From the NCBI GenBank assembly GCA_026391295.1, contig JAPLDS010000052.1, positions 18,209-82,208 of the forward strand: a DNA stretch of 64,000 bases, written 5' to 3'. The DNA is from Bacteroidia bacterium. GTDB lineage: Bacteria; Bacteroidota; Bacteroidia; Bacteroidales; Prolixibacteraceae. Below are positions 1-64,000 of this stretch, one piece after another. Each line of letters begins with the position of its first letter. Position 1 is the first letter of the stretch. Below the pieces are notes generated by a model. That model worked only from the letters and a program-made list of their open reading frames with translations. It did not search any database and had not been told where the DNA came from. The translations under genes were made by a program, and so were the position numbers.

Positions 1-545
1 ACTTTTTCCCAGTCTACATAATAGTAAAGTTCAAATGGACCGAATCCTTGCATTTCATTGGTTAAGGTAATTTTGGCATGTTTCTTAAAGGGCATGTCCC
101 AGAAGCAGCTGCGCGAACGGCCCAAAGATGACACACTTATTGGTAATGATTCAAGATCTTTGTTTTTGCCATGACCAACACCAAAGAAATCACCAAGTGG
201 GACTTCGATACTTGGTTTTTCAGCATTGTCCCAATAGACTCGAAGTATTACGGCATTCGAAGAGAATGGGTTTAGGGAGGCCGTGGTATTCCAGATATGC
301 TTTATGATTCCGGGACCTTCAAGATCTGCAACGATCAATGTTTCACCAGGCATGATCTCTTTAGAGTCGCCATTCCCATTGAAATTGAGATCACTACTCG
401 ACACTCTTCTGCTTTGTGCCGACGACGCATGTGTAAGTTGATCAAGAACCGAAAGATCAGCTGATCCAGCTTGTTGTGCTTTTAGAGCATTAAAAGACGC
501 GATGGAAAAACAAATAATTAAAATTTTCGCGAAAAAAATCTTCAT
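1..545 (-). CDS. GH172/DUF2961-like secreted protein, partial (C-terminus beyond window)
   Basis: I translated this by hand because the reading frame stays open to the left edge and is absent from the ORF track. It starts at an ATG (543-545, minus) and opens with a signal peptide (MKIFFAKILIICFSIASFNA). The mature part carries the DUF2961 hallmarks: 'LEGPGIIKHIWNT', an 'LRVYWDNAEKPSIEVPLGDF' strand pair, and 'GFGPFELYYYVDWEK'. This family (PF11175) was reclassified as GH172, which includes difructose-anhydride synthase/hydrolases and alpha-D-arabinofuranosidases. About 181 codons are visible, roughly the N-terminal half. It lies 85 bp downstream of susD on the same strand, behind a hairpin that may lower its expression relative to SusCD. 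The family call is strong; the substrate is unknown. Confidence 0.85.
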   Translation of the reverse strand, partial: MKIFFAKILIICFSIASFNALKAQQAGSADLSVLDQLTHASSAQSRRVSSSDLNFNGNGDSKEIMPGETLIVADLEGPGIIKHIWNTTASLNPFSSNAVILRVYWDNAEKPSIEVPLGDFFGVGHGKNKDLESLPISVSSLGRSRSCFWDMPFKKHAKITLTNEMQGFGPFELYYYVDWEK

Positions 546-570
546 CTCAAGTTTTAGTTACAATTTCATT

Positions 571-617
571 TAAAAATTAAGCAGGGGTATTGTAAAAATA
601 CCACCTGCTTATTTTTA
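571..617 (-). terminator. Hairpin between susD and the GH172-like gene (attenuator or terminator)
   Basis: TAAGCAGG-GGTATT (578-591) pairs with AATACC-a-CCTGCTTA (597-611) around a 5-nt loop. The flanking A and T runs extend the stem. On the minus strand the stem is followed by a T-rich stretch. It sits between two co-directional genes, so partial termination (uptake proteins made in excess over the enzyme) is a reasonable inference. Confidence 0.6.
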
Positions 618-630
618 TACTTCGAAAGGT

Positions 631-2283
631 TTACCAGGGTTTCCCTGTCCCTTGTTGCAACCAGTTTTTCGACCAGTTGCTGTTTTGTCCATCTGTGGAA
701 AAGGCTGTAGATTGTAGTTTCCCGATTGCTGTATTTGAATTTTCGGGATTGTATAACTTCTCGTTATTTCCGTAAGTAAACCTTACAGGTAATACTGATC
801 TTTTTGCTGAAGGGCCAGATTGAATTGCCGGTAATCCTGTTCTGATATAATCCATCCAAGATTCAGTTGCTGCAGTCCAGCTAGCAATCCATTTTTGTTC
901 CATAATCCGCGCAAGCGTGCCGTTGTATGCAACACCAGAATTTGCAATATAGCTGTCGTAAGAACTACCTACACTCCATGTTTGCAAGGATGCTTGAACG
1001 CCTGCATTGTAATGAGCTGTTGCAGTCCCACCAGCATTCCATCCTTTAAGGGCAATTTCTGCAAGGCTAAAACGAATTTCTGCGGCAGATAGTAATCTAA
1101 CCTTAAGCAAAGGGCCTGAGGCTGCTCTATAGATATCGTTGAGTTGAGAAGCATGTGGATTGGCGCTACCTTGTTGAAGTGATGGGTTTAAATTATAGAA
1201 AAACTCAAATGTTGACCATGCTGGAGGGTATCCCACATAATCAGGATCAAGATTTAGCGTCACATGATAAGTTGACTGAAACTCATTCGCAATTTCTTTT
1301 GAAATGATTCGCTTGCCGTCCACAATTTCATCATAATCGGCAGGTTTACTCTGGTCAACGACAAGAGGCGTTTTTACTTTTGCTGCCCAGATGTTTAGAC
1401 GAGGGTCATTTAATGCTTGCAATTTAGTAACCAATGTAGCACAAGGCTTAACTCGCGTGAAATTTGAGAGGTCGTTGCTAAACTGCGTAGCTGTTGGCCA
1501 TGAATCGGATGGGCTTAATCCAATAAAGCTATAGCTAGCATCGTCTGCTGCATCAAGGATAAGCGGATATTTAATTGGATCACCTGTTATTTTCTCAATC
1601 CCGGCTTTCGCAATTGCAGGCTCTTTTGTTGAGATTCTTAAATAATATCTCAATGCTAATGAATTAGAGAATTTCTGCCATTGACGAACATTACCGTTGT
1701 AAAGCACATCTTGAGCAGGGTCGATTTTGTAGGTGCTTTGCTCTTTTGAAAATAGGGTGTTCGCACTGTCAAGCATCGCAACTACGCCTAGATAGATGCT
1801 TTTCTGAGCATCAAATGCAGGCTTAAAGTATGCTGAGCCTGCCTCTCCTTTAAGCGCTTGACTATAAGGAGCATCTCCCCATAAATCGGCGATTATGCCA
1901 AAATTATAGGCTTTAAATAGCATGGCAACACCGGCCTGAAAGTCTAGATTTGCAGCTTTCGATTTTTTAAGCATCTCCTCTGCATTTCTAAGTATCCCAT
2001 AATATCCGGCCCAGCTTTGGTCACTCCAGTCGTATCTGTTGTGGCCACCAGCCCATCCATCTTTTTGGGTGTGTTGCATAACTCCTGCGATATCTCCGTA
2101 ACCCATATTTATAACTGATCCGCCTGTTGCCGTGATAACAGTTGCCATCAGGAAGTTCGGCGAAGTATTTGCTGGGTCAACACCGTTCGGATTAATATTC
2201 ATTTCGGCCAAGTTTTTACATGAAAAAGTAAATATGGCGAGCAGCAACAAGGCTGCGTATGATGTGTTTTTTATAATATTCAT
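631..2283 (-). CDS. SusD/RagB-family outer-membrane glycan-binding lipoprotein
   Basis: A 550-aa lipoprotein with a lipobox ending FTFSC (Cys22) that matures to an outer-membrane anchored protein. Features typical of the SusD-like_2 type (PF12771) are an N-terminal 'NINPNGVDPANTSPNFL' segment, TPR-like helices ('QKFSNSLALRYYLRIS'), a 'LLSAAEIRFSLAEIALKGW' helix and 'ESWMDYIRTGLP' near the C-terminus. SusD proteins form the lid on the SusC barrel and capture oligosaccharide. It starts 22 bp after the susC stop and is co-transcribed with it. It is paralogous to the SusD at 17329-18972. The ligand cannot be read from sequence. Confidence 0.93.
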   Translation of the reverse strand: MNIIKNTSYAALLLLAIFTFSCKNLAEMNINPNGVDPANTSPNFLMATVITATGGSVINMGYGDIAGVMQHTQKDGWAGGHNRYDWSDQSWAGYYGILRNAEEMLKKSKAANLDFQAGVAMLFKAYNFGIIADLWGDAPYSQALKGEAGSAYFKPAFDAQKSIYLGVVAMLDSANTLFSKEQSTYKIDPAQDVLYNGNVRQWQKFSNSLALRYYLRISTKEPAIAKAGIEKITGDPIKYPLILDAADDASYSFIGLSPSDSWPTATQFSNDLSNFTRVKPCATLVTKLQALNDPRLNIWAAKVKTPLVVDQSKPADYDEIVDGKRIISKEIANEFQSTYHVTLNLDPDYVGYPPAWSTFEFFYNLNPSLQQGSANPHASQLNDIYRAASGPLLKVRLLSAAEIRFSLAEIALKGWNAGGTATAHYNAGVQASLQTWSVGSSYDSYIANSGVAYNGTLARIMEQKWIASWTAATESWMDYIRTGLPAIQSGPSAKRSVLPVRFTYGNNEKLYNPENSNTAIGKLQSTAFSTDGQNSNWSKNWLQQGTGKPW

Positions 2284-2305
2284 AATATAGATTTTTTAAA
2301 GGTTA

Positions 2306-5300
2306 CTAAAACGTAAGGTCGAATTTAACACCTACAGGGATTACCCATGGATCAAGGTTGTATCTTTCGATACCCTGCATAAATTGGACACCTCGTTTAC
2401 CTCCTGTTGATTGTTCTGCTTGAAATGCCCTTTCCGGATCTACGCCAATCTTGGCTTTGGTCCAAAGCATGATATTCCGACTGTAAATTGAAACCGATAA
2501 TGCTTTAACTGCACCCATTCGGCTTATAATACTTGCAGGCAATTTGTAGCTAAGAGAAATTTCCCTTAGTTTAACAAAATCGGCATCGAACATCGCATCT
2601 CTAGCAAAATCCCATCCATTACTAATGATGTAAGGTTGGAATAAGGTTCCAGTTTCACCTAGATTTTCTTTGTATGTAACTGTTCCACTTCCATTGGTTA
2701 CCGCGACAACACCTGGCACGAAAACTCCGTCATTTAAATAATTTCCACTTAAATTCTCACGGAAACCACCAAGCTCTTTTGTTGGTCCACCAACGACATG
2801 GAAGCCGTTACGGATTAAATTGTCTTGATTCGCAACTAGCCAATCGCGAAGTTCTTTTCCAGTTCTTCCACCTGGATTAATCATGCTTTTTAACCATGAG
2901 CCTGATAATCCATCATCACGTCCGTAACGCTCTGTTTGTGAAATAAATTGACCTCCGCATCTCCAGTCAAAAGTGAAATTCAAGGCAAATGATTTATACG
3001 TAAGAGCTGAATTTACACCTAAGATAAATCTAGGGTTGTAGTTTCCAATCTTATTTCTAGAATCCTGAATCTCTTTATCTCTTATCCATTCATAGTCAGG
3101 CTCCGGATTAATAATTGGGTAGCCATAGTATGGTGAACTTTTGTCGGTAACGGTTAGCATGGCAGCATCATAAATAGCGCCAACTTCATCGCCTACATAT
3201 GACCATGCTCCACCATTTGCTTGTTCCCAGAATTTAATTGCTTCGATCCCTGGTGCAATTGATTTTACACGGGTTCTGTTGCGGGTAAGATTCGCGCTAA
3301 TATCCCAACTCCAATCCTTCGTCTTAATTGGTGTGCCTCCTAAAGAGAGCTCCCATCCGCGACTTTCAAGTAAGCCAGCGTTGATATTGATTGCATCTGA
3401 TCCTGTAGAACTAGCTATTGGGATGTTACGTAAGATCTGATTGCGATTGTCTGCCTTATAGAATGTTCCTTCAAATCTTAAGCGGTTTTGAAAGAATCCT
3501 AAATCAAGACCACCTTCCATCGAGGTTGCTTCTTCTGGTTTTAAGTTTGGCGCCAATAGTGTTCCTGATTTAGAAAGTCTAATTGCACTGCCCCATTGAC
3601 CATCATTGCCATAGGTGTTGATAAGTTGATATGGATCAGTATCATTACCAACTTTGGCAATACCACCGCGCACTTTAAATAAAGATACATTCTCACCCAT
3701 ATTCGCCAGCTTGTCAACTAAGAAGCTTAATGATGCTGAAGGGTAGAAATAAGATTGGTTCGCTACTGGAAGTGTACTTGACCAGTCGTTACGTGCAGTA
3801 AGATCAAGATAGATTCTGTCTTTCCATCCTAAATTCGCAACACTATATAGACTATAGATCCCTTTTTGAGAATATCCACTTCCATAAGAAAGTGTGCCAT
3901 TCTTAATATTTCCAACTGTAAATACGTTAGGGACGATTAGACCAGCTGTTGATGAATTTGATATTCCTTGTCCCGTTGTATAAAGTGCGTTGCCCCCAAC
4001 AGAGAAAGAAAGACTGAAGTCATTAACTTGTTTTGCATACGTGGCTAAAAAGTCAGTATTGCGTTGGTAACTCTTCGAGTCAGAAATTCCGTATGCTCCA
4101 TTGTTTGGCTCGTCAGTGTATCCTGGACCTATTTTAGATTCCCGAGTCTCACTAAATTGATCAAGTGCATAGCGAACAAATAGACTTAATTCTTTTGTGA
4201 TTTGCCAGTCTGCTTTAAGATTGCCATAAATACGATCTCTAGTGTAACTGTTGTTCACTTCATTCGCTAGGAAGTATGGGTTGTTATAGTCTGGAACCGA
4301 TGGTACATTTTGTACAACGCCTTCTTTTCCAGGTGCCCAATAGTTTCTGAGTTCACGAATGTCGGTATTTTGAGGTACGGCATAAGCCCATTGCATTGGA
4401 TTCGTTCCTCTATTACTAGATGGTCTGTTGTTTGACCATGACTTATTAATATTGATATTTGAGCTTATCGTAATATTCTCACGTGCTTTAATTGTAGCTG
4501 ATGTTGTTAAGTTATTTCTAAACAAATCAGAGTTTGGTATAACTCCATGATTCGTCATATTGGAAACCCCAATACGATAATGAAAACCTTCCGTATTATT
4601 TGAGACTGCAACCTCATTTGAAGTGGTTACTCCGGTTCTCACAAAATTCTTAACGTTATTTGGATGCGACACCAATTCCGTTGGAACTTGAACACCGTTC
4701 GCATCTTTAGGGCTATTCCACTGAACTGCGAAATAACCTTTGTCTAATGGATAACCACTTCCAGCCTTTGAAGTTGGATCAACAACCATTGTTGTCCCCG
4801 GAGGTAAATCAGCTGGCGTAAATGGCAAAATTCCATTTGCAAATTGTTTCGATATATCCCAGAATTTATAAGGATTGTCAAATACAGTATTCGACGTAAC
4901 ATCGATTTTAACTCCTTTGTTTTTCTTGCCTGATTTGGTTGTGATTAATACCACCCCATTTCCTGCACGAGAACCATATAGGGCCGCTGCACTTGCACCC
5001 TTTAACACCGATACACTCTCAATGTCGTTTGAATTCACATCGGAGATTGCATTTCCGTAGTCAACTTTATTATCGTTACCAAATCCAGACACGTTATTTA
5101 ATGTATTTGAAATTGGAACTCCATCAACCACAAAGAGTGGCTGATTGTCGTTGCTTAGCGAGGTTGCACCTCTAATCACCATACTCACCGAAGAACCTGT
5201 TCCTCCAGTAGAGTTGATTTGAACTCCAGCAACTTTTCCTGATAAAGCGTTTACTGCATTCTCCTGAACAACTCTTGACATATCCTCGCCACTAACTTTC

Positions 5301-5752
5301 GCTACGGCAAATCCAAGAGATTTTTCTTTTCTAGAGATGCCTAGCGCGGTAACAACCACTTCGTCAACGGTTAGAACACTTTCAGTTAATACAACATTAA
5401 TGACTTTTTGACCATTTACAGGCACTTCAAGAGTTTTGTAGCCAATAAACGAAAAGATTAAGATTGGATTATTCCCGGAAGCATCAACGGTAAATCCACC
5501 ATCCATATTGGTGATTGTTCCTTTGGTGGTCCCTTTTAATTGGATACTTACCCCTGGCATCGTTGTTTTGTCAGATGCGGAAGTTACTTTTCCATTTACC
5601 GATACACTTTGCTGGGTTTCAGAATTCTCTAGCAACCCAGTCTGATCTGACTTTGCAGAACCTGTCAATGCAGTTCCGATAAGCAGGGAAGTGGCCAACA
5701 TTGTCGGCAACAATTGCCTGGTTATACTTCTAAATACGTTTTTATATTTCAT
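2306..5752 (-). CDS. SusC/RagA-family TonB-dependent outer-membrane transporter
   Basis: 1148 aa, the usual SusC length. Order: an N-terminal signal segment (about 1-33); a carboxypeptidase-regulatory-like beta domain (about 48-135, 'VNGKVTSASDKTTMPGVSI'); a TonB-box-like 'VDEVVVTALGI'; the plug (about 150-275) with 'DIESVSVLKGASAAALYG' and 'AGNGVVLITTKSG'; then a long beta-barrel ending in an aromatic residue (VKFDLTF), the usual barrel-assembly signal. No secretin/TonB N-terminal (STN) domain is present, so it is not of the anti-sigma-coupled type. It lies between the PKD lipoprotein gene and susD. It is closely related to the SusC at 13923-17309 and drives TonB-dependent import of oligosaccharide delivered by SusD. 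Confidence 0.95.
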   Translation of the reverse strand: MKYKNVFRSITRQLLPTMLATSLLIGTALTGSAKSDQTGLLENSETQQSVSVNGKVTSASDKTTMPGVSIQLKGTTKGTITNMDGGFTVDASGNNPILIFSFIGYKTLEVPVNGQKVINVVLTESVLTVDEVVVTALGISRKEKSLGFAVAKVSGEDMSRVVQENAVNALSGKVAGVQINSTGGTGSSVSMVIRGATSLSNDNQPLFVVDGVPISNTLNNVSGFGNDNKVDYGNAISDVNSNDIESVSVLKGASAAALYGSRAGNGVVLITTKSGKKNKGVKIDVTSNTVFDNPYKFWDISKQFANGILPFTPADLPPGTTMVVDPTSKAGSGYPLDKGYFAVQWNSPKDANGVQVPTELVSHPNNVKNFVRTGVTTSNEVAVSNNTEGFHYRIGVSNMTNHGVIPNSDLFRNNLTTSATIKARENITISSNININKSWSNNRPSSNRGTNPMQWAYAVPQNTDIRELRNYWAPGKEGVVQNVPSVPDYNNPYFLANEVNNSYTRDRIYGNLKADWQITKELSLFVRYALDQFSETRESKIGPGYTDEPNNGAYGISDSKSYQRNTDFLATYAKQVNDFSLSFSVGGNALYTTGQGISNSSTAGLIVPNVFTVGNIKNGTLSYGSGYSQKGIYSLYSVANLGWKDRIYLDLTARNDWSSTLPVANQSYFYPSASLSFLVDKLANMGENVSLFKVRGGIAKVGNDTDPYQLINTYGNDGQWGSAIRLSKSGTLLAPNLKPEEATSMEGGLDLGFFQNRLRFEGTFYKADNRNQILRNIPIASSTGSDAININAGLLESRGWELSLGGTPIKTKDWSWDISANLTRNRTRVKSIAPGIEAIKFWEQANGGAWSYVGDEVGAIYDAAMLTVTDKSSPYYGYPIINPEPDYEWIRDKEIQDSRNKIGNYNPRFILGVNSALTYKSFALNFTFDWRCGGQFISQTERYGRDDGLSGSWLKSMINPGGRTGKELRDWLVANQDNLIRNGFHVVGGPTKELGGFRENLSGNYLNDGVFVPGVVAVTNGSGTVTYKENLGETGTLFQPYIISNGWDFARDAMFDADFVKLREISLSYKLPASIISRMGAVKALSVSIYSRNIMLWTKAKIGVDPERAFQAEQSTGGKRGVQFMQGIERYNLDPWVIPVGVKFDLTF

Positions 5753-5807
5753 AATGATTGAATATACTTGTTATAAATTTGTCCTTGTCATACTTCCTTT
5801 ATCGTAG

Positions 5808-6737
5808 TTACCTAACTACGTCAAAGGCAAGAATTATTGCATGGGTGTTTCTTGGAAAACTGCCTGGGTCAGCTGCCATAAACATAACTACCTTCATTGA
5901 ACTATCGGTTATATCTCGCACAATTACTTTACGCTGGCGATCCATAAAGCCAATAAACTCTGTTCCTGTGAAATCTAGCGTGCTTACATTTGCATAGGTA
6001 ACCGTGCCATTGCTTCCATATACCGATGGGATAGTTAAATTTTCTTTGTTAACAAGAGTAAATTTAGCTCCTACCTGAGGGGTGTATTTTGCAGTACATA
6101 GGCCATAGTCGCTACCATTAGAACTAACGATCCCTGAACCACCATTAGTTAAGTATTGATTTACAATACCTCCAAATGAGGCGTGGTCTGCTTTAACATC
6201 ATGACTGTAACTCCCATTGTAGTTAAAAGTAAAAGTATCATCATAGATCTCGCCAAGACCAAGATTTCCAAAGATACCAGCTCCAAGAGGATCCGCAGCA
6301 AGCGAAAAGTCAGCATCTGCATTTGCAAATAGACCTCCACTAGCCGTACTGCTAATTTTCCATGTCTTTCCTTTGTAGCCAACCATTGTATGATCTCCAG
6401 TTAGCAGATCATATGGTGTTAACGCCACAGCAAGTTTTACCTTGTAAGATGCGGTGTCTCCTTGGGCATTTTTCCCAATTAGCTTAGCAACATAGTAGCC
6501 TCCATCTTTGTAAACATGGACAGGATTTTTTTCTGTACTGGTAGTGCCATCGCCGAAATCCCACAACCAAGTCGTTGCACGTAAGGTAAGTGCAGTAAAG
6601 GCAGCTTGCTTATCTGCAATACTGAAAAATACCCCTACCTGGGGTGGCTCAGCTATTGTAGACTCCTTCTTGCACGATTGAAATGTGACCATTCCAATGA
6701 CAAGAGTAAGGCAAAATAACATTAATTTTCTTCTCAT
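5808..6737 (-). CDS. PKD-domain lipoprotein, putative surface glycan-binding protein
   Basis: 309 aa. A lipoprotein signal ends at TFQSC (Cys22). Residues about 35-105 form a PKD (immunoglobulin-like) domain with the diagnostic 'TWLWDFGDGTTSTEKNPVH' and 'YKDGGYYVAKL'. The remaining ~200 residues look like an all-beta domain ('GYKGKTWKISSTASGGLF') of no family I recognise. PKD-containing lipoproteins in PULs are usually accessory surface glycan-binding proteins, sited after susD. Here the gene is first in the operon, 55 bp upstream of susC. Binding function is inferred from context only. Confidence 0.75.
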   Translation of the reverse strand: MRRKLMLFCLTLVIGMVTFQSCKKESTIAEPPQVGVFFSIADKQAAFTALTLRATTWLWDFGDGTTSTEKNPVHVYKDGGYYVAKLIGKNAQGDTASYKVKLAVALTPYDLLTGDHTMVGYKGKTWKISSTASGGLFANADADFSLAADPLGAGIFGNLGLGEIYDDTFTFNYNGSYSHDVKADHASFGGIVNQYLTNGGSGIVSSNGSDYGLCTAKYTPQVGAKFTLVNKENLTIPSVYGSNGTVTYANVSTLDFTGTEFIGFMDRQRKVIVRDITDSSMKVVMFMAADPGSFPRNTHAIILAFDVVR

Positions 6738-7058
6738 AATCGTTAAATAATTGGTTATTAAATATTTGATTGTTGTTTGTTGTTTGTTGTTAGCATTGTT
6801 GTGCTACTGCGATTTTTATTAAAGTCTTATTAGATAGGTTGTTAATGGAAAAAAGTTGTTCGCAGTGTATTCTAAAAATTGGTTGTATTTTCATTAAAAA
6901 ACGACTAAACATTTTTTAACTTTTGATTAATAAAATTAACACGAGCGGTTTATCAAATATAATAGAAAATTGCTTGTAATACATTGTATTTTCACCTGTG
7001 TGGTTTGCGAATTAAAATTGGTTTAATTTTGATTCGCATTTTTAACATAATCGATGAA
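6738..7058. promoter_or_regulatory. Divergent control region with a minus-strand TAnnTTTG promoter
   Basis: This A/T-rich spacer separates the minus-strand SusCD operon from the plus-strand CPBP gene. CAAATATA at 6954-6961 reads TATATTTG on the minus strand, a perfect match to the Bacteroidota -7 consensus TAnnTTTG, giving a leader of about 210 nt for the PKD-susC-susD operon. No good -33 element is visible. The leader contains a short run of GTTTGTT units (about 6769-6793). No clear plus-strand promoter was found. Confidence 0.45.
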
Positions 7059-8240
7059 ATGAAAAATTCAAATGACCTATTAACTGAAATCAAAAGTGGT
7101 GCAATTGGGACTGCTTTTTTAACGATATTATTCATCCTGCAATTTGGTTCAGTTACTCCAATCGCCGATTTGGCTATTGCCCTTCCGTTCTTTATCGCAC
7201 TCTATTTTATCTTTCTTAATTTAGGTAAACATGCAGTATCGGCTGGACTTACAGCTTGGATCCATGGACGAATTTTCAGAGTGTTACTATTCCCGATCAT
7301 CTTAATGGCTATTTATGTACTCTATATTCTACTGAACGGACAAAATCCAATTAAAGGTGCTTTGGCTTTATCCCCGTATCTAATTGTTCTGCCAGCATTG
7401 ATTTTTATCGCGAAGCGAAATAGAAATACAAACGTCGATTGGATTGATTTTACAGCCTTCCTTTTATATCTCTTGCCAACCGCATTTTTAAAAGTCGAGC
7501 CATCAGGAGAACTGCCGTTTAATGCCAATGGCTTTGATTCCGTTTATCATATTGTTTTAATGCTCTCTGCCGTCTATACTTTTGGTGTCGTTCGTAATCT
7601 AAAAGATGTTGGTTTTTATCCGGTGTTGAATTGGCGATATTTTGGCATTGCAGTCTTGTCATGGGCTGCATTCTACTCCTTTGTTATGCTGGTGGGCTCT
7701 TCTGTAAACTTTGTGAAATACATCGGTCATGATTCTATTGACCAAGATCTGATGCGCAAAATTGCGGTTACTCTATTAGCGACATTTTTACATACGGCCA
7801 TATTCGAAGAGCTCTTCTTTAGAGGATTATTATTAAATCTTTTCACAAAACGAATTGGACAAGCTAAAACTTGGAAGGTCTTTTGGATTTGTGGATTGGT
7901 CATAGCCATCCCTGCAGCAATATTAGTCGGTTATACTTTAAAAGGCGAACGTCAATGGTTCCCACTTTTGATGAGTTTACTGATTTTTGCAGCAGCCTAT
8001 TATATTGAGAAAAAAGGGAAACATGATTCAGGCGTATATACTGGATTGGCGATTACCAGTGTCATCTTTGGATTGGTCCACTACCATTCACACGCCATTA
8101 TCTATATCGGCTTTGCTTGCGTTGCCGGTTGGGCCTATGGGTATACTTATTTGAAGACCAAGAACGTTTTTTATAGTGCAATTGTCCATACACTAGTTAA
8201 TAGTAGTGTTGTCATCTTTGGATTGGAGTTTATAAAATAA
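7059..8240 (+). CDS. CPBP-family intramembrane metalloprotease
   Basis: An integral membrane protein with about ten hydrophobic segments. The CPBP/CAAX-protease (PF02517) motifs lie in its last third: 'FEELFFRGLLLNLF' (EExxxR), 'FGLVHYHSH' (FxxxH) and a final 'HTLVNSSVV'. The ORF track starts at 6984, but the first 25 residues are unlike a protein start. I prefer the ATG at 7059 (MKNSNDLLTEIKSG), which gives 393 aa. Family members cleave prenylated proteins or protect against bacteriocins; the role here is unknown. It is divergent from the SusCD operon and has no evident functional link to it. Confidence 0.85.
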   Translation: MKNSNDLLTEIKSGAIGTAFLTILFILQFGSVTPIADLAIALPFFIALYFIFLNLGKHAVSAGLTAWIHGRIFRVLLFPIILMAIYVLYILLNGQNPIKGALALSPYLIVLPALIFIAKRNRNTNVDWIDFTAFLLYLLPTAFLKVEPSGELPFNANGFDSVYHIVLMLSAVYTFGVVRNLKDVGFYPVLNWRYFGIAVLSWAAFYSFVMLVGSSVNFVKYIGHDSIDQDLMRKIAVTLLATFLHTAIFEELFFRGLLLNLFTKRIGQAKTWKVFWICGLVIAIPAAILVGYTLKGERQWFPLLMSLLIFAAAYYIEKKGKHDSGVYTGLAITSVIFGLVHYHSHAIIYIGFACVAGWAYGYTYLKTKNVFYSAIVHTLVNSSVVIFGLEFIK

Positions 8241-8273
8241 AACTTAGTGCAGTTTCGCGATCTTTGCAGTAAA

Positions 8274-8322
8274 AAAAGTTAAACCGCAATGGACGCAAAG
8301 GTGGCGAAAGGCACGCAATTTT
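8274..8322. repeat. Degenerate GC-rich ~9-nt periodic repeat (AACCGCAAnGGACGCAAAGG type)
   Basis: The stretch AACCGCAATGGACGCAAAGG followed by TGGCGAAAGGCACGCAA is a series of four to five imperfect copies of (g/a)aCGCAAAGG. It sits between CPBP and GH31 in otherwise A/T-rich DNA. It resembles the periodic motifs found next to GxxExxY genes in many bacteria and may be a relic of such an element. Confidence 0.5.
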
Positions 8323-8395
8323 TTCTGTTGAATCTCATTTAATTTATTAAGCATAATTTAGATCTAATCTACAATTTTTATAATTCCACATAGGT

Positions 8396-10180
8396 ATGAA
8401 ATTACAGGCTGGCGGCAGGAAAATCTTAAAATATTTAGTAATCATACTATTTGTATTATCATTGTTCTACTATTTCCTTTTCGCTTTCCCATTTCGTGGA
8501 GCACCATTTAATGCTCAGCGTCATGGAAATCCTCCCTTAACTCCTCCTTGGGCACTCGAATGTTGGTTGTGGGAAGATGATGAGAATACCTCGGCTCGTG
8601 TCGACACCTTGCTGCAAGGGTATGCAAAGTATGACGTTCCGGTGCGCACAGTAATCCTGGATAGTCCTTGGAGTTTGCGTTACAACGATTTCGAAATTGA
8701 TACCCTATTATATCCGAAACCGAAAGAGTGGTTTAAGAAAATGCAGGATAACGGTTATCGCGTGGTGATGTGGATGACCACGATGGTGAATAGCGAAAGT
8801 CCGGATACCCGAGTAAAACATTCCGAACCTTGGTATTCAGAAGCCAAAGCCAAGGGGTATTTAGCCGCCGATGGCGATCAAATTAAATGGTGGAAAGGAA
8901 AGGGTGGTTTTATTGATTATACCAATCCAGAAGCGGTAAAATGGTGGAGAGGACTGCAGAAAACAGTCTACGATTATGGTATTGATGGATGGAAACTCGA
9001 TGGTACTGCCACCTTATTCTCAACACGAATTGGCTCTTTCCCGCTGTTTTATAAGATGACCCATGACGGCCTTATGACGGCACGTACCTATATGGATCAC
9101 TACTACCGTGACGAATATAACTATGGCCTTTCACAGAATCCTGAGTTTGCAACCATGTCACGTGCCATCGATAATTGGTACCATCCCGAAGGATTTGCTC
9201 CAATAGACGCTTCTCCAGTCAACTGGGTGGGTGATCAGAAACATACGTGGCAGTCGACTGGGGTGATTACGGAAGAAGATAAGAAGAACAAGGATATTGC
9301 GATGGATGGTATTGACGGCATAGAACAAGCCATGCAAAATATTCTGGCGAGTGCGAAGCTTGGTTACAACATCATTGGATCTGATGTGGCTGGTTTCTCA
9401 GGTGCCATTATTCCGCCTCGTTTGTATATGCGTTGGACTCAGTTCTCAACTTTTTGTGGATTATTTCTAAATGGCGGTCATGGCGAGAGGGCTTTATGGA
9501 AGCGAACTCCTCAAGAGCTTGAAGTGATTCGGAAATTCTCGTGGTTACACACTGAGCTGGTTCCTTATATGTATTCGTATGTTGTGAAAGCGCACAATGG
9601 TGGCAAACGACTTCAGACTCCAATAGAAGGAAAATATCAGTATATGTTCGGAGATAATTTACTTATTGCACCAATCTATAAGGATGAACTAAAAAATAAG
9701 GTGACTCTGCCTGCTGGCAAATGGCGTTATTTCTTCAACGACAAAGAGGTTCTTGAGGGACCAAAAACTTTTGAACGCGACTTTCCTCTGGATGAATATC
9801 CGGTCTATGTTCGTGAAGGTTCAATTACACCGATGAACATTTCACGCGATTATACCCAAATTGGAGATAAAAGTTCAGCAGGCTTTTTGACTTATTTGAT
9901 TTATCCATTCGACAAGAGTGAATTTACAGTTTCTCATCCAGATAAGAGTGGAAACACCACTGTGCAGGTTGAAAGTACCTCCGCTGCTATCCAAGTTTCT
10001 CTTAGTGGTCAACATAAAGCCCATATATTAGCTATACACCTCGACCGGAAGCCTTCGAGCGTGAAGCTTGATGATGCTCTTTTGGTTGACTCGTTGAATT
10101 ATTCTTTTGATGAAAAGAGGCAGCGGTTAAATATTAAGACTGAAACTTACCAGTCGGGAAAGTATGTTATTGTGAAGTGA
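8396..10180 (+). CDS. GH31-family alpha-glycosidase, membrane-anchored
   Basis: 594 aa. An N-terminal hydrophobic helix (about 11-33) looks like a signal anchor. Then comes the TIM barrel, with the GH31 nucleophile region 'GIDGWKLDGT' (Asp202 predicted), an acid/base region 'NWVGDQKHTW' (Asp280 predicted) and the downstream conserved 'GSDVAGF' (Asp330). A C-terminal beta-sandwich follows ('LPAGKWRYFFNDKEVLEGP', 'FPVYVREGSITP'-like). It is shorter than typical GH31 enzymes because the N-terminal beta domain is minimal. GH31 includes alpha-glucosidases, alpha-xylosidases and sulfoquinovosidases. The KLDG nucleophile context does not settle which. Confidence 0.88.
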   Translation: MKLQAGGRKILKYLVIILFVLSLFYYFLFAFPFRGAPFNAQRHGNPPLTPPWALECWLWEDDENTSARVDTLLQGYAKYDVPVRTVILDSPWSLRYNDFEIDTLLYPKPKEWFKKMQDNGYRVVMWMTTMVNSESPDTRVKHSEPWYSEAKAKGYLAADGDQIKWWKGKGGFIDYTNPEAVKWWRGLQKTVYDYGIDGWKLDGTATLFSTRIGSFPLFYKMTHDGLMTARTYMDHYYRDEYNYGLSQNPEFATMSRAIDNWYHPEGFAPIDASPVNWVGDQKHTWQSTGVITEEDKKNKDIAMDGIDGIEQAMQNILASAKLGYNIIGSDVAGFSGAIIPPRLYMRWTQFSTFCGLFLNGGHGERALWKRTPQELEVIRKFSWLHTELVPYMYSYVVKAHNGGKRLQTPIEGKYQYMFGDNLLIAPIYKDELKNKVTLPAGKWRYFFNDKEVLEGPKTFERDFPLDEYPVYVREGSITPMNISRDYTQIGDKSSAGFLTYLIYPFDKSEFTVSHPDKSGNTTVQVESTSAAIQVSLSGQHKAHILAIHLDRKPSSVKLDDALLVDSLNYSFDEKRQRLNIKTETYQSGKYVIVK

Positions 10181-10259
10181 TCTGAGTGTGCCAATTGCTA
10201 GATTGCAGAAATGTTCTTTGTTCTAGCCAATTTAAAGTTGTAATTTGCCGCTCAATTTA

Positions 10260-10278
10260 GTGCACTTTTGGAGTGCAC
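10260..10278. promoter_or_regulatory. Paired GTGCAC hexamers over the start of the metal-transporter-like gene
   Basis: GTGCAC (10260-10265), TTTTGGA, GTGCAC (10273-10278). Each hexamer is itself a palindrome, and the second contains the proposed GTG start codon. This could be an operator or a small hairpin affecting initiation, or chance. Confidence 0.25.
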
Positions 10279-11025
10279 ATAAATATAAATTTTAGTGAAG
10301 TGCTAACTGTATTAACTGGATTTCTTGCGAGTGTTGCGCATGTCGCTACAGGTCCTGATCATCTTGCTGCTGTTACCCCCCTAGCGATTGATAGTCGAAA
10401 GAAATCATGGGCCATCGGTTTTTCATGGGGCTTCGGTCATACCGTTGGAATGTTGCTAATTGGCGGTCTGTTTTTAGTCTTTAAGGAGTTTTTACCTGTC
10501 GAGAGCATATCTAAATATAGCGAAACAATCATTGGGATTCTTTTGATTGGCGTTGGGATTTGGGCACTAAAAAGAGGGTATTCAAAGCATTCGCATGGCG
10601 ATCGTCCTCATGCTCATTTTCATACAACTCCAAATTTGTATGCTCATGTTCATTCTCATTCACATGCCACTCCTCTGCTTGAAAACGAACTAAATGAGCA
10701 CGGTCATTCGCATGCCGTAAACATGAATCAGAATGTACTCTCTGCATTTTTTATTGGGACGGTTCATGGCTTAGCTGGATTTAGTCATTTGTTTGCTTTG
10801 CTTCCATCGTTAGCCTTCCCTAGTTTTTGGTCGTCTGTTGTTTATATTGTCGCATTTGCTGTCGGGACTATTTTTACGATGATGACGTTTGCTTTCTCAT
10901 TAGGTCTTTTAGCTCATCGTGCTGAAGCAGGGGGCAAAGAGTTGTTTTTGAAACGGTTTTCTTTGACTGGGGCTATTTTAGCGATAGCAATTGGAATCTT
11001 GTGGATCATTCATCCCATAGGATAA
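10273..11025 (+). CDS. Nickel/cobalt-type or UreH-like membrane metal transporter with His-rich loop
   Basis: 250 aa with about six membrane segments. Helix 1 holds 'HVATGPDHLAAV', the Hx4-DH type signature of NiCoT/UreH-like metal permeases. Helix 2 has 'GFSWGFGHTVGM', and a later segment 'GTVHGLAGFSHLF'. The central loop (about 110-155) is very His-rich ('HSHGDRPHAHFH', 'HAHVHSHSH'-like clusters), as expected for metal capture. The only in-frame start near the family N-terminus is a GTG at 10273. No urease or hydrogenase gene is nearby, so the metal and client enzyme are unknown. Confidence 0.75.
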   Translation: MHININFSEVLTVLTGFLASVAHVATGPDHLAAVTPLAIDSRKKSWAIGFSWGFGHTVGMLLIGGLFLVFKEFLPVESISKYSETIIGILLIGVGIWALKRGYSKHSHGDRPHAHFHTTPNLYAHVHSHSHATPLLENELNEHGHSHAVNMNQNVLSAFFIGTVHGLAGFSHLFALLPSLAFPSFWSSVVYIVAFAVGTIFTMMTFAFSLGLLAHRAEAGGKELFLKRFSLTGAILAIAIGILWIIHPIG

Positions 11026-11029
11026 AAGC

Positions 11030-11400
11030 ATTTTCTTTTTCACCACATTAGGCACATAGGCCACATAGAAAGCACATTAGAATCTATTGAGTCTACTGTG
11101 TTTCTTTTCCTATTGTGTTCTATTGTGTTTCTTTTTTCTTTTTCACCAAATTAGAAACCTATGTGTCCTATGTGCCTACTGTGTTTCTCTTTTTCACCAC
11201 ATAGGCACATAGTTCACATAGAAGAGCATATTAGAAACTATTGTGTCTATTGTCTTCTTTTCCTATTATGTTCTATTGTGTTTCTTTTTTCTTTTTCACC
11301 ACATTAGGCACATAGTTCACAATGGACAAGCAAATTAGAACCCTATGTGTCATATTGTGTTTCTTTTTTTCTATTTGATTCTTTTTTTTCAATATCACCA
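11030..11400. repeat. Left hairpin-repeat block flanking the GxxExxY gene
   Basis: About 3.5 degenerate copies of a ~100-bp unit. Each unit contains CACCACATAGGCACATAG plus CACATAGAAAGCACATTAGA on one side, and CTATTGTGTCTATTGTGTTTC-type sequence on the other. The two sides are approximate reverse complements joined by pyrimidine runs. The clearest hairpin is about 11158-11221: CTATGTGTCCTATGTGCCTA pairs with the reverse complement of the CACATAGGCACATAGTTCACATAG stretch. There is no coding sequence here. Confidence 0.8.
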
Positions 11401-11424
11401 TAGATTATCGTAAATTGTTAAGTC

Positions 11425-11838
11425 ATGACACAGAAATATCTAAATGATTTAACCCATGTTATTCTAGGAGCAGCTATTGAGGTGCATAAAGAATTGGGCC
11501 CTGGACTGCTTGAGAGTATTTATGAAAGATGCTTGGGGCATTTGTTAATCGAAGAAGGGATACTTGTCTCATCCCAACAACGAGTTCCGCTGATTTTCAG
11601 AGGTCTTAAACTAGATTGCGATCTGCGTTTTGATTTATTAGTCGATAACTTGATAATTGTTGAGGTAAAGGCAGTGGAGAGGTTAATGCCAATTCATGAA
11701 GCCCAACTATTGACATACCTAAATCTTCTATCCAAACCCAAAGGAGTATTGATTAATTTTAATTGCACCAACATATTCAAGGAAGGACAAAAAACAATGG
11801 TGAATGAGCTTTATGCTTCTTTGCCTAGCGGATACTAA
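11425..11838 (+). CDS. GxxExxY protein (PD-(D/E)XK_3 nuclease-fold)
   Basis: 137 aa. The name-giving motif is 'GLLESIY' in 'KELGPGLLESIYERCL'. It is followed by a nuclease-fold core: 'LRFDLLVDNLIIVEVKA' (D...ExK) and 'EAQLLTYLNLL'. Length and layout match the GxxExxY family (PF13366). No substrate is established for the family that I know of. The gene stands alone, bracketed on both sides by copies of the same hairpin repeat, which suggests that gene and repeats form one genetic unit. There is no SD-like sequence; the ATG at 11425 matches the family N-terminus. Confidence 0.9.
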   Translation: MTQKYLNDLTHVILGAAIEVHKELGPGLLESIYERCLGHLLIEEGILVSSQQRVPLIFRGLKLDCDLRFDLLVDNLIIVEVKAVERLMPIHEAQLLTYLNLLSKPKGVLINFNCTNIFKEGQKTMVNELYASLPSGY

Positions 11839-12085
11839 CTTTTACCTATGTGTCCTATTGTGTCTATTGTGTTTCTTTTCCTATTGTGTCCTACTGTGTT
11901 TCTTTTTTTTCACCACATAGGCACATAGGCCACATAGAAAGCACATTAGAAACCTATTGTGTCTATTGTGTTTCTTTTCCTATTGTGTTCTATTGTGTTT
12001 CTTTTTTTTCACCACATAGGCACATAGTTCACATTAGAAAGCACATTAGAATCTATTGTGTCTACTGTGTTTTCTTTTCCTTCTC
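11839..12085. repeat. Right hairpin-repeat block flanking the GxxExxY gene
   Basis: About 2.5 copies of the same ~100-bp unit as the left block, in the same orientation. CACCACATAGGCACATAG occurs at about 11911 and 12010. The tracts CTATTGTGTCTATTGTGTTTC and TTCCTATTGTGTTCTATTG recur between them. An 81-aa ORF (11850-12095) arises from the repeats and reads the same peptide twice; it is not considered a gene. Confidence 0.8.
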
Positions 12086-12096
12086 ACTTATTTAAT

Positions 12097-12104
12097 TATT
12101 TTTG
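12097..12104 (+). promoter_or_regulatory. Candidate -7 element TATTTTTG for the downstream membrane-protein gene
   Basis: TATTTTTG fits the Bacteroidota TAnnTTTG consensus and ends about 33 bp before the ATG at 12138, just outside the repeat block. No convincing -33 partner is seen. Confidence 0.3.
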
Positions 12105-12137
12105 AGACTGATTAACAACTAACTAAACATTTTAAGG

Positions 12138-13400
12138 ATGAAAAAACAATGGATTAGTATTCTAATTGTCGGAATGTCGTTTGCTACTGCGTGGGCTATT
12201 CGCGGACAATTTGGACATGAGCCTGGAGCTTCTTGGGCTGCTGGTATTGGAGCCTTGGCATTAGTTTTAGTGTCGCAACGGAAAGATTGGTTTGCCAAAA
12301 TCTTACCTGTCGCGTTAGCTTCGATGGTTGGCTGGGGCGGCTGTGGAATGATAAGCTACGGAATAGTTGTTGGCTATGGTCGAAATGTCGACTTTGTAAA
12401 TGCCGCTTATGGCTTAGTTATGCTATTTGTAATTGGAGGACTCTTTGGACTCCTTGGGGGTGGCCTTGTAGGACTAACCTTGGACTCCTCAAAGAAAAAG
12501 CCTGTGTACTGGAATAGCTTAATGGCTGAGATGGTTGCAGGTGGTATTGTAGGATATTATTTATTGATCCAAGCTTTTGGCTTTCTTATGACTCCGCCTC
12601 GCTCCGAAGCCTGGGCCGTTTGCTTAGGTGCTGGACTGGCCATGATCTGGTATATGGTGCGCAACGAACACAAAGCACCACTTCGTGTCGCGTATTTTGC
12701 TGCAATGGGAGCAGGGTTTGGCTTTGGCTTTGGAAATGTACTCCAGATATTGGGAGATATTCTAGCCATTCAATTTAATATGTGGAACGTCATGGAATAT
12801 AGTATCGGCTTCTTTGGTGGCTCAGGTATGGCATATGGTGTATTTAGTTCTGTGTGGCCAGAAGAAACGACTGCGCCTCAGAAATGGCAAAATAAATTCG
12901 CCTATTTTGTGGTGTTTCTCTTAATCCCATACTTGGTCTTCTCTAATTCTAATTTGATCCAGGTATTTTTTATTACCCCTAATGCCGAAAGTCTTCCAGC
13001 AGCTTCCTTGGTTGGAAGCTCGATAGCTGTTCTTATTCTTTTTGCTTTAGCACTCTTGGGATGGACTAAAACCATTCAGTCAAATGGTGAAATTAGTAGA
13101 AGCTTAATCTTACAATTGTTTTTAGGTTATTGGGCGACCTATATTTTCCTTAGCTATGGTCTTACAGGTGGCTTTAGAGGTAATTTTATGCTCAATCATC
13201 ACCTATATGTGCTAAATTTTATCGTTGTTATACTGTTATTGCGCCAAAATAGTCCATCTTTCTTTGAAATCCCTACCGCAAATGTTGACTCGAAAAATTG
13301 GCTGAAGTATACCCTATGTATAGTAGCCGTATTGGTGCTGCTTGCTTTTGTTTTGATCCACTTGCATGGTGACATAGGTGGTAAAAACGCTAGATTCTAG
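12138..13400 (+). CDS. Uncharacterised polytopic membrane protein (RGQFGHE motif)
   Basis: 420 aa with about eleven to twelve predicted membrane helices and Gly-rich packing ('GGLFGLLGGGLVGLTL', 'GAGFGFGFGNVL'). I do not recognise the family. A polar motif near the N-terminus, 'AIRGQFGHEPGASWA', and a late 'GGFRGNFMLNHHLYVLNF' contain charged and His residues that could line a transport or catalytic site. It lies between the repeat cluster and the second SusCD pair, on the same strand as susC but separated from it by a hairpin and 520 bp. A transporter role is only a guess. Confidence 0.6.
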   Translation: MKKQWISILIVGMSFATAWAIRGQFGHEPGASWAAGIGALALVLVSQRKDWFAKILPVALASMVGWGGCGMISYGIVVGYGRNVDFVNAAYGLVMLFVIGGLFGLLGGGLVGLTLDSSKKKPVYWNSLMAEMVAGGIVGYYLLIQAFGFLMTPPRSEAWAVCLGAGLAMIWYMVRNEHKAPLRVAYFAAMGAGFGFGFGNVLQILGDILAIQFNMWNVMEYSIGFFGGSGMAYGVFSSVWPEETTAPQKWQNKFAYFVVFLLIPYLVFSNSNLIQVFFITPNAESLPAASLVGSSIAVLILFALALLGWTKTIQSNGEISRSLILQLFLGYWATYIFLSYGLTGGFRGNFMLNHHLYVLNFIVVILLLRQNSPSFFEIPTANVDSKNWLKYTLCIVAVLVLLAFVLIHLHGDIGGKNARF

Positions 13401-13436
13401 GTATTTAAAGCTTTGTTGCTTGTTTTATATTCTTTA

Positions 13437-13474
13437 AAGGATCTCTTTGAAATTTAGTGTTCAGAGAGATCCTT
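13437..13474 (+). terminator. Hairpin after the membrane-protein gene
   Basis: AAGGATCTCTTTGA (13437-13450) pairs with TCAGAGAGATCCTT (13461-13474): a 14-bp stem with one G-T wobble and a 10-nt loop. The following T-rich tract is weak. It most likely ends the 12138-13400 transcript. Confidence 0.6.
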
Positions 13475-13922
13475 CCTATTCGTTTTATTTTGTGCTTCCT
13501 TCTGGTTTGTGATCCAGATGGCAATTCTTTTTTTATCGTCTTTAGCTGCCTTCTTAGCTCTTCAATAGCTCCTGTTTATCATAGTATTTTCGCACTATCT
13601 CCTATTTTTAAACATTTTAAAGGGTTAAATTTAAAGCAAGTATGTTAATATTCTATGTTTATCTGTTAAAATAGCGTAAGTGAATCTTGGGCGAATCGCT
13701 TAATTTTGATTCCAATTATTTATTTTAGTTAAAAATATAGCTCAAAACATTAACGAATGTTAATTTATGCCTATATTTGCTCACTGATTAAATAAGTTTA
13801 TAGTCTAGAAACGTTTTATTTGGCGCAACTATTGAACTGCTTAAACTAAGGAATACAGTCAATTAGAGTTGTTTTAAGGGCTATAAATAAAATTTTATTA
13901 TTAATAAATTAATTAATTAACT
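13475..13922 (+). promoter_or_regulatory. Control region of the second SusCD operon
   Basis: A 450-bp A/T-rich gap. TATATTTG (13772-13779) is a perfect TAnnTTTG -7 element, placing the start of transcription about 140 nt before susC. Just upstream is an inverted repeat AACATT-AACG-AATGTT (13746-13761), extendable as TTAAC/GTTAA, positioned like an operator over the -33 region. The context ATGCCTATATTTGC closely matches the candidate promoter at 19194-19206. The 63-aa ORF at 13457-13648 overlaps the terminator and is not a gene. Confidence 0.45.
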
Positions 13923-16900
13923 ATGAAAAGAAAAATCTTTCAAATGCTCCTACTCGGGATGTGTGTTCTTTTTACGAGCAACACATTTGCCCAAGTTAAG
14001 GTGAGCGGTGTTGTTAAGGGAACCTCGGGAGAAGTACTTCCAGGGGCGACTATCGTTGTCAAAGGAACAACGAATGGTGTAGTTACCGATTTCGATGGTA
14101 AATACAACATCTCAGTTCCAAGTGCACAGTCTACTTTGGTAGTTTCATTCGTTGGAATGGAAAGCCAGTCTGTAGCTGTTAATGGCAAATCTTCTGTTAA
14201 TGTTACTTTAGCTTCATCTTCAGTTGCTGTTGATGAGGTAGTTGTAACAGCTTTGGGTATTACAAGACAGCAAAAATCTCTGGGTTATGCTGTTGCGGAA
14301 GTCAAAGGTGAAGAGATGCAGAGATCAGCAAATGCGAATGCTTTGAACTCATTAGCCGGTAAGGTTACTGGTGTTCAGATCAGTTCTACAGGTGCTGCTG
14401 GTTCTTCTGTAAACGTTGTTATTCGTGGTGCTTCGTCACTTACTTCTGACAACCAACCTCTTTATGTTGTTGATGGTATCCCAATGAACAACTCATTAAG
14501 TAACATGTCTGCTCTTGGATCAGGTAACACGGTCGATTTCGGTAGTGCTATTTCTGATGTGAACGCGGATGATATCGAATCTGTTTCTATTCTTAAGGGA
14601 CCTAGTGCTGCGGCTCTTTATGGTTCACGTGCAGGTAACGGAGTTGTCTTGATTACTACTAAATCAGGTAAAGGTGGTCGTAAAGGTCTTGGAGTTACTG
14701 TAACTTCAAATACTGAGATCGAAAGCCCTTACAAATACCTTGATTATTTAAATAACGGTTGGGGTTACGGACCACGTCCATACTCTCAAGATATGCGTCC
14801 AAACAATGGCAGACCTTATATGGATATCAATCCAACACAAGCTGCTTGGAATGGTCCTGCGTTAGATGGAAAGACTTTGGCTTACCAATGGCCTTATCCA
14901 ACTGATCAAGGAGGTAACTATATTGCTACTCCTATGATTAACCATCCAAACAATGTTAAAAACTTCTTCCAGACAGGTTTTACGTCTACCAATAACATTG
15001 AAATCGCGGATGCTAATGAAAAAGCAAATTATAGAGTATCGTTCAACGATATGGAGAATAAAGGTTTGATCCCTAACTCTGATTTGCATCGTAAAACAAT
15101 CTCTTTCAACACTTCTGTTAAGTTAAATTCAAAACTTAGCGTTAGCGCAGTTCTTAACTATGCTCGTTCAAATGCGAAGAATCGTCCAGCGATTGGCAAT
15201 GGTACTAACCCAATGCAATCGATTTACGAATTAAACAATGAAATCGATGGTAATGACTTAAAGAACTATTGGAAACCAGGTATGACTGGAATTCAACAAA
15301 ACAGTCCTTATGCTCTTGGAAGTAGCTCTGCAAGTAGTGGTGTTAACAACCCTTACTTTGTGGCGAATGAAGTAAACAACGGATTCACTAGAGATCGTGT
15401 TTATGGTGATGCTAGACTTGATTATAAGATCACTTCAAATTTAAGCTTCTTTGCTCGTTACTCAATTGATACTTACAGTGAGTTTAGAGATGGTAAGATT
15501 GCGAAGAGTTATACTGGTGCTCGTAATGGTTACTATGGTCTAGTAAACTCAAGATTGACTGAGAACAACTCAGACTTCTTGTTTACTTACGAGAAAAAAA
15601 TCTCTGACTTTAGTCTTACTGCTTCTGCAGGGGGAAATGCACGTTACTACACTGGTCTTTCTAACAGTATGCAGTCATCTGGTGCTGGTTTGATTGTTCC
15701 TGGAATTTTTGCAATTACTAATATGTTGCAATCAAGTTTACAAGTTAGCTCAGGTTCATCACAGAAAGCTGTTTATTCTCTTTATGCACTAGGTTCATTA
15801 GGATATAAAGATTTAGCTTACCTTGATGTGACTGCACGTAACGACTGGTCAAGTACACTTCCAGCAGCCAACCGTTCATATTTCTACCCATCAGCTTCTT
15901 TAAGTTTATTGGTAAATAAAATGGTAGACTTAGGTTCTAATGTTTCTTTGGCTAAACTACGTGGTGGTATTGCACAAGTAGGTAATGATACATCTCCTTA
16001 TCAGCTTCTTGCTGGTCTAGGTGCAGGTTCATGGAATGGTTTAACAACGTTCTCTGTACCTGGAAACTTATTGAATCCAACACTTAAACCTGAGATCAAG
16101 ACTTCGAAAGAGATTGGGTTTAACTTAAACTTATACGATAGCCGTTTACGTTTAGAAGGAACTTATTATACTGCTGACAACAAAAATCAGATCTTGAATA
16201 ATACACTTTCTCCTTCTTCTTCTTATGGATCACAAAAATTCAATGCAGGATTGGTAACTAGTGAAGGTATGGAGTTTGCCCTTGGTGGAACACCTATCAA
16301 AACGAAAGACCTTACTTGGGATGTTAACATGAACTGGTCAACAAACTCGTTAACATTGAAATCTCTTGCTCCTGGTGTTACTCGTATCATTCTTTGGACA
16401 AATGCTAAAGGTGGTGCAATGTCTTGGGTTGGTGAGAAAATCGGAAATATCGTTGATGCTGAGTTAAAACGTGTAACTGACAAAACTTCTCCTTATTATG
16501 GCTGGCCACTTTTGGATAGCGACGGTTATGAGCAAATTAAAGGTGTAAACGAGGTTAATGGGAAACGTAATTCTCCAATCATTGGTAACTTCTTCCCTGA
16601 CTATATGATGGGCTTCCAAACTTCGGTTAAATACAAAAAATGGAGATTAAGTGCAAGTCTTGACTATCGTAAAGGTGGACAGTTTGTATCTCAGACGCTT
16701 CGTTACAACGAATCTGACTTACATGGTTCTCGTATCTTAGGTACATTCATCCACCCTCCAAAAGGTGCTGATGTAGCTACTTGGTTGAAAGCTCACGCTA
16801 GTCTATTCGGTCCTAACGGAACTGCCTTCCCAGTTGTCGGTGGTCCTACAGCTGATTACGGCGGTCAGCCATATTCAGATGGTGGAATTACAGCTAACGA

Positions 16901-17309
16901 TGGTGTGTTCATGCCTGGTGTTAGCGGTAGTGTTGATGCTGCTGGAAAATTCACTTTGGGAGAAGAGTTCTTAAGTCAACCTGTAGATTACTATGGTGAC
17001 TATTATGGATGGGGTTTAACAAAAACTGCAACTTTCGATGCTGACTTTGTGAAACTAAGAGATCTTTCAATTTCTTACCAACTGCCAGGCCTAAAATCAT
17101 TGGGTATTCAGAATGCAACAATTTCGATCTATACCAGCAATGTTATCGTTTGGACTAAAGCAAAAATTGGTATCGATCCTGAGCAAGCATTTAACAACAG
17201 TCTTGGAAGTGCAAACGTTGGTGTTGGCCAGTTTGCTCAAGGTATTGAGCGTGATAACGTAACACCTTGGACCATTCCAGTTGGATTTAAACTGAATGTA
17301 AGTTTCTGA
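13923..17309 (+). CDS. SusC/RagA-family TonB-dependent outer-membrane transporter (second copy)
   Basis: 1128 aa. A signal peptide ends at 'SNTFAQ' (about 24). Then come the carboxypeptidase-regulatory-like domain (about 25-105, 'VSGVVKGTSGEVLPGATI'), TonB-box-like 'VDEVVVTALGI', a plug with 'DIESVSILKGPSAAALYG' and 'AGNGVVLITTKSG', and a barrel ending in 'VGFKLNVSF'. There is no STN domain. The plug and barrel share many blocks with the SusC at 2306-5752 ('RNDWSSTLP', 'YFYPSASLS', 'ADFVKLR'), so the two are paralogues, probably importing related glycans. SusD follows after 19 bp. Confidence 0.95.
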   Translation: MKRKIFQMLLLGMCVLFTSNTFAQVKVSGVVKGTSGEVLPGATIVVKGTTNGVVTDFDGKYNISVPSAQSTLVVSFVGMESQSVAVNGKSSVNVTLASSSVAVDEVVVTALGITRQQKSLGYAVAEVKGEEMQRSANANALNSLAGKVTGVQISSTGAAGSSVNVVIRGASSLTSDNQPLYVVDGIPMNNSLSNMSALGSGNTVDFGSAISDVNADDIESVSILKGPSAAALYGSRAGNGVVLITTKSGKGGRKGLGVTVTSNTEIESPYKYLDYLNNGWGYGPRPYSQDMRPNNGRPYMDINPTQAAWNGPALDGKTLAYQWPYPTDQGGNYIATPMINHPNNVKNFFQTGFTSTNNIEIADANEKANYRVSFNDMENKGLIPNSDLHRKTISFNTSVKLNSKLSVSAVLNYARSNAKNRPAIGNGTNPMQSIYELNNEIDGNDLKNYWKPGMTGIQQNSPYALGSSSASSGVNNPYFVANEVNNGFTRDRVYGDARLDYKITSNLSFFARYSIDTYSEFRDGKIAKSYTGARNGYYGLVNSRLTENNSDFLFTYEKKISDFSLTASAGGNARYYTGLSNSMQSSGAGLIVPGIFAITNMLQSSLQVSSGSSQKAVYSLYALGSLGYKDLAYLDVTARNDWSSTLPAANRSYFYPSASLSLLVNKMVDLGSNVSLAKLRGGIAQVGNDTSPYQLLAGLGAGSWNGLTTFSVPGNLLNPTLKPEIKTSKEIGFNLNLYDSRLRLEGTYYTADNKNQILNNTLSPSSSYGSQKFNAGLVTSEGMEFALGGTPIKTKDLTWDVNMNWSTNSLTLKSLAPGVTRIILWTNAKGGAMSWVGEKIGNIVDAELKRVTDKTSPYYGWPLLDSDGYEQIKGVNEVNGKRNSPIIGNFFPDYMMGFQTSVKYKKWRLSASLDYRKGGQFVSQTLRYNESDLHGSRILGTFIHPPKGADVATWLKAHASLFGPNGTAFPVVGGPTADYGGQPYSDGGITANDGVFMPGVSGSVDAAGKFTLGEEFLSQPVDYYGDYYGWGLTKTATFDADFVKLRDLSISYQLPGLKSLGIQNATISIYTSNVIVWTKAKIGIDPEQAFNNSLGSANVGVGQFAQGIERDNVTPWTIPVGFKLNVSF

Positions 17310-17328
17310 TCTTGAACTTTAAAAAAAT

Positions 17329-18972
17329 ATGAAATATATGAAAACAATTTTTAAATTAACTCTCGTTTTAATGGTAGTCGTTTTTGCCTCGTGCAGGGAC
17401 CTTACCAAAACAAACGTGGATCCTAATACGATCAGTCAGATCACTGTTGATCCAAACTACGTGATGACAACATCGATTGTAAATACGGTTAGACCTTATC
17501 AGGATGAGAACTACAACGGTGATTGCGCTGGTATTATGTCCTATGTACAGAAGAGTGGATGGGGATCTGGATTACAGTATTTTAACTGGACTGATAACCG
17601 TTCATGGGCTGGTAATTATGGTACTCTAAGAGATATCTACCTTTTACGTGACCGTGCTACTGATTCAAAATCTGATTTCCACCTTGGAGTCGCTTTGATC
17701 TTAAAAAGTTTCACATTTGCGCAGATTACCTCTCTTTGGGGTGATGCTCCTTATAGTGATGCTGGTTTAGGTGCATTAAACACTAAGCCTAAGTTTGATG
17801 CGCAGGAAGATATTTTCAAAGGTATACTTGCTGATCTTAAAACAGCAAACACTCTTTTATCTAAACCTGCGACAGCTTACGGCAATATCAATCCAAGTGC
17901 TGATGTTATTTATGCTGGTAACCCTGCTAAATGGCAGAAATTGGCTAACTCGTTGAGATTACGTTATTTAATGCGTCTTTCGGTTAAAAGTCCTGCAGTT
18001 GCAAAGGCTGGTATCGAAGAGATCATGGGTAACCCAACGACCTATCCAATTTTCAGTTCTACGGCTGATGATGCTCTTATGTCTTATCCAGGATTGTCTT
18101 CAGCTGACTCTTGGAATACTGCAATTGCTTGGGATGGTACACCTGCACAAGGTAACTTTACCAGACTTCAATTGTGTGCTTACTTCAGAGATGTTCTAGT
18201 TGGTGTGAATGACCCTCGTCTTCCAGTATGGTTTAAACCAGTAGCTTCAAAAGTTACTGTAGCAAGCATACCTGCAAATACATCAACTACTACTTATCGG
18301 ATTTATACTCCAAGTAACTGGATCTCTGCTACGCCAACCTCTACTACAGGTGTTGTGCTTGTGGATACCGCAAATTATGTTGGTATTCCATTGGCGATTG
18401 CGAAAAATGAGCCATTTACTTATAATCTAAATCCTAGTCCAGTTCAGGGTGGTGCGAACATTCACGTTTCTGGTATGACCGATATGTTTAAAGCTAATGC
18501 TAATGCATTGCTTAAAGCTAGAGCGATTACTTATGCTGAAGTTTGTTTTATCCTTGCAGAGGCAGCTCAAAGGGGTTACGCCACTGGTGGTACTCAACAA
18601 ACATTCTACAATTCTGGTATTCAGGCTTCTTTAACAACTTGGGGTGTTGGAAGTTCATATGCTACATACATCGCGAAAGCTGGTGTTGCTTATGACGGAA
18701 CTCTATCTCAGTTGATGACTCAGAAATATATCTCTGGTTTCTTGAATGCTCAGGAAACTTGGTTCGACTGGAGAAGAACTGGCTTACCAGTTATTCCAAT
18801 CGGTAATGCAGGTTACAAAAACACCTTGCCACTTCGTTGGAGATATGATATGACTGAGTTGAACATTAACGTTGTAAATTCAACTGCTGCGATCTCTAAA
18901 CTAGTTCCAACTGCCAACACTGGTCAGACTGGTAACGATGATTCTTGGTCAAAAATGTGGTTATTACAATAA
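17329..18972 (+). CDS. SusD/RagB-family outer-membrane glycan-binding lipoprotein (second copy)
   Basis: 547 aa with a lipobox ending VVFASC (Cys22). SusD-like_2 features align with the SusD at 631-2283: 'TNVDPNTISQITVDPNYVM', 'QKLANSLRLRYLMRLS', 'ARAITYAEVCFILAEAA' and 'ETWFDWRRTGLP'. It has an extra insert around residues 300-345 ('ANTSTTTYRIYTPSNW') absent from the other copy, a place where ligand choice could differ. It is the last gene before a strong terminator, so this SusCD pair is a two-gene transcript. Confidence 0.93.
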   Translation: MKYMKTIFKLTLVLMVVVFASCRDLTKTNVDPNTISQITVDPNYVMTTSIVNTVRPYQDENYNGDCAGIMSYVQKSGWGSGLQYFNWTDNRSWAGNYGTLRDIYLLRDRATDSKSDFHLGVALILKSFTFAQITSLWGDAPYSDAGLGALNTKPKFDAQEDIFKGILADLKTANTLLSKPATAYGNINPSADVIYAGNPAKWQKLANSLRLRYLMRLSVKSPAVAKAGIEEIMGNPTTYPIFSSTADDALMSYPGLSSADSWNTAIAWDGTPAQGNFTRLQLCAYFRDVLVGVNDPRLPVWFKPVASKVTVASIPANTSTTTYRIYTPSNWISATPTSTTGVVLVDTANYVGIPLAIAKNEPFTYNLNPSPVQGGANIHVSGMTDMFKANANALLKARAITYAEVCFILAEAAQRGYATGGTQQTFYNSGIQASLTTWGVGSSYATYIAKAGVAYDGTLSQLMTQKYISGFLNAQETWFDWRRTGLPVIPIGNAGYKNTLPLRWRYDMTELNINVVNSTAAISKLVPTANTGQTGNDDSWSKMWLLQ

Positions 18973-18999
18973 TCAGATTTAGATTTTAATCTAGCATAT

Positions 19000-19036
19000 A
19001 AAAAGGTGCTGTCGGAAACGACAGCACCTTTTTTGT
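19000..19036 (+). terminator. Rho-independent terminator after the second SusCD pair
   Basis: AAAAAGGTGCTGTC (19000-19013), loop GGAAAC, and GACAGCACCTTTTTT (19020-19034): a perfect stem with a trailing T-run, beginning 28 bp after the susD stop. Confidence 0.93.
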
Positions 19037-19323
19037 TTTTGCAATGCCTCAGTTGTCATTGTTTGAGCACTGGTCAAATGTAGATTATATGACATTTTTC
19101 TTCTCGTTTTCTTTCATCCATAATTTAAAAAAAATTATCCTCGTCTTACTGTTTAGGAATCGAGCTCAAGATGCTAATTTCCAGCTGCTTAAATGCCTAA
19201 TTTTGCAAGTGTTAAAACCGTAAAAATCAAGAAATATTATACGAAATTGCAAACAGGATAGCTTAAGTTTTCTTATATTAGTACCCTTGTTGTTTTGTTT
19301 TTCTATTCATAAAATCTAATACT
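19037..19323 (+). promoter_or_regulatory. Promoter region of the propeller/helical-protein gene cluster
   Basis: TAATTTTG at 19198-19205 fits TAnnTTTG. Its context AAATGCCTAATTTTGC matches TTATGCCTATATTTGC upstream of the second susC, suggesting that both units answer to the same factor. It predicts a ~110-nt leader. Nothing else is recognised in this gap. Confidence 0.4.
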
Positions 19324-21570
19324 TTGATGAAAAAAATCGTCGCATTTTTTACCCTAGCTTATTCTCTTTCTAGTTTTGCTGTATTGGCTCAGCCTGGAAG
19401 TGCAGTTAAACCTGTTTTCAAGGATATTCCATTTTCTCAGAACTACAGTATAAAATATAAGCTTAAGGAAGAGGGACTAAAACTTGAAAAAGTCTTCGCC
19501 GATCGAAATGGGGCCATTCAAATTCTTTCATCTGCGGGCTTGTTAAAAACCTATGCTGGTGCATTCTTATATCCCGGAACCCTTGTCCCAGATTTGGCCT
19601 ACCGTCCAATGGGTGATAAGAAAATATCTAATCTTGGTGTGTTGCAAAATCAATTTATCTACTTAGATGATAAGGCTGTTTTAAGTAATGCTTGGGCTGG
19701 AAAATTCTATTCAAAACATGAAACTCCTGAAGCCAAAATCTTTGCTGTCTCTCCAGATTTTACCTCCCTTATTTCTGATGGCACATCATTAAAACTGGTG
19801 CAGGAATCTAAAAATACTTGGTCAGGAAAGCTAACTAATGATAACATTTTAGCGATAAAATATAACTCTGAAAATGGTCTATTTTGGATTTTAGGGACTA
19901 AGTCATTGAGCTCATATTCTTTAAAAGATCAGAAACTAAAATTGGTTTATGAAGGTGTCAATTTTACAGATTTTGACTTGACTGATGCGGGTAAAAAAGC
20001 TGTCATTGGCACATCAAACGGCTTTCTTGAAGTGAATATTCAAACGGGAAAACAGGTCGGTGATGTTTATCGTAAAATTCCTGTTACAGATATTACCTGT
20101 GTTACCACTATCAATGGGAAAGTATGGTTGGGCACATCGGATGGAGCTTTCATGATTCGCGGCGATGGTAAATATGATTATTACAACGGAGAACGTTGGA
20201 TCATTGGTGATGCGGTCAAACATATTGCAGCTGGACCAGATCACTCGGTGCTTATCCTTACCGATAAAGGTCTTGGACAGATCTGTTTTCAGCAAATGAC
20301 CCTGGAAGAGAAAGCATTGTTTTACGAAAAACAAGTCCGTCAACGCCATATCCGAAATGGCTTTAACTCTTCTCTTGAAGGGATGAAAGATGGAGACATC
20401 TCTACTGGACTATTGAAAGATTCAGATAATGATGGTCTATGGACTGCGATGTATTTGGGTGGTCAGATATTCAGATATGCGGCAACGAAGTCAGACGAAG
20501 CACTGCAAAACTGCTACGAATCGTTGGATGCTCTAGAGCGCTTGTATTCTATTAATTCAAATGCTGTTGGATTCCCCGCTCGATCATTTGAGCGCCGTGG
20601 CGATATAAACAGGTTGTCGGATCACGATCGTTGGAGGCACGCTGAGGACCCTGAATGGGATTGGAAAGCAACCACTAGTAGCGATGAGGCAATTGGTCAT
20701 ATTTTTGCTTTAGGTGCCATGGCCGAACTTATCAATGTGGAGCCGATGAAATCTCGAGCTATCCACTTAATTGATATTTTAATGCAACATATTGTTGACC
20801 ATAATTATTACTTGATTGACTGGGATGGCAAGCCAACGACATGGGGACGCTGGAATCCTGAATATGTGAATGCACGTCCAGTCATGGTTGGCGATCGGAA
20901 AATCTGCTCTTCGAATATTACTTCGATGTTGCAAACTGCCTACCACTTTACCCATAAAGAGATTTACAAGCAAAAAGCGCTTGAGCTTTTGTATAAGAAT
21001 GGTTATCTCGAGAACCTAATGCGCCCTATGAAATCAATTGGAGAGGCTCCTGCAAATTCAGATGAGTTGAGTAAAGATCTCTCAAATGGTTGGAATCACT
21101 CGGATGATGAGATGTATTTTATTGGCTATTGGGGTCTTTATCGTTATGCGCTAAATGCAGATCTGAAAACGCAGTATAAAGCTTCTATTATTGACCACTG
21201 GGAGATCGAACGGCCGGAGAAAGAGGCCGCTTGGAATATCTTCACCGCATTGGCTAGTAATGAGTTTGACCTAAAGGAATCAGTGTGGTGGCTTCAACGC
21301 TATCCACTTGATATGATTCACTGGTCTATTCAAAATAGTCATCGGAAAGATATTGAAATGGTTGCTCCGAATTTCAGACAGCAAACAATAACAGAGGTTT
21401 TACCTCCAGACGAACGACCTGTTCATCGCCACAATGGCAACATGTTTAGCTTGGATAATAAACGTAAACGAGGTGATGGAAATGGCGAAGAGAGTGCTGG
21501 CGATATCTGGCTGCTCCCTTATTGGATGGGGAGATACTTGGGCGTTATTAGCGCTCCGGTGAAAAAATAA
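19324..21570 (+). CDS. Secreted propeller plus alpha-helical toroid protein, family copy 1
   Basis: 748 aa with a signal peptide to about residue 23 (VLAQP). Residues about 30-330 are propeller-like, with repeats resembling the two-component-regulator propeller ('KVWLGTSDGAFMIRGDGKYD', 'YNGERWIIGD'). A linker helix 'MTLEEKALFYEKQVRQRHIR' leads to a helical, probably (alpha/alpha)-toroid domain. Conserved marks there are 'DSDNDGLWTAMYL', 'RYAATKSDEA', 'PARSFER', 'WDWKATTSSDEAIGH', 'DWDGKPTTWGRWNPE', 'NHSDDEMYF' and a terminal 'LPYWMGRYLG'. The helical fold with invariant acidic clusters suggests a glycan-active enzyme (lyase or hydrolase), but I cannot assign a CAZy family. Four relatives lie in this window, and the next gene is its closest. 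Confidence 0.8.
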   Translation: MMKKIVAFFTLAYSLSSFAVLAQPGSAVKPVFKDIPFSQNYSIKYKLKEEGLKLEKVFADRNGAIQILSSAGLLKTYAGAFLYPGTLVPDLAYRPMGDKKISNLGVLQNQFIYLDDKAVLSNAWAGKFYSKHETPEAKIFAVSPDFTSLISDGTSLKLVQESKNTWSGKLTNDNILAIKYNSENGLFWILGTKSLSSYSLKDQKLKLVYEGVNFTDFDLTDAGKKAVIGTSNGFLEVNIQTGKQVGDVYRKIPVTDITCVTTINGKVWLGTSDGAFMIRGDGKYDYYNGERWIIGDAVKHIAAGPDHSVLILTDKGLGQICFQQMTLEEKALFYEKQVRQRHIRNGFNSSLEGMKDGDISTGLLKDSDNDGLWTAMYLGGQIFRYAATKSDEALQNCYESLDALERLYSINSNAVGFPARSFERRGDINRLSDHDRWRHAEDPEWDWKATTSSDEAIGHIFALGAMAELINVEPMKSRAIHLIDILMQHIVDHNYYLIDWDGKPTTWGRWNPEYVNARPVMVGDRKICSSNITSMLQTAYHFTHKEIYKQKALELLYKNGYLENLMRPMKSIGEAPANSDELSKDLSNGWNHSDDEMYFIGYWGLYRYALNADLKTQYKASIIDHWEIERPEKEAAWNIFTALASNEFDLKESVWWLQRYPLDMIHWSIQNSHRKDIEMVAPNFRQQTITEVLPPDERPVHRHNGNMFSLDNKRKRGDGNGEESAGDIWLLPYWMGRYLGVISAPVKK

Positions 21571-21619
21571 AGTTCAATCCGTTAGCGGACGGATTAAACT
21601 TTGAATTATTTTTTTTTTA
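21571..21619 (+). terminator. Hairpin between family copies 1 and 2
   Basis: AGTT-c-AATCCGT (21571-21582) pairs with ACGGATT-a-AACT (21589-21600) around TAGCGG. A T-rich tract including a long T-run follows. It begins at the stop codon and probably terminates part of the transcription. Confidence 0.6.
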
Positions 21620-21643
21620 AAGTCTTATAAATTAAACCATAAA

Positions 21644-23747
21644 ATGAAAAAAGTTACTCTATTGGGTTTTATAGTAGCCCTACTATTTTGTTCGAAAATC
21701 AGTTTTGCTCAGACAACTGAGAAACACCTTGATAAGCCATTTATACAGGATTTTAGCGTTAAATATACACTTGAAGATCAGACTGTAATTTTAAAAAATG
21801 CAGCTGCTGATCACAATGGATATATTCAGATTCTCTCCTCAAAAGGGTTGCTTAGACCACGTAATGGTCAGTTTCTTTTTCCTGGAACGTTAGTCACAGA
21901 CCGTCAAGATCGTCCAACATCTGACAAGCATATTTCTAGCATTGCAACATTCCAAGACCAGTTGGTTTATCTTGATGATAAGGCTGTCTTTAGTAATGCT
22001 TGGGCTGGAAAATTATTTGTTAAACATGCTTTGCCAGGTGCTAACATTTTAACTGTTGGCAAGGATTTTGGATTTCTAATCTCAGATGGAAAAGTTTTAA
22101 AACTGATCTCTAATTCTACCGTTGCGTGGGAAGGATCGTTAGCTGGCGAATCTGTAAAAGAGATCAAGTTTGATGCGAAATCTAATCTTTACTGGATTTT
22201 AGGAGCCGCTTCGATACAGGTTTTCTCTCCAGACAAGAAACAACTTACAAAGGTTATGGATGGAACTACTTTTACTTGCTTAGCACCAGTTGCAGGAAAG
22301 GTTTTCGTAGGAACGAAAGATGGTTATTTAGAGCTAGATGCTAAGACTCAAAAACAACTAGGTGGAATCCATCAAAAAATGCCTTGGACTGAGATTACCT
22401 CTGCAAATGAGGTAAATGGAGAACTTTGGTTTGGGTCTACCTATGGTGCGATGATGCTTCGAGCAGATGGAAAATTTAACTATTTCGCCTCTAAACGTTG
22501 GCTCCCTTCCGACACGATCGTGAGTATCACCAAAGGTCCTGAGCATTCAGTTTTGGTCTTGACAAATGGTGGTATGGCACAGATCTCATTCAAGTCGATG
22601 ACTTTGGAAGAGAAGGCGATGTATTACGAAAAACAAGTACGTGACCGTCATATCCGACTCGGTTTTAATGCTACTATTTCGGGTATGACCAATGGTGATG
22701 TGACCACTGGAAGTCTTGAAAATTCAGATAATGATGGGTTGTGGACAACCATGTATTTAGCTGGAGAGACCTTCCGCTATGCAGTCACTAAATCAGACGA
22801 GGCGCTTCAGTATGTGCGCGAATCACTTGATGCTATTGAACGTTTATACACCATCAATCCATTGCACAATGGTTTCCCATCACGGTCTTTTGAAAGAGCG
22901 GGATATAACAAGACCAGTGAGCCTTGGCGGGCTACTGAAGATCCTGAATGGGATTGGAAATCAACAACAAGTAGTGATGAAGCCATTGGTCATATTTTTG
23001 CTTGTGGAGCCATTGCAGAGCTTGTGCCTGATCCAGCATTGAAGAAACAGGCGATTACGATTATTGACACCTTGATGTCGCATGTCGTGACAAACGATTT
23101 CTATATGATCGATTGGAATGGTCAGCCAACATAAGGATGCTGCATTCTTGCTTATGAAAAAGCACGGTTACCTCGAAAACCTGATGCAGCCAATGAAAGG
23201 AATAGGAATGGCTCCCAAAGATGCTGATGGCCTAAGTCAGAGATTATCGAGCGAATGGAATCACTCCGACGATGAGATGTATTATTGCGGATATTGGGGG
23301 CTTTACCGATATGCCCTTAATGATACCCTTAAGGCAAAATATAAAGAGGCAATAATCGATCATTGGGAAATTGAACGACCTGAAAAAGAGGGGCTTTGGA
23401 ATATCATGACCGCAATTGCAGGAGCGAAGAAAATTGATTTAAATGAAGCCATTTGGTACCTACAGCGCTATCCTCTTGATATGATTAACTGGACTGTTGT
23501 AGCGAGTCATCGAAAAGATATCGAGAAGATTGCCCCAAACTTCAGAAATCAAACAATTACAGAAGTCCTTCCTCCCGATGAGCTGCCGCTATTTAGACAT
23601 AACGAGAACCGTTTTAATCTAGAGGGTCATGACAATGGCAGTTCAGAACAAAGCGCAGGCGATATCTGGCTACTCCCTTATTGGATCGGTCGTTATCTAA
23701 ATGTGATTGGTGCTCCTGAAAAAGCAGCTGCTGTAGTAAAAAAATAA
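21644..23747 (+). pseudogene. Propeller plus alpha-helical toroid protein, family copy 2, broken by internal deletion and frameshift
   Basis: The first 496 codons (21644-23134) align along the whole of copy 1: signal peptide to 'SFAQ', propeller, linker 'MTLEEKAMYYEKQVRDRHIR', 'NSDNDGLWTTMYL', 'DPEWDWKSTTSSDEAIGH'. They then stop at 'DWNGQPT'. The rest continues in another frame from about 23130 ('KDAAFLLMKKHGYLENLMQP' onward) to 'LPYWIGRYLN'. Against copy 1, about 43 codons covering the conserved 'WGRWNPEYVN' block are absent, so this is not a simple one-base error. Residual identity to copy 1 elsewhere is high, so the loss looks recent, unless it is an assembly artefact. Confidence 0.85.
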
Positions 23748-23756
23748 GTGTTTTTG

Positions 23757-23807
23757 TATAGAGGAATAGGCGAAAGAATTTTCTTATCCCTGTTCCTCTA
23801 TTTTTTT
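23757..23807 (+). terminator. Imperfect terminator hairpin after family copy 2
   Basis: ATAGAGGAATAGG pairs imperfectly with CCCTGTTCCTCTAT. It is followed by a run of seven T residues at 23801-23807. Confidence 0.6.
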
Positions 23808-23865
23808 AAGTTAGATTCAATTCTATTGGTCTTGTTCTATTAAAACTAACTCAAAGCCATCCCTT

Positions 23866-25635
23866 ATGGTTCCATTCTCAAAAGTTTCTATTTTTCTGGT
23901 TTGTGCTGCATTTATTATACTATCATGTAGTCATCCTACTTCAACCCTTTCGGTAAAAGAGGTCATGGATAAGACCTTTACAAACATCTATCATACGATG
24001 CGTGCGGATGAATTGTCTGCATTGAATGAGCAGAAAGTTTTGAGCTTATTTACGCCAGACGAACATGAGGTATTGTCAACACGCCATTGGTCTTTCGACG
24101 TGAATACGCCTGTTGTCGTTTCTATTTTCCGAAGTATCGAACAAAAAACAGTCCCATTTTGGTTACCTGAGCAGGGTTTCACAAAAACAACTTTAACAGC
24201 AAAAAATGAAAATACAACCTATGAGGTATGGCAGAAAAAAATTCCTGCTGGTCATGTAGGACTTGGTGTCAATGGATTTGAAAATTACACCTTGCATTAC
24301 TTCGTTTCCGTTGCCCCACAGAGTAAAAGTGCTAAGCTAATATTAAGCAATCTCTTCCCCGCAAATCAAACTGTCGATTCGCTACGAGTTGGTGTTCCTA
24401 TTTATCACGATTGGGAAGAGTTAGTGTTAACTGAAATTCCTGCTGATTTGAAGGGAGAACAGCTACTTACAACAATCAGAGGTCGTGGTGTTGAAAGTCA
24501 TCTGATTGGTGCTTTTCGGAAGACTACCCATCCTTCGTCTGCGAAACCCGACCAAGTGATGCTCACCTGGAGTTCAGACCCTTCGACTGGAATTGATGTG
24601 CAGTGGCGCACTGACACCACAATTGCCACTGGAACTGTTAAGTATCGAATCAAAGGAACGAACGAAGAATTTGCTGCTTCAGCTACAAGCTATCGCATGG
24701 AAGATCGGGTGCTGATGAACGATCGGTATATCAATCGATTTACGGCGTCACTTCGAAATCTAAAACCAGCTACGACCTATGAATATTTAGTGGCGCCGCA
24801 ATCGCAGTGGAACGATCTTCAGTCCTTTTCTACACCAGCTCCTGATAACAAATTTGCATTTACTTGGTTTGGCGACACCCATTATTCGCCTAAATTCGGA
24901 GATATATTTGTTAAATCAGCGAAGACTTATCCGGATGCTGCCTTTTATTCCATCGCAGGTGATCAGGTTAGTGATGGGCTTTACCGTAATCAGTGGGATG
25001 ATCTATTTGAGTATTCGAAAGATGTTATCTCTCGTAAACCTTTCATGTCGGTATTGGGTAATCACGACGCTCGTTATGGTCTCGGAGCCTCGATGTATCG
25101 CGAGCTATTTAGTTATCCGAAAGATAGCCCAGTAGGTGTTGAACCTGAACGCACCTACGCTTTTGAATATAAGAACGCCCTATTTTTAATGATTGATTGT
25201 GTATCACCAATTGAGACGCAAAGTGCTTGGATTGAAAATCAACTGGCAAAATCAAAAGCAACTTGGAAATTTGCGATGTTCCATTTCCCTCCATATAACT
25301 GGGAAGAGCCCTATTTAGATATCCAAAAAGCATGGGTTCCAATTTTCGACAAGTATCATGTCGATATGGTGATGGGTGGGCATATTCATTATTACATGCG
25401 CTCAAACCCCATGAAAGCTGGCAAGGTTGTCTCTTCCTATAATGATGGAACGGCTTACATTATCTCAATTGGAATCGAGGCTCATGCCAGGGAGATGTCG
25501 CCTGAGCCTTATGCGGCTGTTCGAAATAACGAAGGTCCATTATTCCAAAATGTACGTATCAATGGTAATAAATTATCGTATGTCTCAGTGAATGCTGAAA
25601 ACAAGATTATTGACTCATTTGAAATAAAAAAATAA
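23866..25635 (+). CDS. Purple-acid-phosphatase-like metallophosphoesterase lipoprotein
   Basis: 589 aa. The lipoprotein signal ends at IILSC (Cys21). Residues about 20-220 are an unassigned beta-rich region. A fibronectin-III-like segment (about 220-325, 'PDQVMLTWSSDPSTGIDVQW') is typical of the purple acid phosphatase N-domain. The metallophosphoesterase core follows with dinuclear-metal motifs 'WFGDTHYSP', 'AGDQVSDG', 'VLGNHDARYG', 'FHFPPY' and 'GGHIHYYMRS'. It probably removes phosphate from a glycan or from released phospho-sugars at the cell surface. It lies among glycan-degradation genes on the same strand. Confidence 0.85.
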   Translation: MVPFSKVSIFLVCAAFIILSCSHPTSTLSVKEVMDKTFTNIYHTMRADELSALNEQKVLSLFTPDEHEVLSTRHWSFDVNTPVVVSIFRSIEQKTVPFWLPEQGFTKTTLTAKNENTTYEVWQKKIPAGHVGLGVNGFENYTLHYFVSVAPQSKSAKLILSNLFPANQTVDSLRVGVPIYHDWEELVLTEIPADLKGEQLLTTIRGRGVESHLIGAFRKTTHPSSAKPDQVMLTWSSDPSTGIDVQWRTDTTIATGTVKYRIKGTNEEFAASATSYRMEDRVLMNDRYINRFTASLRNLKPATTYEYLVAPQSQWNDLQSFSTPAPDNKFAFTWFGDTHYSPKFGDIFVKSAKTYPDAAFYSIAGDQVSDGLYRNQWDDLFEYSKDVISRKPFMSVLGNHDARYGLGASMYRELFSYPKDSPVGVEPERTYAFEYKNALFLMIDCVSPIETQSAWIENQLAKSKATWKFAMFHFPPYNWEEPYLDIQKAWVPIFDKYHVDMVMGGHIHYYMRSNPMKAGKVVSSYNDGTAYIISIGIEAHAREMSPEPYAAVRNNEGPLFQNVRINGNKLSYVSVNAENKIIDSFEIKK

Positions 25636-25713
25636 GTTGAAGAGTAATTATAGTGCCATGCAATCGAAGTGTGACAGAATGGTTAATTTGGTTCGTTTTA
25701 AACGTTGTTGTTT

Positions 25714-27537
25714 ATGAGAATAATATTCATATCGTTTATATTCATACTCTTTACGCAGGGATTATTCGCTCAGCCTTCGGTTGATAGGCTAATTCCAGTA
25801 CCCTTAAGCTCTGTTAAGGTAGAGGGTGAAATGGGGCGGCGTATTGATATTACCATTCTATCAAATTTGCTGGAACTCGACGTTGACAAAGATTTTTTGG
25901 CTCCATTTTTAGTAAAAGAGACGAAAAAGTCAAACTACATTGGTCTTGGCAAGTTAATCGATGCGACTGCGAAGTTTGCTGCTTATAGTGGAGACTCAAA
26001 GGTTATTGCTTTAAAAAATAAGTTAACTTCTTCGATTATTAAAGCGCAAGAAACAGATGGTTATCTGGGGAATATGGCACCTTCAAATCGAATGTGGAAG
26101 CTTTGGGATGTGCATGAAGTGGGTTATATTATATATGGACTAATCACCGACTATACTCTTTTTGGTTCTGAGTCGTCTCTTGCTGCGGCAAAAAAGGGTG
26201 GCGATTATCTTCTTCGAAATTGGTCGTCAATGCCCATTGGATGGCAGGATAGTACTGGGGTAGGACTACATGTTGCAGGTATCGGAATCGATCGCACCAT
26301 GATTGCTTTATTTAAGGCAACGAAGGATCGACGTTACCTAGATTTCTGTGATAAGGTGTTGCATTTACACCAGTGGAACCCTGGAATAGTGCTTGGTCGT
26401 CGTAAATTAGTCGAAGGTCATATCTATAGTTATATGGCTGCTTCCCTAGCTCAATTGGAACTCTATCGTCTTGAGCAGGATAAGAATCTTTTGATCCCTA
26501 CCATGAACGCGATAGACTTTTTATTTAATCAAAATGGGGTGGCCATCAGTGGTGGCGCAGGTCAAGTGGAGATCTGGACCAACGATCAAGATGGAGGCCG
26601 GGATCTGGGTGAGACATGTGCAACAGCTTATCAACTCCGTGTCTACGATAATCTCCTGCGGATGAAAGAGGATTCTAGATATGGCGATATCATGGAACGC
26701 ACCATCTTCAATGCCTTGTTTGGTGCGCAATCAACAGATGGTCGCAAAGTTCGTTATTTTACCCCATTAGAAGGCGATCGATCCTATCACGATGCAGACA
26801 CCTATTGTTGTCCAAATAATTACAGACGAATACTCGCAGAACTTCCAAGCATGGTTTATTATAAATCGGGTAATGGAGTAGCAGTGAATCTTTATACATC
26901 CTCTAAAGCAACGATTCAGCTTGGAGCGAATCGGAAAGTTGGTTTGACTCAGCAGACTGATTATCCTAATTCTGGTCAGGTTATTTTGAAGATTGATCCA
27001 TTAACTACAGCCGTCTTTCCGGTCAAACTTCGGATCCCATTGTGGTGTAAAAATGCTTCTGTTGCTATCAATGGGGTGATAGCTAAGGTTAACTGTAAAC
27101 CAGGATTTTTTGCTATTCTTGAACGAGAGTGGAAGCGTGGAGACCAGATCACGTTGCAATTACCTATGGAGTGGCGTCTTGTAAAAGGTCGTGAGCGTCA
27201 AGCAGGTCGTGTTGCGATTATGCGCGGTCCATTACTTTTTGGTCTCAATCCGACTCAAGAAAAATCGCTTGCGAATAGATCGGCTGCGGATTTAGGTCGA
27301 TTAATCGTTTCTAAGAAAATGTTAGATCCCCTGGCTGTTCATGCGGATGGATTTTATCCCACAGCCATCGGATGTCAGTTAAAAGCAGGATCGAAAATGT
27401 GGGCGATGGATAACCCTGGAGATCTTGATCTTTTATTTTCTGAGTTTGCCGATCCTGGGATTCGGTGCACCTATTTTAAGACCCCTAATCTTACTGAAGC
27501 AGTAGAGGATGAATTAATAGGTTTGAATTTTAATTAA
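25714..27537 (+). CDS. GH127-family beta-L-arabinofuranosidase-like enzyme
   Basis: 607 aa from the ATG at 25714; the listed TTG at 25705 adds three residues before a clean signal peptide (MRIIFISFIFILFTQGLFAQ). The catalytic domain is an (alpha/alpha)6 barrel ('KWDVHEVGYIIYGL'-like region, 'GHIYSYMAASLAQL'). The cysteine/zinc site of GH127 is visible as 'DLGETCATAY' (Glu and Cys ligands) and 'DTYCCPNNYRRILAELP' (paired Cys, one being the nucleophile in HypBA1). A C-terminal beta domain carries 'VKLRIPLWCKNASVAING'. It should release terminal beta-L-arabinofuranose or a related furanoside. It is co-directional with flanking genes and may share their transcript. Confidence 0.9.
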   Translation: MRIIFISFIFILFTQGLFAQPSVDRLIPVPLSSVKVEGEMGRRIDITILSNLLELDVDKDFLAPFLVKETKKSNYIGLGKLIDATAKFAAYSGDSKVIALKNKLTSSIIKAQETDGYLGNMAPSNRMWKLWDVHEVGYIIYGLITDYTLFGSESSLAAAKKGGDYLLRNWSSMPIGWQDSTGVGLHVAGIGIDRTMIALFKATKDRRYLDFCDKVLHLHQWNPGIVLGRRKLVEGHIYSYMAASLAQLELYRLEQDKNLLIPTMNAIDFLFNQNGVAISGGAGQVEIWTNDQDGGRDLGETCATAYQLRVYDNLLRMKEDSRYGDIMERTIFNALFGAQSTDGRKVRYFTPLEGDRSYHDADTYCCPNNYRRILAELPSMVYYKSGNGVAVNLYTSSKATIQLGANRKVGLTQQTDYPNSGQVILKIDPLTTAVFPVKLRIPLWCKNASVAINGVIAKVNCKPGFFAILEREWKRGDQITLQLPMEWRLVKGRERQAGRVAIMRGPLLFGLNPTQEKSLANRSAADLGRLIVSKKMLDPLAVHADGFYPTAIGCQLKAGSKMWAMDNPGDLDLLFSEFADPGIRCTYFKTPNLTEAVEDELIGLNFN

Positions 27538-27558
27538 TTACATATAAACTAATACACT

Positions 27559-29868
27559 ATGAAATCTTTTCTTCAAACAATGGCCATCGCACTGATGTTC
27601 TTGAGCCTTAACGCAGGTTTCTCAAATGCTCAGGTTTCGAAGGTTCAAAAAACAGTCAAAGGTTCACCCGATGAGGTGTATCTTCAAGAAGTTGCAAAAC
27701 GGATCGTAACCGCACATCCGGTGGAAGGTATTGCCGTTTTCAAGGACGATTGTTTCGCTGTTATTCAAGGGCAGATTAATCTGTTGCAGAAAGATGTCTT
27801 TGTTCCAGAGGCAGCTTCACCATCAAACGTTAAAAGAATTATTGTTATTGGCGGCGATCTTTGGGCGCTTGCATTAGATGGGCTTTATCGGTATAACGCT
27901 CATTCGTGGCAGAAGATAGATAGCCAAGAGTATGTCGATCTTTGTATCCATCAAGGAAAGCTTCATGGTGCAACAAAAGAGGAGATTTTCAGACTTGAGA
28001 ACGATCATTTTGTTTCAACAAAACCTAAAGGTGGATATAACTCAAGCGACATTACCATGTTGATGGAAGATGGATCACAGGTTCATGCTGATCCCGTGCG
28101 GATTGGTCCGATCATGCGCATTGCTTCGTATAGCGGAACGTTATATGTGCTGCAGCCAGGTAAGCTTATACTTTTTGATGGCCTTGTGGTAAATGAAGAT
28201 TTTATCGACTGGGGTAGACTGCCATCCAAAACAACCACGGGCATGCTCTCTGATGGAAGCAAATTGTTTGTAAGCACCAATAAGGGTCTGGGTGTTTTTC
28301 GTGGGGGTGCAATGACTGCCCTTCAAGGTAAAGATGGATTGCCAATTGAGAATACCACCTGTCTGGCCAAAGGATTTGAGGATGACATCTGGATTGGTAC
28401 AGCTCGTGGAGCTGTTCGAAAAGTCAAGAATGAATGGCATTATTTTGGTTCTGATCAGTGGCTTCCTGGATTGCAGGTAAGTGAAATTGCTGTTGGGAAA
28501 AGTGAAGTTTATGTGGCTACTGACAAAGGTGTTGGAATCATAAGCTATGTGCCTTATACGCTTCAGAAAAAAGCTGCTTTTTACGAGCAACATATACTTA
28601 ACTGGGGTCATAAGCGTTTAGGATTTGTCCATACGTTGTATAAAAAAGATGGGGAATGGATTCGTGAAGTAAGTGATAACGATGGCGGTAACACCGCTAC
28701 CTATCTTGCGGCGATGAGTTATAAGTATGCCGTAACGGGCGATCTTGCGGCTCGCAAAGAGGCTGTTGAAGCTTTCAAAGCTTTAGTATGGCTTGAGCGA
28801 ATCTCTACTGTCAGAGGATTTTTTGCACGCGCTATCTGGTCGCCAACTGGAGATCAGTGTGAACGTGCGACTCAAGGGTCAGGGGGGTTGCCGGCTCGTT
28901 GGTATCCTACTAAAGACGGCAAATGGTTTTGGAAAGGTGATACCTCCAGTGATGAGGTGACCTCTCATTTCTATGCCGTTTCTCTATTCTATGATATCGT
29001 TGCTCAGGGTCCCGAAAAGGAGATGGCTCGTGAGCACATGAATCGTATCGCTGGGTATATTCTTAAAAACGGGTATGTCTTCAACGATTTAGATGGCAAG
29101 CCAACACGCTGGGGTCGCTGGAATCCCGAATATCTATTGCGTCCATATGGCTACAACGACAGAGGTGTTAATGGTCTTGAGGTGTTAGCCTATATGCAGT
29201 CGGCCTATGCAGTTACCGGTGATCAGAAATTTGAGAAGGGGATGAAACAATTAGTTGGCTATGGTTATGCCGAAAATACCATTCGTCAAAAAAACACCTT
29301 CCCACCATCTACACTTGCTCCATGGGATGATAACCTGGCTTTTGAAAGTTACAATACCTTGCTCCGTTATACTACCGATCCACAATTGCGATCGATCTAT
29401 TTGAGGAGTCTTGAACGATCATGGGAGGTCAAACGTATGGAGCATATCCCTTGGTTTAATTTCTCCTATGGGGCTCTTTCTGGTAATGAGTGTGAAATTG
29501 AACAGTCTGTTAAGCATCTGCGCGAGTGGACACTTGATTGTGGTGAATATAATTATCGCAACTCTCTTCGTGACGATTTATTTGTGGAGGCTGGATATAC
29601 CTCGTATGAGGGTGGATTAAAAGCGATGTCGCCTCGTGAGACTTCGGTGAAATCAGGTAGTCGAAGAGCCATTGATCTTGATGGGGGTAACAATGGCAAT
29701 GTAATCAAAGAACCGACGGGATTTCTAAGAGACTATTGGATGGGTCGTTATCATGGCTTTATTCAATCCCCGTCAACAACTGATCCAGCTTTACTGACCG
29801 TTCCTAAAGATAACTCAGGCCCTCATGGAGCTAAACCGTATGATGGACCTGGACGGCCGGAGTTTTGA
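27559..29868 (+). CDS. Secreted propeller plus alpha-helical toroid protein, family copy 3 (divergent)
   Basis: 769 aa, 21 bp after GH127. Signal peptide to 'GFSNAQ' (about 24). Propeller repeats (about 60-325) include 'DDIWIGTARGAVRKVKNEWH' and 'SEVYVATDKGVGIISYVPY'. The linker 'TLQKKAAFYEQHILNWGHKR' and the helical domain keep the family marks: 'VSDNDGGNTATYLAAMSYKY', 'WFWKGDTSSDEVTSHFY', 'DLDGKPTRWGRWNPEYL' and 'YWMGRYHGF'. It differs from copies 1 and 2 in the 'ARAIWSPTGDQCERATQ' insert, the loss of the HSDDE block (here 'APWDDNLAFESY'), and a Pro/Gly-rich C-terminal tail. The site changes suggest a different substrate. The enzymatic role is inferred. Confidence 0.8.
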   Translation: MKSFLQTMAIALMFLSLNAGFSNAQVSKVQKTVKGSPDEVYLQEVAKRIVTAHPVEGIAVFKDDCFAVIQGQINLLQKDVFVPEAASPSNVKRIIVIGGDLWALALDGLYRYNAHSWQKIDSQEYVDLCIHQGKLHGATKEEIFRLENDHFVSTKPKGGYNSSDITMLMEDGSQVHADPVRIGPIMRIASYSGTLYVLQPGKLILFDGLVVNEDFIDWGRLPSKTTTGMLSDGSKLFVSTNKGLGVFRGGAMTALQGKDGLPIENTTCLAKGFEDDIWIGTARGAVRKVKNEWHYFGSDQWLPGLQVSEIAVGKSEVYVATDKGVGIISYVPYTLQKKAAFYEQHILNWGHKRLGFVHTLYKKDGEWIREVSDNDGGNTATYLAAMSYKYAVTGDLAARKEAVEAFKALVWLERISTVRGFFARAIWSPTGDQCERATQGSGGLPARWYPTKDGKWFWKGDTSSDEVTSHFYAVSLFYDIVAQGPEKEMAREHMNRIAGYILKNGYVFNDLDGKPTRWGRWNPEYLLRPYGYNDRGVNGLEVLAYMQSAYAVTGDQKFEKGMKQLVGYGYAENTIRQKNTFPPSTLAPWDDNLAFESYNTLLRYTTDPQLRSIYLRSLERSWEVKRMEHIPWFNFSYGALSGNECEIEQSVKHLREWTLDCGEYNYRNSLRDDLFVEAGYTSYEGGLKAMSPRETSVKSGSRRAIDLDGGNNGNVIKEPTGFLRDYWMGRYHGFIQSPSTTDPALLTVPKDNSGPHGAKPYDGPGRPEF

Positions 29869-29904
29869 GTGTATTGGATGAGCGTCTATTTTTAGATTTG
29901 TCAG

Positions 29905-30145
29905 AGTTGAACCCACTTCGGGGTTCCTGCCCCAGATTAGCACCTGGGGTTATTGAAATTACAGTCCTTCGGACTTTTTACTGCGCTGAAGGGGTTTCCA
30001 TCAGGTGACGGATGAATAACCGTGGGTGTAACTATAGAAGCAGGAATAAATCCTAAAATAACCCTGAAAGGGTGAAATCATAATAACTGTGGGTGCAGCC
30101 CACGGAAGAAAAACATCAACAACAGCCCTGAAGGGGTTGAATATC
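29905..30145. repeat. REP-like hairpin cluster
   Basis: This non-coding stretch is packed with short GC-rich palindromes: AACCCacTTCGGGGTT (about 29910-29925), CCCCAG...CTGGGG (29930-29949), AGTCC-TTC-GGACT (about 29963-29975), ACCCTgaaAGGGT (about 30061-30073), GTGGGtgcaGCCCAC (about 30092-30106) and CCCTGAAGGGGTTGAATAT (from about 30130). The CCTGAAGGG...GTGGGTG...CCCAC style is a dispersed repeat common in Bacteroidota genomes. The AGTCCnnnGGACT core recurs at 63901. Confidence 0.7.
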
Positions 30146-30204
30146 TAAAAAATAACTAACTTCAACTAATAATTAAGCAGATAAACCTAAGACATATTAT
30201 GACG

Positions 30205-30310
30205 AAAAGTCCAAATTTCAAATAGCAAAATTCAAATGTGCAATAATTTATATTTATTTTCACTTTGCCTTTTGATATTTGAATCTTGCATTTTGATTTT
30301 TTATCTGCAG
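30205..30310. repeat. Imperfect A/T-rich inverted repeat upstream of GH92
   Basis: AATTTCAAATAGCAAAATTC plus AAATGTGCAAT on the left is roughly the reverse complement of GATATTTGAATCTTGCATTT plus TGATTTTT on the right. About 45 bp lie between the arms. It could form a long weak hairpin in the GH92 leader. No promoter consensus is evident in the remaining sequence. Confidence 0.4.
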
Positions 30311-30345
30311 ACTTTGTACCTTGAATTTCTTTCTAAACTAAACAT

Positions 30346-32724
30346 ATGAAAACTTTTCTTTCTCGCTTATTCCTCCTAATTTTTTTGCTGGCCGCAGGAA
30401 TTCAATATTCTGCCCAGGCTCAGTCCGATAAAGCGACTGACCATGTCAATCCATTGTTAGGGACCGACTTTTTCGGACATACTTATCCAGGTGCTGCCTT
30501 GCCTTTTGCAATGGTTCATCTCAGTCCAGATATGAATACTCAGGGCTGGACCTACTGCGCTGGATATATCTATTCCGACAACTCCATTATGGGCTTTAGT
30601 CATACCCACTGGAGCGGTGTGGGGATGGTGAATGGGGGCGAAGTCTTGCTAATGCCTAATGTTGGCGATAAGTTGCATACGACACCAGGTGCTCCTGAGA
30701 ATCCAGGCGAAGGATATCGTTCGCGCTTTGATCATGCGGATGAAGTGGCTTCTCCGGGGTATTACTCCGTTGTGCTTAAAGATTACAAGGTCAAGGTTGA
30801 GCTAACAGCCACTAAGCGAGCTGGATTTCATCGGTATACTTTCCCAAAAGCTAATAATGCGCGGGTGATCTTAGATTTAGGTCATCAGATAGGGGAGAAT
30901 AAATCGGAGCAATTATCTGAGTTGCGAATTATTGAAAATAAACGAATCGAAGGGGTGAAAAGCGCTGGACTAGGAAAAGTTTATTTTGTTGCTGAGTTTA
31001 GTAAGCCATTTGCCTATTATGGAACATTTGATAATGATCTAAAAACACCAGAATCTGGCGGTAGCATCTGGCCATATAAAAATGGGGAAGTGGGTAAAAA
31101 TATTGGAGCCTTCGTAAATTTCAAGACTACTGAAAACGAACAGATTTTAGTGAAAGTTGGAATTAGCTATACTAGTCTTGAGGGTGCTCGTAACAACCTA
31201 CATACTGAGATTCCAAATTGCGATTTTGATGGGATCCGTGGCGCTGCGCAAAAAACGTGGGAGAGTGAGCTGTCACGCGTTAAGATTGATGGTGCAACAG
31301 ACGATCAAAAGGAGATATTCTATTCCGCACTTTATCACTCTTTGTTAGCTGAATATATTTCGCAAGATGTGGATGGTAAGTATTATGGTTCCGATAAAAA
31401 AATTCATGAGGCAAAAGGGTATGATTTCTATGGCTCATTCTCTTGCTGGGATACCTATCGTTCGCAGCATCCTTTGTTGACCGTTATCGCTCCCGACCAC
31501 GTGAATGATATTGTGAAGTCGATCGTTGCCAAGACGAAAGACTACGGCTGGTTGCCTGCTCAGCATTTTATGAATTTATTTGGAGAGACTATGGTTGGCG
31601 ATCATCTTATTCCAATTATTGTAGATGCTTATATCAAAGGTTTCCACGATTTTGATGTTGAATTTATTTATAAAGCGATGCGCACCAAGGCCTTAGAAGA
31701 ACCAAAGCCTCCTGTGCCTCATCATGCGGGTCGTTCAGGCTTGAAATATTATATTGAGCTTGGCTACACGCCGGTGGATAAAGTTACGGAGTCGGTGCCG
31801 AATACCTTGGAGCTTGCTTACGACGATTGGTGTATTGCTCAGTTAGCGCAGGCCTTGGGTAAAAAAGAAGACTATGCGTTGTTTATGAAACGGGCCTCTA
31901 ACTATCAAAATCTTTGGGAGCCAAAATCAAAGTTTATGCGCCCTAAGCTTACCGATGGAAATTGGTTGGAACCATTAAATGGTCGCGAGCAGGAGATTGT
32001 TAAAGTTGGCGAGCATTCATATTATAAATATTTTGATCCATTGTTGGTTGGAAAACGACCAAGTCGCCACTATACCGAATCAAATGCATGGCAATATATC
32101 TGGTCAGTACAGCATGATGTAAAAGGTTTGATAAATTTATTTGGAGGTAACAAAGCATTTACCGCGAAGCTCGATACCTTCTTTCAGATGAGTCCGAATA
32201 TTTCTGCTCCGAAATATGTTGGTGTGGTAGGTACGATTGGTCAATATGTTCATGGCAATCAGCCATCTCATCATGTCTCCTATCTGTATGATTTTGCTGG
32301 TGAGCCTTGGAAGACACAGAAATGGGCTCGGGAAGTCACTGTTGAGCTATACCGCAGTGGCCCTGGCGGAATTTGTGGTAATGAAGATATGGGCTCACTT
32401 TCGTCGTGGTATGTTTTAAGTGCGATGGGTATTTATCCGGTTACGCCGGGTAGTCCGTATTATGCCATTGGTAGTCCATTGTTTGGCAGCGCCACTATAA
32501 AGGTTGGTAATGGAAAGACCTTTGTGATCGAAACGCATAATAATTCAGCAGAGAATAAATATATCCAGTCGGCGAAACTTAATGGCAAGCCCTTAAACAA
32601 AACATGGCTGTCATACAAAGAAATTACCGACGGTGGAAAAGTCCAATTTGAGATGGGACCAACACCGAATAAAAACTGGGGAAGCAAACCGCAAGATGCT
32701 CCTCCTTCGATGAGTGTACGTTAA
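30346..32724 (+). CDS. GH92-family alpha-mannosidase
   Basis: 792 aa with a signal peptide to 'QYSAQAQ' (about 25), the normal GH92 length. Family blocks appear in order: 'HVNPLLGTDFFGHTYPGA' and 'WTYCAGYIYSDNSIMGFSHT' in the N-terminal beta-sandwich, then the (alpha/alpha)6 barrel with 'FSCWDTYRSQHPLLTVIAPD', 'ESNAWQYIWSVQHDV', 'GGICGNEDMGSLSSWYVLSA' and 'MGIYPVTPGSPYYAIGSPLF'. GH92 enzymes are calcium-dependent exo-alpha-mannosidases with inverting mechanism (1,2-, 1,3-, 1,4- or 1,6-linkages). The last gene of the plus-strand block, it ends in a bidirectional terminator. Confidence 0.96.
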   Translation: MKTFLSRLFLLIFLLAAGIQYSAQAQSDKATDHVNPLLGTDFFGHTYPGAALPFAMVHLSPDMNTQGWTYCAGYIYSDNSIMGFSHTHWSGVGMVNGGEVLLMPNVGDKLHTTPGAPENPGEGYRSRFDHADEVASPGYYSVVLKDYKVKVELTATKRAGFHRYTFPKANNARVILDLGHQIGENKSEQLSELRIIENKRIEGVKSAGLGKVYFVAEFSKPFAYYGTFDNDLKTPESGGSIWPYKNGEVGKNIGAFVNFKTTENEQILVKVGISYTSLEGARNNLHTEIPNCDFDGIRGAAQKTWESELSRVKIDGATDDQKEIFYSALYHSLLAEYISQDVDGKYYGSDKKIHEAKGYDFYGSFSCWDTYRSQHPLLTVIAPDHVNDIVKSIVAKTKDYGWLPAQHFMNLFGETMVGDHLIPIIVDAYIKGFHDFDVEFIYKAMRTKALEEPKPPVPHHAGRSGLKYYIELGYTPVDKVTESVPNTLELAYDDWCIAQLAQALGKKEDYALFMKRASNYQNLWEPKSKFMRPKLTDGNWLEPLNGREQEIVKVGEHSYYKYFDPLLVGKRPSRHYTESNAWQYIWSVQHDVKGLINLFGGNKAFTAKLDTFFQMSPNISAPKYVGVVGTIGQYVHGNQPSHHVSYLYDFAGEPWKTQKWAREVTVELYRSGPGGICGNEDMGSLSSWYVLSAMGIYPVTPGSPYYAIGSPLFGSATIKVGNGKTFVIETHNNSAENKYIQSAKLNGKPLNKTWLSYKEITDGGKVQFEMGPTPNKNWGSKPQDAPPSMSVR

Positions 32725-32729
32725 TCTCA

Positions 32730-32767
32730 TTCATAAAAAAAGCCCCAGTCAGGGGCTTTTTTTATGA
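32730..32767. terminator. Bidirectional terminator between GH92 and DUF1080 genes
   Basis: TTCATAAAAAAAGCCCC (32730-32746), loop AGTCA (approximately), GGGGCTTTTTTTATGAA: a perfect stem with A-run and T-run on both sides, between convergent genes. Confidence 0.95.
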
Positions 32768-32786
32768 AGTGAATTCTGGTTAAACC

Positions 32787-33824
32787 TTATTTTACAATTG
32801 GAGTTAACACAAGATTCCGATATGATACCTTACCGTGATCTCCTTGAAGATAGATAGGACCAGGGGTAAATACATCTGATTTCATCGCACCTCCAGTTGG
32901 GCCGAAGATAGGTTGGTTATCGATGATTTTTACTCCATTCAAGATCACCGTGGCATGACGGTCGCATAGGGTGATATCCATCGATTGCCATTCGCCTGCA
33001 GGCTTCTCAGCTGCTGAAGTTGGTGTGATCCGACTATATACAGCGCCCATATTATGCGGGTCAAGCTCGTGTTTGTATGAATCGACTACTTGGACTTCAT
33101 ACATACCACGAAGGTAAACACCACTGTTGCTTCCGGCAGGAACATTGACCTCTAATTTTAAATTGAAATCTTCAAACTCTTGCTCTGTCCGAAGGTTGCC
33201 ATAGCTTACATGAGCCCCTTCAACTTGAACAGGATCATTGGAAAGCAAACCGTTTGAAACAGAGAAGCCATTTTTCTGCTTGTCATTGATCAGTTTCCAG
33301 CCACTAAGATCTTTCCCATTAAACAAGGTTGTTGGAGTTCCAAACTTCACTTTTGATAAGTCAGGAGCAGGAGGTGGCGCTGGTAATTTTGTTCCACTAA
33401 ATGCCGTAGAATCAACTCCAGTTCCATCACGATGAGGGTTGTAGATATACCCAACAATCTTATCGCCTTGTCTTTTTACTTCAAGCCAATTGGTAACTTG
33501 ATGCGAGCGTAAAGCTTCGTTCTTCTCGTTTTTTGTCCGAATAACTTTGTCTCCTCTCTCGACAATCAGCGAATTATTATGCAAGTAAACATTAGCCACT
33601 GGCACGACACTTCCTCCACCCCAAAGTAGGTCGGCATCGATATAGCCCTTCTCTTGACGGACTTCCAGCCATCCCACAGAGCCTCCTTTGATGTCGATCG
33701 TCCACTGACCAAAGAACTCATTTACTTCAATTTTTTTTGCTGCTGCAACTTTCGGTTTGAAATTGCAAGAAGTCAAAGACAATGCTGCCAACACGACTCC
33801 TAGATAGATAAATTTAGCTTTCAT
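32787..33824 (-). CDS. DUF1080 (3-keto-disaccharide hydrolase-like) lipoprotein
   Basis: 345 aa from the ATG at 33824 (MKAKFIYLGVVLAALSLTSC, lipobox Cys20). The ORF-track start at 33929 adds 35 residues unlike a signal sequence. Residues about 40-140 form a small beta domain ('GQWTIDIKGGSVGWLEV'). The C-terminal concanavalin-like DUF1080 domain (PF06439) follows: 'LFNGKDLSGWKLIND', 'NLRTEQEFEDFNLKLEV', 'GSNSGVYLRGMYEVQV' and 'GPIYLQGDHGKVSYRNL'. The family includes 3-keto-glycoside hydrolases/lyases that act after a Gfo/Idh/MocA oxidoreductase makes the 3-keto sugar. An oxidoreductase of that superfamily is encoded at 46704-48056. Confidence 0.85.
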   Translation of the reverse strand: MKAKFIYLGVVLAALSLTSCNFKPKVAAAKKIEVNEFFGQWTIDIKGGSVGWLEVRQEKGYIDADLLWGGGSVVPVANVYLHNNSLIVERGDKVIRTKNEKNEALRSHQVTNWLEVKRQGDKIVGYIYNPHRDGTGVDSTAFSGTKLPAPPPAPDLSKVKFGTPTTLFNGKDLSGWKLINDKQKNGFSVSNGLLSNDPVQVEGAHVSYGNLRTEQEFEDFNLKLEVNVPAGSNSGVYLRGMYEVQVVDSYKHELDPHNMGAVYSRITPTSAAEKPAGEWQSMDITLCDRHATVILNGVKIIDNQPIFGPTGGAMKSDVFTPGPIYLQGDHGKVSYRNLVLTPIVK

Positions 33825-33975
33825 TGATTTAAAAATTAGTTTGTAAAATTTAAACTGACAGGATAAATAATTAGTTTTGAGGCAGGTTATTCGGCTATTC
33901 AATAATACCACATATTTGTAATATATCAAACTTCTTAATGATAATTCCTTCGCTGTTTTTTCGTTCGAAATCTAT

Positions 33976-33983
33976 TAAATTTG
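33976..33983 (+). promoter_or_regulatory. Candidate -7 element TAAATTTG for the TPR gene
   Basis: TAAATTTG matches TAnnTTTG. It lies about 110 bp before the preferred ATG (34096). No clear -33 element is present. Confidence 0.35.
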
Positions 33984-34095
33984 GAGTGCTTAAACTTCAG
34001 GAAAAATAAATAGGTTAAACATTTTACCTATCCTTGTTGTAGTGATTACAGAAGATAAGGTTCCCTCGTCTTTTAAAGAATATTGCAGTTTAATT

Positions 34096-35265
34096 ATGGA
34101 ACAAAATATCGATTATATAGCCCTTAGTGAAAACGGAAACAAAAAGTTTACCGACGAAGATTACCCAGGAGCTATCTTAGATTACACTCAAGCTATCGCG
34201 CTAAATTCGAATGATGCTGAGCTTTACTATAACCGTGGCAACGCGAAATACAATTTAAATGATTTTTTCGGTGCTATTGCCGACTATAATGTGGCACTCG
34301 AGATTGACTCTGGCTACGACATGGTATACAATAATAGGGGAAATGCAAAGAATGCTTTGAACGATTATCGAGGAGCTATTGCTGATTATTCTGCTGCTAT
34401 AACCGCCGATGCAGAGGATGCCACTGCGCTTTATAATAGAGGTTTTGCGAAGAATAGCATTGAAGATTTTAGAGGGGCAGTCATTGATTTTACTGCAGCT
34501 ATTGCAATCGATCCGATGCATATTGAGGCTTATTACAATCGAGGGGTAAGCAATTTTTTCTTGCGGAATTATAAAAGTGCCATCACCGATTATTCAAAAG
34601 TCATCTCCTTGGAGCCATACGATTCAATGGCATTTTGTAGTAGGGGATTGGCCCGAAAAGGGTTAGATGATTTCGATGGATCGATCCGTGATTTTACGAT
34701 GGCTATTGATCTTAATGGAGAGGATGTTGTTTCGTATTACAATAGAGCGTTAGCAAAAAATGCCCTATTTGACTATCGAGGTGCAATTGATGATTTCTCT
34801 ATGGTCCTTGTTCTTAGTCCAAAATATACCTTGATCTATAATCTTCGTGGTCATGCCAAAGGTAATCTTCAAGATTATGCAGGAGCCATAGCCGATTATA
34901 CCAAAGTTATAGAGGCGGAGCCAAACGACGTTCTGGCTTGGTCTAGCCGAGGATTTGCGAAAAATGCCATACAAGATTTTAGGGGAGCTGTAGCCGATTA
35001 TACCAAAGTCATCGAGCTAAATTCAACCTATCCCTCCATTTACACCCATCGCGGGAATGCGAAATGCAACCTTAAACTTTATGGTGGAGCAGTAGCTGAT
35101 TTCACTTCTGCTATCCAACTTAATCCTGATGATGCTGAATCGATCTATGCTCGTGGATTAACACGCCTCGATCTGGGACAACAGCATGAGGCAGCGTTAG
35201 ATTTCCAACGAGCTGCTGAGTTGGGTTCTGCGGATGCCATAGAAGCTATTGCGAAATACTGCTAA
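34096..35265 (+). CDS. TPR-repeat protein with about eleven tandem repeats
   Basis: 389 aa from the ATG at 34096 (MEQNIDYIALSENG); the track start is a GTG 54 bp upstream. Almost the whole protein is a regular 34-residue TPR array: units such as 'YNRGNAKYNLNDFFGAIADY', 'RGFAKNSIEDFRGAVIDF' and 'RGFAKNAIQDFRGAVADYTK', about eleven in all, ending in 'HEAALDFQRAAELGSADA'. There is no signal peptide, so it is probably cytoplasmic. TPR arrays are protein-interaction scaffolds; the partner is unknown. It runs convergently with the minus-strand cluster, with only 24 bp between the stop codons. Confidence 0.88.
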   Translation: MEQNIDYIALSENGNKKFTDEDYPGAILDYTQAIALNSNDAELYYNRGNAKYNLNDFFGAIADYNVALEIDSGYDMVYNNRGNAKNALNDYRGAIADYSAAITADAEDATALYNRGFAKNSIEDFRGAVIDFTAAIAIDPMHIEAYYNRGVSNFFLRNYKSAITDYSKVISLEPYDSMAFCSRGLARKGLDDFDGSIRDFTMAIDLNGEDVVSYYNRALAKNALFDYRGAIDDFSMVLVLSPKYTLIYNLRGHAKGNLQDYAGAIADYTKVIEAEPNDVLAWSSRGFAKNAIQDFRGAVADYTKVIELNSTYPSIYTHRGNAKCNLKLYGGAVADFTSAIQLNPDDAESIYARGLTRLDLGQQHEAALDFQRAAELGSADAIEAIAKYC

Positions 35266-35289
35266 ATAGCATCAAATCATTCGTCTGTC

Positions 35290-37455
35290 TTATTTCTGGA
35301 AGTAACCATGATACCTCCCCATCCAATAGGGAAGTAGGAAATAGGCCCCATCATCTTCATGAGTTCCATTTGAACCTATTATAAACTCTCGTGGATTTGA
35401 ATTCGCCTTCACAATACCTGCCTCTGGCGTAGGAATAATTCGTGTAGCTTGCGCTTTTCTAGAGCGGTCAATAAGCTGGTCGGCTTGCAGATCCCAGCGG
35501 TGACTATTATCCATAGTCCAGGTGATCATATCCATGGGGATAAGCTGAAGTTCCTCTTTGGCAATTGCTATATCACAATCTTTCTTGAGTGCTACACTTG
35601 CGATTATGTTCCATAGCGGAGTTCGATCGGGCTTCGCTGCGTTCCATGCTCGTTGAATACTTGTGGTATAAGTGGGAAGATGTTTAGTGTCTTTTGAATA
35701 AGCAAACAGTGAATAATAAGGAAGGTAGGTTAAGATATCATCTGAGTGGCTATTCTCATATGGAACGGCTCTCTTGGCCTCCAGTGTATTCTCTGCATAG
35801 TGATGCTTTTGAATCAGCATCTGATAAGCCTTTTCAAATTTTTGATCTCCAGTAATGTATACGGCAACTTTTAGGAAGGAGAGTATCTGCAGGGAATTAG
35901 TGCCTCGCTCATACCACCGACCTGGAACATTGTTCAGCGAATCGGGATTCCAAATGGCCCATTGTGTAGGCTTTCCATCGAAGTCAATAAATTGGAAGTT
36001 ATTCGTGATAATATGAGTCATTTCACGGTCAACGAGCCCTTTTATTCGCTTTTTTGTTGGAGCATCTGCAACTAGATCATAAAAAAGTGGAATGGCAAAT
36101 AGATGTCCGGCAAGCTCATCCGAGCTCGCATCATCGAGCCATTGCCACTTCCCATCGGCTGAAGGATGCCATTTTTTTGGATAGGGCGAACGCGACTGGA
36201 TCACGGTATCAGAAGCGGCTGCAAAAGATCGTCCAGGCAACCCGCTGATTCCAGTTGCTGTTTCTAGTCGTTCTAGAGCTTCGTAGCTGTTAATTGCATT
36301 TTTTTTCGCTTCTGGATCTTTAGTGACTGCATATCTAAAGCACTCAGCTGCCAAATAGATTGCCGTCCAGAGTCCATCGTTATCGTTGGTGGTTTTTTTA
36401 CTCGTCGACAAGTCTCCTGGGGTAGTTAATAGCGATTGACTAATTAACCCATATCGGTTGTGGCGCAGGCTGATTCGTTCTTCAAAGACCGAAGCTTTCT
36501 GCTCCAAGGTCATGGGTGTTTGTTTAATCTGACTGATTCCTGAGGGTGTTGCAATCCATACGGTATGCTCGTCCAGTGGAAGTATGTCATTGATTTTATT
36601 GTTTGGCAACCATCTCTTTCCATTGTAATAATGCCATGTTGAATCTTTCTTGATGGCTCCTTTATCGGTTCCAAGCCAGATAGTTTTATTGAAGGAGTGA
36701 ATGGATGTGATTGGACCATAAGGGAGTCCGTCGGCACCTCTTAAAAGCCAATGGTCGCCATCTTTAGCTATACATCCGAGGGCAAAAAGTCCACCAAACA
36801 CCACGTCATTTTTAGCTGTTGTCTCAAGGGCAAAATACTGTCTCTTTAGCCCTTTTGCCATCAGATGGGCATCCATATTAAACCACCCTGCCGCAATTCG
36901 GAGCAAAAGTCCATTATTGGTCGCAACCCATAAATCGCCTTTTTGATCGGCGGCTATAGCATGTACCCTTGACCCCGCTGCAATTGAGACTGAATGCCAC
37001 GAACCATCATAGGTTAAAAGACCATTATTGGTGCCAACATGTAGCACCTTTTCATTCTCCCAGGCTAGACAACTAATGGTATCGTTTTGCGAATTCTCGG
37101 GAAGTTTAAGAAGAACGGTACTATCTCCATTTTGAATAAAATTCTTAGATGCCAGCCATATCTCATTTTTCTTGTCGAGCGTTGCCGTTTCCCAAACAGA
37201 ATGGTTTGGTTTACCTGTCCAACTATTGTTTTGGAAGGAATAAATCCCATTTGACGTAACACAAGTAACTTTTTCCTTTGTTTTGAAAAGCTTTAAAATA
37301 TTCGAAGATGCTAAATCGGGTAATTTTATATCGCTCTTTATCTCTTGTAGATAGGTTTCGTGAACGAGCTTTAAACCCACAGAGGGTTGAGATTTCGTGT
37401 TGAACTGTATTGAAAATACAAGAAGAATACTGCAGATTAATCGATCGATTTTCAT
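35290..37455 (-). CDS. Secreted propeller plus alpha-helical toroid protein, family copy 5
   Basis: 721 aa, signal peptide to 'FNTKSQ' (about 22). The N-terminal propeller (about 40-320) holds 'GDLWVATNNGLLLRIAAGW', 'LLRGADGLPYGPITSI' and 'WHYYNGKRWLP'. The linker 'MTLEQKASVFEERISLRHNR' leads to the helical domain with 'TNDNDGLWTAIYLAAECFRY', 'PGRSF', 'WQWLDDASSDELAGH', 'DFDGKPTQWAIWNPDSL', 'NSHSDDILTYLPYYSL' and terminal 'LPYWMGRYHGYF'. Relative to copy 4 the SSDE and HSDD blocks are kept, but the WGxWNP block reads WAIWNP. It is the last gene of the minus-strand unit, 21 bp after copy 4. Enzyme function is inferred. Confidence 0.8.
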   Translation of the reverse strand: MKIDRLICSILLVFSIQFNTKSQPSVGLKLVHETYLQEIKSDIKLPDLASSNILKLFKTKEKVTCVTSNGIYSFQNNSWTGKPNHSVWETATLDKKNEIWLASKNFIQNGDSTVLLKLPENSQNDTISCLAWENEKVLHVGTNNGLLTYDGSWHSVSIAAGSRVHAIAADQKGDLWVATNNGLLLRIAAGWFNMDAHLMAKGLKRQYFALETTAKNDVVFGGLFALGCIAKDGDHWLLRGADGLPYGPITSIHSFNKTIWLGTDKGAIKKDSTWHYYNGKRWLPNNKINDILPLDEHTVWIATPSGISQIKQTPMTLEQKASVFEERISLRHNRYGLISQSLLTTPGDLSTSKKTTNDNDGLWTAIYLAAECFRYAVTKDPEAKKNAINSYEALERLETATGISGLPGRSFAAASDTVIQSRSPYPKKWHPSADGKWQWLDDASSDELAGHLFAIPLFYDLVADAPTKKRIKGLVDREMTHIITNNFQFIDFDGKPTQWAIWNPDSLNNVPGRWYERGTNSLQILSFLKVAVYITGDQKFEKAYQMLIQKHHYAENTLEAKRAVPYENSHSDDILTYLPYYSLFAYSKDTKHLPTYTTSIQRAWNAAKPDRTPLWNIIASVALKKDCDIAIAKEELQLIPMDMITWTMDNSHRWDLQADQLIDRSRKAQATRIIPTPEAGIVKANSNPREFIIGSNGTHEDDGAYFLLPYWMGRYHGYFQK

Positions 37456-37476
37456 CCTGAAAATTTCTTATTAAAC

Positions 37477-39630
37477 CTATTTCTCAATGATCAATCCATG
37501 ATACCTTCCCATCCAATAGGGAAGTAAGAAAAATGCGCCGTCGTCCTCGCCATGGCCATCCGAGCCTGAATCATAGAGATAGGTGTTACTGTTCCATTTT
37601 GATATGCCTCGCTCTGGAGTTGGAATGGGCCTAATTGCTTGTGCCTTGCCAAAACGATCGTTTAACTGGTCTCGGGGTAAATCCCAACGATGACTATTCT
37701 CCATTCGCCAGGTGATTAGATCCATAGGGATTTGTTGAAGCTCCTCAAGGGCAATCTTAAGATCGCAATCTTTTTTGAGCCCAATACTCGAAATGATGTT
37801 CCAGATTGGAATCCGATCGGGTTGCTCAACACGCCAACTGCGTTCGGTACTTTTTATAAATTTTGGCATTAGCTGAGCATCATTGGCATACCGCAGTAAG
37901 GTGTAGTTTGGTAAGAAGGCCAGTTCGTCATCCGAATGGTTGATATCGAAAGGTCCATACATCTTTTGCGGTATCATATTTTCGACATAGTGGTGTTTTT
38001 GTGTCAAGGTCTGATAGGCTTTTTCGAATTTCTGATCCCCGGTAACATGAAGACTCGCCTTTAGGAAGGCCAGTATCTGCATCGAGTTAATCCCTTTTTC
38101 GTACCACCAATTATTTGAGAAGTTTAAGGAGTCAGGAGTCCATACGGCCCAGCGTGTCGCTTTCCCATCGAGGTCTACGAGTTGGAAATTGTGATCAACG
38201 ATGGTTCTCATCAATCTATGGACCAAGCTTTTAACCCGCTCTTTCATCTCAACTTCTGCCACTAAATCAAAAAATAGGGGATAGGCAAACATATGACCAA
38301 CAATCTCGTCGGAGCTGGTATCACCCTTCCATTTCCATTTTTGATCAGGGGTTAAATGCCACTCCCCACCTTTGCCCGTATCTTCATCCGCTGCGGTGAT
38401 TGATCGTGCCGGAAAGCCAGGCATTCCTGTCAGCTTCTCCAGTCGTTCGAGTGCTTCAAATGCTTTATTGGCATTTTTTTTCGCTTCGGGCTCTTTGGTA
38501 ACTGCATATCGGTAGCTCTCTGCCGCTAGATAAATAGCTGTCCACAGTCCATCGTTATCATCTGTTCCAGTCCGACTTGTTGAAAGATCACCTGAAATAC
38601 TTAAGCTAGATCCGCTAACCAATCCATAGCGGTCGTGACGCAGCCTGATTCGCTCTTCAAAGGCTTGTGCTTTTTGCACTAAGGTCATGCTAACCTCTTG
38701 AATCTGATTGATCCCTTTCGAAGTAGCCACCCAGGTGGTATGTTCGTCGAATGGGAGAATATCGTTGGTCTTATTGTCAGAAAGCCATCGTTTTCCATTG
38801 TAGTAATGCCAGGTTTTGTCTCTCTTGATAACACCTTTGTCGGTACCCAGCCAGGTGGCCTCTTTTATTGTTTTAATCACGGTGATTGGTCCATAAGGCA
38901 ATCCATCGGCGCCTCTTAAGAGCCAGTGATTACCATCCGCAGCAATGCATCCAAAAGAGAATAGCCCACCGAATAAAACATCTCCAGCAGTTTTCCCATT
39001 TTGTAAGGCTGAATAATAACGTTTCAGACCGTTGGCCATTAAATCTTCATCTAAGTTAACCCATTGGTTATTCATCCGACGCAAGAGTCCTCCAGTTGAG
39101 GCTGCCCATAAATCACCTTTGGAATCTCTTAAAATTGAGTTTACTCGTTTTCCTGTTGAGCATGGGATCTCTGTCCAGCTGCCATTCCACGAGAGTAATC
39201 GATTTGTTGTTCCAATCCAAAGCGTTTCATTTTCTAGATAGAGACTTACAATGGTGTCTTGAGATGCTGTTTCCGGCAGGGTTAATTTTTTATCCTCACC
39301 CTCTTTTTGAATTGTATTCTGATTGGCAAGCCACACTTTGCCCAGCTTATCTATGGTGGCAGTAAGCCAGCCGGTTCCAGATGGTTTTCCTATCCAAGCT
39401 CCCTTTTCATAGCGAAAAACACCATTGGAGGCAACCGCAATAACCTTGTTCTCCTCCTTGAAGAGCTTAATAATTGTTGATTCAGCTGATTGAGGTAAGG
39501 CAATCTTAGTGCTTATCTCTTGGTAATACTTTCCGCTAATTACTGGCTTAATGGATTGTGCTGCAGCGGTCAAGCAGATTGCAGAAAATAAGATGCTAAT
39601 TAGGCTGGATAAGATGATTCTTCGTTTCAT
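37477..39630 (-). CDS. Secreted propeller plus alpha-helical toroid protein, family copy 4
   Basis: 717 aa, signal peptide to 'LTAAAQ' (about 24). It has the same two-domain plan: propeller (about 30-320; 'DLWAASTGGLLRRMNNQWVN', 'WHYYNGKRWLSDNKTND'), linker 'MTLVQKAQAFEERIRLRHDR', and helical domain with 'TDDNDGLWTAIYLAAESYRY', 'PARSITAADED', 'WKWKGDTSSDEIVGHMF', 'DLDGKATRWAVWTPDSL', 'NHSDDELAFLPNYTLLRY' and 'LPYWMGRYHGLI'. It is nearest to copy 5 immediately downstream (tandem duplication). It follows the broken aldolase gene after 20 bp. Confidence 0.8.
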   Translation of the reverse strand: MKRRIILSSLISILFSAICLTAAAQSIKPVISGKYYQEISTKIALPQSAESTIIKLFKEENKVIAVASNGVFRYEKGAWIGKPSGTGWLTATIDKLGKVWLANQNTIQKEGEDKKLTLPETASQDTIVSLYLENETLWIGTTNRLLSWNGSWTEIPCSTGKRVNSILRDSKGDLWAASTGGLLRRMNNQWVNLDEDLMANGLKRYYSALQNGKTAGDVLFGGLFSFGCIAADGNHWLLRGADGLPYGPITVIKTIKEATWLGTDKGVIKRDKTWHYYNGKRWLSDNKTNDILPFDEHTTWVATSKGINQIQEVSMTLVQKAQAFEERIRLRHDRYGLVSGSSLSISGDLSTSRTGTDDNDGLWTAIYLAAESYRYAVTKEPEAKKNANKAFEALERLEKLTGMPGFPARSITAADEDTGKGGEWHLTPDQKWKWKGDTSSDEIVGHMFAYPLFFDLVAEVEMKERVKSLVHRLMRTIVDHNFQLVDLDGKATRWAVWTPDSLNFSNNWWYEKGINSMQILAFLKASLHVTGDQKFEKAYQTLTQKHHYVENMIPQKMYGPFDINHSDDELAFLPNYTLLRYANDAQLMPKFIKSTERSWRVEQPDRIPIWNIISSIGLKKDCDLKIALEELQQIPMDLITWRMENSHRWDLPRDQLNDRFGKAQAIRPIPTPERGISKWNSNTYLYDSGSDGHGEDDGAFFLLPYWMGRYHGLIIEK

Positions 39631-39650
39631 GGTGTTATTCTTTAGGATTA

Positions 39651-40522
39651 TTAAGTTCGTTTTATCTCTTGTTCAAGATTGATGATGATTTTTATCAAGG
39701 AGTCAGCTAACTCTTTATGGATTTGGTCGAAAGGAAGTATGGGCTCGCGCACTTGATCTGTTGGATAGATCTGTTGCTGATAAAGCAATCGTTTAAAGAA
39801 GTGGATCGAGATATCGAGGTGTTGATTTGAGAAGGCAAGAACGGGTAAGATCTTTCGAAATAAATCGGTCGCTTCCGCCTCTTTACCTTCCGTCCAAAGT
39901 TTATATATTTTGGCATATATCCAATGCATTCCCGTGGGCATAAACGCGTGAACACCTCTTTTCAAACCCTCAATCATTTGTGTGACTGCCCATCCTCCAC
40001 TGATATTTAATCTCCCCTGCGTAAGGTTTAAGATCCGAGAGTATTTCACCCCAGCAGGTACTGTCTCCACTTTTAGGCATCTGAATGCGGGAATCCATCG
40101 CTTGTGGCATTCCAATCTTGAAGCATAATCATCTCAAGATCGATCTCTGCCAGTTGCATAAAATGACTTTTAAACTGTTCGTCATTCTGATAAGGGATCT
40201 GAAATAACATATTTCGACAACCTAATTCGGCATAAGCTCGTAGAAGCTTTTTGCTTTTTATAAGATCGGGTTCTCCTGCCCCGGCAATAACAGGCACTTG
40301 GCCATTGACCTCTTGAAGAACCGATTCGACCATTTGTATTCGTTCGGTTTCCGTAAGTTTGGACACTTCGGAAGCCATGGCAGGAACTAGAAACCCTGAC
40401 ACCCCAGCATTGATTGCCTCTCTGACATTTAATTTCAATGCCTGAAGATCAACCGAATTATCGGTCTTAAATGGAGTATTTAAAACCGTTACAATGCCAA
40501 AAAGGGGATAAAGTTCCTTCAT
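39651..40522 (-). pseudogene. DapA/NAL-family aldolase, broken by internal deletion and frameshift
   Basis: The 5' part (40522-40073) reads 'LYPLFGIVTVLNTPF', 'NAGVSGFLVPAMASEVSKL' and 'VIAGAGEPDLIKSKKLLRAY', then leaves frame at 'DWNATSDGF'. The 3' part (to 39651) resumes in another frame with 'IPAFRCLKVETVPAGVKYS' (Schiff-base lysine region), 'GRLNISGGWAVTQMIEGL' and 'GVHAFMPTGMHWIY'. Together they make one dihydrodipicolinate-synthase/N-acetylneuraminate-lyase family protein (PF00701) lacking about a dozen residues at about 40085-40095. Such cytosolic aldolases in PULs usually cleave 2-keto-3-deoxy sugar acids, which would fit a uronic-acid-containing glycan. The track's two ORFs overlap out of frame. 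Confidence 0.85.
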
Positions 40523-40534
40523 GAGAAATTGAAC

Positions 40535-40565
40535 AGTCCTGACTGCCTCGAAAGGTGTCAGGACT
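40535..40565. other. Intercistronic hairpin between GH67-like and aldolase genes
   Basis: AGTCCTGAC (40535-40543) pairs with GTCAGGACT (40557-40565), with an inner CCT-cgaa-AGG extension. No T-run follows on the minus strand, so an mRNA-stabilising or processing hairpin is more likely than a terminator. Confidence 0.55.
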
Positions 40566-40582
40566 ATTTTAATTAGTTAGCT

Positions 40583-42925
40583 TTATTTTTTCAATAACCA
40601 GATATCGCAAATTTTAGATTGATCGCGCCAGTTCATTTTTGATTCCTCTGGAATGTCAAACGTAACTTGAATCTTTCCATCGCTTACATATTTCGGTGAA
40701 AGTTGGAATTCTTTAAATTTCTCTAACTCCTTGCTGTAAACAGTTGGTGAAATACGTTCTCCGTCTACGCGGATTAAGGCATCGCCGTAACCAGCAATTC
40801 GTATGGTATAGTGTCCATTAGGATCAAGATCGGCATAGTCTAACTTTGGAAAGTTTTGATAAAGCTGCGTTGAAAGACGCTTGCGGCTTTTACCATCTTC
40901 CCACCAAGCTACATCAGTAGCATCTTCGGTGCGGGTTTTTACGCGTGGTCCTTTAGAGATATCTGAGATGTTATCGTAATAACTTCCTGGACCTGGATTT
41001 TCCCAGGTGCGAATGACATCAAGACGATCAAGCTTCTCCTTTTCAGTGGCCATCTTACTTACCTTCGCAAACTCATCAGTAAGCCACCATCTGTTGTTTA
41101 ATGGGTAATCAAGGAAATCAAGGATTGCTCCACGTTCAGACCCGCTGGCGTGGTATTTTGCCACACTAGTCTGCATTCCAATAGACTTGTTTAAAGCTTC
41201 ACAGTAATAGACAATCCGTTCTCTTAGAGAAGGCGAGATCTTTTCGTTATCTCCTTTATTTACGACGGCTAAAGCTTCAGTCATGGCTTTTTCAGACCCA
41301 ATTTTGGTTGCTGTGCCTAGAATTTGATTTGCCTCTTTCTCAAGCTCTTGCTCATAGACTTTTCTTCTTTTTACATAGGTGTCGTAATATGAACGCATCA
41401 CCAACTGTTGCCAGCGCCAGTTTCCTTTTAGCTCAGGATGTTTCGCTTCGAGATTTTGCCAGAATGCAAAAGTCGTTTCAATACCTCCATTTTCCTCTAC
41501 AGGTCCAACCCAGTTGCGCTCCAATGCTAATATCCCATCGGCACCAGCCTCAGCTACTGTAGAGCCGAAAAAGAAACGCGAATATTCGACCATAACCTGA
41601 CGGACATCTTTTTCAGGATTCCAACCCATCTGGCTCCAGGTGACCTTGTTGACATCATCATGAACACCATCAGAATAGGTAAGAAAACCATCAGTTAAAG
41701 GGGCAAAGCGATTGTGAACCTTTGCATAATAATACGGTTGAGGATTGCAAATTTCACGTCCTTCTGTTAGAGCATAAGCCTGATCCCAGTTTTCAGTAGG
41801 GTATTGACAGCGTATGGTATGGGTTACGTCAGGATAATGGCGGTGTTTGTATTGTTTCGGTAACCGGAAACGTGATTCTGCTAAATCCGGACTACTTGGG
41901 CCATTCGCCACACCAGTAAGCCAGTCGGGTTTATTAGCCTCTAGATATTCATAGAAATAATTTACTTGTTGATCATTAAATCCTTGTAATGAAATCCACA
42001 TACCAGCTTTAGGATGAACTTTTTTAAGTTCTGCAGCAATGGCTTTTAGGAAGGGCATAACGAATTTAGGATCGTTGCTACCTGGATCGCCTCCAGGGAA
42101 GAAAATACCATCTAAACGAGCGCAACTTTTATAGAAATTGATATGCTTTTGGACTTCTGCTTTGAAAAGTGCATCATTAGAAAGATCGACATCAGCAGGT
42201 GTCCATGCCCAATAGTCAAGTCCATAATTGTTACAGATCTCCGACATTTTTGCATTAATCATATCGCGCGGGAAACGCATCACTGGCCCAAGAGGTCCGT
42301 CATGAAAAGGGATATTCTCAATGCTATTGGTACCAAATAGCGCCAGTTCACGGAAGTAAGTCTCAAACTGTGAAGCATCCCATGAATCCCATGAATTAGC
42401 CGTATTGCGATACCCAATTTGATGACCACGAAGTGGGTAAGCAGGTGAAGTAGCGATTTCAATGTTCTTTGTGACTAGAATCTTGCCTTTTGTAAGTTCT
42501 GCTGTTCTAAGAAATTGACCAATAGCAAATACAACAGCTCTTTCATCAGCACCAATCAACCAAAGTACATCTTGACTACCTGCTTTCCCAAGCACAAGTC
42601 GCAACCCTTCTGGTTTATTCTCCGCTAGGTTGTCGCCTGACCTTTTAGGGACATCTAATCCATTAACTTGAGTATCGCTTGATTTGGCTAAGATAATTAA
42701 AGAGCTAGCTCCAGACTTTGAAACCAATGGCAATTTAATAGCTGTGTGTTTGGCGACTTCTTCCTGTAAGACGCGAATGGCAGTTTCTCGAACCGGCGAG
42801 TTTATCCCCGTCGATGCGACAATAGATGCTTTTGATAAATCGATATTTTGCGCAAATACGTTTACTCCAAGGAGCAGAATCGTTGCAGCAAATAGCGATC
42901 GGATAATAAGAAATTTAGTTTTCAT
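40583..42925 (-). CDS. GH67-N-like/TIM-barrel secreted glycosidase candidate, copy 2
   Basis: 780 aa, signal peptide to 'LGVNVFAQ' (about 26). Residues about 30-150 form the alpha/beta domain that precedes the barrel in GH67 and GH20 ('ETAIRVLQEEVAKHT', 'VLWLIGADERAVVFAIGQFL'). The predicted barrel begins at 'PLRGHQIGYRNTANSWDSWD' and includes 'LFGTNSIENIPFHDGPLG', 'DYWAWTPADVDL', 'GIFFPGGDPGSNDPKFVMPF', 'GMWISLQGFND' and 'GFLTYSDGVHDDVNKVTW'. A helical segment and a C-terminal beta domain ('GYGDALIRVDGERISP') follow. It is not a clear member of GH67 or GH115. An alpha-glucuronidase-like role is a guess. Its tandem paralogue is immediately upstream (28 bp). Confidence 0.65.
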   Translation of the reverse strand: MKTKFLIIRSLFAATILLLGVNVFAQNIDLSKASIVASTGINSPVRETAIRVLQEEVAKHTAIKLPLVSKSGASSLIILAKSSDTQVNGLDVPKRSGDNLAENKPEGLRLVLGKAGSQDVLWLIGADERAVVFAIGQFLRTAELTKGKILVTKNIEIATSPAYPLRGHQIGYRNTANSWDSWDASQFETYFRELALFGTNSIENIPFHDGPLGPVMRFPRDMINAKMSEICNNYGLDYWAWTPADVDLSNDALFKAEVQKHINFYKSCARLDGIFFPGGDPGSNDPKFVMPFLKAIAAELKKVHPKAGMWISLQGFNDQQVNYFYEYLEANKPDWLTGVANGPSSPDLAESRFRLPKQYKHRHYPDVTHTIRCQYPTENWDQAYALTEGREICNPQPYYYAKVHNRFAPLTDGFLTYSDGVHDDVNKVTWSQMGWNPEKDVRQVMVEYSRFFFGSTVAEAGADGILALERNWVGPVEENGGIETTFAFWQNLEAKHPELKGNWRWQQLVMRSYYDTYVKRRKVYEQELEKEANQILGTATKIGSEKAMTEALAVVNKGDNEKISPSLRERIVYYCEALNKSIGMQTSVAKYHASGSERGAILDFLDYPLNNRWWLTDEFAKVSKMATEKEKLDRLDVIRTWENPGPGSYYDNISDISKGPRVKTRTEDATDVAWWEDGKSRKRLSTQLYQNFPKLDYADLDPNGHYTIRIAGYGDALIRVDGERISPTVYSKELEKFKEFQLSPKYVSDGKIQVTFDIPEESKMNWRDQSKICDIWLLKK

Positions 42926-42953
42926 GGTTTTGAAATTAGTATTTAGAGTTGAT

Positions 42954-45293
42954 TTATTTTTTGATCAGCCAAACATCGGAGATATGCGAATATTTCGACC
43001 AGCGAAGATGCGACTCTTCAGGACGGTCGAAAGTTACTCTCATCTTTCCATCTTGGGTTATTGCTCTTGGGATAACAAATGCTTTAAACTCCCCAATCCC
43101 TTTATTGTAAACGGTTGGCTCAAGTCGCTCACCATCTACGCGAATTAGGGCATCGCCTAATCCACTTACCCGGATTATATATTTGCTTGTAAAATCAAGA
43201 TCGTTGTATTCTAAGATTGGCTCAATTTGGAATAGCTGAGAAGATAAACGCTCACGCGTATTTCCTCCATTCCACCAGGCCACATCTGTGCCATCATAGG
43301 AAGTCGTTTTTACATGTGGACTCGACTCAATATTAGAGACATCATCATAAAAACTGCCAGGTCCTGGATTCTCCCAATCTCGAATAATGGTAAGACGATC
43401 TAATTTTTGTGCTTCGTTACTCATGAGCTTAATCTTCTTAAACTCATCGGCAAGCCACCATCTGTTATTGAGGGGATAGTTTACAAATTGCAGAATACAG
43501 CCTCGTTGCGAGTTGGCAGCATGATAGTGCTCAACATCGGTTTGCAAGCCAATGGTTTTGAATAAATCATCACAGTATTTTACAATCTTTTGATGGATAT
43601 CGGTATTGATTGGCTTCGTTTCGGCTTGATTAACTAGTTCCAACGCTAATGACATTGCTTTTTCTGATCCAATCTCAGCTGCTGTTCTTAGAATTTTATT
43701 GGCTTGTCTTTCAAGTTTCTGCTCATAAATTTTGCGTCTATGCTGATAGGTGTCATAATATGAACGTAAGACGAGCATTTTCCACCTCCAATTTGTGAGT
43801 AGTTGCGGATTCTCAGACTCTAGTTTCTTCCAGAACTCAAAAGTTGTTTCAATACTTCCGTTTGTGGTAATTGGTCCTGACCAGTCGTGCTCTAAGGCAT
43901 TAATTCCATCAGCCCCTTTTTTTGCCAGTGAAGATCCAAAGAAATAACGACAGTAGTCGGTAAGGATCTCGTTGACATCTAATTCGGTGTCCCACCCTTT
44001 CATACTCCAGGTTACTTTGTTCACGTCGTCATGACAGCCGTCTGAATAAGAAACAAATCCGTCAGTTAATTTTGCACTGGCAGCATGGATTTTGGCATAC
44101 TGATTCGGTCGTGGATTGATTCCCTCTCGTCCGATCGTTAACATATAAGCCTGATCCCAATTTTGCATCGGATAGTCGCATCTTACATTATGGGTAATGT
44201 CAGGATAGTTGCGGTGCATATATTGCTTGGGTAGACGAAAGCGTGTCTCCGCAATTGGCGGACTGCCTGGGCCAGTAACAACTCCTTTTAGCCAAGCGGG
44301 ACTGTTTTTTTCAAGGTATGAATAGAAATAATCAATCTTTTCGGCATTAAATCCTTGCAATGAAATCCATACCCCAGCTCCTGGATGGTATTTATGCAGT
44401 CGATCGTTTAACTTCTGCAAGAAAGGAAGTACATCACGTGGGTGGTTCTCACCTGGATCACCTCCAGGGAAAAATACGTTGTCAAGTTTCGGACAGCTTT
44501 TGTAAAACGCTTCAGCTCTATTTAATTCTGCTTCTTGTTTTGAGGCAAGCGACAAGTCTGCAGATACAGGTGTCCAAACCCAATAGTCAATCCCATACAA
44601 AGCACATAATTCACTGATTCGAATATTCATCTCTTCAGGAGAGATCGTGAATAATACGCTGTCGTCTCGGTCGCCTAAAGGAATCGTCTCAACGGCATTG
44701 GTGCCAAAAACGACTAAGTCACGAATGTATTGTTCGTATTTTTTTACGTCCCATGCATCGTATGAATTGGCATGATTGCGGTAACCTAATTGATGACCCC
44801 GAATAGGCTGCATGGGTGAAGTTGCAAAGTCAAGAGGTTCCTCTAAATTGATTTTATGATTTGTCATCGTGGCGGTGCGCAATAACTTGCCAATCCCAAA
44901 TAGGACACCACGGGTGTCAGCACCGATGATCCAAACAATCGTTTTGTCTTTACTTTTCTCACTGACAATCCGATATCCCTCGCTTTTATCTTCGGGTAGA
45001 TTGGTGCCAGCTCTTTTGGGCACTTTTACCCCATCGAGATTTTCATCTTTTGAGATGGCCAAGGCGATAATGGTTGACTTGTCCCAATGCTTTGAGAGTG
45101 GAAATGTTATTGAAGTTCTCTTTGCAACCTCTTCCTGCAATACCCGAATAGCCGTCTCCTTAACAGGGGAAACTAGTGACGGTGAAGCTAGTATGGTTGA
45201 CTTCGACAGGTCGATTGGTTGTCCAAATAGCAGTGCATGACTCGATAGCAGAAAGCTTACGATCAGCGCTTTAAAAAGATATGTCTTTTTCAT
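42954..45293 (-). CDS. GH67-N-like/TIM-barrel secreted glycosidase candidate, copy 1
   Basis: 779 aa, signal peptide to 'SSHALLFGQ' (about 25). It is collinear with copy 2 over its full length: 'ETAIRVLQEEVAKRT', 'PIRGHQLGYRNHANSYDAWD', 'VFGTNAVETIPLGDRDD', 'DYWVWTPVSADL', 'NVFFPGGDPGENHPRDVLPF', 'GVWISLQGFNA', 'GFVSYSDGCHDDVNKVTW' and 'GLGDALIRVDGERLEP'. The shared FFPGGDPG, WISLQGFN and SYSDGxHDD blocks are the best candidates for the active site; substrate-side loops such as PFHDGP versus PLGDRDD differ. Its start overlaps the stop of the ceramidase-like gene by 4 bp (translational coupling). Confidence 0.65.
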   Translation of the reverse strand: MKKTYLFKALIVSFLLSSHALLFGQPIDLSKSTILASPSLVSPVKETAIRVLQEEVAKRTSITFPLSKHWDKSTIIALAISKDENLDGVKVPKRAGTNLPEDKSEGYRIVSEKSKDKTIVWIIGADTRGVLFGIGKLLRTATMTNHKINLEEPLDFATSPMQPIRGHQLGYRNHANSYDAWDVKKYEQYIRDLVVFGTNAVETIPLGDRDDSVLFTISPEEMNIRISELCALYGIDYWVWTPVSADLSLASKQEAELNRAEAFYKSCPKLDNVFFPGGDPGENHPRDVLPFLQKLNDRLHKYHPGAGVWISLQGFNAEKIDYFYSYLEKNSPAWLKGVVTGPGSPPIAETRFRLPKQYMHRNYPDITHNVRCDYPMQNWDQAYMLTIGREGINPRPNQYAKIHAASAKLTDGFVSYSDGCHDDVNKVTWSMKGWDTELDVNEILTDYCRYFFGSSLAKKGADGINALEHDWSGPITTNGSIETTFEFWKKLESENPQLLTNWRWKMLVLRSYYDTYQHRRKIYEQKLERQANKILRTAAEIGSEKAMSLALELVNQAETKPINTDIHQKIVKYCDDLFKTIGLQTDVEHYHAANSQRGCILQFVNYPLNNRWWLADEFKKIKLMSNEAQKLDRLTIIRDWENPGPGSFYDDVSNIESSPHVKTTSYDGTDVAWWNGGNTRERLSSQLFQIEPILEYNDLDFTSKYIIRVSGLGDALIRVDGERLEPTVYNKGIGEFKAFVIPRAITQDGKMRVTFDRPEESHLRWSKYSHISDVWLIKK

Positions 45294-46588
45294 TTGTGAT
45301 TTATTAATGGCATGGCTGTCCTTATCATTCCTTCTGCGATAACATCTCCAAGGTCTGGTCCGTAAAAGCTAACACTAGACTCATAACCTTCACCATAAAG
45401 ATATTGTTCGCGACTGAGGATATAACTAATCCATTCGTTGGCTAGACCCCCGATGGCTACATATTTTGATCCGTTTGCTCGTAATGCTTTTTTTACCCGC
45501 TGTCCTAAAACAGCAGTCATCTCACCCGGTGCACCAGCTATCACTAGATCGCCGATCCTTATGGCACCAATGCCAACCTCCTTGGGTCCTAATACATCCA
45601 TCACCACTTTGACCGTTTGAGCATTAAGTCCATATTCTTCCCCTCCAGTTTTCATGAATGAGGGGTGAGCTGCATGTTGAGGTAATTTGGAGGTTGTATA
45701 ACTAGATTTGAATTGCTGAACTTTATTTGGGGTGATCGTTTGATACAATCCAAATGCTTTTTCAGCAATGATTTTTCCGTAGATCTCAATTTTATCGTAC
45801 GCTTTTTTCGGACTATTTAAAACGGTAGACATATCGCCTTCTGAGCCATTGTAATACATGGCGATTACCCCTTGTCCAATTAAATTTTGAAGTGTGGTTT
45901 GTAAATACCCCGGCCATTCAGCAGAGGTTAGCATATCCTGACCGCTAATAAACGTTGGGTGGGCAGTCCAATTGACTAAGACTGCCAGCGGTTTCCCGTT
46001 TAAAAGATCTACTCGGGTTACCAGAAGTTCTTTGTCGATATCTGGATCTTTGCGACGGTTGCGATTCAGCCCCTCTAACGTAGCGCTTCCAGTTCCAATT
46101 TTTACTGAATTATAATTTTGATCGGCAGCTTTTACTAAGGTGACTAATTGATTCACCACAAATTCGAGAAGTTCAGGTTGAAAGATTCCTAGATTCGCAT
46201 TGTTTAGATTGTTCTTGCTGTTCAATGCGGCCATTTCTAAACTGCCATGCGAATGACTCGGCAGTAGCATCATATTCTCTAAGTCCCATCCCATTCCTGG
46301 TAACCTCTTGATCAAGTCGGTCTTGACATTATTCGGAAGTCCTAAAAGATCAAGAGTGATTATGGCATACTTACGATCTCCCTTTTTTAGCACCAATGCT
46401 TTGGCATAAATGGAGTCATGAACAGCTTCCGCTGGCTTATTCATCCGCTCGCCATAGCCGCCTAATGGATATTTCATCGAGATTGGTGGCGTAATAGATA
46501 TGGAAGATGCGTTCGCTTTTAACGGACTTGCTTGTGCCGTGAATCCGCATGAAAGAACTAAAAGTAGAAACAGAATTGAACTTTTCAT
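45290..46588 (-). CDS. Neutral/alkaline ceramidase N-domain-like secreted hydrolase
   Basis: 432 aa, signal peptide to 'GFTAQA' (about 20). Blocks of the ceramidase_alk family (PF04734) are present: 'ITPPISMKYPLGGYGERMNK', 'YAIITLDLLGLPNNV', the zinc-ligand-like 'LLPSHSHGSLEM', 'WTAHPTFISGQDMLTSAEWP' and 'YYNGSEGDMSTV'. True neutral ceramidases are about 650 residues or longer and carry an extra C-terminal domain, which is absent here. Short versions are common in glycan-degradation loci, with unknown substrates. First gene of the lower minus-strand unit, following a terminator. Confidence 0.8.
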   Translation of the reverse strand: MKSSILFLLLVLSCGFTAQASPLKANASSISITPPISMKYPLGGYGERMNKPAEAVHDSIYAKALVLKKGDRKYAIITLDLLGLPNNVKTDLIKRLPGMGWDLENMMLLPSHSHGSLEMAALNSKNNLNNANLGIFQPELLEFVVNQLVTLVKAADQNYNSVKIGTGSATLEGLNRNRRKDPDIDKELLVTRVDLLNGKPLAVLVNWTAHPTFISGQDMLTSAEWPGYLQTTLQNLIGQGVIAMYYNGSEGDMSTVLNSPKKAYDKIEIYGKIIAEKAFGLYQTITPNKVQQFKSSYTTSKLPQHAAHPSFMKTGGEEYGLNAQTVKVVMDVLGPKEVGIGAIRIGDLVIAGAPGEMTAVLGQRVKKALRANGSKYVAIGGLANEWISYILSREQYLYGEGYESSVSFYGPDLGDVIAEGMIRTAMPLINHK

Positions 46589-46650
46589 CTGAGGTTTTTC
46601 AGGTGCGCTAAGTATTTTTCCTTTTAATGAGGTTTATTATTTTATAAAAA

Positions 46651-46694
46651 TTAGATTGCAATCCAGCGCAGTATTTGGCCAGATTGCAATCTAA
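46651..46694 (-). terminator. Terminator between the two minus-strand units
   Basis: TTAGATTGCAATC (46651-46663) and GATTGCAATCTAA (46682-46694) form a perfect 13-bp stem with an 18-nt loop. On the minus strand it is followed directly by TTTTTATAAAA. It lies 9 bp after the oxidoreductase stop. Confidence 0.85.
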
Positions 46695-46703
46695 ATATTT
46701 GAT

Positions 46704-48056
46704 CTAGCTTTTCCAGAGATCTTCGCCATATTCCCACCCTTTTCTAACGGGTTCTTTGATGTATTGATCTAGCTCTGGATGACCAATGGCTTTCATATTG
46801 ACCGCGTCGTAGTCGAAGCGTGTATTAAAACGTTGAGCTAAAATTCCAACAGCAGCTAATTCACTTAGTGGTGCAGAATATTCAAAGTTAGCACCTGGAA
46901 TTGGTCCAGTACCTTTTATTGCTCTGATCCATTCAGCTACTGGTCCACCTTCGACACGCGGGATAGTCTGTTTAGGCATATTCTTAAGGAAGCTTTTCCA
47001 GTCTTCATCTGGGATAAGCAATTTTGGATCGGCAGGTCTACCACCGGTGATCAAAGAGGCTTTACTTCCAACCATAATCATACCCCGTCCAGGCATTGTT
47101 TTTAATCCCCATTCAGGTCTGTTTTCTGGTTTCTCACCACCATCATGCCAAGTGAGCGATACGGGAGGTTTAGCTCCACGCGCTCCAAATTGGAATTTAA
47201 TAATTGATTTATCACTTACGAAACCATCACCAGACGGAGATCTTAATGTTGCATCAACAGAGAGTGGCAACCCTAAATCGAGTGCCCAGTTTGGGGCATC
47301 AAGGGTATGACAACCCCAGTCGCCTAAACCACCATTGCCAAAGTCGTACCAGCTTCTCCAGAAACGTGGAAGATACATCGCGCTATATGGTCGCATTGCT
47401 GCTGGCCCTACCCAGGTATCCCAGTCTAAAGTTGCAGGAACTGGCTCTCCTTTTGGTGGGTAACTTTCTGGTTTAGTGAAATATCCTTTCGGATCAAACT
47501 GCGGTCCTTCAAACCAAGCAAGAACCTCTTTCACTTCACCTAAGATGCCAGCTTCGTACCACTCTTTAACGTAACGAATTCCCATGGTTGCATGACCTTG
47601 GATACCCATGGTATTGATTACGCCGTAATGTTTTGCCGCTTTTCGCAACGTTCGAATCTGCCAAATATTATGCGCAAGTGGCTTCTCAACATAAACGTGT
47701 TTGCCTAATTGCATCGCAGCCATCGCAGCGGGAAAATGAATATGATCAGGTGTGGCTATGATAACTGCATCGATATCGCCAGCCATCTTGTCGAACATCA
47801 CCCTAAAATTTTTAAATCGTTTGGCATTGGGGAATGTTTTGAACCCTTCAGCTGCAGCCTCATCATTGACATCGCATAGTGCAACAACATTTTCTAGGGC
47901 GCAGTCGGCATGATGATCTAAGGCACGACCTCCTACACCGATAAAGGCAATATTTACTTTCCCTGGCTTACAAGCTGCCAGTCCAGGAAGGAGCGCTGCC
48001 CCAGCTGCCACTGCTGCTGATTTAGCAATAAATGATCTTCGAGTTAAATTTTCCAT
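46704..48056 (-). CDS. Gfo/Idh/MocA-family oxidoreductase, Tat-exported lipoprotein-like
   Basis: 450 aa. The N-terminus has a twin-arginine signal (LTRRSFIAKSAAVAAGAAL) followed by a possible lipobox LAAC (Cys29). The Rossmann domain carries 'NIAFIGVGGRALDHHAD' and 'VIIATPDHIHFPAAMAAMQL', then the family's 'HVYVEKPLAHN' lysine motif and 'GINTMGIQGHATMG'-type catalytic region. The C-terminal half holds 'GLGDWGCHTLDAPNWAL'. Exported members carry bound NAD(P) and include GH109-type glycosidases and sugar 3-oxidoreductases. It could supply 3-keto sugars to the DUF1080 lipoprotein. Last gene of its unit. Confidence 0.9.
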   Translation of the reverse strand: MENLTRRSFIAKSAAVAAGAALLPGLAACKPGKVNIAFIGVGGRALDHHADCALENVVALCDVNDEAAAEGFKTFPNAKRFKNFRVMFDKMAGDIDAVIIATPDHIHFPAAMAAMQLGKHVYVEKPLAHNIWQIRTLRKAAKHYGVINTMGIQGHATMGIRYVKEWYEAGILGEVKEVLAWFEGPQFDPKGYFTKPESYPPKGEPVPATLDWDTWVGPAAMRPYSAMYLPRFWRSWYDFGNGGLGDWGCHTLDAPNWALDLGLPLSVDATLRSPSGDGFVSDKSIIKFQFGARGAKPPVSLTWHDGGEKPENRPEWGLKTMPGRGMIMVGSKASLITGGRPADPKLLIPDEDWKSFLKNMPKQTIPRVEGGPVAEWIRAIKGTGPIPGANFEYSAPLSELAAVGILAQRFNTRFDYDAVNMKAIGHPELDQYIKEPVRKGWEYGEDLWKS

Positions 48057-48080
48057 TTTTTGAATGTTAGTATATATGTT

Positions 48081-49913
48081 TTATTGATTCTTCGGTTTGA
48101 TCCAAATTCTTGATCGGGCGGCCATGTTCAATGTTAAATGAGTCCCCGATGTAGGAATTGTTTTTCCTGAAAATGCGTCCAGGTATTCACCACTCTTTGG
48201 AAGCTCTATATCTACAGATGTGCTCTCTTGATTGTAATTATGCACAATAAAACTCTGATCTTCTAATTGCTGAAAGGTTACCCTTGAGGGTGCAACTAAG
48301 ATAGGGTTTCCTTTGACCTGAAAAGCCGATCGTAAGGTGTTAGCCCAATTTTGAGGAAATTCAATTAATCCAATCTGACGAGGTGCTAGCAATACTTCTC
48401 CGACGGCATCAAAATCTTGTTGCGAAAAAGTATGGGTATTTAAAACAATGCAGTTGTTGAGCTGCACCATAAACGGATTGTTTTTTGAGATCTCAAGTAC
48501 TGTCTTTGCTTTTGTTGGAACAACAAGATAATCCGTGACCAAAGCAAATTTCAAAGGTTTACTAATGCCCGCCTCTAAAATGGTATTAGAACTGCTTGAA
48601 GCTGCTTCGATAGGCCATTTTATCCCCGCTAGATCAGCGATGGCTTGGCCATCTTTTGCACTTGCAATAAACCCTGTCGTAAAGACTAGCTTAGCTCCGT
48701 TGGCTAGCGATTTTTTGATCTTTACTAAGATATCTAAATCGGTAGCTGCTTGAGCTGGCAAAAAGACTACGGGGCTATTTTCGGGGTATTTTGAGTCTGG
48801 AACAAGTGAAGTTCCAAACATGCCGATATAATCCATAATATATAAATCGCCTTTGGCATCACTATTGGCTGGCTTGTATCCGACTGCTCCGACAACTGGA
48901 TGCTGAGCGACAGTCTTCGCTAGATTTGCTAGTTTTTCAAAATCTTGTCTTAACAAATGATGACCAGGATGACTCGAGAGGAAATTATCAAGGTTGAAAA
49001 GCACAATCTCTTTTGATCCCGCAAGCACTGATTGATAGGCTTGATCGATAAAATCTAGATCCGTGCAATCGATGTGGTCAAACCAAGATCCACCAATCTT
49101 AGGTCCAGAAAGTGTGGCCAGCCATCGGTAATTGATAAATCCCAGATAAGGCTGAATAAACCCTAATCGCTGGGTATATTGGCCACGTGTTTCGGTACCT
49201 ACCCAAACACCATCAAACATCGCCGGTTCGGTGGCAACGTCGTAACCAAAAAGATGAAATCGATCGTACCATTGCGGATATTTAATAATGATTTTTATCG
49301 CTGGATTTTTTGCTTTAGCGGGCTTGATAAAAACGGATTGAGCTAATTCAGTTAGTAATGATCTTCTATATTCCGACCAGCTGCGATCACCTTTAGCAGC
49401 CTTTGACTCTAAACTTGTATCGGCCGTGCAGAAGAAATCATCGACTATAAATTGATCGAAGAAGGGCGCGGAGTCTTCCATCACTTTTCGAATATCGTTT
49501 TGGGTTTTTGGATTCTGCCAGTTAAGCCAGCCTAGCTTAGCCTCTTGAGCAACGCCAAAATCTTTGCCCGGGACCGTGGCTATGCCACCGATCACTTCAA
49601 ATCCATTCTCTTTTAGAAATTCGACACTGCTTTTTAATAAAGCCGGGGGTATAACAAGTCCACTGCGATAGGCCTCCACATAAACTCTGGTAATCCCACT
49701 GCAATGTAAGATAGAGAGCACTTCGCGCCGTCCTTCCTCCGTGGTGAAATATTCATTGATAGTTTGAGCTATCACATAAACACTAATCTGCAGATCTCCC
49801 TTGCGCGATTCTGCAAGTGCTTGCATGTCCTTAGCGACATGAACCTTTTGGACACAACCCACAGAGGCTAATGCCAAAATTAAGATGAACAAATAGCTTA
49901 GAATCTTTCTCAT
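48081..49913 (-). CDS. Lipoprotein with TIM-barrel-like domain, putative glycoside hydrolase of unknown family
   Basis: 610 aa, lipobox ALASVGC (Cys20). The first ~330 residues alternate strands and helices as in a (beta/alpha)8 barrel: 'GITRVYVEAYRSGLVIPP', 'GFEVIGGIATVPG', 'FFDQFIVDDFFCTA', 'IKIIIKYPQWYDRFHLFGYD', 'FDGVWVGTETRGQYT' and 'SKEIVLFNLDNFL'. The DDFF and GTETR blocks are where a retaining barrel would place its acids. A second alpha/beta region (about 370-480) and a C-terminal beta domain ('DIELPKSGEYLDAFSGKTIP') complete it, a layout like GH42-type enzymes. I do not recognise a CAZy family. Confidence 0.55.
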   Translation of the reverse strand: MRKILSYLFILILALASVGCVQKVHVAKDMQALAESRKGDLQISVYVIAQTINEYFTTEEGRREVLSILHCSGITRVYVEAYRSGLVIPPALLKSSVEFLKENGFEVIGGIATVPGKDFGVAQEAKLGWLNWQNPKTQNDIRKVMEDSAPFFDQFIVDDFFCTADTSLESKAAKGDRSWSEYRRSLLTELAQSVFIKPAKAKNPAIKIIIKYPQWYDRFHLFGYDVATEPAMFDGVWVGTETRGQYTQRLGFIQPYLGFINYRWLATLSGPKIGGSWFDHIDCTDLDFIDQAYQSVLAGSKEIVLFNLDNFLSSHPGHHLLRQDFEKLANLAKTVAQHPVVGAVGYKPANSDAKGDLYIMDYIGMFGTSLVPDSKYPENSPVVFLPAQAATDLDILVKIKKSLANGAKLVFTTGFIASAKDGQAIADLAGIKWPIEAASSSSNTILEAGISKPLKFALVTDYLVVPTKAKTVLEISKNNPFMVQLNNCIVLNTHTFSQQDFDAVGEVLLAPRQIGLIEFPQNWANTLRSAFQVKGNPILVAPSRVTFQQLEDQSFIVHNYNQESTSVDIELPKSGEYLDAFSGKTIPTSGTHLTLNMAARSRIWIKPKNQ

Positions 49914-49921
49914 TAGTCAGA

Positions 49922-52900
49922 TTATTTAGCAACCTCGATTTTCCACTCGGCAAATTCAACCGTGTATTGACGTTTGTCGGGACCACCAGCCGCTAGCCCA
50001 AGATCAATAGAGCTGTGCAACTCTGGAATATCTTGAGTATGTCGTTCGATAATCCAATTCTGACCGTCGAGACTGATATAGCCACTGAAATGATCTCCAT
50101 GGCGTACCATCTTGAGGTATAACGGCATCTTCGAATTCTCAGGTAAGTTCTGACTGCTAGCTTTGTGCATACATCCATTGGCAAACTCATCATACTGAAT
50201 ACCGGCTCTTCCTGGTGTGCCAAAGACTAGCACAGACCCTTTGCTTCCTGGTTGAACATCGAAACTCTGAGAGATGTCGTTTCGTGCAAATAGCCCAGAC
50301 CGGAACCATTCGTGGGTGCGATCGCTAAAGCCTGTGATTTTTACGGTAGCTACAAAGTCCCCTTTGATTCCTTTTAGATAGACTGCTCCGTATGAATCTT
50401 CAGCATGGTAAAAATCTGATCCACTAGCCGTGATCTTGTATTTGTTAGTTGCCCCATCGGCTGAAATCTCAGATGGCTTAGCCTTAGCGGAGCAATATTG
50501 AAGTAGTTTTTCTTTTGATAAGTCAAGTGCTCTAGATTCAAATATCTGAACTGTTTTCTCTGTACTATTTTCAATTCGAACTTTATGATTTCCAATCGAA
50601 GAAGAAAGCATGAAACTCACCTCTTTCGATTCGTTTTCTTTAAGTTCAAGCGGTTGATTTTGAGTGTTTTGTTGATCGATAAATAGACGAGCATTGAGTT
50701 TTTGAACTTTACCAGTTAGATTTTTTGCTGTCGCGGTAGCTTTTAAAACTTCTCCATTTAGTGCACGATCTTCGGAAAGGATAAAGTTTTCAAATACAAC
50801 AGTAGGCTTTTCTCCTTCTACTTTAACTGTCTGATAAGGCGATGAGCCAATCGCGACTTTATGCTCTCCTGCATCATATATCCGTATTTCAAAATCAATT
50901 TTTCGTTGATTGTTGCGAATGACAGGGAAGAGCTTCTGCTGATAGATCTTGCCATCTAAATAAAATTCAATCGGGGATGATCCCGTTGAGCCGCTGTTGT
51001 TCACCGTAGCCGAAACTCGCACAATGCTCCCTGCTTCTATCGCCCCTGACTTTGTCACTAAGGACGCATCAATTTTTAAGTCGGAGATTTGAAACTTAGG
51101 ATCACCATCAATGATAATCTCAGGTGCATTCAGTGGTGGCTCAATTTTGAAGTTCCGTTGATAGGTATTGTCTTCAATCATCGCCGCACATAGCTTCATC
51201 TCGCCTTGTTCGAGATTATAGTAGATGTTCTCTTCAGAAACCCATCGTGATGACATGTTGTCGAACCAGAATCCTACGTTGTCATTAAAAAAGCCAGCTC
51301 TTACGTCATGAACAAGATTTTTGCGAATGACAGAGTTGAATGTTAATCCTGCTGTTTTAATGGCTCCTGAATCATCTGCATCTCGTTGTACGTCGTCGAG
51401 GTGATTGTATTCTACCACATATCCACCGTCGATAGCTTCTTCTAAATTCGACCATCCACCGATATCGATGCCATAACGTCCTCTGGTTTTTGTGAGGTAG
51501 TTATGAGAGATAGTGGTCATTAAGGTATTATTGGCAAGGATATTCACCCCTCCGCAGTCGTAAAGTTTATTGTATTGAATGTATGTTTCGCGGACGATGT
51601 CACGACTATCGCCTGGCCTGGCAGCGCCAGTCGCATAAATCCCTCCGTCGTCAAGAGTCTCAAAGCGGCTCCGAAGAATTTGAGTCTGATAACATCCTCT
51701 TTTTATAGTTATACCAGTTCCTAGACAAGAGCGTACTTCGCCATCAACAAATTCGCAGGCGTGAGCATATTCATAACTTATTGCACTGCTTGAAACGTTC
51801 GAAGTTTCTAATACCCCTGTCGATCCATCAACGCCATCATAGTTGCCTTTGCTGATATTTTTACCTGTTATTGCTCCTTCAAAAGTTAATCCATAGATGC
51901 GAAGATTTCGAACTGGCTTATCGAGTTCTCCTCGAACTTCAACCAATTGATTGATCATCGGTGCTCCAACTTGGGCAGTGTTAGGATTTGCAATATTGCT
52001 GGTTGGAAGGTAGCTGATCTCTTTTAATTTCTTATCGAAAAACCACTCGCCGGGGGCATCCATAAGTGATTTAACATTCTCTACATAAAATCTTGGAGGG
52101 ACAATCACAACCCCTTCTTGAGGAGCCTTGAGAGATGCTACGCCTTTCTTTGTGTCAATCTTTACAAAGCTATTAATGCCTGTATGCCAGCGTAAAAGCA
52201 TTACAACACGATTGCCTGTTAAGTCTTTCCAAGGAAGAAGATCGCCTTTTTTAAAGTAGAGCTCTTCTGTGTTTTTTGAGATTACAGGAGGTACAAAATA
52301 GCCCTGGTTGGGTGTACGGGCCAAGACTTGTTTTTTGCCATTTGCGATAAGCATCGCAACAGAGTCTGCCTCAAAATGGGCACTCCAGACTTTCCCTTTC
52401 TGGGTCCAATTGGTAATCGGGCGCTCTCCGGTTATAACCGGTTTCTCTCCAGGATAGGCCGCATAGGTGACATAATGATCTTTTAGTTTGTGGTATTCAA
52501 AAGCTCCAGTGGGAAGATTTGTCTCCACACGCTCACCACCATCGGCAGGTTCGAAAACTAAACGCTGAGTTAAATTGTAATGTCCTTCACGGATATACAC
52601 AAGGATATCTTTCCCTCTTCCTAAGGGGTGAGGCGATCCGATCCATCGTTTTTCGATTGGCTTGCCTTTAGGGAAGAATACCTTCGATTTTAAATCTCTA
52701 ACAGCTTTTTGAGCTCTTTTTATCGTTAGAAACGGTCCATCACTTTTAGTGCCATTCGGCTCAGAAAGTGTTCCACTCCAATTGTCATTGCCATTTGTTG
52801 AGACATAAAAATCGGCTTTTGCAGGATAGCTAAACGGAAGCCATTTATCACCATGTAACAGCTTTCCATCTCTTGCGGGAGTTGTAGATTGCGCATAAAT

Positions 52901-52996
52901 AGACGCACTAAATAAGATAGTTAAAGAGAGAACTAGTTGAAGCTTAATTCTCGATGAGGAAAATTTGATGCGATTGCTGACCAAAATTTTTTTCAT
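49922..52996 (-). CDS. Parallel beta-helix enzyme with CARDB-like and DUF1349-like domains (GH141/GH120-like)
   Basis: 1024 aa with a signal sequence ending near 'SASIYAQS' (about 36). It begins with 'ADFYVSTNGNDNWSGTLSEP' and 'DGPFLTIKRAQKAVRDL', a hallmark of beta-helix glycosidases such as GH141 and GH120. The right-handed helix runs to about 610 ('GGIYATGAARPGDSRDIV', 'YNKLYDCGGVNILANNTLM'). Two CARDB-like beta-sandwiches follow (about 640-850), then a DUF1349/laminin-G-like C-terminal domain (about 870-1020, 'THEWFRSGLFARNDIS'). Length exceeds typical GH141 because of the added C-terminal modules. First gene of the upper minus-strand unit. Family call moderate, substrate unknown. Confidence 0.75.
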   Translation of the reverse strand: MKKILVSNRIKFSSSRIKLQLVLSLTILFSASIYAQSTTPARDGKLLHGDKWLPFSYPAKADFYVSTNGNDNWSGTLSEPNGTKSDGPFLTIKRAQKAVRDLKSKVFFPKGKPIEKRWIGSPHPLGRGKDILVYIREGHYNLTQRLVFEPADGGERVETNLPTGAFEYHKLKDHYVTYAAYPGEKPVITGERPITNWTQKGKVWSAHFEADSVAMLIANGKKQVLARTPNQGYFVPPVISKNTEELYFKKGDLLPWKDLTGNRVVMLLRWHTGINSFVKIDTKKGVASLKAPQEGVVIVPPRFYVENVKSLMDAPGEWFFDKKLKEISYLPTSNIANPNTAQVGAPMINQLVEVRGELDKPVRNLRIYGLTFEGAITGKNISKGNYDGVDGSTGVLETSNVSSSAISYEYAHACEFVDGEVRSCLGTGITIKRGCYQTQILRSRFETLDDGGIYATGAARPGDSRDIVRETYIQYNKLYDCGGVNILANNTLMTTISHNYLTKTRGRYGIDIGGWSNLEEAIDGGYVVEYNHLDDVQRDADDSGAIKTAGLTFNSVIRKNLVHDVRAGFFNDNVGFWFDNMSSRWVSEENIYYNLEQGEMKLCAAMIEDNTYQRNFKIEPPLNAPEIIIDGDPKFQISDLKIDASLVTKSGAIEAGSIVRVSATVNNSGSTGSSPIEFYLDGKIYQQKLFPVIRNNQRKIDFEIRIYDAGEHKVAIGSSPYQTVKVEGEKPTVVFENFILSEDRALNGEVLKATATAKNLTGKVQKLNARLFIDQQNTQNQPLELKENESKEVSFMLSSSIGNHKVRIENSTEKTVQIFESRALDLSKEKLLQYCSAKAKPSEISADGATNKYKITASGSDFYHAEDSYGAVYLKGIKGDFVATVKITGFSDRTHEWFRSGLFARNDISQSFDVQPGSKGSVLVFGTPGRAGIQYDEFANGCMHKASSQNLPENSKMPLYLKMVRHGDHFSGYISLDGQNWIIERHTQDIPELHSSIDLGLAAGGPDKRQYTVEFAEWKIEVAK

Positions 52997-53314
52997 GTTT
53001 GAGAAGCAGGTTAGTTTAGTACTGTTAGTTGTCGGTTGTCGAATTCAAACCTATTTATTTTGGGGGACTAAATACAATGGGTTTTTGACTTTTGTCTATG
53101 GTTTTTTAACTAATTTAGGAAAATATTACGATTTAAAACTCTAAAATAGCGAAATATCTATCGAATTGAGGTAAAATAACCGAAGTGTTTCACTTAGAGA
53201 ATTGATTACTTTGTCTTGTTGAGGCCAATATTTAATTGTAAGCAATAAATTTAAAAGTCTAATTTAAGTTATTATTCTCAACTATAAGCCAACTAACTTC
53301 TAACATCGCATAAA
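52997..53314. promoter_or_regulatory. Divergent intergenic region with a minus-strand promoter candidate
   Basis: CAAACCTA at 53046-53053 reads TAGGTTTG on the minus strand (TAnnTTTG). CAA at 53075-53077 (TTG, minus) lies 21 bp upstream of it, a proper -33/-7 spacing for a Bacteroidota sigma factor. It would drive the beta-helix operon with a ~45-nt leader. For the plus-strand GH106 gene I see only a near-match, TTACTTTG (about 53204). Confidence 0.5.
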
Positions 53315-56294
53315 ATGAACAAGGTTCTTCTTATCCTGATCTGCTTTATAGGGATTGTCTTTTCGGTGCAAGGTCAAGATATTTTCAAATCGCTTCCGCT
53401 GGAACAAGCATTTCAGAACCCTACCAAAGACTATTGGCCTCATACCCGTTGGTGGTGGCCTGGAAATCCGCTTTCTAAAGCAGAGATAACCTACGAACTT
53501 GAGCAGATGAGGAGCCATGGGATCCGAGGTGTTGAGCAGATCTCAATGGCAGACGTTTATGAGAAAGGTAATATTCCATACTTGTCAGATGAGTTTATGG
53601 AGATGCTAAAACATACGGTTAAGGAAGCAAAACGTTTGGATATGGAAGTCTCGCTGAATTTTGGAGGACCCGGTTGGATCATTGGAGGCGAATGGGTGAA
53701 GGAGGAAGAAAAAAGTAAAGATATGGTTCCTACGTTCGTTGATCTATCTGGTGGTCAGGTTTTCAATGGGATTTTGCCGGATCGACTTATTCAAACAAAA
53801 CGATCATGGGAGCATCATTCTACTCAATTAGATGGCCATGAGACACTTTTGGCTGTGGTGGCTGGTCAGCTAGGTAAGGATGGCAAAATCATAAAAAACA
53901 GTTTGGTGAACCTTACCAGCAAGGCCTCAGGAAAGAAATTAAGTTGGACTGCACCTGCTGGAGAGTGGCGTTTGATGGCTTTTTGGCTGAAGAAAAATGG
54001 AATCAGCAATGCGGTGGATCACTTTAATAAGCAAGCCATGGAACACTATTGTGACTATCTGGGGACTAAGTTTGTAGATGCATTAGGAGACGAGATTGGC
54101 AAGACTGTGGACTCATTTTTTGCAGATAGCTTCGAACTTGCAAACTTGTCAAGTGGGTTAAATTGGTCGACTGGCTTATTAGAAGCATTTCAAAAAGAGA
54201 AAGGCTATGACCTGGCCCCCTATCTTCCTGCAATCTGGTGGGAGGTTGGCGATGTAACGCCTAAAATTCGGTTTGATGTTAACGAGTTCTTGCACCACAC
54301 CGGTTTAAATACTTTTTTTAAAACCTTTTTGGGATGGTGCGAGGACCATCATATACAAGGACGAATTCAAGCCTATGGTTTTAATACCGACAATATTGAA
54401 GCTTCAGGAATGTCGCATATCCCAGAGATGGAGATCACTGCCGGCGAGAAAGATGCGGCCGACTGGTTCGATACTCGCATTGGACCGAAGCAATATGTGG
54501 CCTCAGGTGCTCATATCTATGGACGAAAAGTGGTGTCAGCAGAGGTCTATACTTTTATCCATTGGGAGCGTTACCGCGAAACCCTCGAAGAGTTAAAAAT
54601 TGCAAGTGATGGATACCTTTTGGCTGGGGCTACAAAATTCTACAATCATGGTTTTAATTTCTCCCCCGAACATCAGGTTTCGCCCACTCGATCGCTCCCT
54701 TTTGCGGCGTATATTCAACCGCAGAATGTATGGTGGAGCCGACATCGCGCTCTATTCTCCATTGGCAAATCAATGGGCCCTTAACGCACTAAATATGCGC
54801 CGCTGGACACGCGACTTTAATTGGGGTGAACTTGGTACTTTATTGGTCTCAAATGGATATAACTACGACCTGATCAACGATGATGCCCTGCTGCATTTGA
54901 CTAAGATTGAAGATGGAAAACTTAAAATCAGAAACCAAAATTATAAGTTGCTAATACTCCCAAATGTGGAGACCATCCCATTGAAGACGCTAAAATTTAT
55001 TGAGAAATATATTGAGTCGGGAGGTATTGTTTTGGCACTCGAACGCATTCCAGAACGGTCAACAGGGCTTACTAATTATGTTCAATCAGACAAGGCGGTT
55101 AAAGAGTTAGCGAACGGATTATTTAATAAGCCTAAGGCAGAAGTGGGTAAGCCAATTGACCCTTATGGTCTTTCTGGACCTGGCATCGTGGAGGGAATCA
55201 AGATGAATCCTTATGGTAAAGGTGGAACATATCAACTGAAAAATGTGATCGATCGTCAAATCTGGTGGGATAAACGGAGTAGCTCGCTCGATCCATTCTT
55301 GGAAACTATTCGAAAACATATCGCTCCCGATTTTGGTATCGACTTTATCGAGGAAGGGTTGCGTAAGAATGATGGACTAACATTTATGCACCGTAAAATT
55401 GAGGATAAGGATTTTTACTTCGTTTCTAATGTTCAAAATAAACAGAGCAATATCCCCGTTACATTTAGGGTATCCAATAAGCTAATCCGGAAATGGAATC
55501 CTTATACTGGTGAGATTACTCCGGTTCTGAATTTCAATGAGGTAAAAGATGGAATCAAAGTTCCTTTAAGTTTAGCCCCTTACGAATCGCTGTTTTTAGA
55601 ATTTTCGCCTGGTCAGCCTGAACAATATCTTGCCAATTCAAATCTTACAGAGGTTCGGGAGTCAGGAACAAATCAACTTCAGGCGGTGGCAACTCAGAAT
55701 GGCAACTATTCGTCAACCTTAATTTCTAAGGGTGCTTCAAAAACAGTAAGCACTGCCGTGACAGGTATTCCAGCTGTTTATAATGTTTCTGGAACTTGGA
55801 GCTTAACCCTTCAGGATCAACAAAATCAATCCGCTACCAAGAAACTGGAATTCTTAACCTCTTGGACTGCGAGCGCTGAGACCCGAAATTTCAGTGGGAC
55901 AGGACGGTATGAGATAAGTTTCAATTTGACTGACGAGTATTTCTCCAAAGACCTTCAATTAAAGTTAGATTTGGGCAAGGTTGGTGAAGTTGCTGAAGTG
56001 ACTCTGAACGATCAGAATCTTGGCATTGTATGGATGCAAGGACAGCAATTAGAAGCGACAAAGGCAGTCAAAAAGGGAGAGAATAAATTGGTTGTTTTGG
56101 TGACAAACACTTTAATCAATCGAATCTCTGCGATGAAAGAGCCTCCCGCAATTCCAGCTGAATTGATCCCTCGATTTGGTGGTGGAGCAAAAAATCCTGA
56201 GAATCCTCGTGAGTTTGGCTTTAAGGCCTTGCCAGTCTCTGGATTAATAGGCCCAGTTCGTATTGTTCCTTCTAAGATAATGACTATTAAATAA
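53315..56294 (+). pseudogene. GH106-family alpha-L-rhamnosidase, broken by internal deletion and frameshift
   Basis: The N-terminal part (signal peptide to 'FSVQGQ') has the GH106 start 'YWPHTRWWWPGNPLSKAEI', 'QMRSHGIRGVEQISM' and 'LNFGGPGWIIGGEWV', and proceeds to 'YIQPQNVWW' at about 54733. From there the correct continuation is in another frame: 'ADIALYSPLANQWALNALNM', 'YNYDLINDDALL', and a C-terminal beta-sandwich ending 'KALPVSGLIGPVRIVP'. Around 20 or more residues expected between VWW and ADIALYSP in GH106 are missing, so both frame and sequence were lost. The intact enzyme would release alpha-L-rhamnose. The portion of ORF 54600-56294 before about 54735 is out-of-frame shadow. Confidence 0.85.
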
Positions 56295-56317
56295 TTATAT
56301 CTCAATAATCAGATTTT

Positions 56318-57832
56318 ATGAAAACGCTTTTAATTTTTGCTTTTGTCCTTTCTCAATCGTTGCTTTTTGCCAATCCTGCCCCCGTGCAGTTGCCTCATGT
56401 GAAAGTGAAGATCACGGTCTCAGATGAGGTTCGTTCCTCGTTTGTCAAGGGTGGTCGGATCTTGCTTTATGTAGGAACAAATAGTCATAAAGAACCGCGC
56501 AATAGTTCTGAATTTGTGATGGGCATCAACCCGAAAGATTGGAATTCATCGCAGTCGTTTGAGTTAGACATCGCTTCACCTAGCGTAATGCATACCAACA
56601 TTGAAGCCGACTTTTTGAAGACAACAAAAAAAGTGTATTGTCAAGTGATTTATAAGCAGAATGTCGATGATGGTCAAGCAAATATACCTGGCAATATCTA
56701 TAGTACGGTTGATTCGGTTAGTCTGGTGAATGGTGCTCATGCCACTCTTAAACTAAAAACCATTATACCTCCATTTGAGATTGTAGAGCATAAATTTGTC
56801 AAGACAGTTATTATCAAAAGCAAGCTTTTGTCTGATTTTTGGAAACGACCACGCGAACTAAAAGCATCTATTCTTCTTCCTGCAAGCTATTATGATAATC
56901 CAGGTAAGTCGTACCCTATTTGCTATCGTGTTCCTGGCATCAATGGTCGCTACGATGGGGTGAATGGTATGGTTAAGAATAAAGATTTTATGGATTGGTG
57001 GTTTGCAAAAGAGACTCCACAGATTATATATGTCTTCGTGGATTCGCAAGGTCCTTATGGCGACTCCTACCAAGTTGATTCTGAAAATAACGGACCATGT
57101 GGACAAGCGTTAACCGAAGAGCTAATACCTGAAATTGAGAAACAAGTACACTACAATAAAGATTCTGGCAAACGATTCCTTGCTGGAGCCTCTACTGGAG
57201 GATGGGTGGTCTTAGGATTGCAGATTTTTTATCCTGATTTCTTTAATGGGACTTGGTCTTATAGTCCAGATCCAGTTGACTTCGAACATTATGGATTGAT
57301 CGATATTTACCACGATGAGAGTGCATTTTACAATCGCTTTGGTTACCTTCAACCTGAGTCGCGCACCATTTATGATGAGCCCCGCGGTTCGATGAAAGAG
57401 GCTATCGAAGATGAAAATGTAATAAGTCAAACCAACACGTATGCAATTTCAGGTAATCAGTTTGGATCATATAATGCCGTATTTGGTCCAAGAGGTAAAG
57501 ATGGACTTCCAACTTTAATGATCGATCCGATTACGGGCAAGATTGATCATGCCATTGCTAAGCAATGGGAAAAATATGATCTCAAAAAAGTCCTTCAAAA
57601 AAACTGGTCTGTTCTCGGACCTAAACTACAAGGTAAGATCTGGATATGGAGCGGCGATAGCGATGGATTATATTCTAATGTAGCGACTCGTTTCTTAAAG
57701 ATTTATCTCGATAAGACAGAGAATCCAAAATCTGATGCGAAAATTTCATTTACCGCCATGGCTGGTCATTGTGCAGAGTGGAGCGATAAAGCGGTGCTGA
57801 ATATGATTGCTGAAAAGGCTTCTCGACATTGA
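56318..57832 (+). CDS. Secreted esterase (PF00756, enterochelin-esterase-like)
   Basis: 504 aa, signal peptide to 'LLFANP' (about 20). About 170 residues of beta-rich sequence precede the alpha/beta-hydrolase domain. The domain has 'KSYPICYRVPGINGRYDG', 'PQIIYVFVDSQGPYGDSY', the nucleophile elbow 'LAGASTGGWVVLGL' (GxSxGG), a candidate acid in 'WSGDSDGLYS' and the catalytic His in 'AMAGHCAEWSD'. Homologues include feruloyl and acetyl esterases of PULs. It probably removes acyl groups from the glycan. It starts 23 bp after the GH106 remnant, in the same transcript. Confidence 0.85.
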   Translation: MKTLLIFAFVLSQSLLFANPAPVQLPHVKVKITVSDEVRSSFVKGGRILLYVGTNSHKEPRNSSEFVMGINPKDWNSSQSFELDIASPSVMHTNIEADFLKTTKKVYCQVIYKQNVDDGQANIPGNIYSTVDSVSLVNGAHATLKLKTIIPPFEIVEHKFVKTVIIKSKLLSDFWKRPRELKASILLPASYYDNPGKSYPICYRVPGINGRYDGVNGMVKNKDFMDWWFAKETPQIIYVFVDSQGPYGDSYQVDSENNGPCGQALTEELIPEIEKQVHYNKDSGKRFLAGASTGGWVVLGLQIFYPDFFNGTWSYSPDPVDFEHYGLIDIYHDESAFYNRFGYLQPESRTIYDEPRGSMKEAIEDENVISQTNTYAISGNQFGSYNAVFGPRGKDGLPTLMIDPITGKIDHAIAKQWEKYDLKKVLQKNWSVLGPKLQGKIWIWSGDSDGLYSNVATRFLKIYLDKTENPKSDAKISFTAMAGHCAEWSDKAVLNMIAEKASRH

Positions 57833-57877
57833 TTTAGTTTTTCTTGTTAAATTCACCACGAATATAAAAACACAACT

Positions 57878-60553
57878 ATGAAATTAACCTTCATGCTGAT
57901 GCTTGCCGTTTGTTCAATTTTTTCCGGTTTCTCTCAGTCCCGTAAACAGACTGCTCAGCAGCAAAAATTTAGAACTTCTTATGAAGCTAGTACACTTAGT
58001 GAAACAACCTTGCCTGTTGCTATGCCCTATAATCGTTGGATCGATCCTGCTGGAGAGCAAGTCTATTATGGCGATCAAGGGGATGAGAATCATGCACTCG
58101 ATTGTGCGGTCTCTCCCGATGGGAAGTGGATTGCTGTCGAAGGTCGATATTCGGTTGTGATTATCGATCCAAAAACCAAGAAAATCGCTTCTCGTCTTCT
58201 TTTAAGAGCCCCTGCAGTTAAAGATAATTTGATGAATACTTATTCAGGAATTGCTTGGCTTAAAACAGGTGACAGCTACGAGTTATATTGGAGCGCTGTT
58301 ATAAAATCGAGTAAGTCGGCAGTGGTTAGAGCCAGCTGGGATGGGAAGAAGATCAAAATTATAAAAACAATATTTTTTGAAGCTGTTAAGCCAGCAGAGA
58401 GTGCTTTACCTAACGAGCTACTGGTGGCCGTCGAAGGTGGCGTGCCTGTTTTAACAGTTGTTCTAAATGGGAATAATGTCGTTCAAAAATTGGATGTTCA
58501 CAGTGGTAAATTAATCTGGGCAACTGAAGTTGGCGTTGCCCCATTTGGTATCGCTCAGGCGAATGGTAAGCTGTATGTTACGAATTGGGCTGGTTCAACG
58601 CCAGAGGCTTCTGATCCGAATGTCGCAGGAGTACCTTGGGGTCTTGCCAAGGTAGATCCACGAACTGGAGCTACTCGCGAAGGGTCTGTCACGGTATTGG
58701 ATCCAGTATCTGGAAAGAAATTAAATGAGATTGTCGTAGGACTTCATCCAGGTGATATTGTGGCGTCAGCCGATCAGAAATTTATTTTTGTGGCAAATGC
58801 TAATAGTGATAACGTATCAGTTATTGGGACTTCAGATGACCAAGTGTCGGAGAATATTTCGGTGCGACTGTCGGAGGGTAAAAATCGATATTTTGGAGAC
58901 TCCCCGAATGGATTAGGTGTTTCTAAAGATGGAAAAATACTTTATGTTGCCAATGGAATGGATAATGCTTTGGCAGTGGTGAGGTTGGGAAAGCAGGCCT
59001 CTACGGTATCTTCGGAGAACTCTAGCAAGGTAAAAGGGTTTATACCAACTGGAGCTTATCCGGGTGGCGTGGCTATTTATCGGGATAGTCTACTGTTTGT
59101 CGCAAATATCGAAGCCGAAGGGTCGCGAACACCTAATGCATCTGAAAAAACCACAAAAACAGTCTATACTGCGCATCGTATGATGGCCTCTGTGTCAATT
59201 ATCCCCGTGCCAGATAAAACGCAGTTGGATAAATACACCACTAAAGTGGAAGAGACCAATCAGCTATTCCGACTCGCATTAACCGATAAGTTACCTCGTA
59301 AGAATCAAGCTCCAGTGCCTGTTCCGCTCCGTATTGGGGAGCCATCGGTCTTTAAGCACGTGGTATATATCATCAAAGAAAATCGGACCTACGATCAGGT
59401 TCTGGGAGATATGCCTGCTGGAAATGGCGATTCTGCTCTTTGTGTGTTTGGAAAAAAGATCACTCCTAATATGCATAAGCTATGTGATGAATTCTCGCTC
59501 CTCGACAATTACCATGCATCAGGAAAATGCTCTGGCGAAGGTCATCAATGGACCGACATGGGTATTGTAACCGATTATGTAGAGAAAAATGTTCGGGCTT
59601 GGATTCGCAGCTATCCTCATGTGCAGCGTGATGCTTTGGTGTACGCTCCAACTGGTTTTATCTGGGATAACGCGATTAAGCATGGCAAGAGTGTGCGAAT
59701 TTATGGAGAGGCCTGCGACGTAGAATTGGATAAAGATGTAACCTGGAGTTCATCATATAATGGATTCCTAAAGGGCGAGCCGCTGAGGTTTAAAAATACC
59801 ACGACCATTAAGCCTGTCGAAAAAATTCTAAGTCAAACCTTTCCTGGCTCTGCAACGCATCAGATACCTGATATTTTAAGGGCACAAACATTTATCAATG
59901 AGCTTAAAACTTACGATCAAAGCGAAGGTGATCAGTGGCCTGAGCTCCTGGTGGTTGCCCTTTCAGCCGATCATACCGCTGGTACTCGTCCCGGTGTTCC
60001 AACCCCTCGAGCTATGGTTGCTGACAATGACTTAGCCGTGGGTAAGATTATCGAAGCGATATCAAAAAGTAAATTTTGGAAAAATACTGTCATCTTAACC
60101 ACCGAGGATGATTCCCAAGATGGCTGGGATCATGTGTCGGCTTATCGCACCGTTGGATCGGTTGTTAGTGCCTATTCAAAGTTAAAGAAAACCGTAAGCA
60201 CGAACTATAATCAAGTATCTATGGTTCGGACGATCGAACAGATCTTGGGCATGTCACCCATGAATATTAGCGATGCAACAGCGATGCCAATGTTCGACTG
60301 CTTCACTTCTGTTCCTGACTTTACACCATTTAACTCAGTGCCAAATCAGATTCCATTAAACGAGATGAACAAAAGTCTGGCTGAATTAAAAGGGAAAGCG
60401 CTGCACTATGCTCGCAAAAGCATGGAGCCCCAGTTCGATTATATCGATACGGGCGACGACGATTTATTCAATCGAATTATCTGGTATGCGATGAAAGGGA
60501 AGGCCGCTTACCCATCAAGATATAGTGGCGATTCGAAAGATGATAAGGATTAA
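57878..60553 (+). CDS. YncE-like beta-propeller fused to a phosphoesterase (alkaline phosphatase/phospholipase C superfamily)
   Basis: 891 aa, signal peptide to 'FSGFSQ' (about 19). Residues about 60-430 are a YVTN/YncE propeller ('GNNVVQKLDVHSGKLIW', 'FIFVANANSDNVSVIGTSDD', 'FIPTGAYPGGVAIYRDSLLF'). The C-terminal phosphoesterase (PF04185) begins at 'FKHVVYIIKENRTYDQVLGD', continues with 'NYHASGKCSGEGHQWTDMGI', and includes metal-site regions 'LSADHTAGT' and 'TTEDDSQDGWDHVSAYR'. This architecture is annotated elsewhere as a bifunctional YncE/alkaline phosphatase-family protein. It is a second phosphoesterase in the locus, 45 bp after the esterase gene. Substrate unknown. Confidence 0.88.
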   Translation: MKLTFMLMLAVCSIFSGFSQSRKQTAQQQKFRTSYEASTLSETTLPVAMPYNRWIDPAGEQVYYGDQGDENHALDCAVSPDGKWIAVEGRYSVVIIDPKTKKIASRLLLRAPAVKDNLMNTYSGIAWLKTGDSYELYWSAVIKSSKSAVVRASWDGKKIKIIKTIFFEAVKPAESALPNELLVAVEGGVPVLTVVLNGNNVVQKLDVHSGKLIWATEVGVAPFGIAQANGKLYVTNWAGSTPEASDPNVAGVPWGLAKVDPRTGATREGSVTVLDPVSGKKLNEIVVGLHPGDIVASADQKFIFVANANSDNVSVIGTSDDQVSENISVRLSEGKNRYFGDSPNGLGVSKDGKILYVANGMDNALAVVRLGKQASTVSSENSSKVKGFIPTGAYPGGVAIYRDSLLFVANIEAEGSRTPNASEKTTKTVYTAHRMMASVSIIPVPDKTQLDKYTTKVEETNQLFRLALTDKLPRKNQAPVPVPLRIGEPSVFKHVVYIIKENRTYDQVLGDMPAGNGDSALCVFGKKITPNMHKLCDEFSLLDNYHASGKCSGEGHQWTDMGIVTDYVEKNVRAWIRSYPHVQRDALVYAPTGFIWDNAIKHGKSVRIYGEACDVELDKDVTWSSSYNGFLKGEPLRFKNTTTIKPVEKILSQTFPGSATHQIPDILRAQTFINELKTYDQSEGDQWPELLVVALSADHTAGTRPGVPTPRAMVADNDLAVGKIIEAISKSKFWKNTVILTTEDDSQDGWDHVSAYRTVGSVVSAYSKLKKTVSTNYNQVSMVRTIEQILGMSPMNISDATAMPMFDCFTSVPDFTPFNSVPNQIPLNEMNKSLAELKGKALHYARKSMEPQFDYIDTGDDDLFNRIIWYAMKGKAAYPSRYSGDSKDDKD

Positions 60554-60608
60554 TTAATATTCCTTTTTGATTGGAACATTTTATAAGGTCTTATTGTTAT
60601 GTTTGTGT

Positions 60609-60627
60609 AAATCGAAAATTTCGATTT
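60609..60627. promoter_or_regulatory. Perfect palindrome AAATCGAAA-A-TTTCGATTT
   Basis: Nine-base arms with a single central base, 26 bp upstream of the small membrane-protein ATG. It could be an operator; there is no T-run after it that would suggest a terminator. Confidence 0.35.
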
Positions 60628-60653
60628 CAGTAAAAAAATTTAATTTTTTAGGT

Positions 60654-61016
60654 ATGAAAGTATATGTTGTAAGCATGTTGAATGCAATCGTTTTAATCAC
60701 TTTGGGTTTAATAGGATACTGTGGATCACAGACTCCATCTCCAACTGCGTTGATTCCTGTTTTTGCGGGTGTTTTATTGCTCGGCTTTGTTAGAGGCGTA
60801 AAATCTGGTAATCGCGTGATCGCCCATTTGGCAGTTTTACTAACATTTGGATTAATAATTGCATTTATCAAACCATTATCAGGTGCCATTGGCCGCGATG
60901 ACTGTTCAGCTGTTTGGCGTATCTCAATCGAGATGCTCTCTTGCGCTATTAGCATGTTTTATTTTATCCGTAGCTTTATTGCAATTCGCAAAGCGAGAGA
61001 AGCTGCAGGCGAATAA
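60654..61016 (+). CDS. Small four-helix membrane protein (TMEM14-like spacing)
   Basis: 120 aa from the ATG at 60654 (MKVYVVSMLNAIVLIT); the upstream extension in the ORF track (from 60567) crosses a palindrome and is unlikely to be translated. Four hydrophobic segments with 'LGLIGYCGSQTPSPTALIPV' and 'AGVLLLGFVRG' recall TMEM14/UPF0136-type proteins, but the resemblance is weak. No function assigned. It is a monocistronic gene closed by a strong terminator. Confidence 0.65.
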   Translation: MKVYVVSMLNAIVLITLGLIGYCGSQTPSPTALIPVFAGVLLLGFVRGVKSGNRVIAHLAVLLTFGLIIAFIKPLSGAIGRDDCSAVWRISIEMLSCAISMFYFIRSFIAIRKAREAAGE

Positions 61017-61035
61017 TTCGTCTAATATCTTTTTT

Positions 61036-61078
61036 AAAATGGCTTTTTTCTAAATCTGTATTAGAAAAAAGCCATTTT
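61036..61078 (+). terminator. Rho-independent terminator after the small membrane-protein gene
   Basis: AAAATGGCTTTTTTCTAA (61036-61053) and TTAGAAAAAAGCCATTTT (61061-61078) form a perfect 18-bp stem with a 7-nt loop. It is T-rich on both sides, so may work in both directions. Confidence 0.9.
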
Positions 61079-61188
61079 TATTTCCAAGGGAGACTATGTA
61101 AACTCTTGATCTTTTATTTTTTTCCTGATTATAACCATTTCTTAACCTAAAACTTCGCTTCTGATTAAGCCATCAAAAAAAACTATTC

Positions 61189-61196
61189 TATCTTTG
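61189..61196 (+). promoter_or_regulatory. Candidate -7 element TATCTTTG for the permease/GS operon
   Basis: TATCTTTG matches TAnnTTTG and lies about 57 bp before the permease ATG. The -33 region (about 61166) is A-rich without a clear TTTG. Confidence 0.45.
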
Positions 61197-61253
61197 GGGT
61201 AGGGTATAAAATAGGGGTTAAAACTCAAAATTCTCACTTAAAAATCGAAAGAC

Positions 61254-62552
61254 ATGACTCATGCAGTACTTAAACGAACATTAACACCTTTATTACTCTG
61301 GGGGCTCGGTGTTGGCTATGTTATATCTGGGATGTATTTTGGATGGAACTTGGGCCTCGAAAAAGGGGGAACTCTGGGTATGGCTATGGCTACAGTGTTG
61401 GTGATAATCCTCTATTCGTGTTTTAGTTTCTCCTACGCCGAACTGGCTTGTGCGATACCAAAGGCTGGTGGTGCTTATGACTATGCCGAACGTGCCTTTA
61501 AAAAAGATATCGGATTTATTACGGGCTTAGCTCAGATCATCGAATTTGTGTTTGCACCCCCGGCGATCGCCATTGCTATTGGAGCCTATTTCCATTTAGC
61601 CTTTCCTGAAGTCTCGGTCATGTTTACTGCAATTGTTGTGTATCTGCTGTTTACGGCATTAAATATCTATGGAATAAACGCCGCTGCAAACTTTGAATTG
61701 GTCGTAACTATATTAGCCGTTGGAGAACTCTTATTATTCTCGGGTCTCACCTTGCCCCATTTTTCAGCTTCTCATTTTACACAAAACCCATTTCCTAATG
61801 GTTGGACCGGTGCTTTTGCAGCTATCCCCTTTGCGATTTGGTTCTTCTTAGGGATCGAAGGGGTGGCTAATGTCGCTGAAGAGACGATAAACCCTCAGAA
61901 AGATATCATCAAAGGGTTTGGTTGGGCCTTGCTAACCTTGGTGGTATTGTGCGTACTTGTCTTTGTTGCATCCATAGGTATAGGAGGCTGGGAATCCATC
62001 GTTTATGCTGCCAATGGCACCACTTCCGATTCTCCACTTCCAATGGCATTGGGACATATCTTTGCGACGGACCATCTTTTTTATAAACTGCTAATTGGCA
62101 TTGGACTTTTTGGATTGGTCGCTTCATTTCACGGATTACTGCTTGCTAGTGGACGTGCTACCTTCGAATTTGGAAAGATTGGCAACGCACCTCATTTCTT
62201 AGGTAGAGTTCATTCTAAGTTTCAGACTCCAGCCAATGCCTTGATCTTTAATGCTCTTATTGGTATACTTATCCTTTGCACAGGTAAAACAGATCAGATT
62301 ATTATAATTTCTGTCTTTGGAGCCCTGTCCTTATATGCCTTATCGATGCTTTCGGTGCTTAAATTGCGCAAGGCTGAGCCCCATCTTAAAAGACCTTTTA
62401 TGGTCCCATTTTATCCTTTTACACCCATTGTGGCGTTTGTGTTATCGCTGGTTTGCATCGTTGCATTATGCTATGCTTATGGTGTTCTCGCTATCTATTA
62501 TTTTGGTATCTTGCTGTTCTTTTATCTGCTTTTTAAAATCTTTAAAAAATGA
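61254..62552 (+). CDS. APC-superfamily permease, ethanolamine-permease-like
   Basis: 432 aa with about twelve membrane helices. Helix 1-2 'VGYVISGMYFGWNLGLEKGG' and helix 3 'FSYAELACAIPKAGGAYDYA', followed by 'GLAQIIEFVFAPPAIAIAIG', closely match the ethanolamine permease (EAT) type of the amino acid-polyamine-organocation family. A later 'FFLGIEGVANVAEETINPQK' is the conserved helix 6-7 region. The stop overlaps the start of the next gene by 4 bp (ATGA), showing translational coupling with a glutamine-synthetase-family enzyme. Substrate most likely ethanolamine or a similar small amine. Confidence 0.85.
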   Translation: MTHAVLKRTLTPLLLWGLGVGYVISGMYFGWNLGLEKGGTLGMAMATVLVIILYSCFSFSYAELACAIPKAGGAYDYAERAFKKDIGFITGLAQIIEFVFAPPAIAIAIGAYFHLAFPEVSVMFTAIVVYLLFTALNIYGINAAANFELVVTILAVGELLLFSGLTLPHFSASHFTQNPFPNGWTGAFAAIPFAIWFFLGIEGVANVAEETINPQKDIIKGFGWALLTLVVLCVLVFVASIGIGGWESIVYAANGTTSDSPLPMALGHIFATDHLFYKLLIGIGLFGLVASFHGLLLASGRATFEFGKIGNAPHFLGRVHSKFQTPANALIFNALIGILILCTGKTDQIIIISVFGALSLYALSMLSVLKLRKAEPHLKRPFMVPFYPFTPIVAFVLSLVCIVALCYAYGVLAIYYFGILLFFYLLFKIFKK

Positions 62553-63898
62553 GCCACGAAGAGATCTTTGCGTATGTCCGTAGCCACGAATCTGGCCGAG
62601 TAAAAGTAGCAGTCGCCGATATCGACGGTGTCTTAAGGGGTAAATATATCTCAAGTGAGAAATTCCTTGCCTCTGCAAATGGAGACCTCGGATTTTGCGA
62701 TGTGGTCTTTGGATGGGATATGACAGATGCTGCTTATGATAATTCAAGCTATACTGGTTGGCACAGTGGCTATCCTGATGCTAAAGTAAAATTAAGTCTC
62801 GATAGTTTTCGCAAGATCCCATGGGAGAATGGAACGCCATTTTTCTTGGGTGAATTTATTGATGCCTCAGGGGCAGCTTTATCGATCTGTCCTCGTCAAC
62901 TCCTTAGGAAAATTATTGGTGATCTTTCTAATGCTGGATTTGAAGCAAAATGTGCACAGGAATTCGAGTGGTTTAACTTCGCTGAAACACCTCAGACATT
63001 TGCCGAAAAAGAGGGCCGTCATCTGACACCGCTGACACCCGGCATGTTCGGCTATTCAATCTTAAGAAGTAGTGTTCGGAATGACTTCTTTTCCGCACTT
63101 TTCGATCAGATGAAACAATTCGATATTCATTTGGAAGGACTTCATACCGAAACTGGCCCTGGTGTTTACGAAGCGGCTATAACCTATAGCGATGTGCTTT
63201 TGGCTGCTGATAATGCCATATTGTTTAAAACCTCCGTAAAAGAGATTGCTTATAAACATGGTGTTTTGGCAACCTTTATGGCTAAGGTAAGCGAAAATCT
63301 GCCGGGTTGTAGTGGCCATGTGCATCAGTCTCTTTGGAAGGAAAATACAAATATTTTTCATGACGCGTCAGGGAAACACCAGATGAGTGAACTGATGAAT
63401 CAATATATCGCAGGTCAACTTTATTGCTTGCCACATATCTTACCGATGGTCGCCCCAACGATAAATTCTTACAAGCGACTCGTTGAGGGGGCTTGGGCTC
63501 CAACAACCGTTACTTGGGGTGTCGACAATCGGACGGTGGCTTTGCGGGCCATTACAGGCGGCAGTAAATCATGCCGTCTCGAAACACGCGTGGTAGGCAG
63601 CGATACCAATCCCTATCTGGCGCTGAGTGCTTGCCTGGCCGCTGGTCTTTATGGAATTAAAAATAAACTAAAATTGCAAGATGCTACCTCTGGCAACGGC
63701 TACCGCGATGAGTCTAATGGACGATTTCCTAAAAGCCTTGAAGAGGCGAATCAAAATATGAAGAAATCATCTGTAGCAAAAGAACTCTTCGGAGAGACTT
63801 TTGTCACCCATTTTACCCAAACCCGCGACTGGGAAGTGCGTCAGTTTGCCAAGGTGGTTACCGACTGGGAAACAAAACGGTACTTCGAGATCATCTAA
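62549..63898 (+). CDS. Glutamine-synthetase-family ligase (gamma-glutamyl-amine synthetase candidate)
   Basis: 449 aa. GS catalytic-domain blocks: 'AQEFEWFNF' (start of the metal-binding beta-barrel), 'GLHTETGPGVYEAAITY', 'GVLATFMAKVSENLPGCSGH' with 'SGHVHQSLW', and 'GSKSCRLETRVVGSDTNPYL'. The N-terminal beta-grasp ('VKVAVADIDGVLRGKYIS') has the DIDGxLRGK form seen in GS-like enzymes such as PuuA and GlnA3/4 rather than in assimilatory GS. Coupling to an ethanolamine-type permease suggests ATP-dependent gamma-glutamylation of the imported amine as the first catabolic step. Substrate inferred from context. Confidence 0.88.
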   Translation: MSHEEIFAYVRSHESGRVKVAVADIDGVLRGKYISSEKFLASANGDLGFCDVVFGWDMTDAAYDNSSYTGWHSGYPDAKVKLSLDSFRKIPWENGTPFFLGEFIDASGAALSICPRQLLRKIIGDLSNAGFEAKCAQEFEWFNFAETPQTFAEKEGRHLTPLTPGMFGYSILRSSVRNDFFSALFDQMKQFDIHLEGLHTETGPGVYEAAITYSDVLLAADNAILFKTSVKEIAYKHGVLATFMAKVSENLPGCSGHVHQSLWKENTNIFHDASGKHQMSELMNQYIAGQLYCLPHILPMVAPTINSYKRLVEGAWAPTTVTWGVDNRTVALRAITGGSKSCRLETRVVGSDTNPYLALSACLAAGLYGIKNKLKLQDATSGNGYRDESNGRFPKSLEEANQNMKKSSVAKELFGETFVTHFTQTRDWEVRQFAKVVTDWETKRYFEII

Positions 63899-63950
63899 TC
63901 AAGTCCGAAGGACTTTAATTTCACTAACTCTCAGTGAACTGGGAGTTAAA
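63899..63950. repeat. REP-like hairpins downstream of the GS-family gene
   Basis: AAGTCC-GAA-GGACTTT (from 63902) and AACTCtCAGTgaACTGgGAGTT (about 63926-63947) are adjacent palindromes. The first shares the AGTCCnnnGGACT core with the cluster at 29905-30145. They could also act as a terminator. No gene is visible in the remaining 50 bases to the window edge. Confidence 0.55.
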
Positions 63951-64000
63951 AGATCTCAAATGTGGATGGCTGTTATGTTAGTCGGGTTACTAATGTGGTT

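Follow-up and report, generated by a model that had tools for sequence, protein, structure and literature searches.

A family of secreted proteins, in which a helical domain is predicted to adopt the known (alpha/alpha)6-barrel fold and probably acts on carbohydrates, is represented by seven copies in a single freshwater Bacteroidota genome. In a search with each species represented by one genome, at least 569 relatives were confirmed, distributed over more than 10 phyla, and for this unassigned family we found neither a Pfam or NCBIfam profile, nor a PDB sequence relative, nor a function in the literature searched. Because no library searched matches it and because it spans many phyla, it may constitute a new group of enzymes that degrade glycans; it is probably a new CAZy family, as set apart by comparison with Pfam, NCBIfam and the PDB rather than with dbCAN/CAZy. 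If its members are true enzymes, they would supply a missing step of glycan turnover by bacteria of freshwater, soil and sediment.

The window, that is, the whole 64,000-nucleotide stretch of contig JAPLDS010000052.1 that was analysed, holds five copies (P1 to P5), which together with the relatives that share their helical domain make up what we call the barrel family; residue numbers are those of P1. P1 (717 amino acids; 37477..39630, minus strand) consists of a signal peptide, a seven-bladed propeller (residues ~35-315) and an (alpha/alpha)6 barrel (316-717), as read from its open reading frame (ORF) and AlphaFold2 (AF2) model; the helical domain, taken as the family core from the model and from conservation over 166 sequences, corresponds to 37477..38685 on the same strand. 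Its sister P2 (721 amino acids; 35290..37455, minus strand) is 57% identical to it (E 1e-272) and gives a Reg_prop match at E 1.8e-9. P3 (769 amino acids; 27559..29868, plus strand) forms a separate subfamily by ORF, motifs and tree, and P4 (747-748 amino acids; 19327..21570, plus strand) belongs, by ORF, loci and tree, to a subfamily linked to metallophosphoesterases. The P4 frame had been listed from 19324, where the start codon is TTG (38% identity to P1, E 2e-89); the ATG directly after it, at 19327, is the likelier start. P1 to P4 are intact ORFs of 717-769 amino acids, each with an N-terminal signal-like peptide.

P5, by comparison with an intact sibling in another genome (G016; 759 amino acids, 96% identical), is broken: an N-terminal part (21644..23134, plus strand) ends at a premature stop within the barrel domain, a C-terminal remnant (23118..23747, plus strand) lies in another frame, and about 41 codons are lacking between the two. 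The genome is a draft assembly, and the relatives with names that come closest to it are Bacteroidia/Prolixibacteraceae metagenome-assembled genomes (MAGs); the damage may therefore be of recent origin or stem from an error of assembly. All five genes that the first-pass annotation had listed, the broken copy at 21644 included, were thus recovered as ORFs, but its count of five holds for the window alone: the family is more widespread than that annotation knew, and the genome carries two further copies, both on contig C51 (L005 and L007). The motifs it had described as shared fared unevenly. DNDG and SSDE are present in 5/5 window copies, P5 among them, as claimed; D-x-DGKxTxW is seen in 4/4 intact copies; and the terminal PYWMGRYxG is exact in three, but P3 reads DYWMGRYHG and P5 PYWIGRYLN. 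PARS and NHSDDE are kept in some copies and not in all, the variation already described.

The barrel was modelled with AF2 from 78 aligned helical-domain sequences (mean pLDDT 94.0, pTM 0.94); full-length P1 was modelled at pLDDT 91.2 and pTM 0.90. The barrel model has 12 main helices, outer and inner in alternation as read from helix order, the outer ones at positions 2-16, 66-86, 145-164, 218-230, 273-290 and 309-318 of the domain and the inner ones at 45-63, 125-141, 197-215, 251-266, 293-303 and 384-395. As modelled, the helical domain is an (alpha/alpha)6 barrel, which makes specific the helical toroid proposed earlier. The N-terminal domain, previously described as regulator-propeller-like, does give Reg_prop matches in Pfam; in the P1 model it has seven blades of four strands each, the circle being closed where strand 35-43 packs against 288-315 (read from AF2 strand order). 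The high pTM suggests that propeller and barrel are held in a fixed mutual arrangement. In a fold search with the full-length model, the propeller came out as similar to virginiamycin B lyase and to the propellers of the sensors BT4673 and BT4663, and no enzyme combining a propeller with an (alpha/alpha)6 barrel occurred among the best 50 PDB fold matches.

Conservation was assessed over the 166 sequences, equivalent to 57 effective sequences at 70% identity. A level of 98% or more is reached by, among others, D358, N359, D360 (100%), G361, W424, S439, D441 (100%), G489, T492, W494, Y548, D567, R648, D650, Y705, W706, R709 and Y710; S440 is also listed among the conserved barrel residues, E442 reaches 96%, and His332 is invariant or near-invariant. 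Four of the five aspartates at this level (D358, D360, D441 and D567) sit at N-termini of inner helices; those of the first, second and fourth inner helix are marked by D358-G361, S439-E442 and D567. Averaged around the N-termini, conservation is 0.99, 0.85 and 0.86 for these three helices and 0.74 for inner helix 6, as against 0.61 and 0.64 for inner helices 3 and 5, 0.74 for outer helix 1 and 0.42-0.51 for outer helices 2-6. In the (alpha/alpha)6 fold the inner-helix N-termini form the rim of the active site, so that the conserved acids would, by helix topology, be placed where a catalytic pair is expected; the invariant acids noted earlier are thus predicted to lie along the rim of the modelled barrel, where they may cluster.

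Across the relatives, the barrel is preceded by anything from ~30 to 680 residues. Many members from outside the Bacteroidota keep no more of the propeller than its final one to three blades, and in these a conserved RWLP-like stretch comes directly ahead of the barrel. Two (L072 and L107) have a barrel and no propeller at all; judged from these sequences, the barrel is the core of the family and the propeller is dispensable in distant members. Among the matches listed, the top loci come from Bacteroidota, KSB1, Acidobacteria, Verrucomicrobia, Planctomycetota, Armatimonadota, Poribacteria, Hydrogenedentota, Lentisphaerae, Elusimicrobia, Gemmatimonadetes and Firmicutes. Within the Bacteroidota the distribution is patchy (7/396 evenly drawn genomes, counting the window's own), and the host's own family, the Prolixibacteraceae, holds many copies. 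Weak matches (E 1e-4 to 1e-10), which probably include propeller-only proteins, were left out of the count of relatives, and a plasmid collection gave no match to the barrel family. In a planctomycete MAG, a DegT/DnrJ/EryC1 sugar aminotransferase domain seemingly precedes the barrel in one fused protein (L094, 8312-11197), which could be genuine or an assembly fault. A member 49% identical to P1 lies on a contig (L056) that was assigned to the bin of a Thermoproteales archaeon, likely reflecting contamination of the MAG, though transfer could also account for it.

In a tree of barrel domains, P1/P2, P3, P4 (with the C51 copy L005) and the C51 copy L007 fall into separate deep subfamilies, and the nearest relatives of every window copy sit in other genomes. 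Recent amplification of a single gene, considered as a source of the copies, is ruled out by this tree. The earlier description of five paralogues sharing one architecture stands insofar as their homology is far above chance, but they represent separate old subfamilies rather than five alike copies of one gene. As these subfamilies also have differing neighbour genes, the earlier inference that five copies imply one activity central to the locus is weakened.

The surroundings of the copies bear out the glycan-degrading context previously proposed, with SusC/SusD-like genes, GH92, GH127, GH106 and GH31 nearby. P4 is preceded by a SusC/SusD-like pair (13923..18972, plus strand; from similarity between loci and sequence reading), itself preceded by a 420-residue probable membrane protein (12138-13400, plus strand) that has no Pfam match above cut-off and has homologues near family genes in L048, L050, L123 and L134. 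Between P5 and P3, all on the plus strand, are a purple-acid-phosphatase-type metallophosphoesterase (23866..25635; Pur_ac_phosph_N 8e-16, Metallophos 8e-14), a recurrent neighbour of the P4/P3 subfamilies, and a GH127-type beta-L-arabinofuranosidase-like enzyme (25705..27537; Pfam scan). P3 is followed by a GH92 alpha-mannosidase-like enzyme (30346..32724, plus strand; Pfam scan) and a 3-keto-disaccharide hydrolase domain protein of the DUF1080 type (32787..33929, minus strand; PF06439 E 3e-42). P1 is adjoined on the minus strand by a DHDPS-family aldolase gene (39651..40522), broken in frame (frames -1 and -3, 40522-40091 and 40094-39654) and intact, at 302 amino acids, in the near-identical relative L039. 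Beyond it on that strand lie two ~780-residue proteins (40583-42925 and 42954-45293) with no confident Pfam match and one weak match to a GH67 N-terminal domain (E 0.0067), which look from their sequences like an unassigned glycosidase family conserved beside P1; a neutral-ceramidase-like protein (45290-46588; PF04734 E 4e-24), conserved in P1-type loci; and a GFO/IDH/MocA oxidoreductase (46704..48056) related to the glycoside 3-dehydrogenase BT_2158, below the cut-off of that model. BT_2158 is needed by B. thetaiotaomicron for disaccharide use (PMC11300592). A GH106 rhamnosidase (53315-56294, plus strand) seemingly continues from one ORF into a second that overlaps it in a different frame, and the first of them matches only part of the profile.

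Two kinds of neighbourhood recur. P1/P2-type loci present SusD, the GFO/IDH/MocA oxidoreductase, the ceramidase-like protein, two GH67-like proteins and the DHDPS aldolase, followed by family genes, with DUF1080 nearby. P4/P3-type genes are accompanied by metallophosphoesterases, the purple-acid-phosphatase type in 26/40 fetched loci, a second in 13/40 and a third in 11/40, together with GH92 (14/40), BNR_2 (12/40) and DUF3748 (8/40); SusC or SusD occurs in about half of the 40. These loci were chosen for carrying the family and several come from related genomes, so that the counts are descriptive, with no background rate. The DUF3748 protein lies directly beside the P4-type gene (L120, 11740-13209; L123, 7429-8796; L134). 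No operon is shared in distant phyla beyond scattered carbohydrate genes. The make-up of a P4/P3-type locus (SusCD, family enzymes, phosphoesterases and, in many cases, GH92) would suggest a glycan that carries phosphate, and we found no account of how such a glycan is broken down; a paper on an alpha-mannan locus mentions no phosphatase (PMC9213526), and we found no papers on a 'regulator propeller' in polysaccharide loci.

The claim that the family is unmatched was borne out in the libraries used for comparison: no Pfam, NCBIfam or PDB sequence family matched. Significant Pfam matches within the barrel were found in 0/78 members, with single weak matches to C5-epim_C (E 0.0047) and Hepar_II_III_N (E 0.018), one member each. 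NCBIfam gave weak matches on window proteins, chiefly to the propeller-bearing PorZ; PDB sequence searches, by single protein and by profile, returned nothing, and a viral fold library gave no match at E<=0.001. The fold-prediction check that had been proposed did recover a superfold. With the barrel model, the best Foldseek match was a cellobiose 2-epimerase (E 7e-6), at a TM-score of only 0.50 and 11% identity, followed by GH76, GH88, GH9 and GH146, the best matches being mostly (alpha/alpha) barrels that act on sugars.

More remote kinship was sought with hhalign, using profiles of N-acylglucosamine 2-epimerase (AGE), GH88/105, GH127, C5-epimerase and GH144 built from whole genomes. The 78-sequence profile gave 70% with AGE, 31% with C5-epimerase, 20% with GH127, 3% with GH88 and 0.2% with GH144; with the 166-sequence profile AGE rose to 86%, and over the two profiles C5-epimerase ranged over 31-44%, GH127 20-22%, GH88 2.6-7% and GH144 0.2-0.3%. 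GH144 apart, the reference families are closer to one another (AGE-GH88 96%, AGE-GH127 95%, AGE-C5-epimerase 93%). Because AGE scores higher to each of these three than the barrel family does to any, the latter is placed by profile outside the AGE/GH88/GH127/C5-epimerase group, with AGE nearest. The GH144 profile was linked to none of the other barrel families tested; since none detects it, the result excludes GH144 itself and not remote kinship with its clan.

We favour, with a probability of about 0.5, the reading that these proteins are secreted carbohydrate-active enzymes with an (alpha/alpha)6 catalytic unit and an aspartate acid/base set, likely catalyzing inverting hydrolysis, and with the propeller as an accessory. 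The active site would lie at the end of the barrel where the inner-helix N-termini converge, with Asp360 and Asp441, and probably Asp567, as the acid/base set, and invariant Trp, Tyr and Arg residues holding the sugar; single-displacement (inverting) hydrolysis of a glycosidic bond would be the most likely reaction. Propellers of the P1 kind sense oligosaccharides in Bacteroides hybrid two-component systems, and here the propeller would be a rigid accessory that probably aids substrate binding or shapes the substrate site. The paralogues, as several old subfamilies in glycan-utilisation loci, probably cut different linkages in one or more complex glycans. These may be phosphorylated, as the recurrence of phosphoesterases in P4/P3-type loci suggests. 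An inverting hydrolase is preferred because of where the aspartates fall, because glycosidase genes lie nearby and because this genome has no above-cut-off GH88/GH105 gene. Against it, catalytic residues cannot be assigned by homology, profile similarity to GH88 and GH127 is insignificant, the nearest superfamily (AGE) is non-hydrolytic, and distant phyla show no conserved glycan operon. The barrel-only members and the named aspartates open this reading to direct test.

Many (alpha/alpha) toroids are lyases, and the barrel could instead beta-eliminate a uronic-acid polysaccharide by means of catalytic Tyr, Arg, Asn or His, the DHDPS-type aldolase beside P1 handling a 2-keto-3-deoxy product. 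Tyr548, Tyr705, Tyr710, Arg648, Arg709, Asn359 and His332, all invariant or nearly so, would suit such chemistry, as would the DHDPS-family gene adjoining P1 in relatives, the GH67-like genes nearby and the two weak Pfam matches. The most constrained charged positions, however, are aspartates, the DHDPS link is confined to the P1 subfamily, and the Pfam lyase matches are single and sub-threshold. Furthermore, GH88/GH105 enzymes normally process the unsaturated products of uronate lyases, and the host genome has no GH88/GH105 gene above cut-off, as against 36/41 genomes of its family that carry one; for this last reason in particular, we regard a uronate lyase as unlikely.

Rather less probable still is a non-catalytic role, in which the protein would bind glycans or serve as a scaffold and so offer substrate to adjacent phosphatases and glycosidases. 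The repeated adjacency to metallophosphoesterases would fit such a role, as would the resemblance to BT4673 and BT4663, the best structural matches, propellers of this type being known to bind or sense ligands. On the other hand, the barrel Asp, Trp, Tyr and Arg residues are kept across very divergent sequences in the manner of an active site, and L072 and L107 keep the barrel though they lack a propeller. An AGE-type sugar epimerase or isomerase, to which the best fold and profile matches point, is likewise improbable, because the catalytic His and Glu are missing: H273, E276 and H404 (numbering of the G000 homologue) are invariant in 30 AGE sequences, whereas the barrel family has no conserved His at the aligned helix (LNSLEILSFL) or at inner helix 6, a mapping that is approximate given the weak alignment. 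The low TM-score also speaks against it, as does secretion, AGE enzymes being usually intracellular. Kinship with the SGL clan, for which the domain order of PgSGL4 argues (PMC12102758), is least probable of all, given the negligible GH144 similarity, the absence of SGL structures from the best 50 fold matches, the differing propeller and additional C-terminal domains of PgSGL4, and the lack of a glutamate as invariant as the one that defines the clan.

We put forward, tentatively and at somewhat under even odds, a broader view: a new phylum-crossing CAZyme family, as distant from known barrel families as any tested, made up of old subfamilies of different specificity, one of which would act, in concert with two or three metallophosphoesterases, on a glycan that is phosphorylated and has no known degradation pathway.

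Among known systems, AGE and cellobiose 2-epimerase (PF07221; PDB 3vw5, 4z4l) come nearest, sharing the (alpha/alpha)6 barrel as both best fold and best profile match; in contrast to them, the barrel family adds a propeller, is secreted and lacks the conserved catalytic His/Glu, and PF07221 matched none of the 78 members at E<=0.1. GH76, GH88/GH105, GH9 and GH127/GH146 have the same kind of barrel, with acidic residues at the ends of the inner helices, and a GH127-type gene lies in the same locus. They differ in that PF07470 (GH88/GH105) and PF07944 (GH127/GH146) match none of the 78 members, profile similarity being as low as given above; GH76 and GH9, for which the comparison used the Pfam scan and the fold search, gave no family HMM match and a TM-score of ~0.5. 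The C-terminal domain of D-glucuronyl C5-epimerase (PF06662) is likewise a helical barrel acting on glycans, but it matches 1/78 members and aligns with shifted helical registers; identity with it was rejected when follow-up of the E 0.0047 match gave insignificant profile similarity. The propellers of the hybrid two-component sensors BT4673 and BT4663 (PF07494; PDB 3ott, 4a2l) resemble those of the window in repeat and fold, in an alignment that covers the propeller only, whereas the window propellers are fused to a barrel, without kinase or membrane part. GH144 (PF10091) membership is contradicted by the profile comparison, and, as for the clan-defining residues of XcSGL (E239, F286, Y367), conservation over 166 sequences shows no barrel-family Glu above 96%, E442 being the best. 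Closest in domain order is PgSGL4 of Photobacterium gaetbulicola, of SGL clan Group 4, for which no substrate was found: it too is secreted, with an N-terminal propeller followed by an (alpha/alpha)6 barrel, but its propeller has six blades as opposed to seven here and it carries extra C-terminal domains (PMC12102758). Since PgSGL4 joins both domains, the combination of a propeller with an (alpha/alpha)6 barrel has a precedent.
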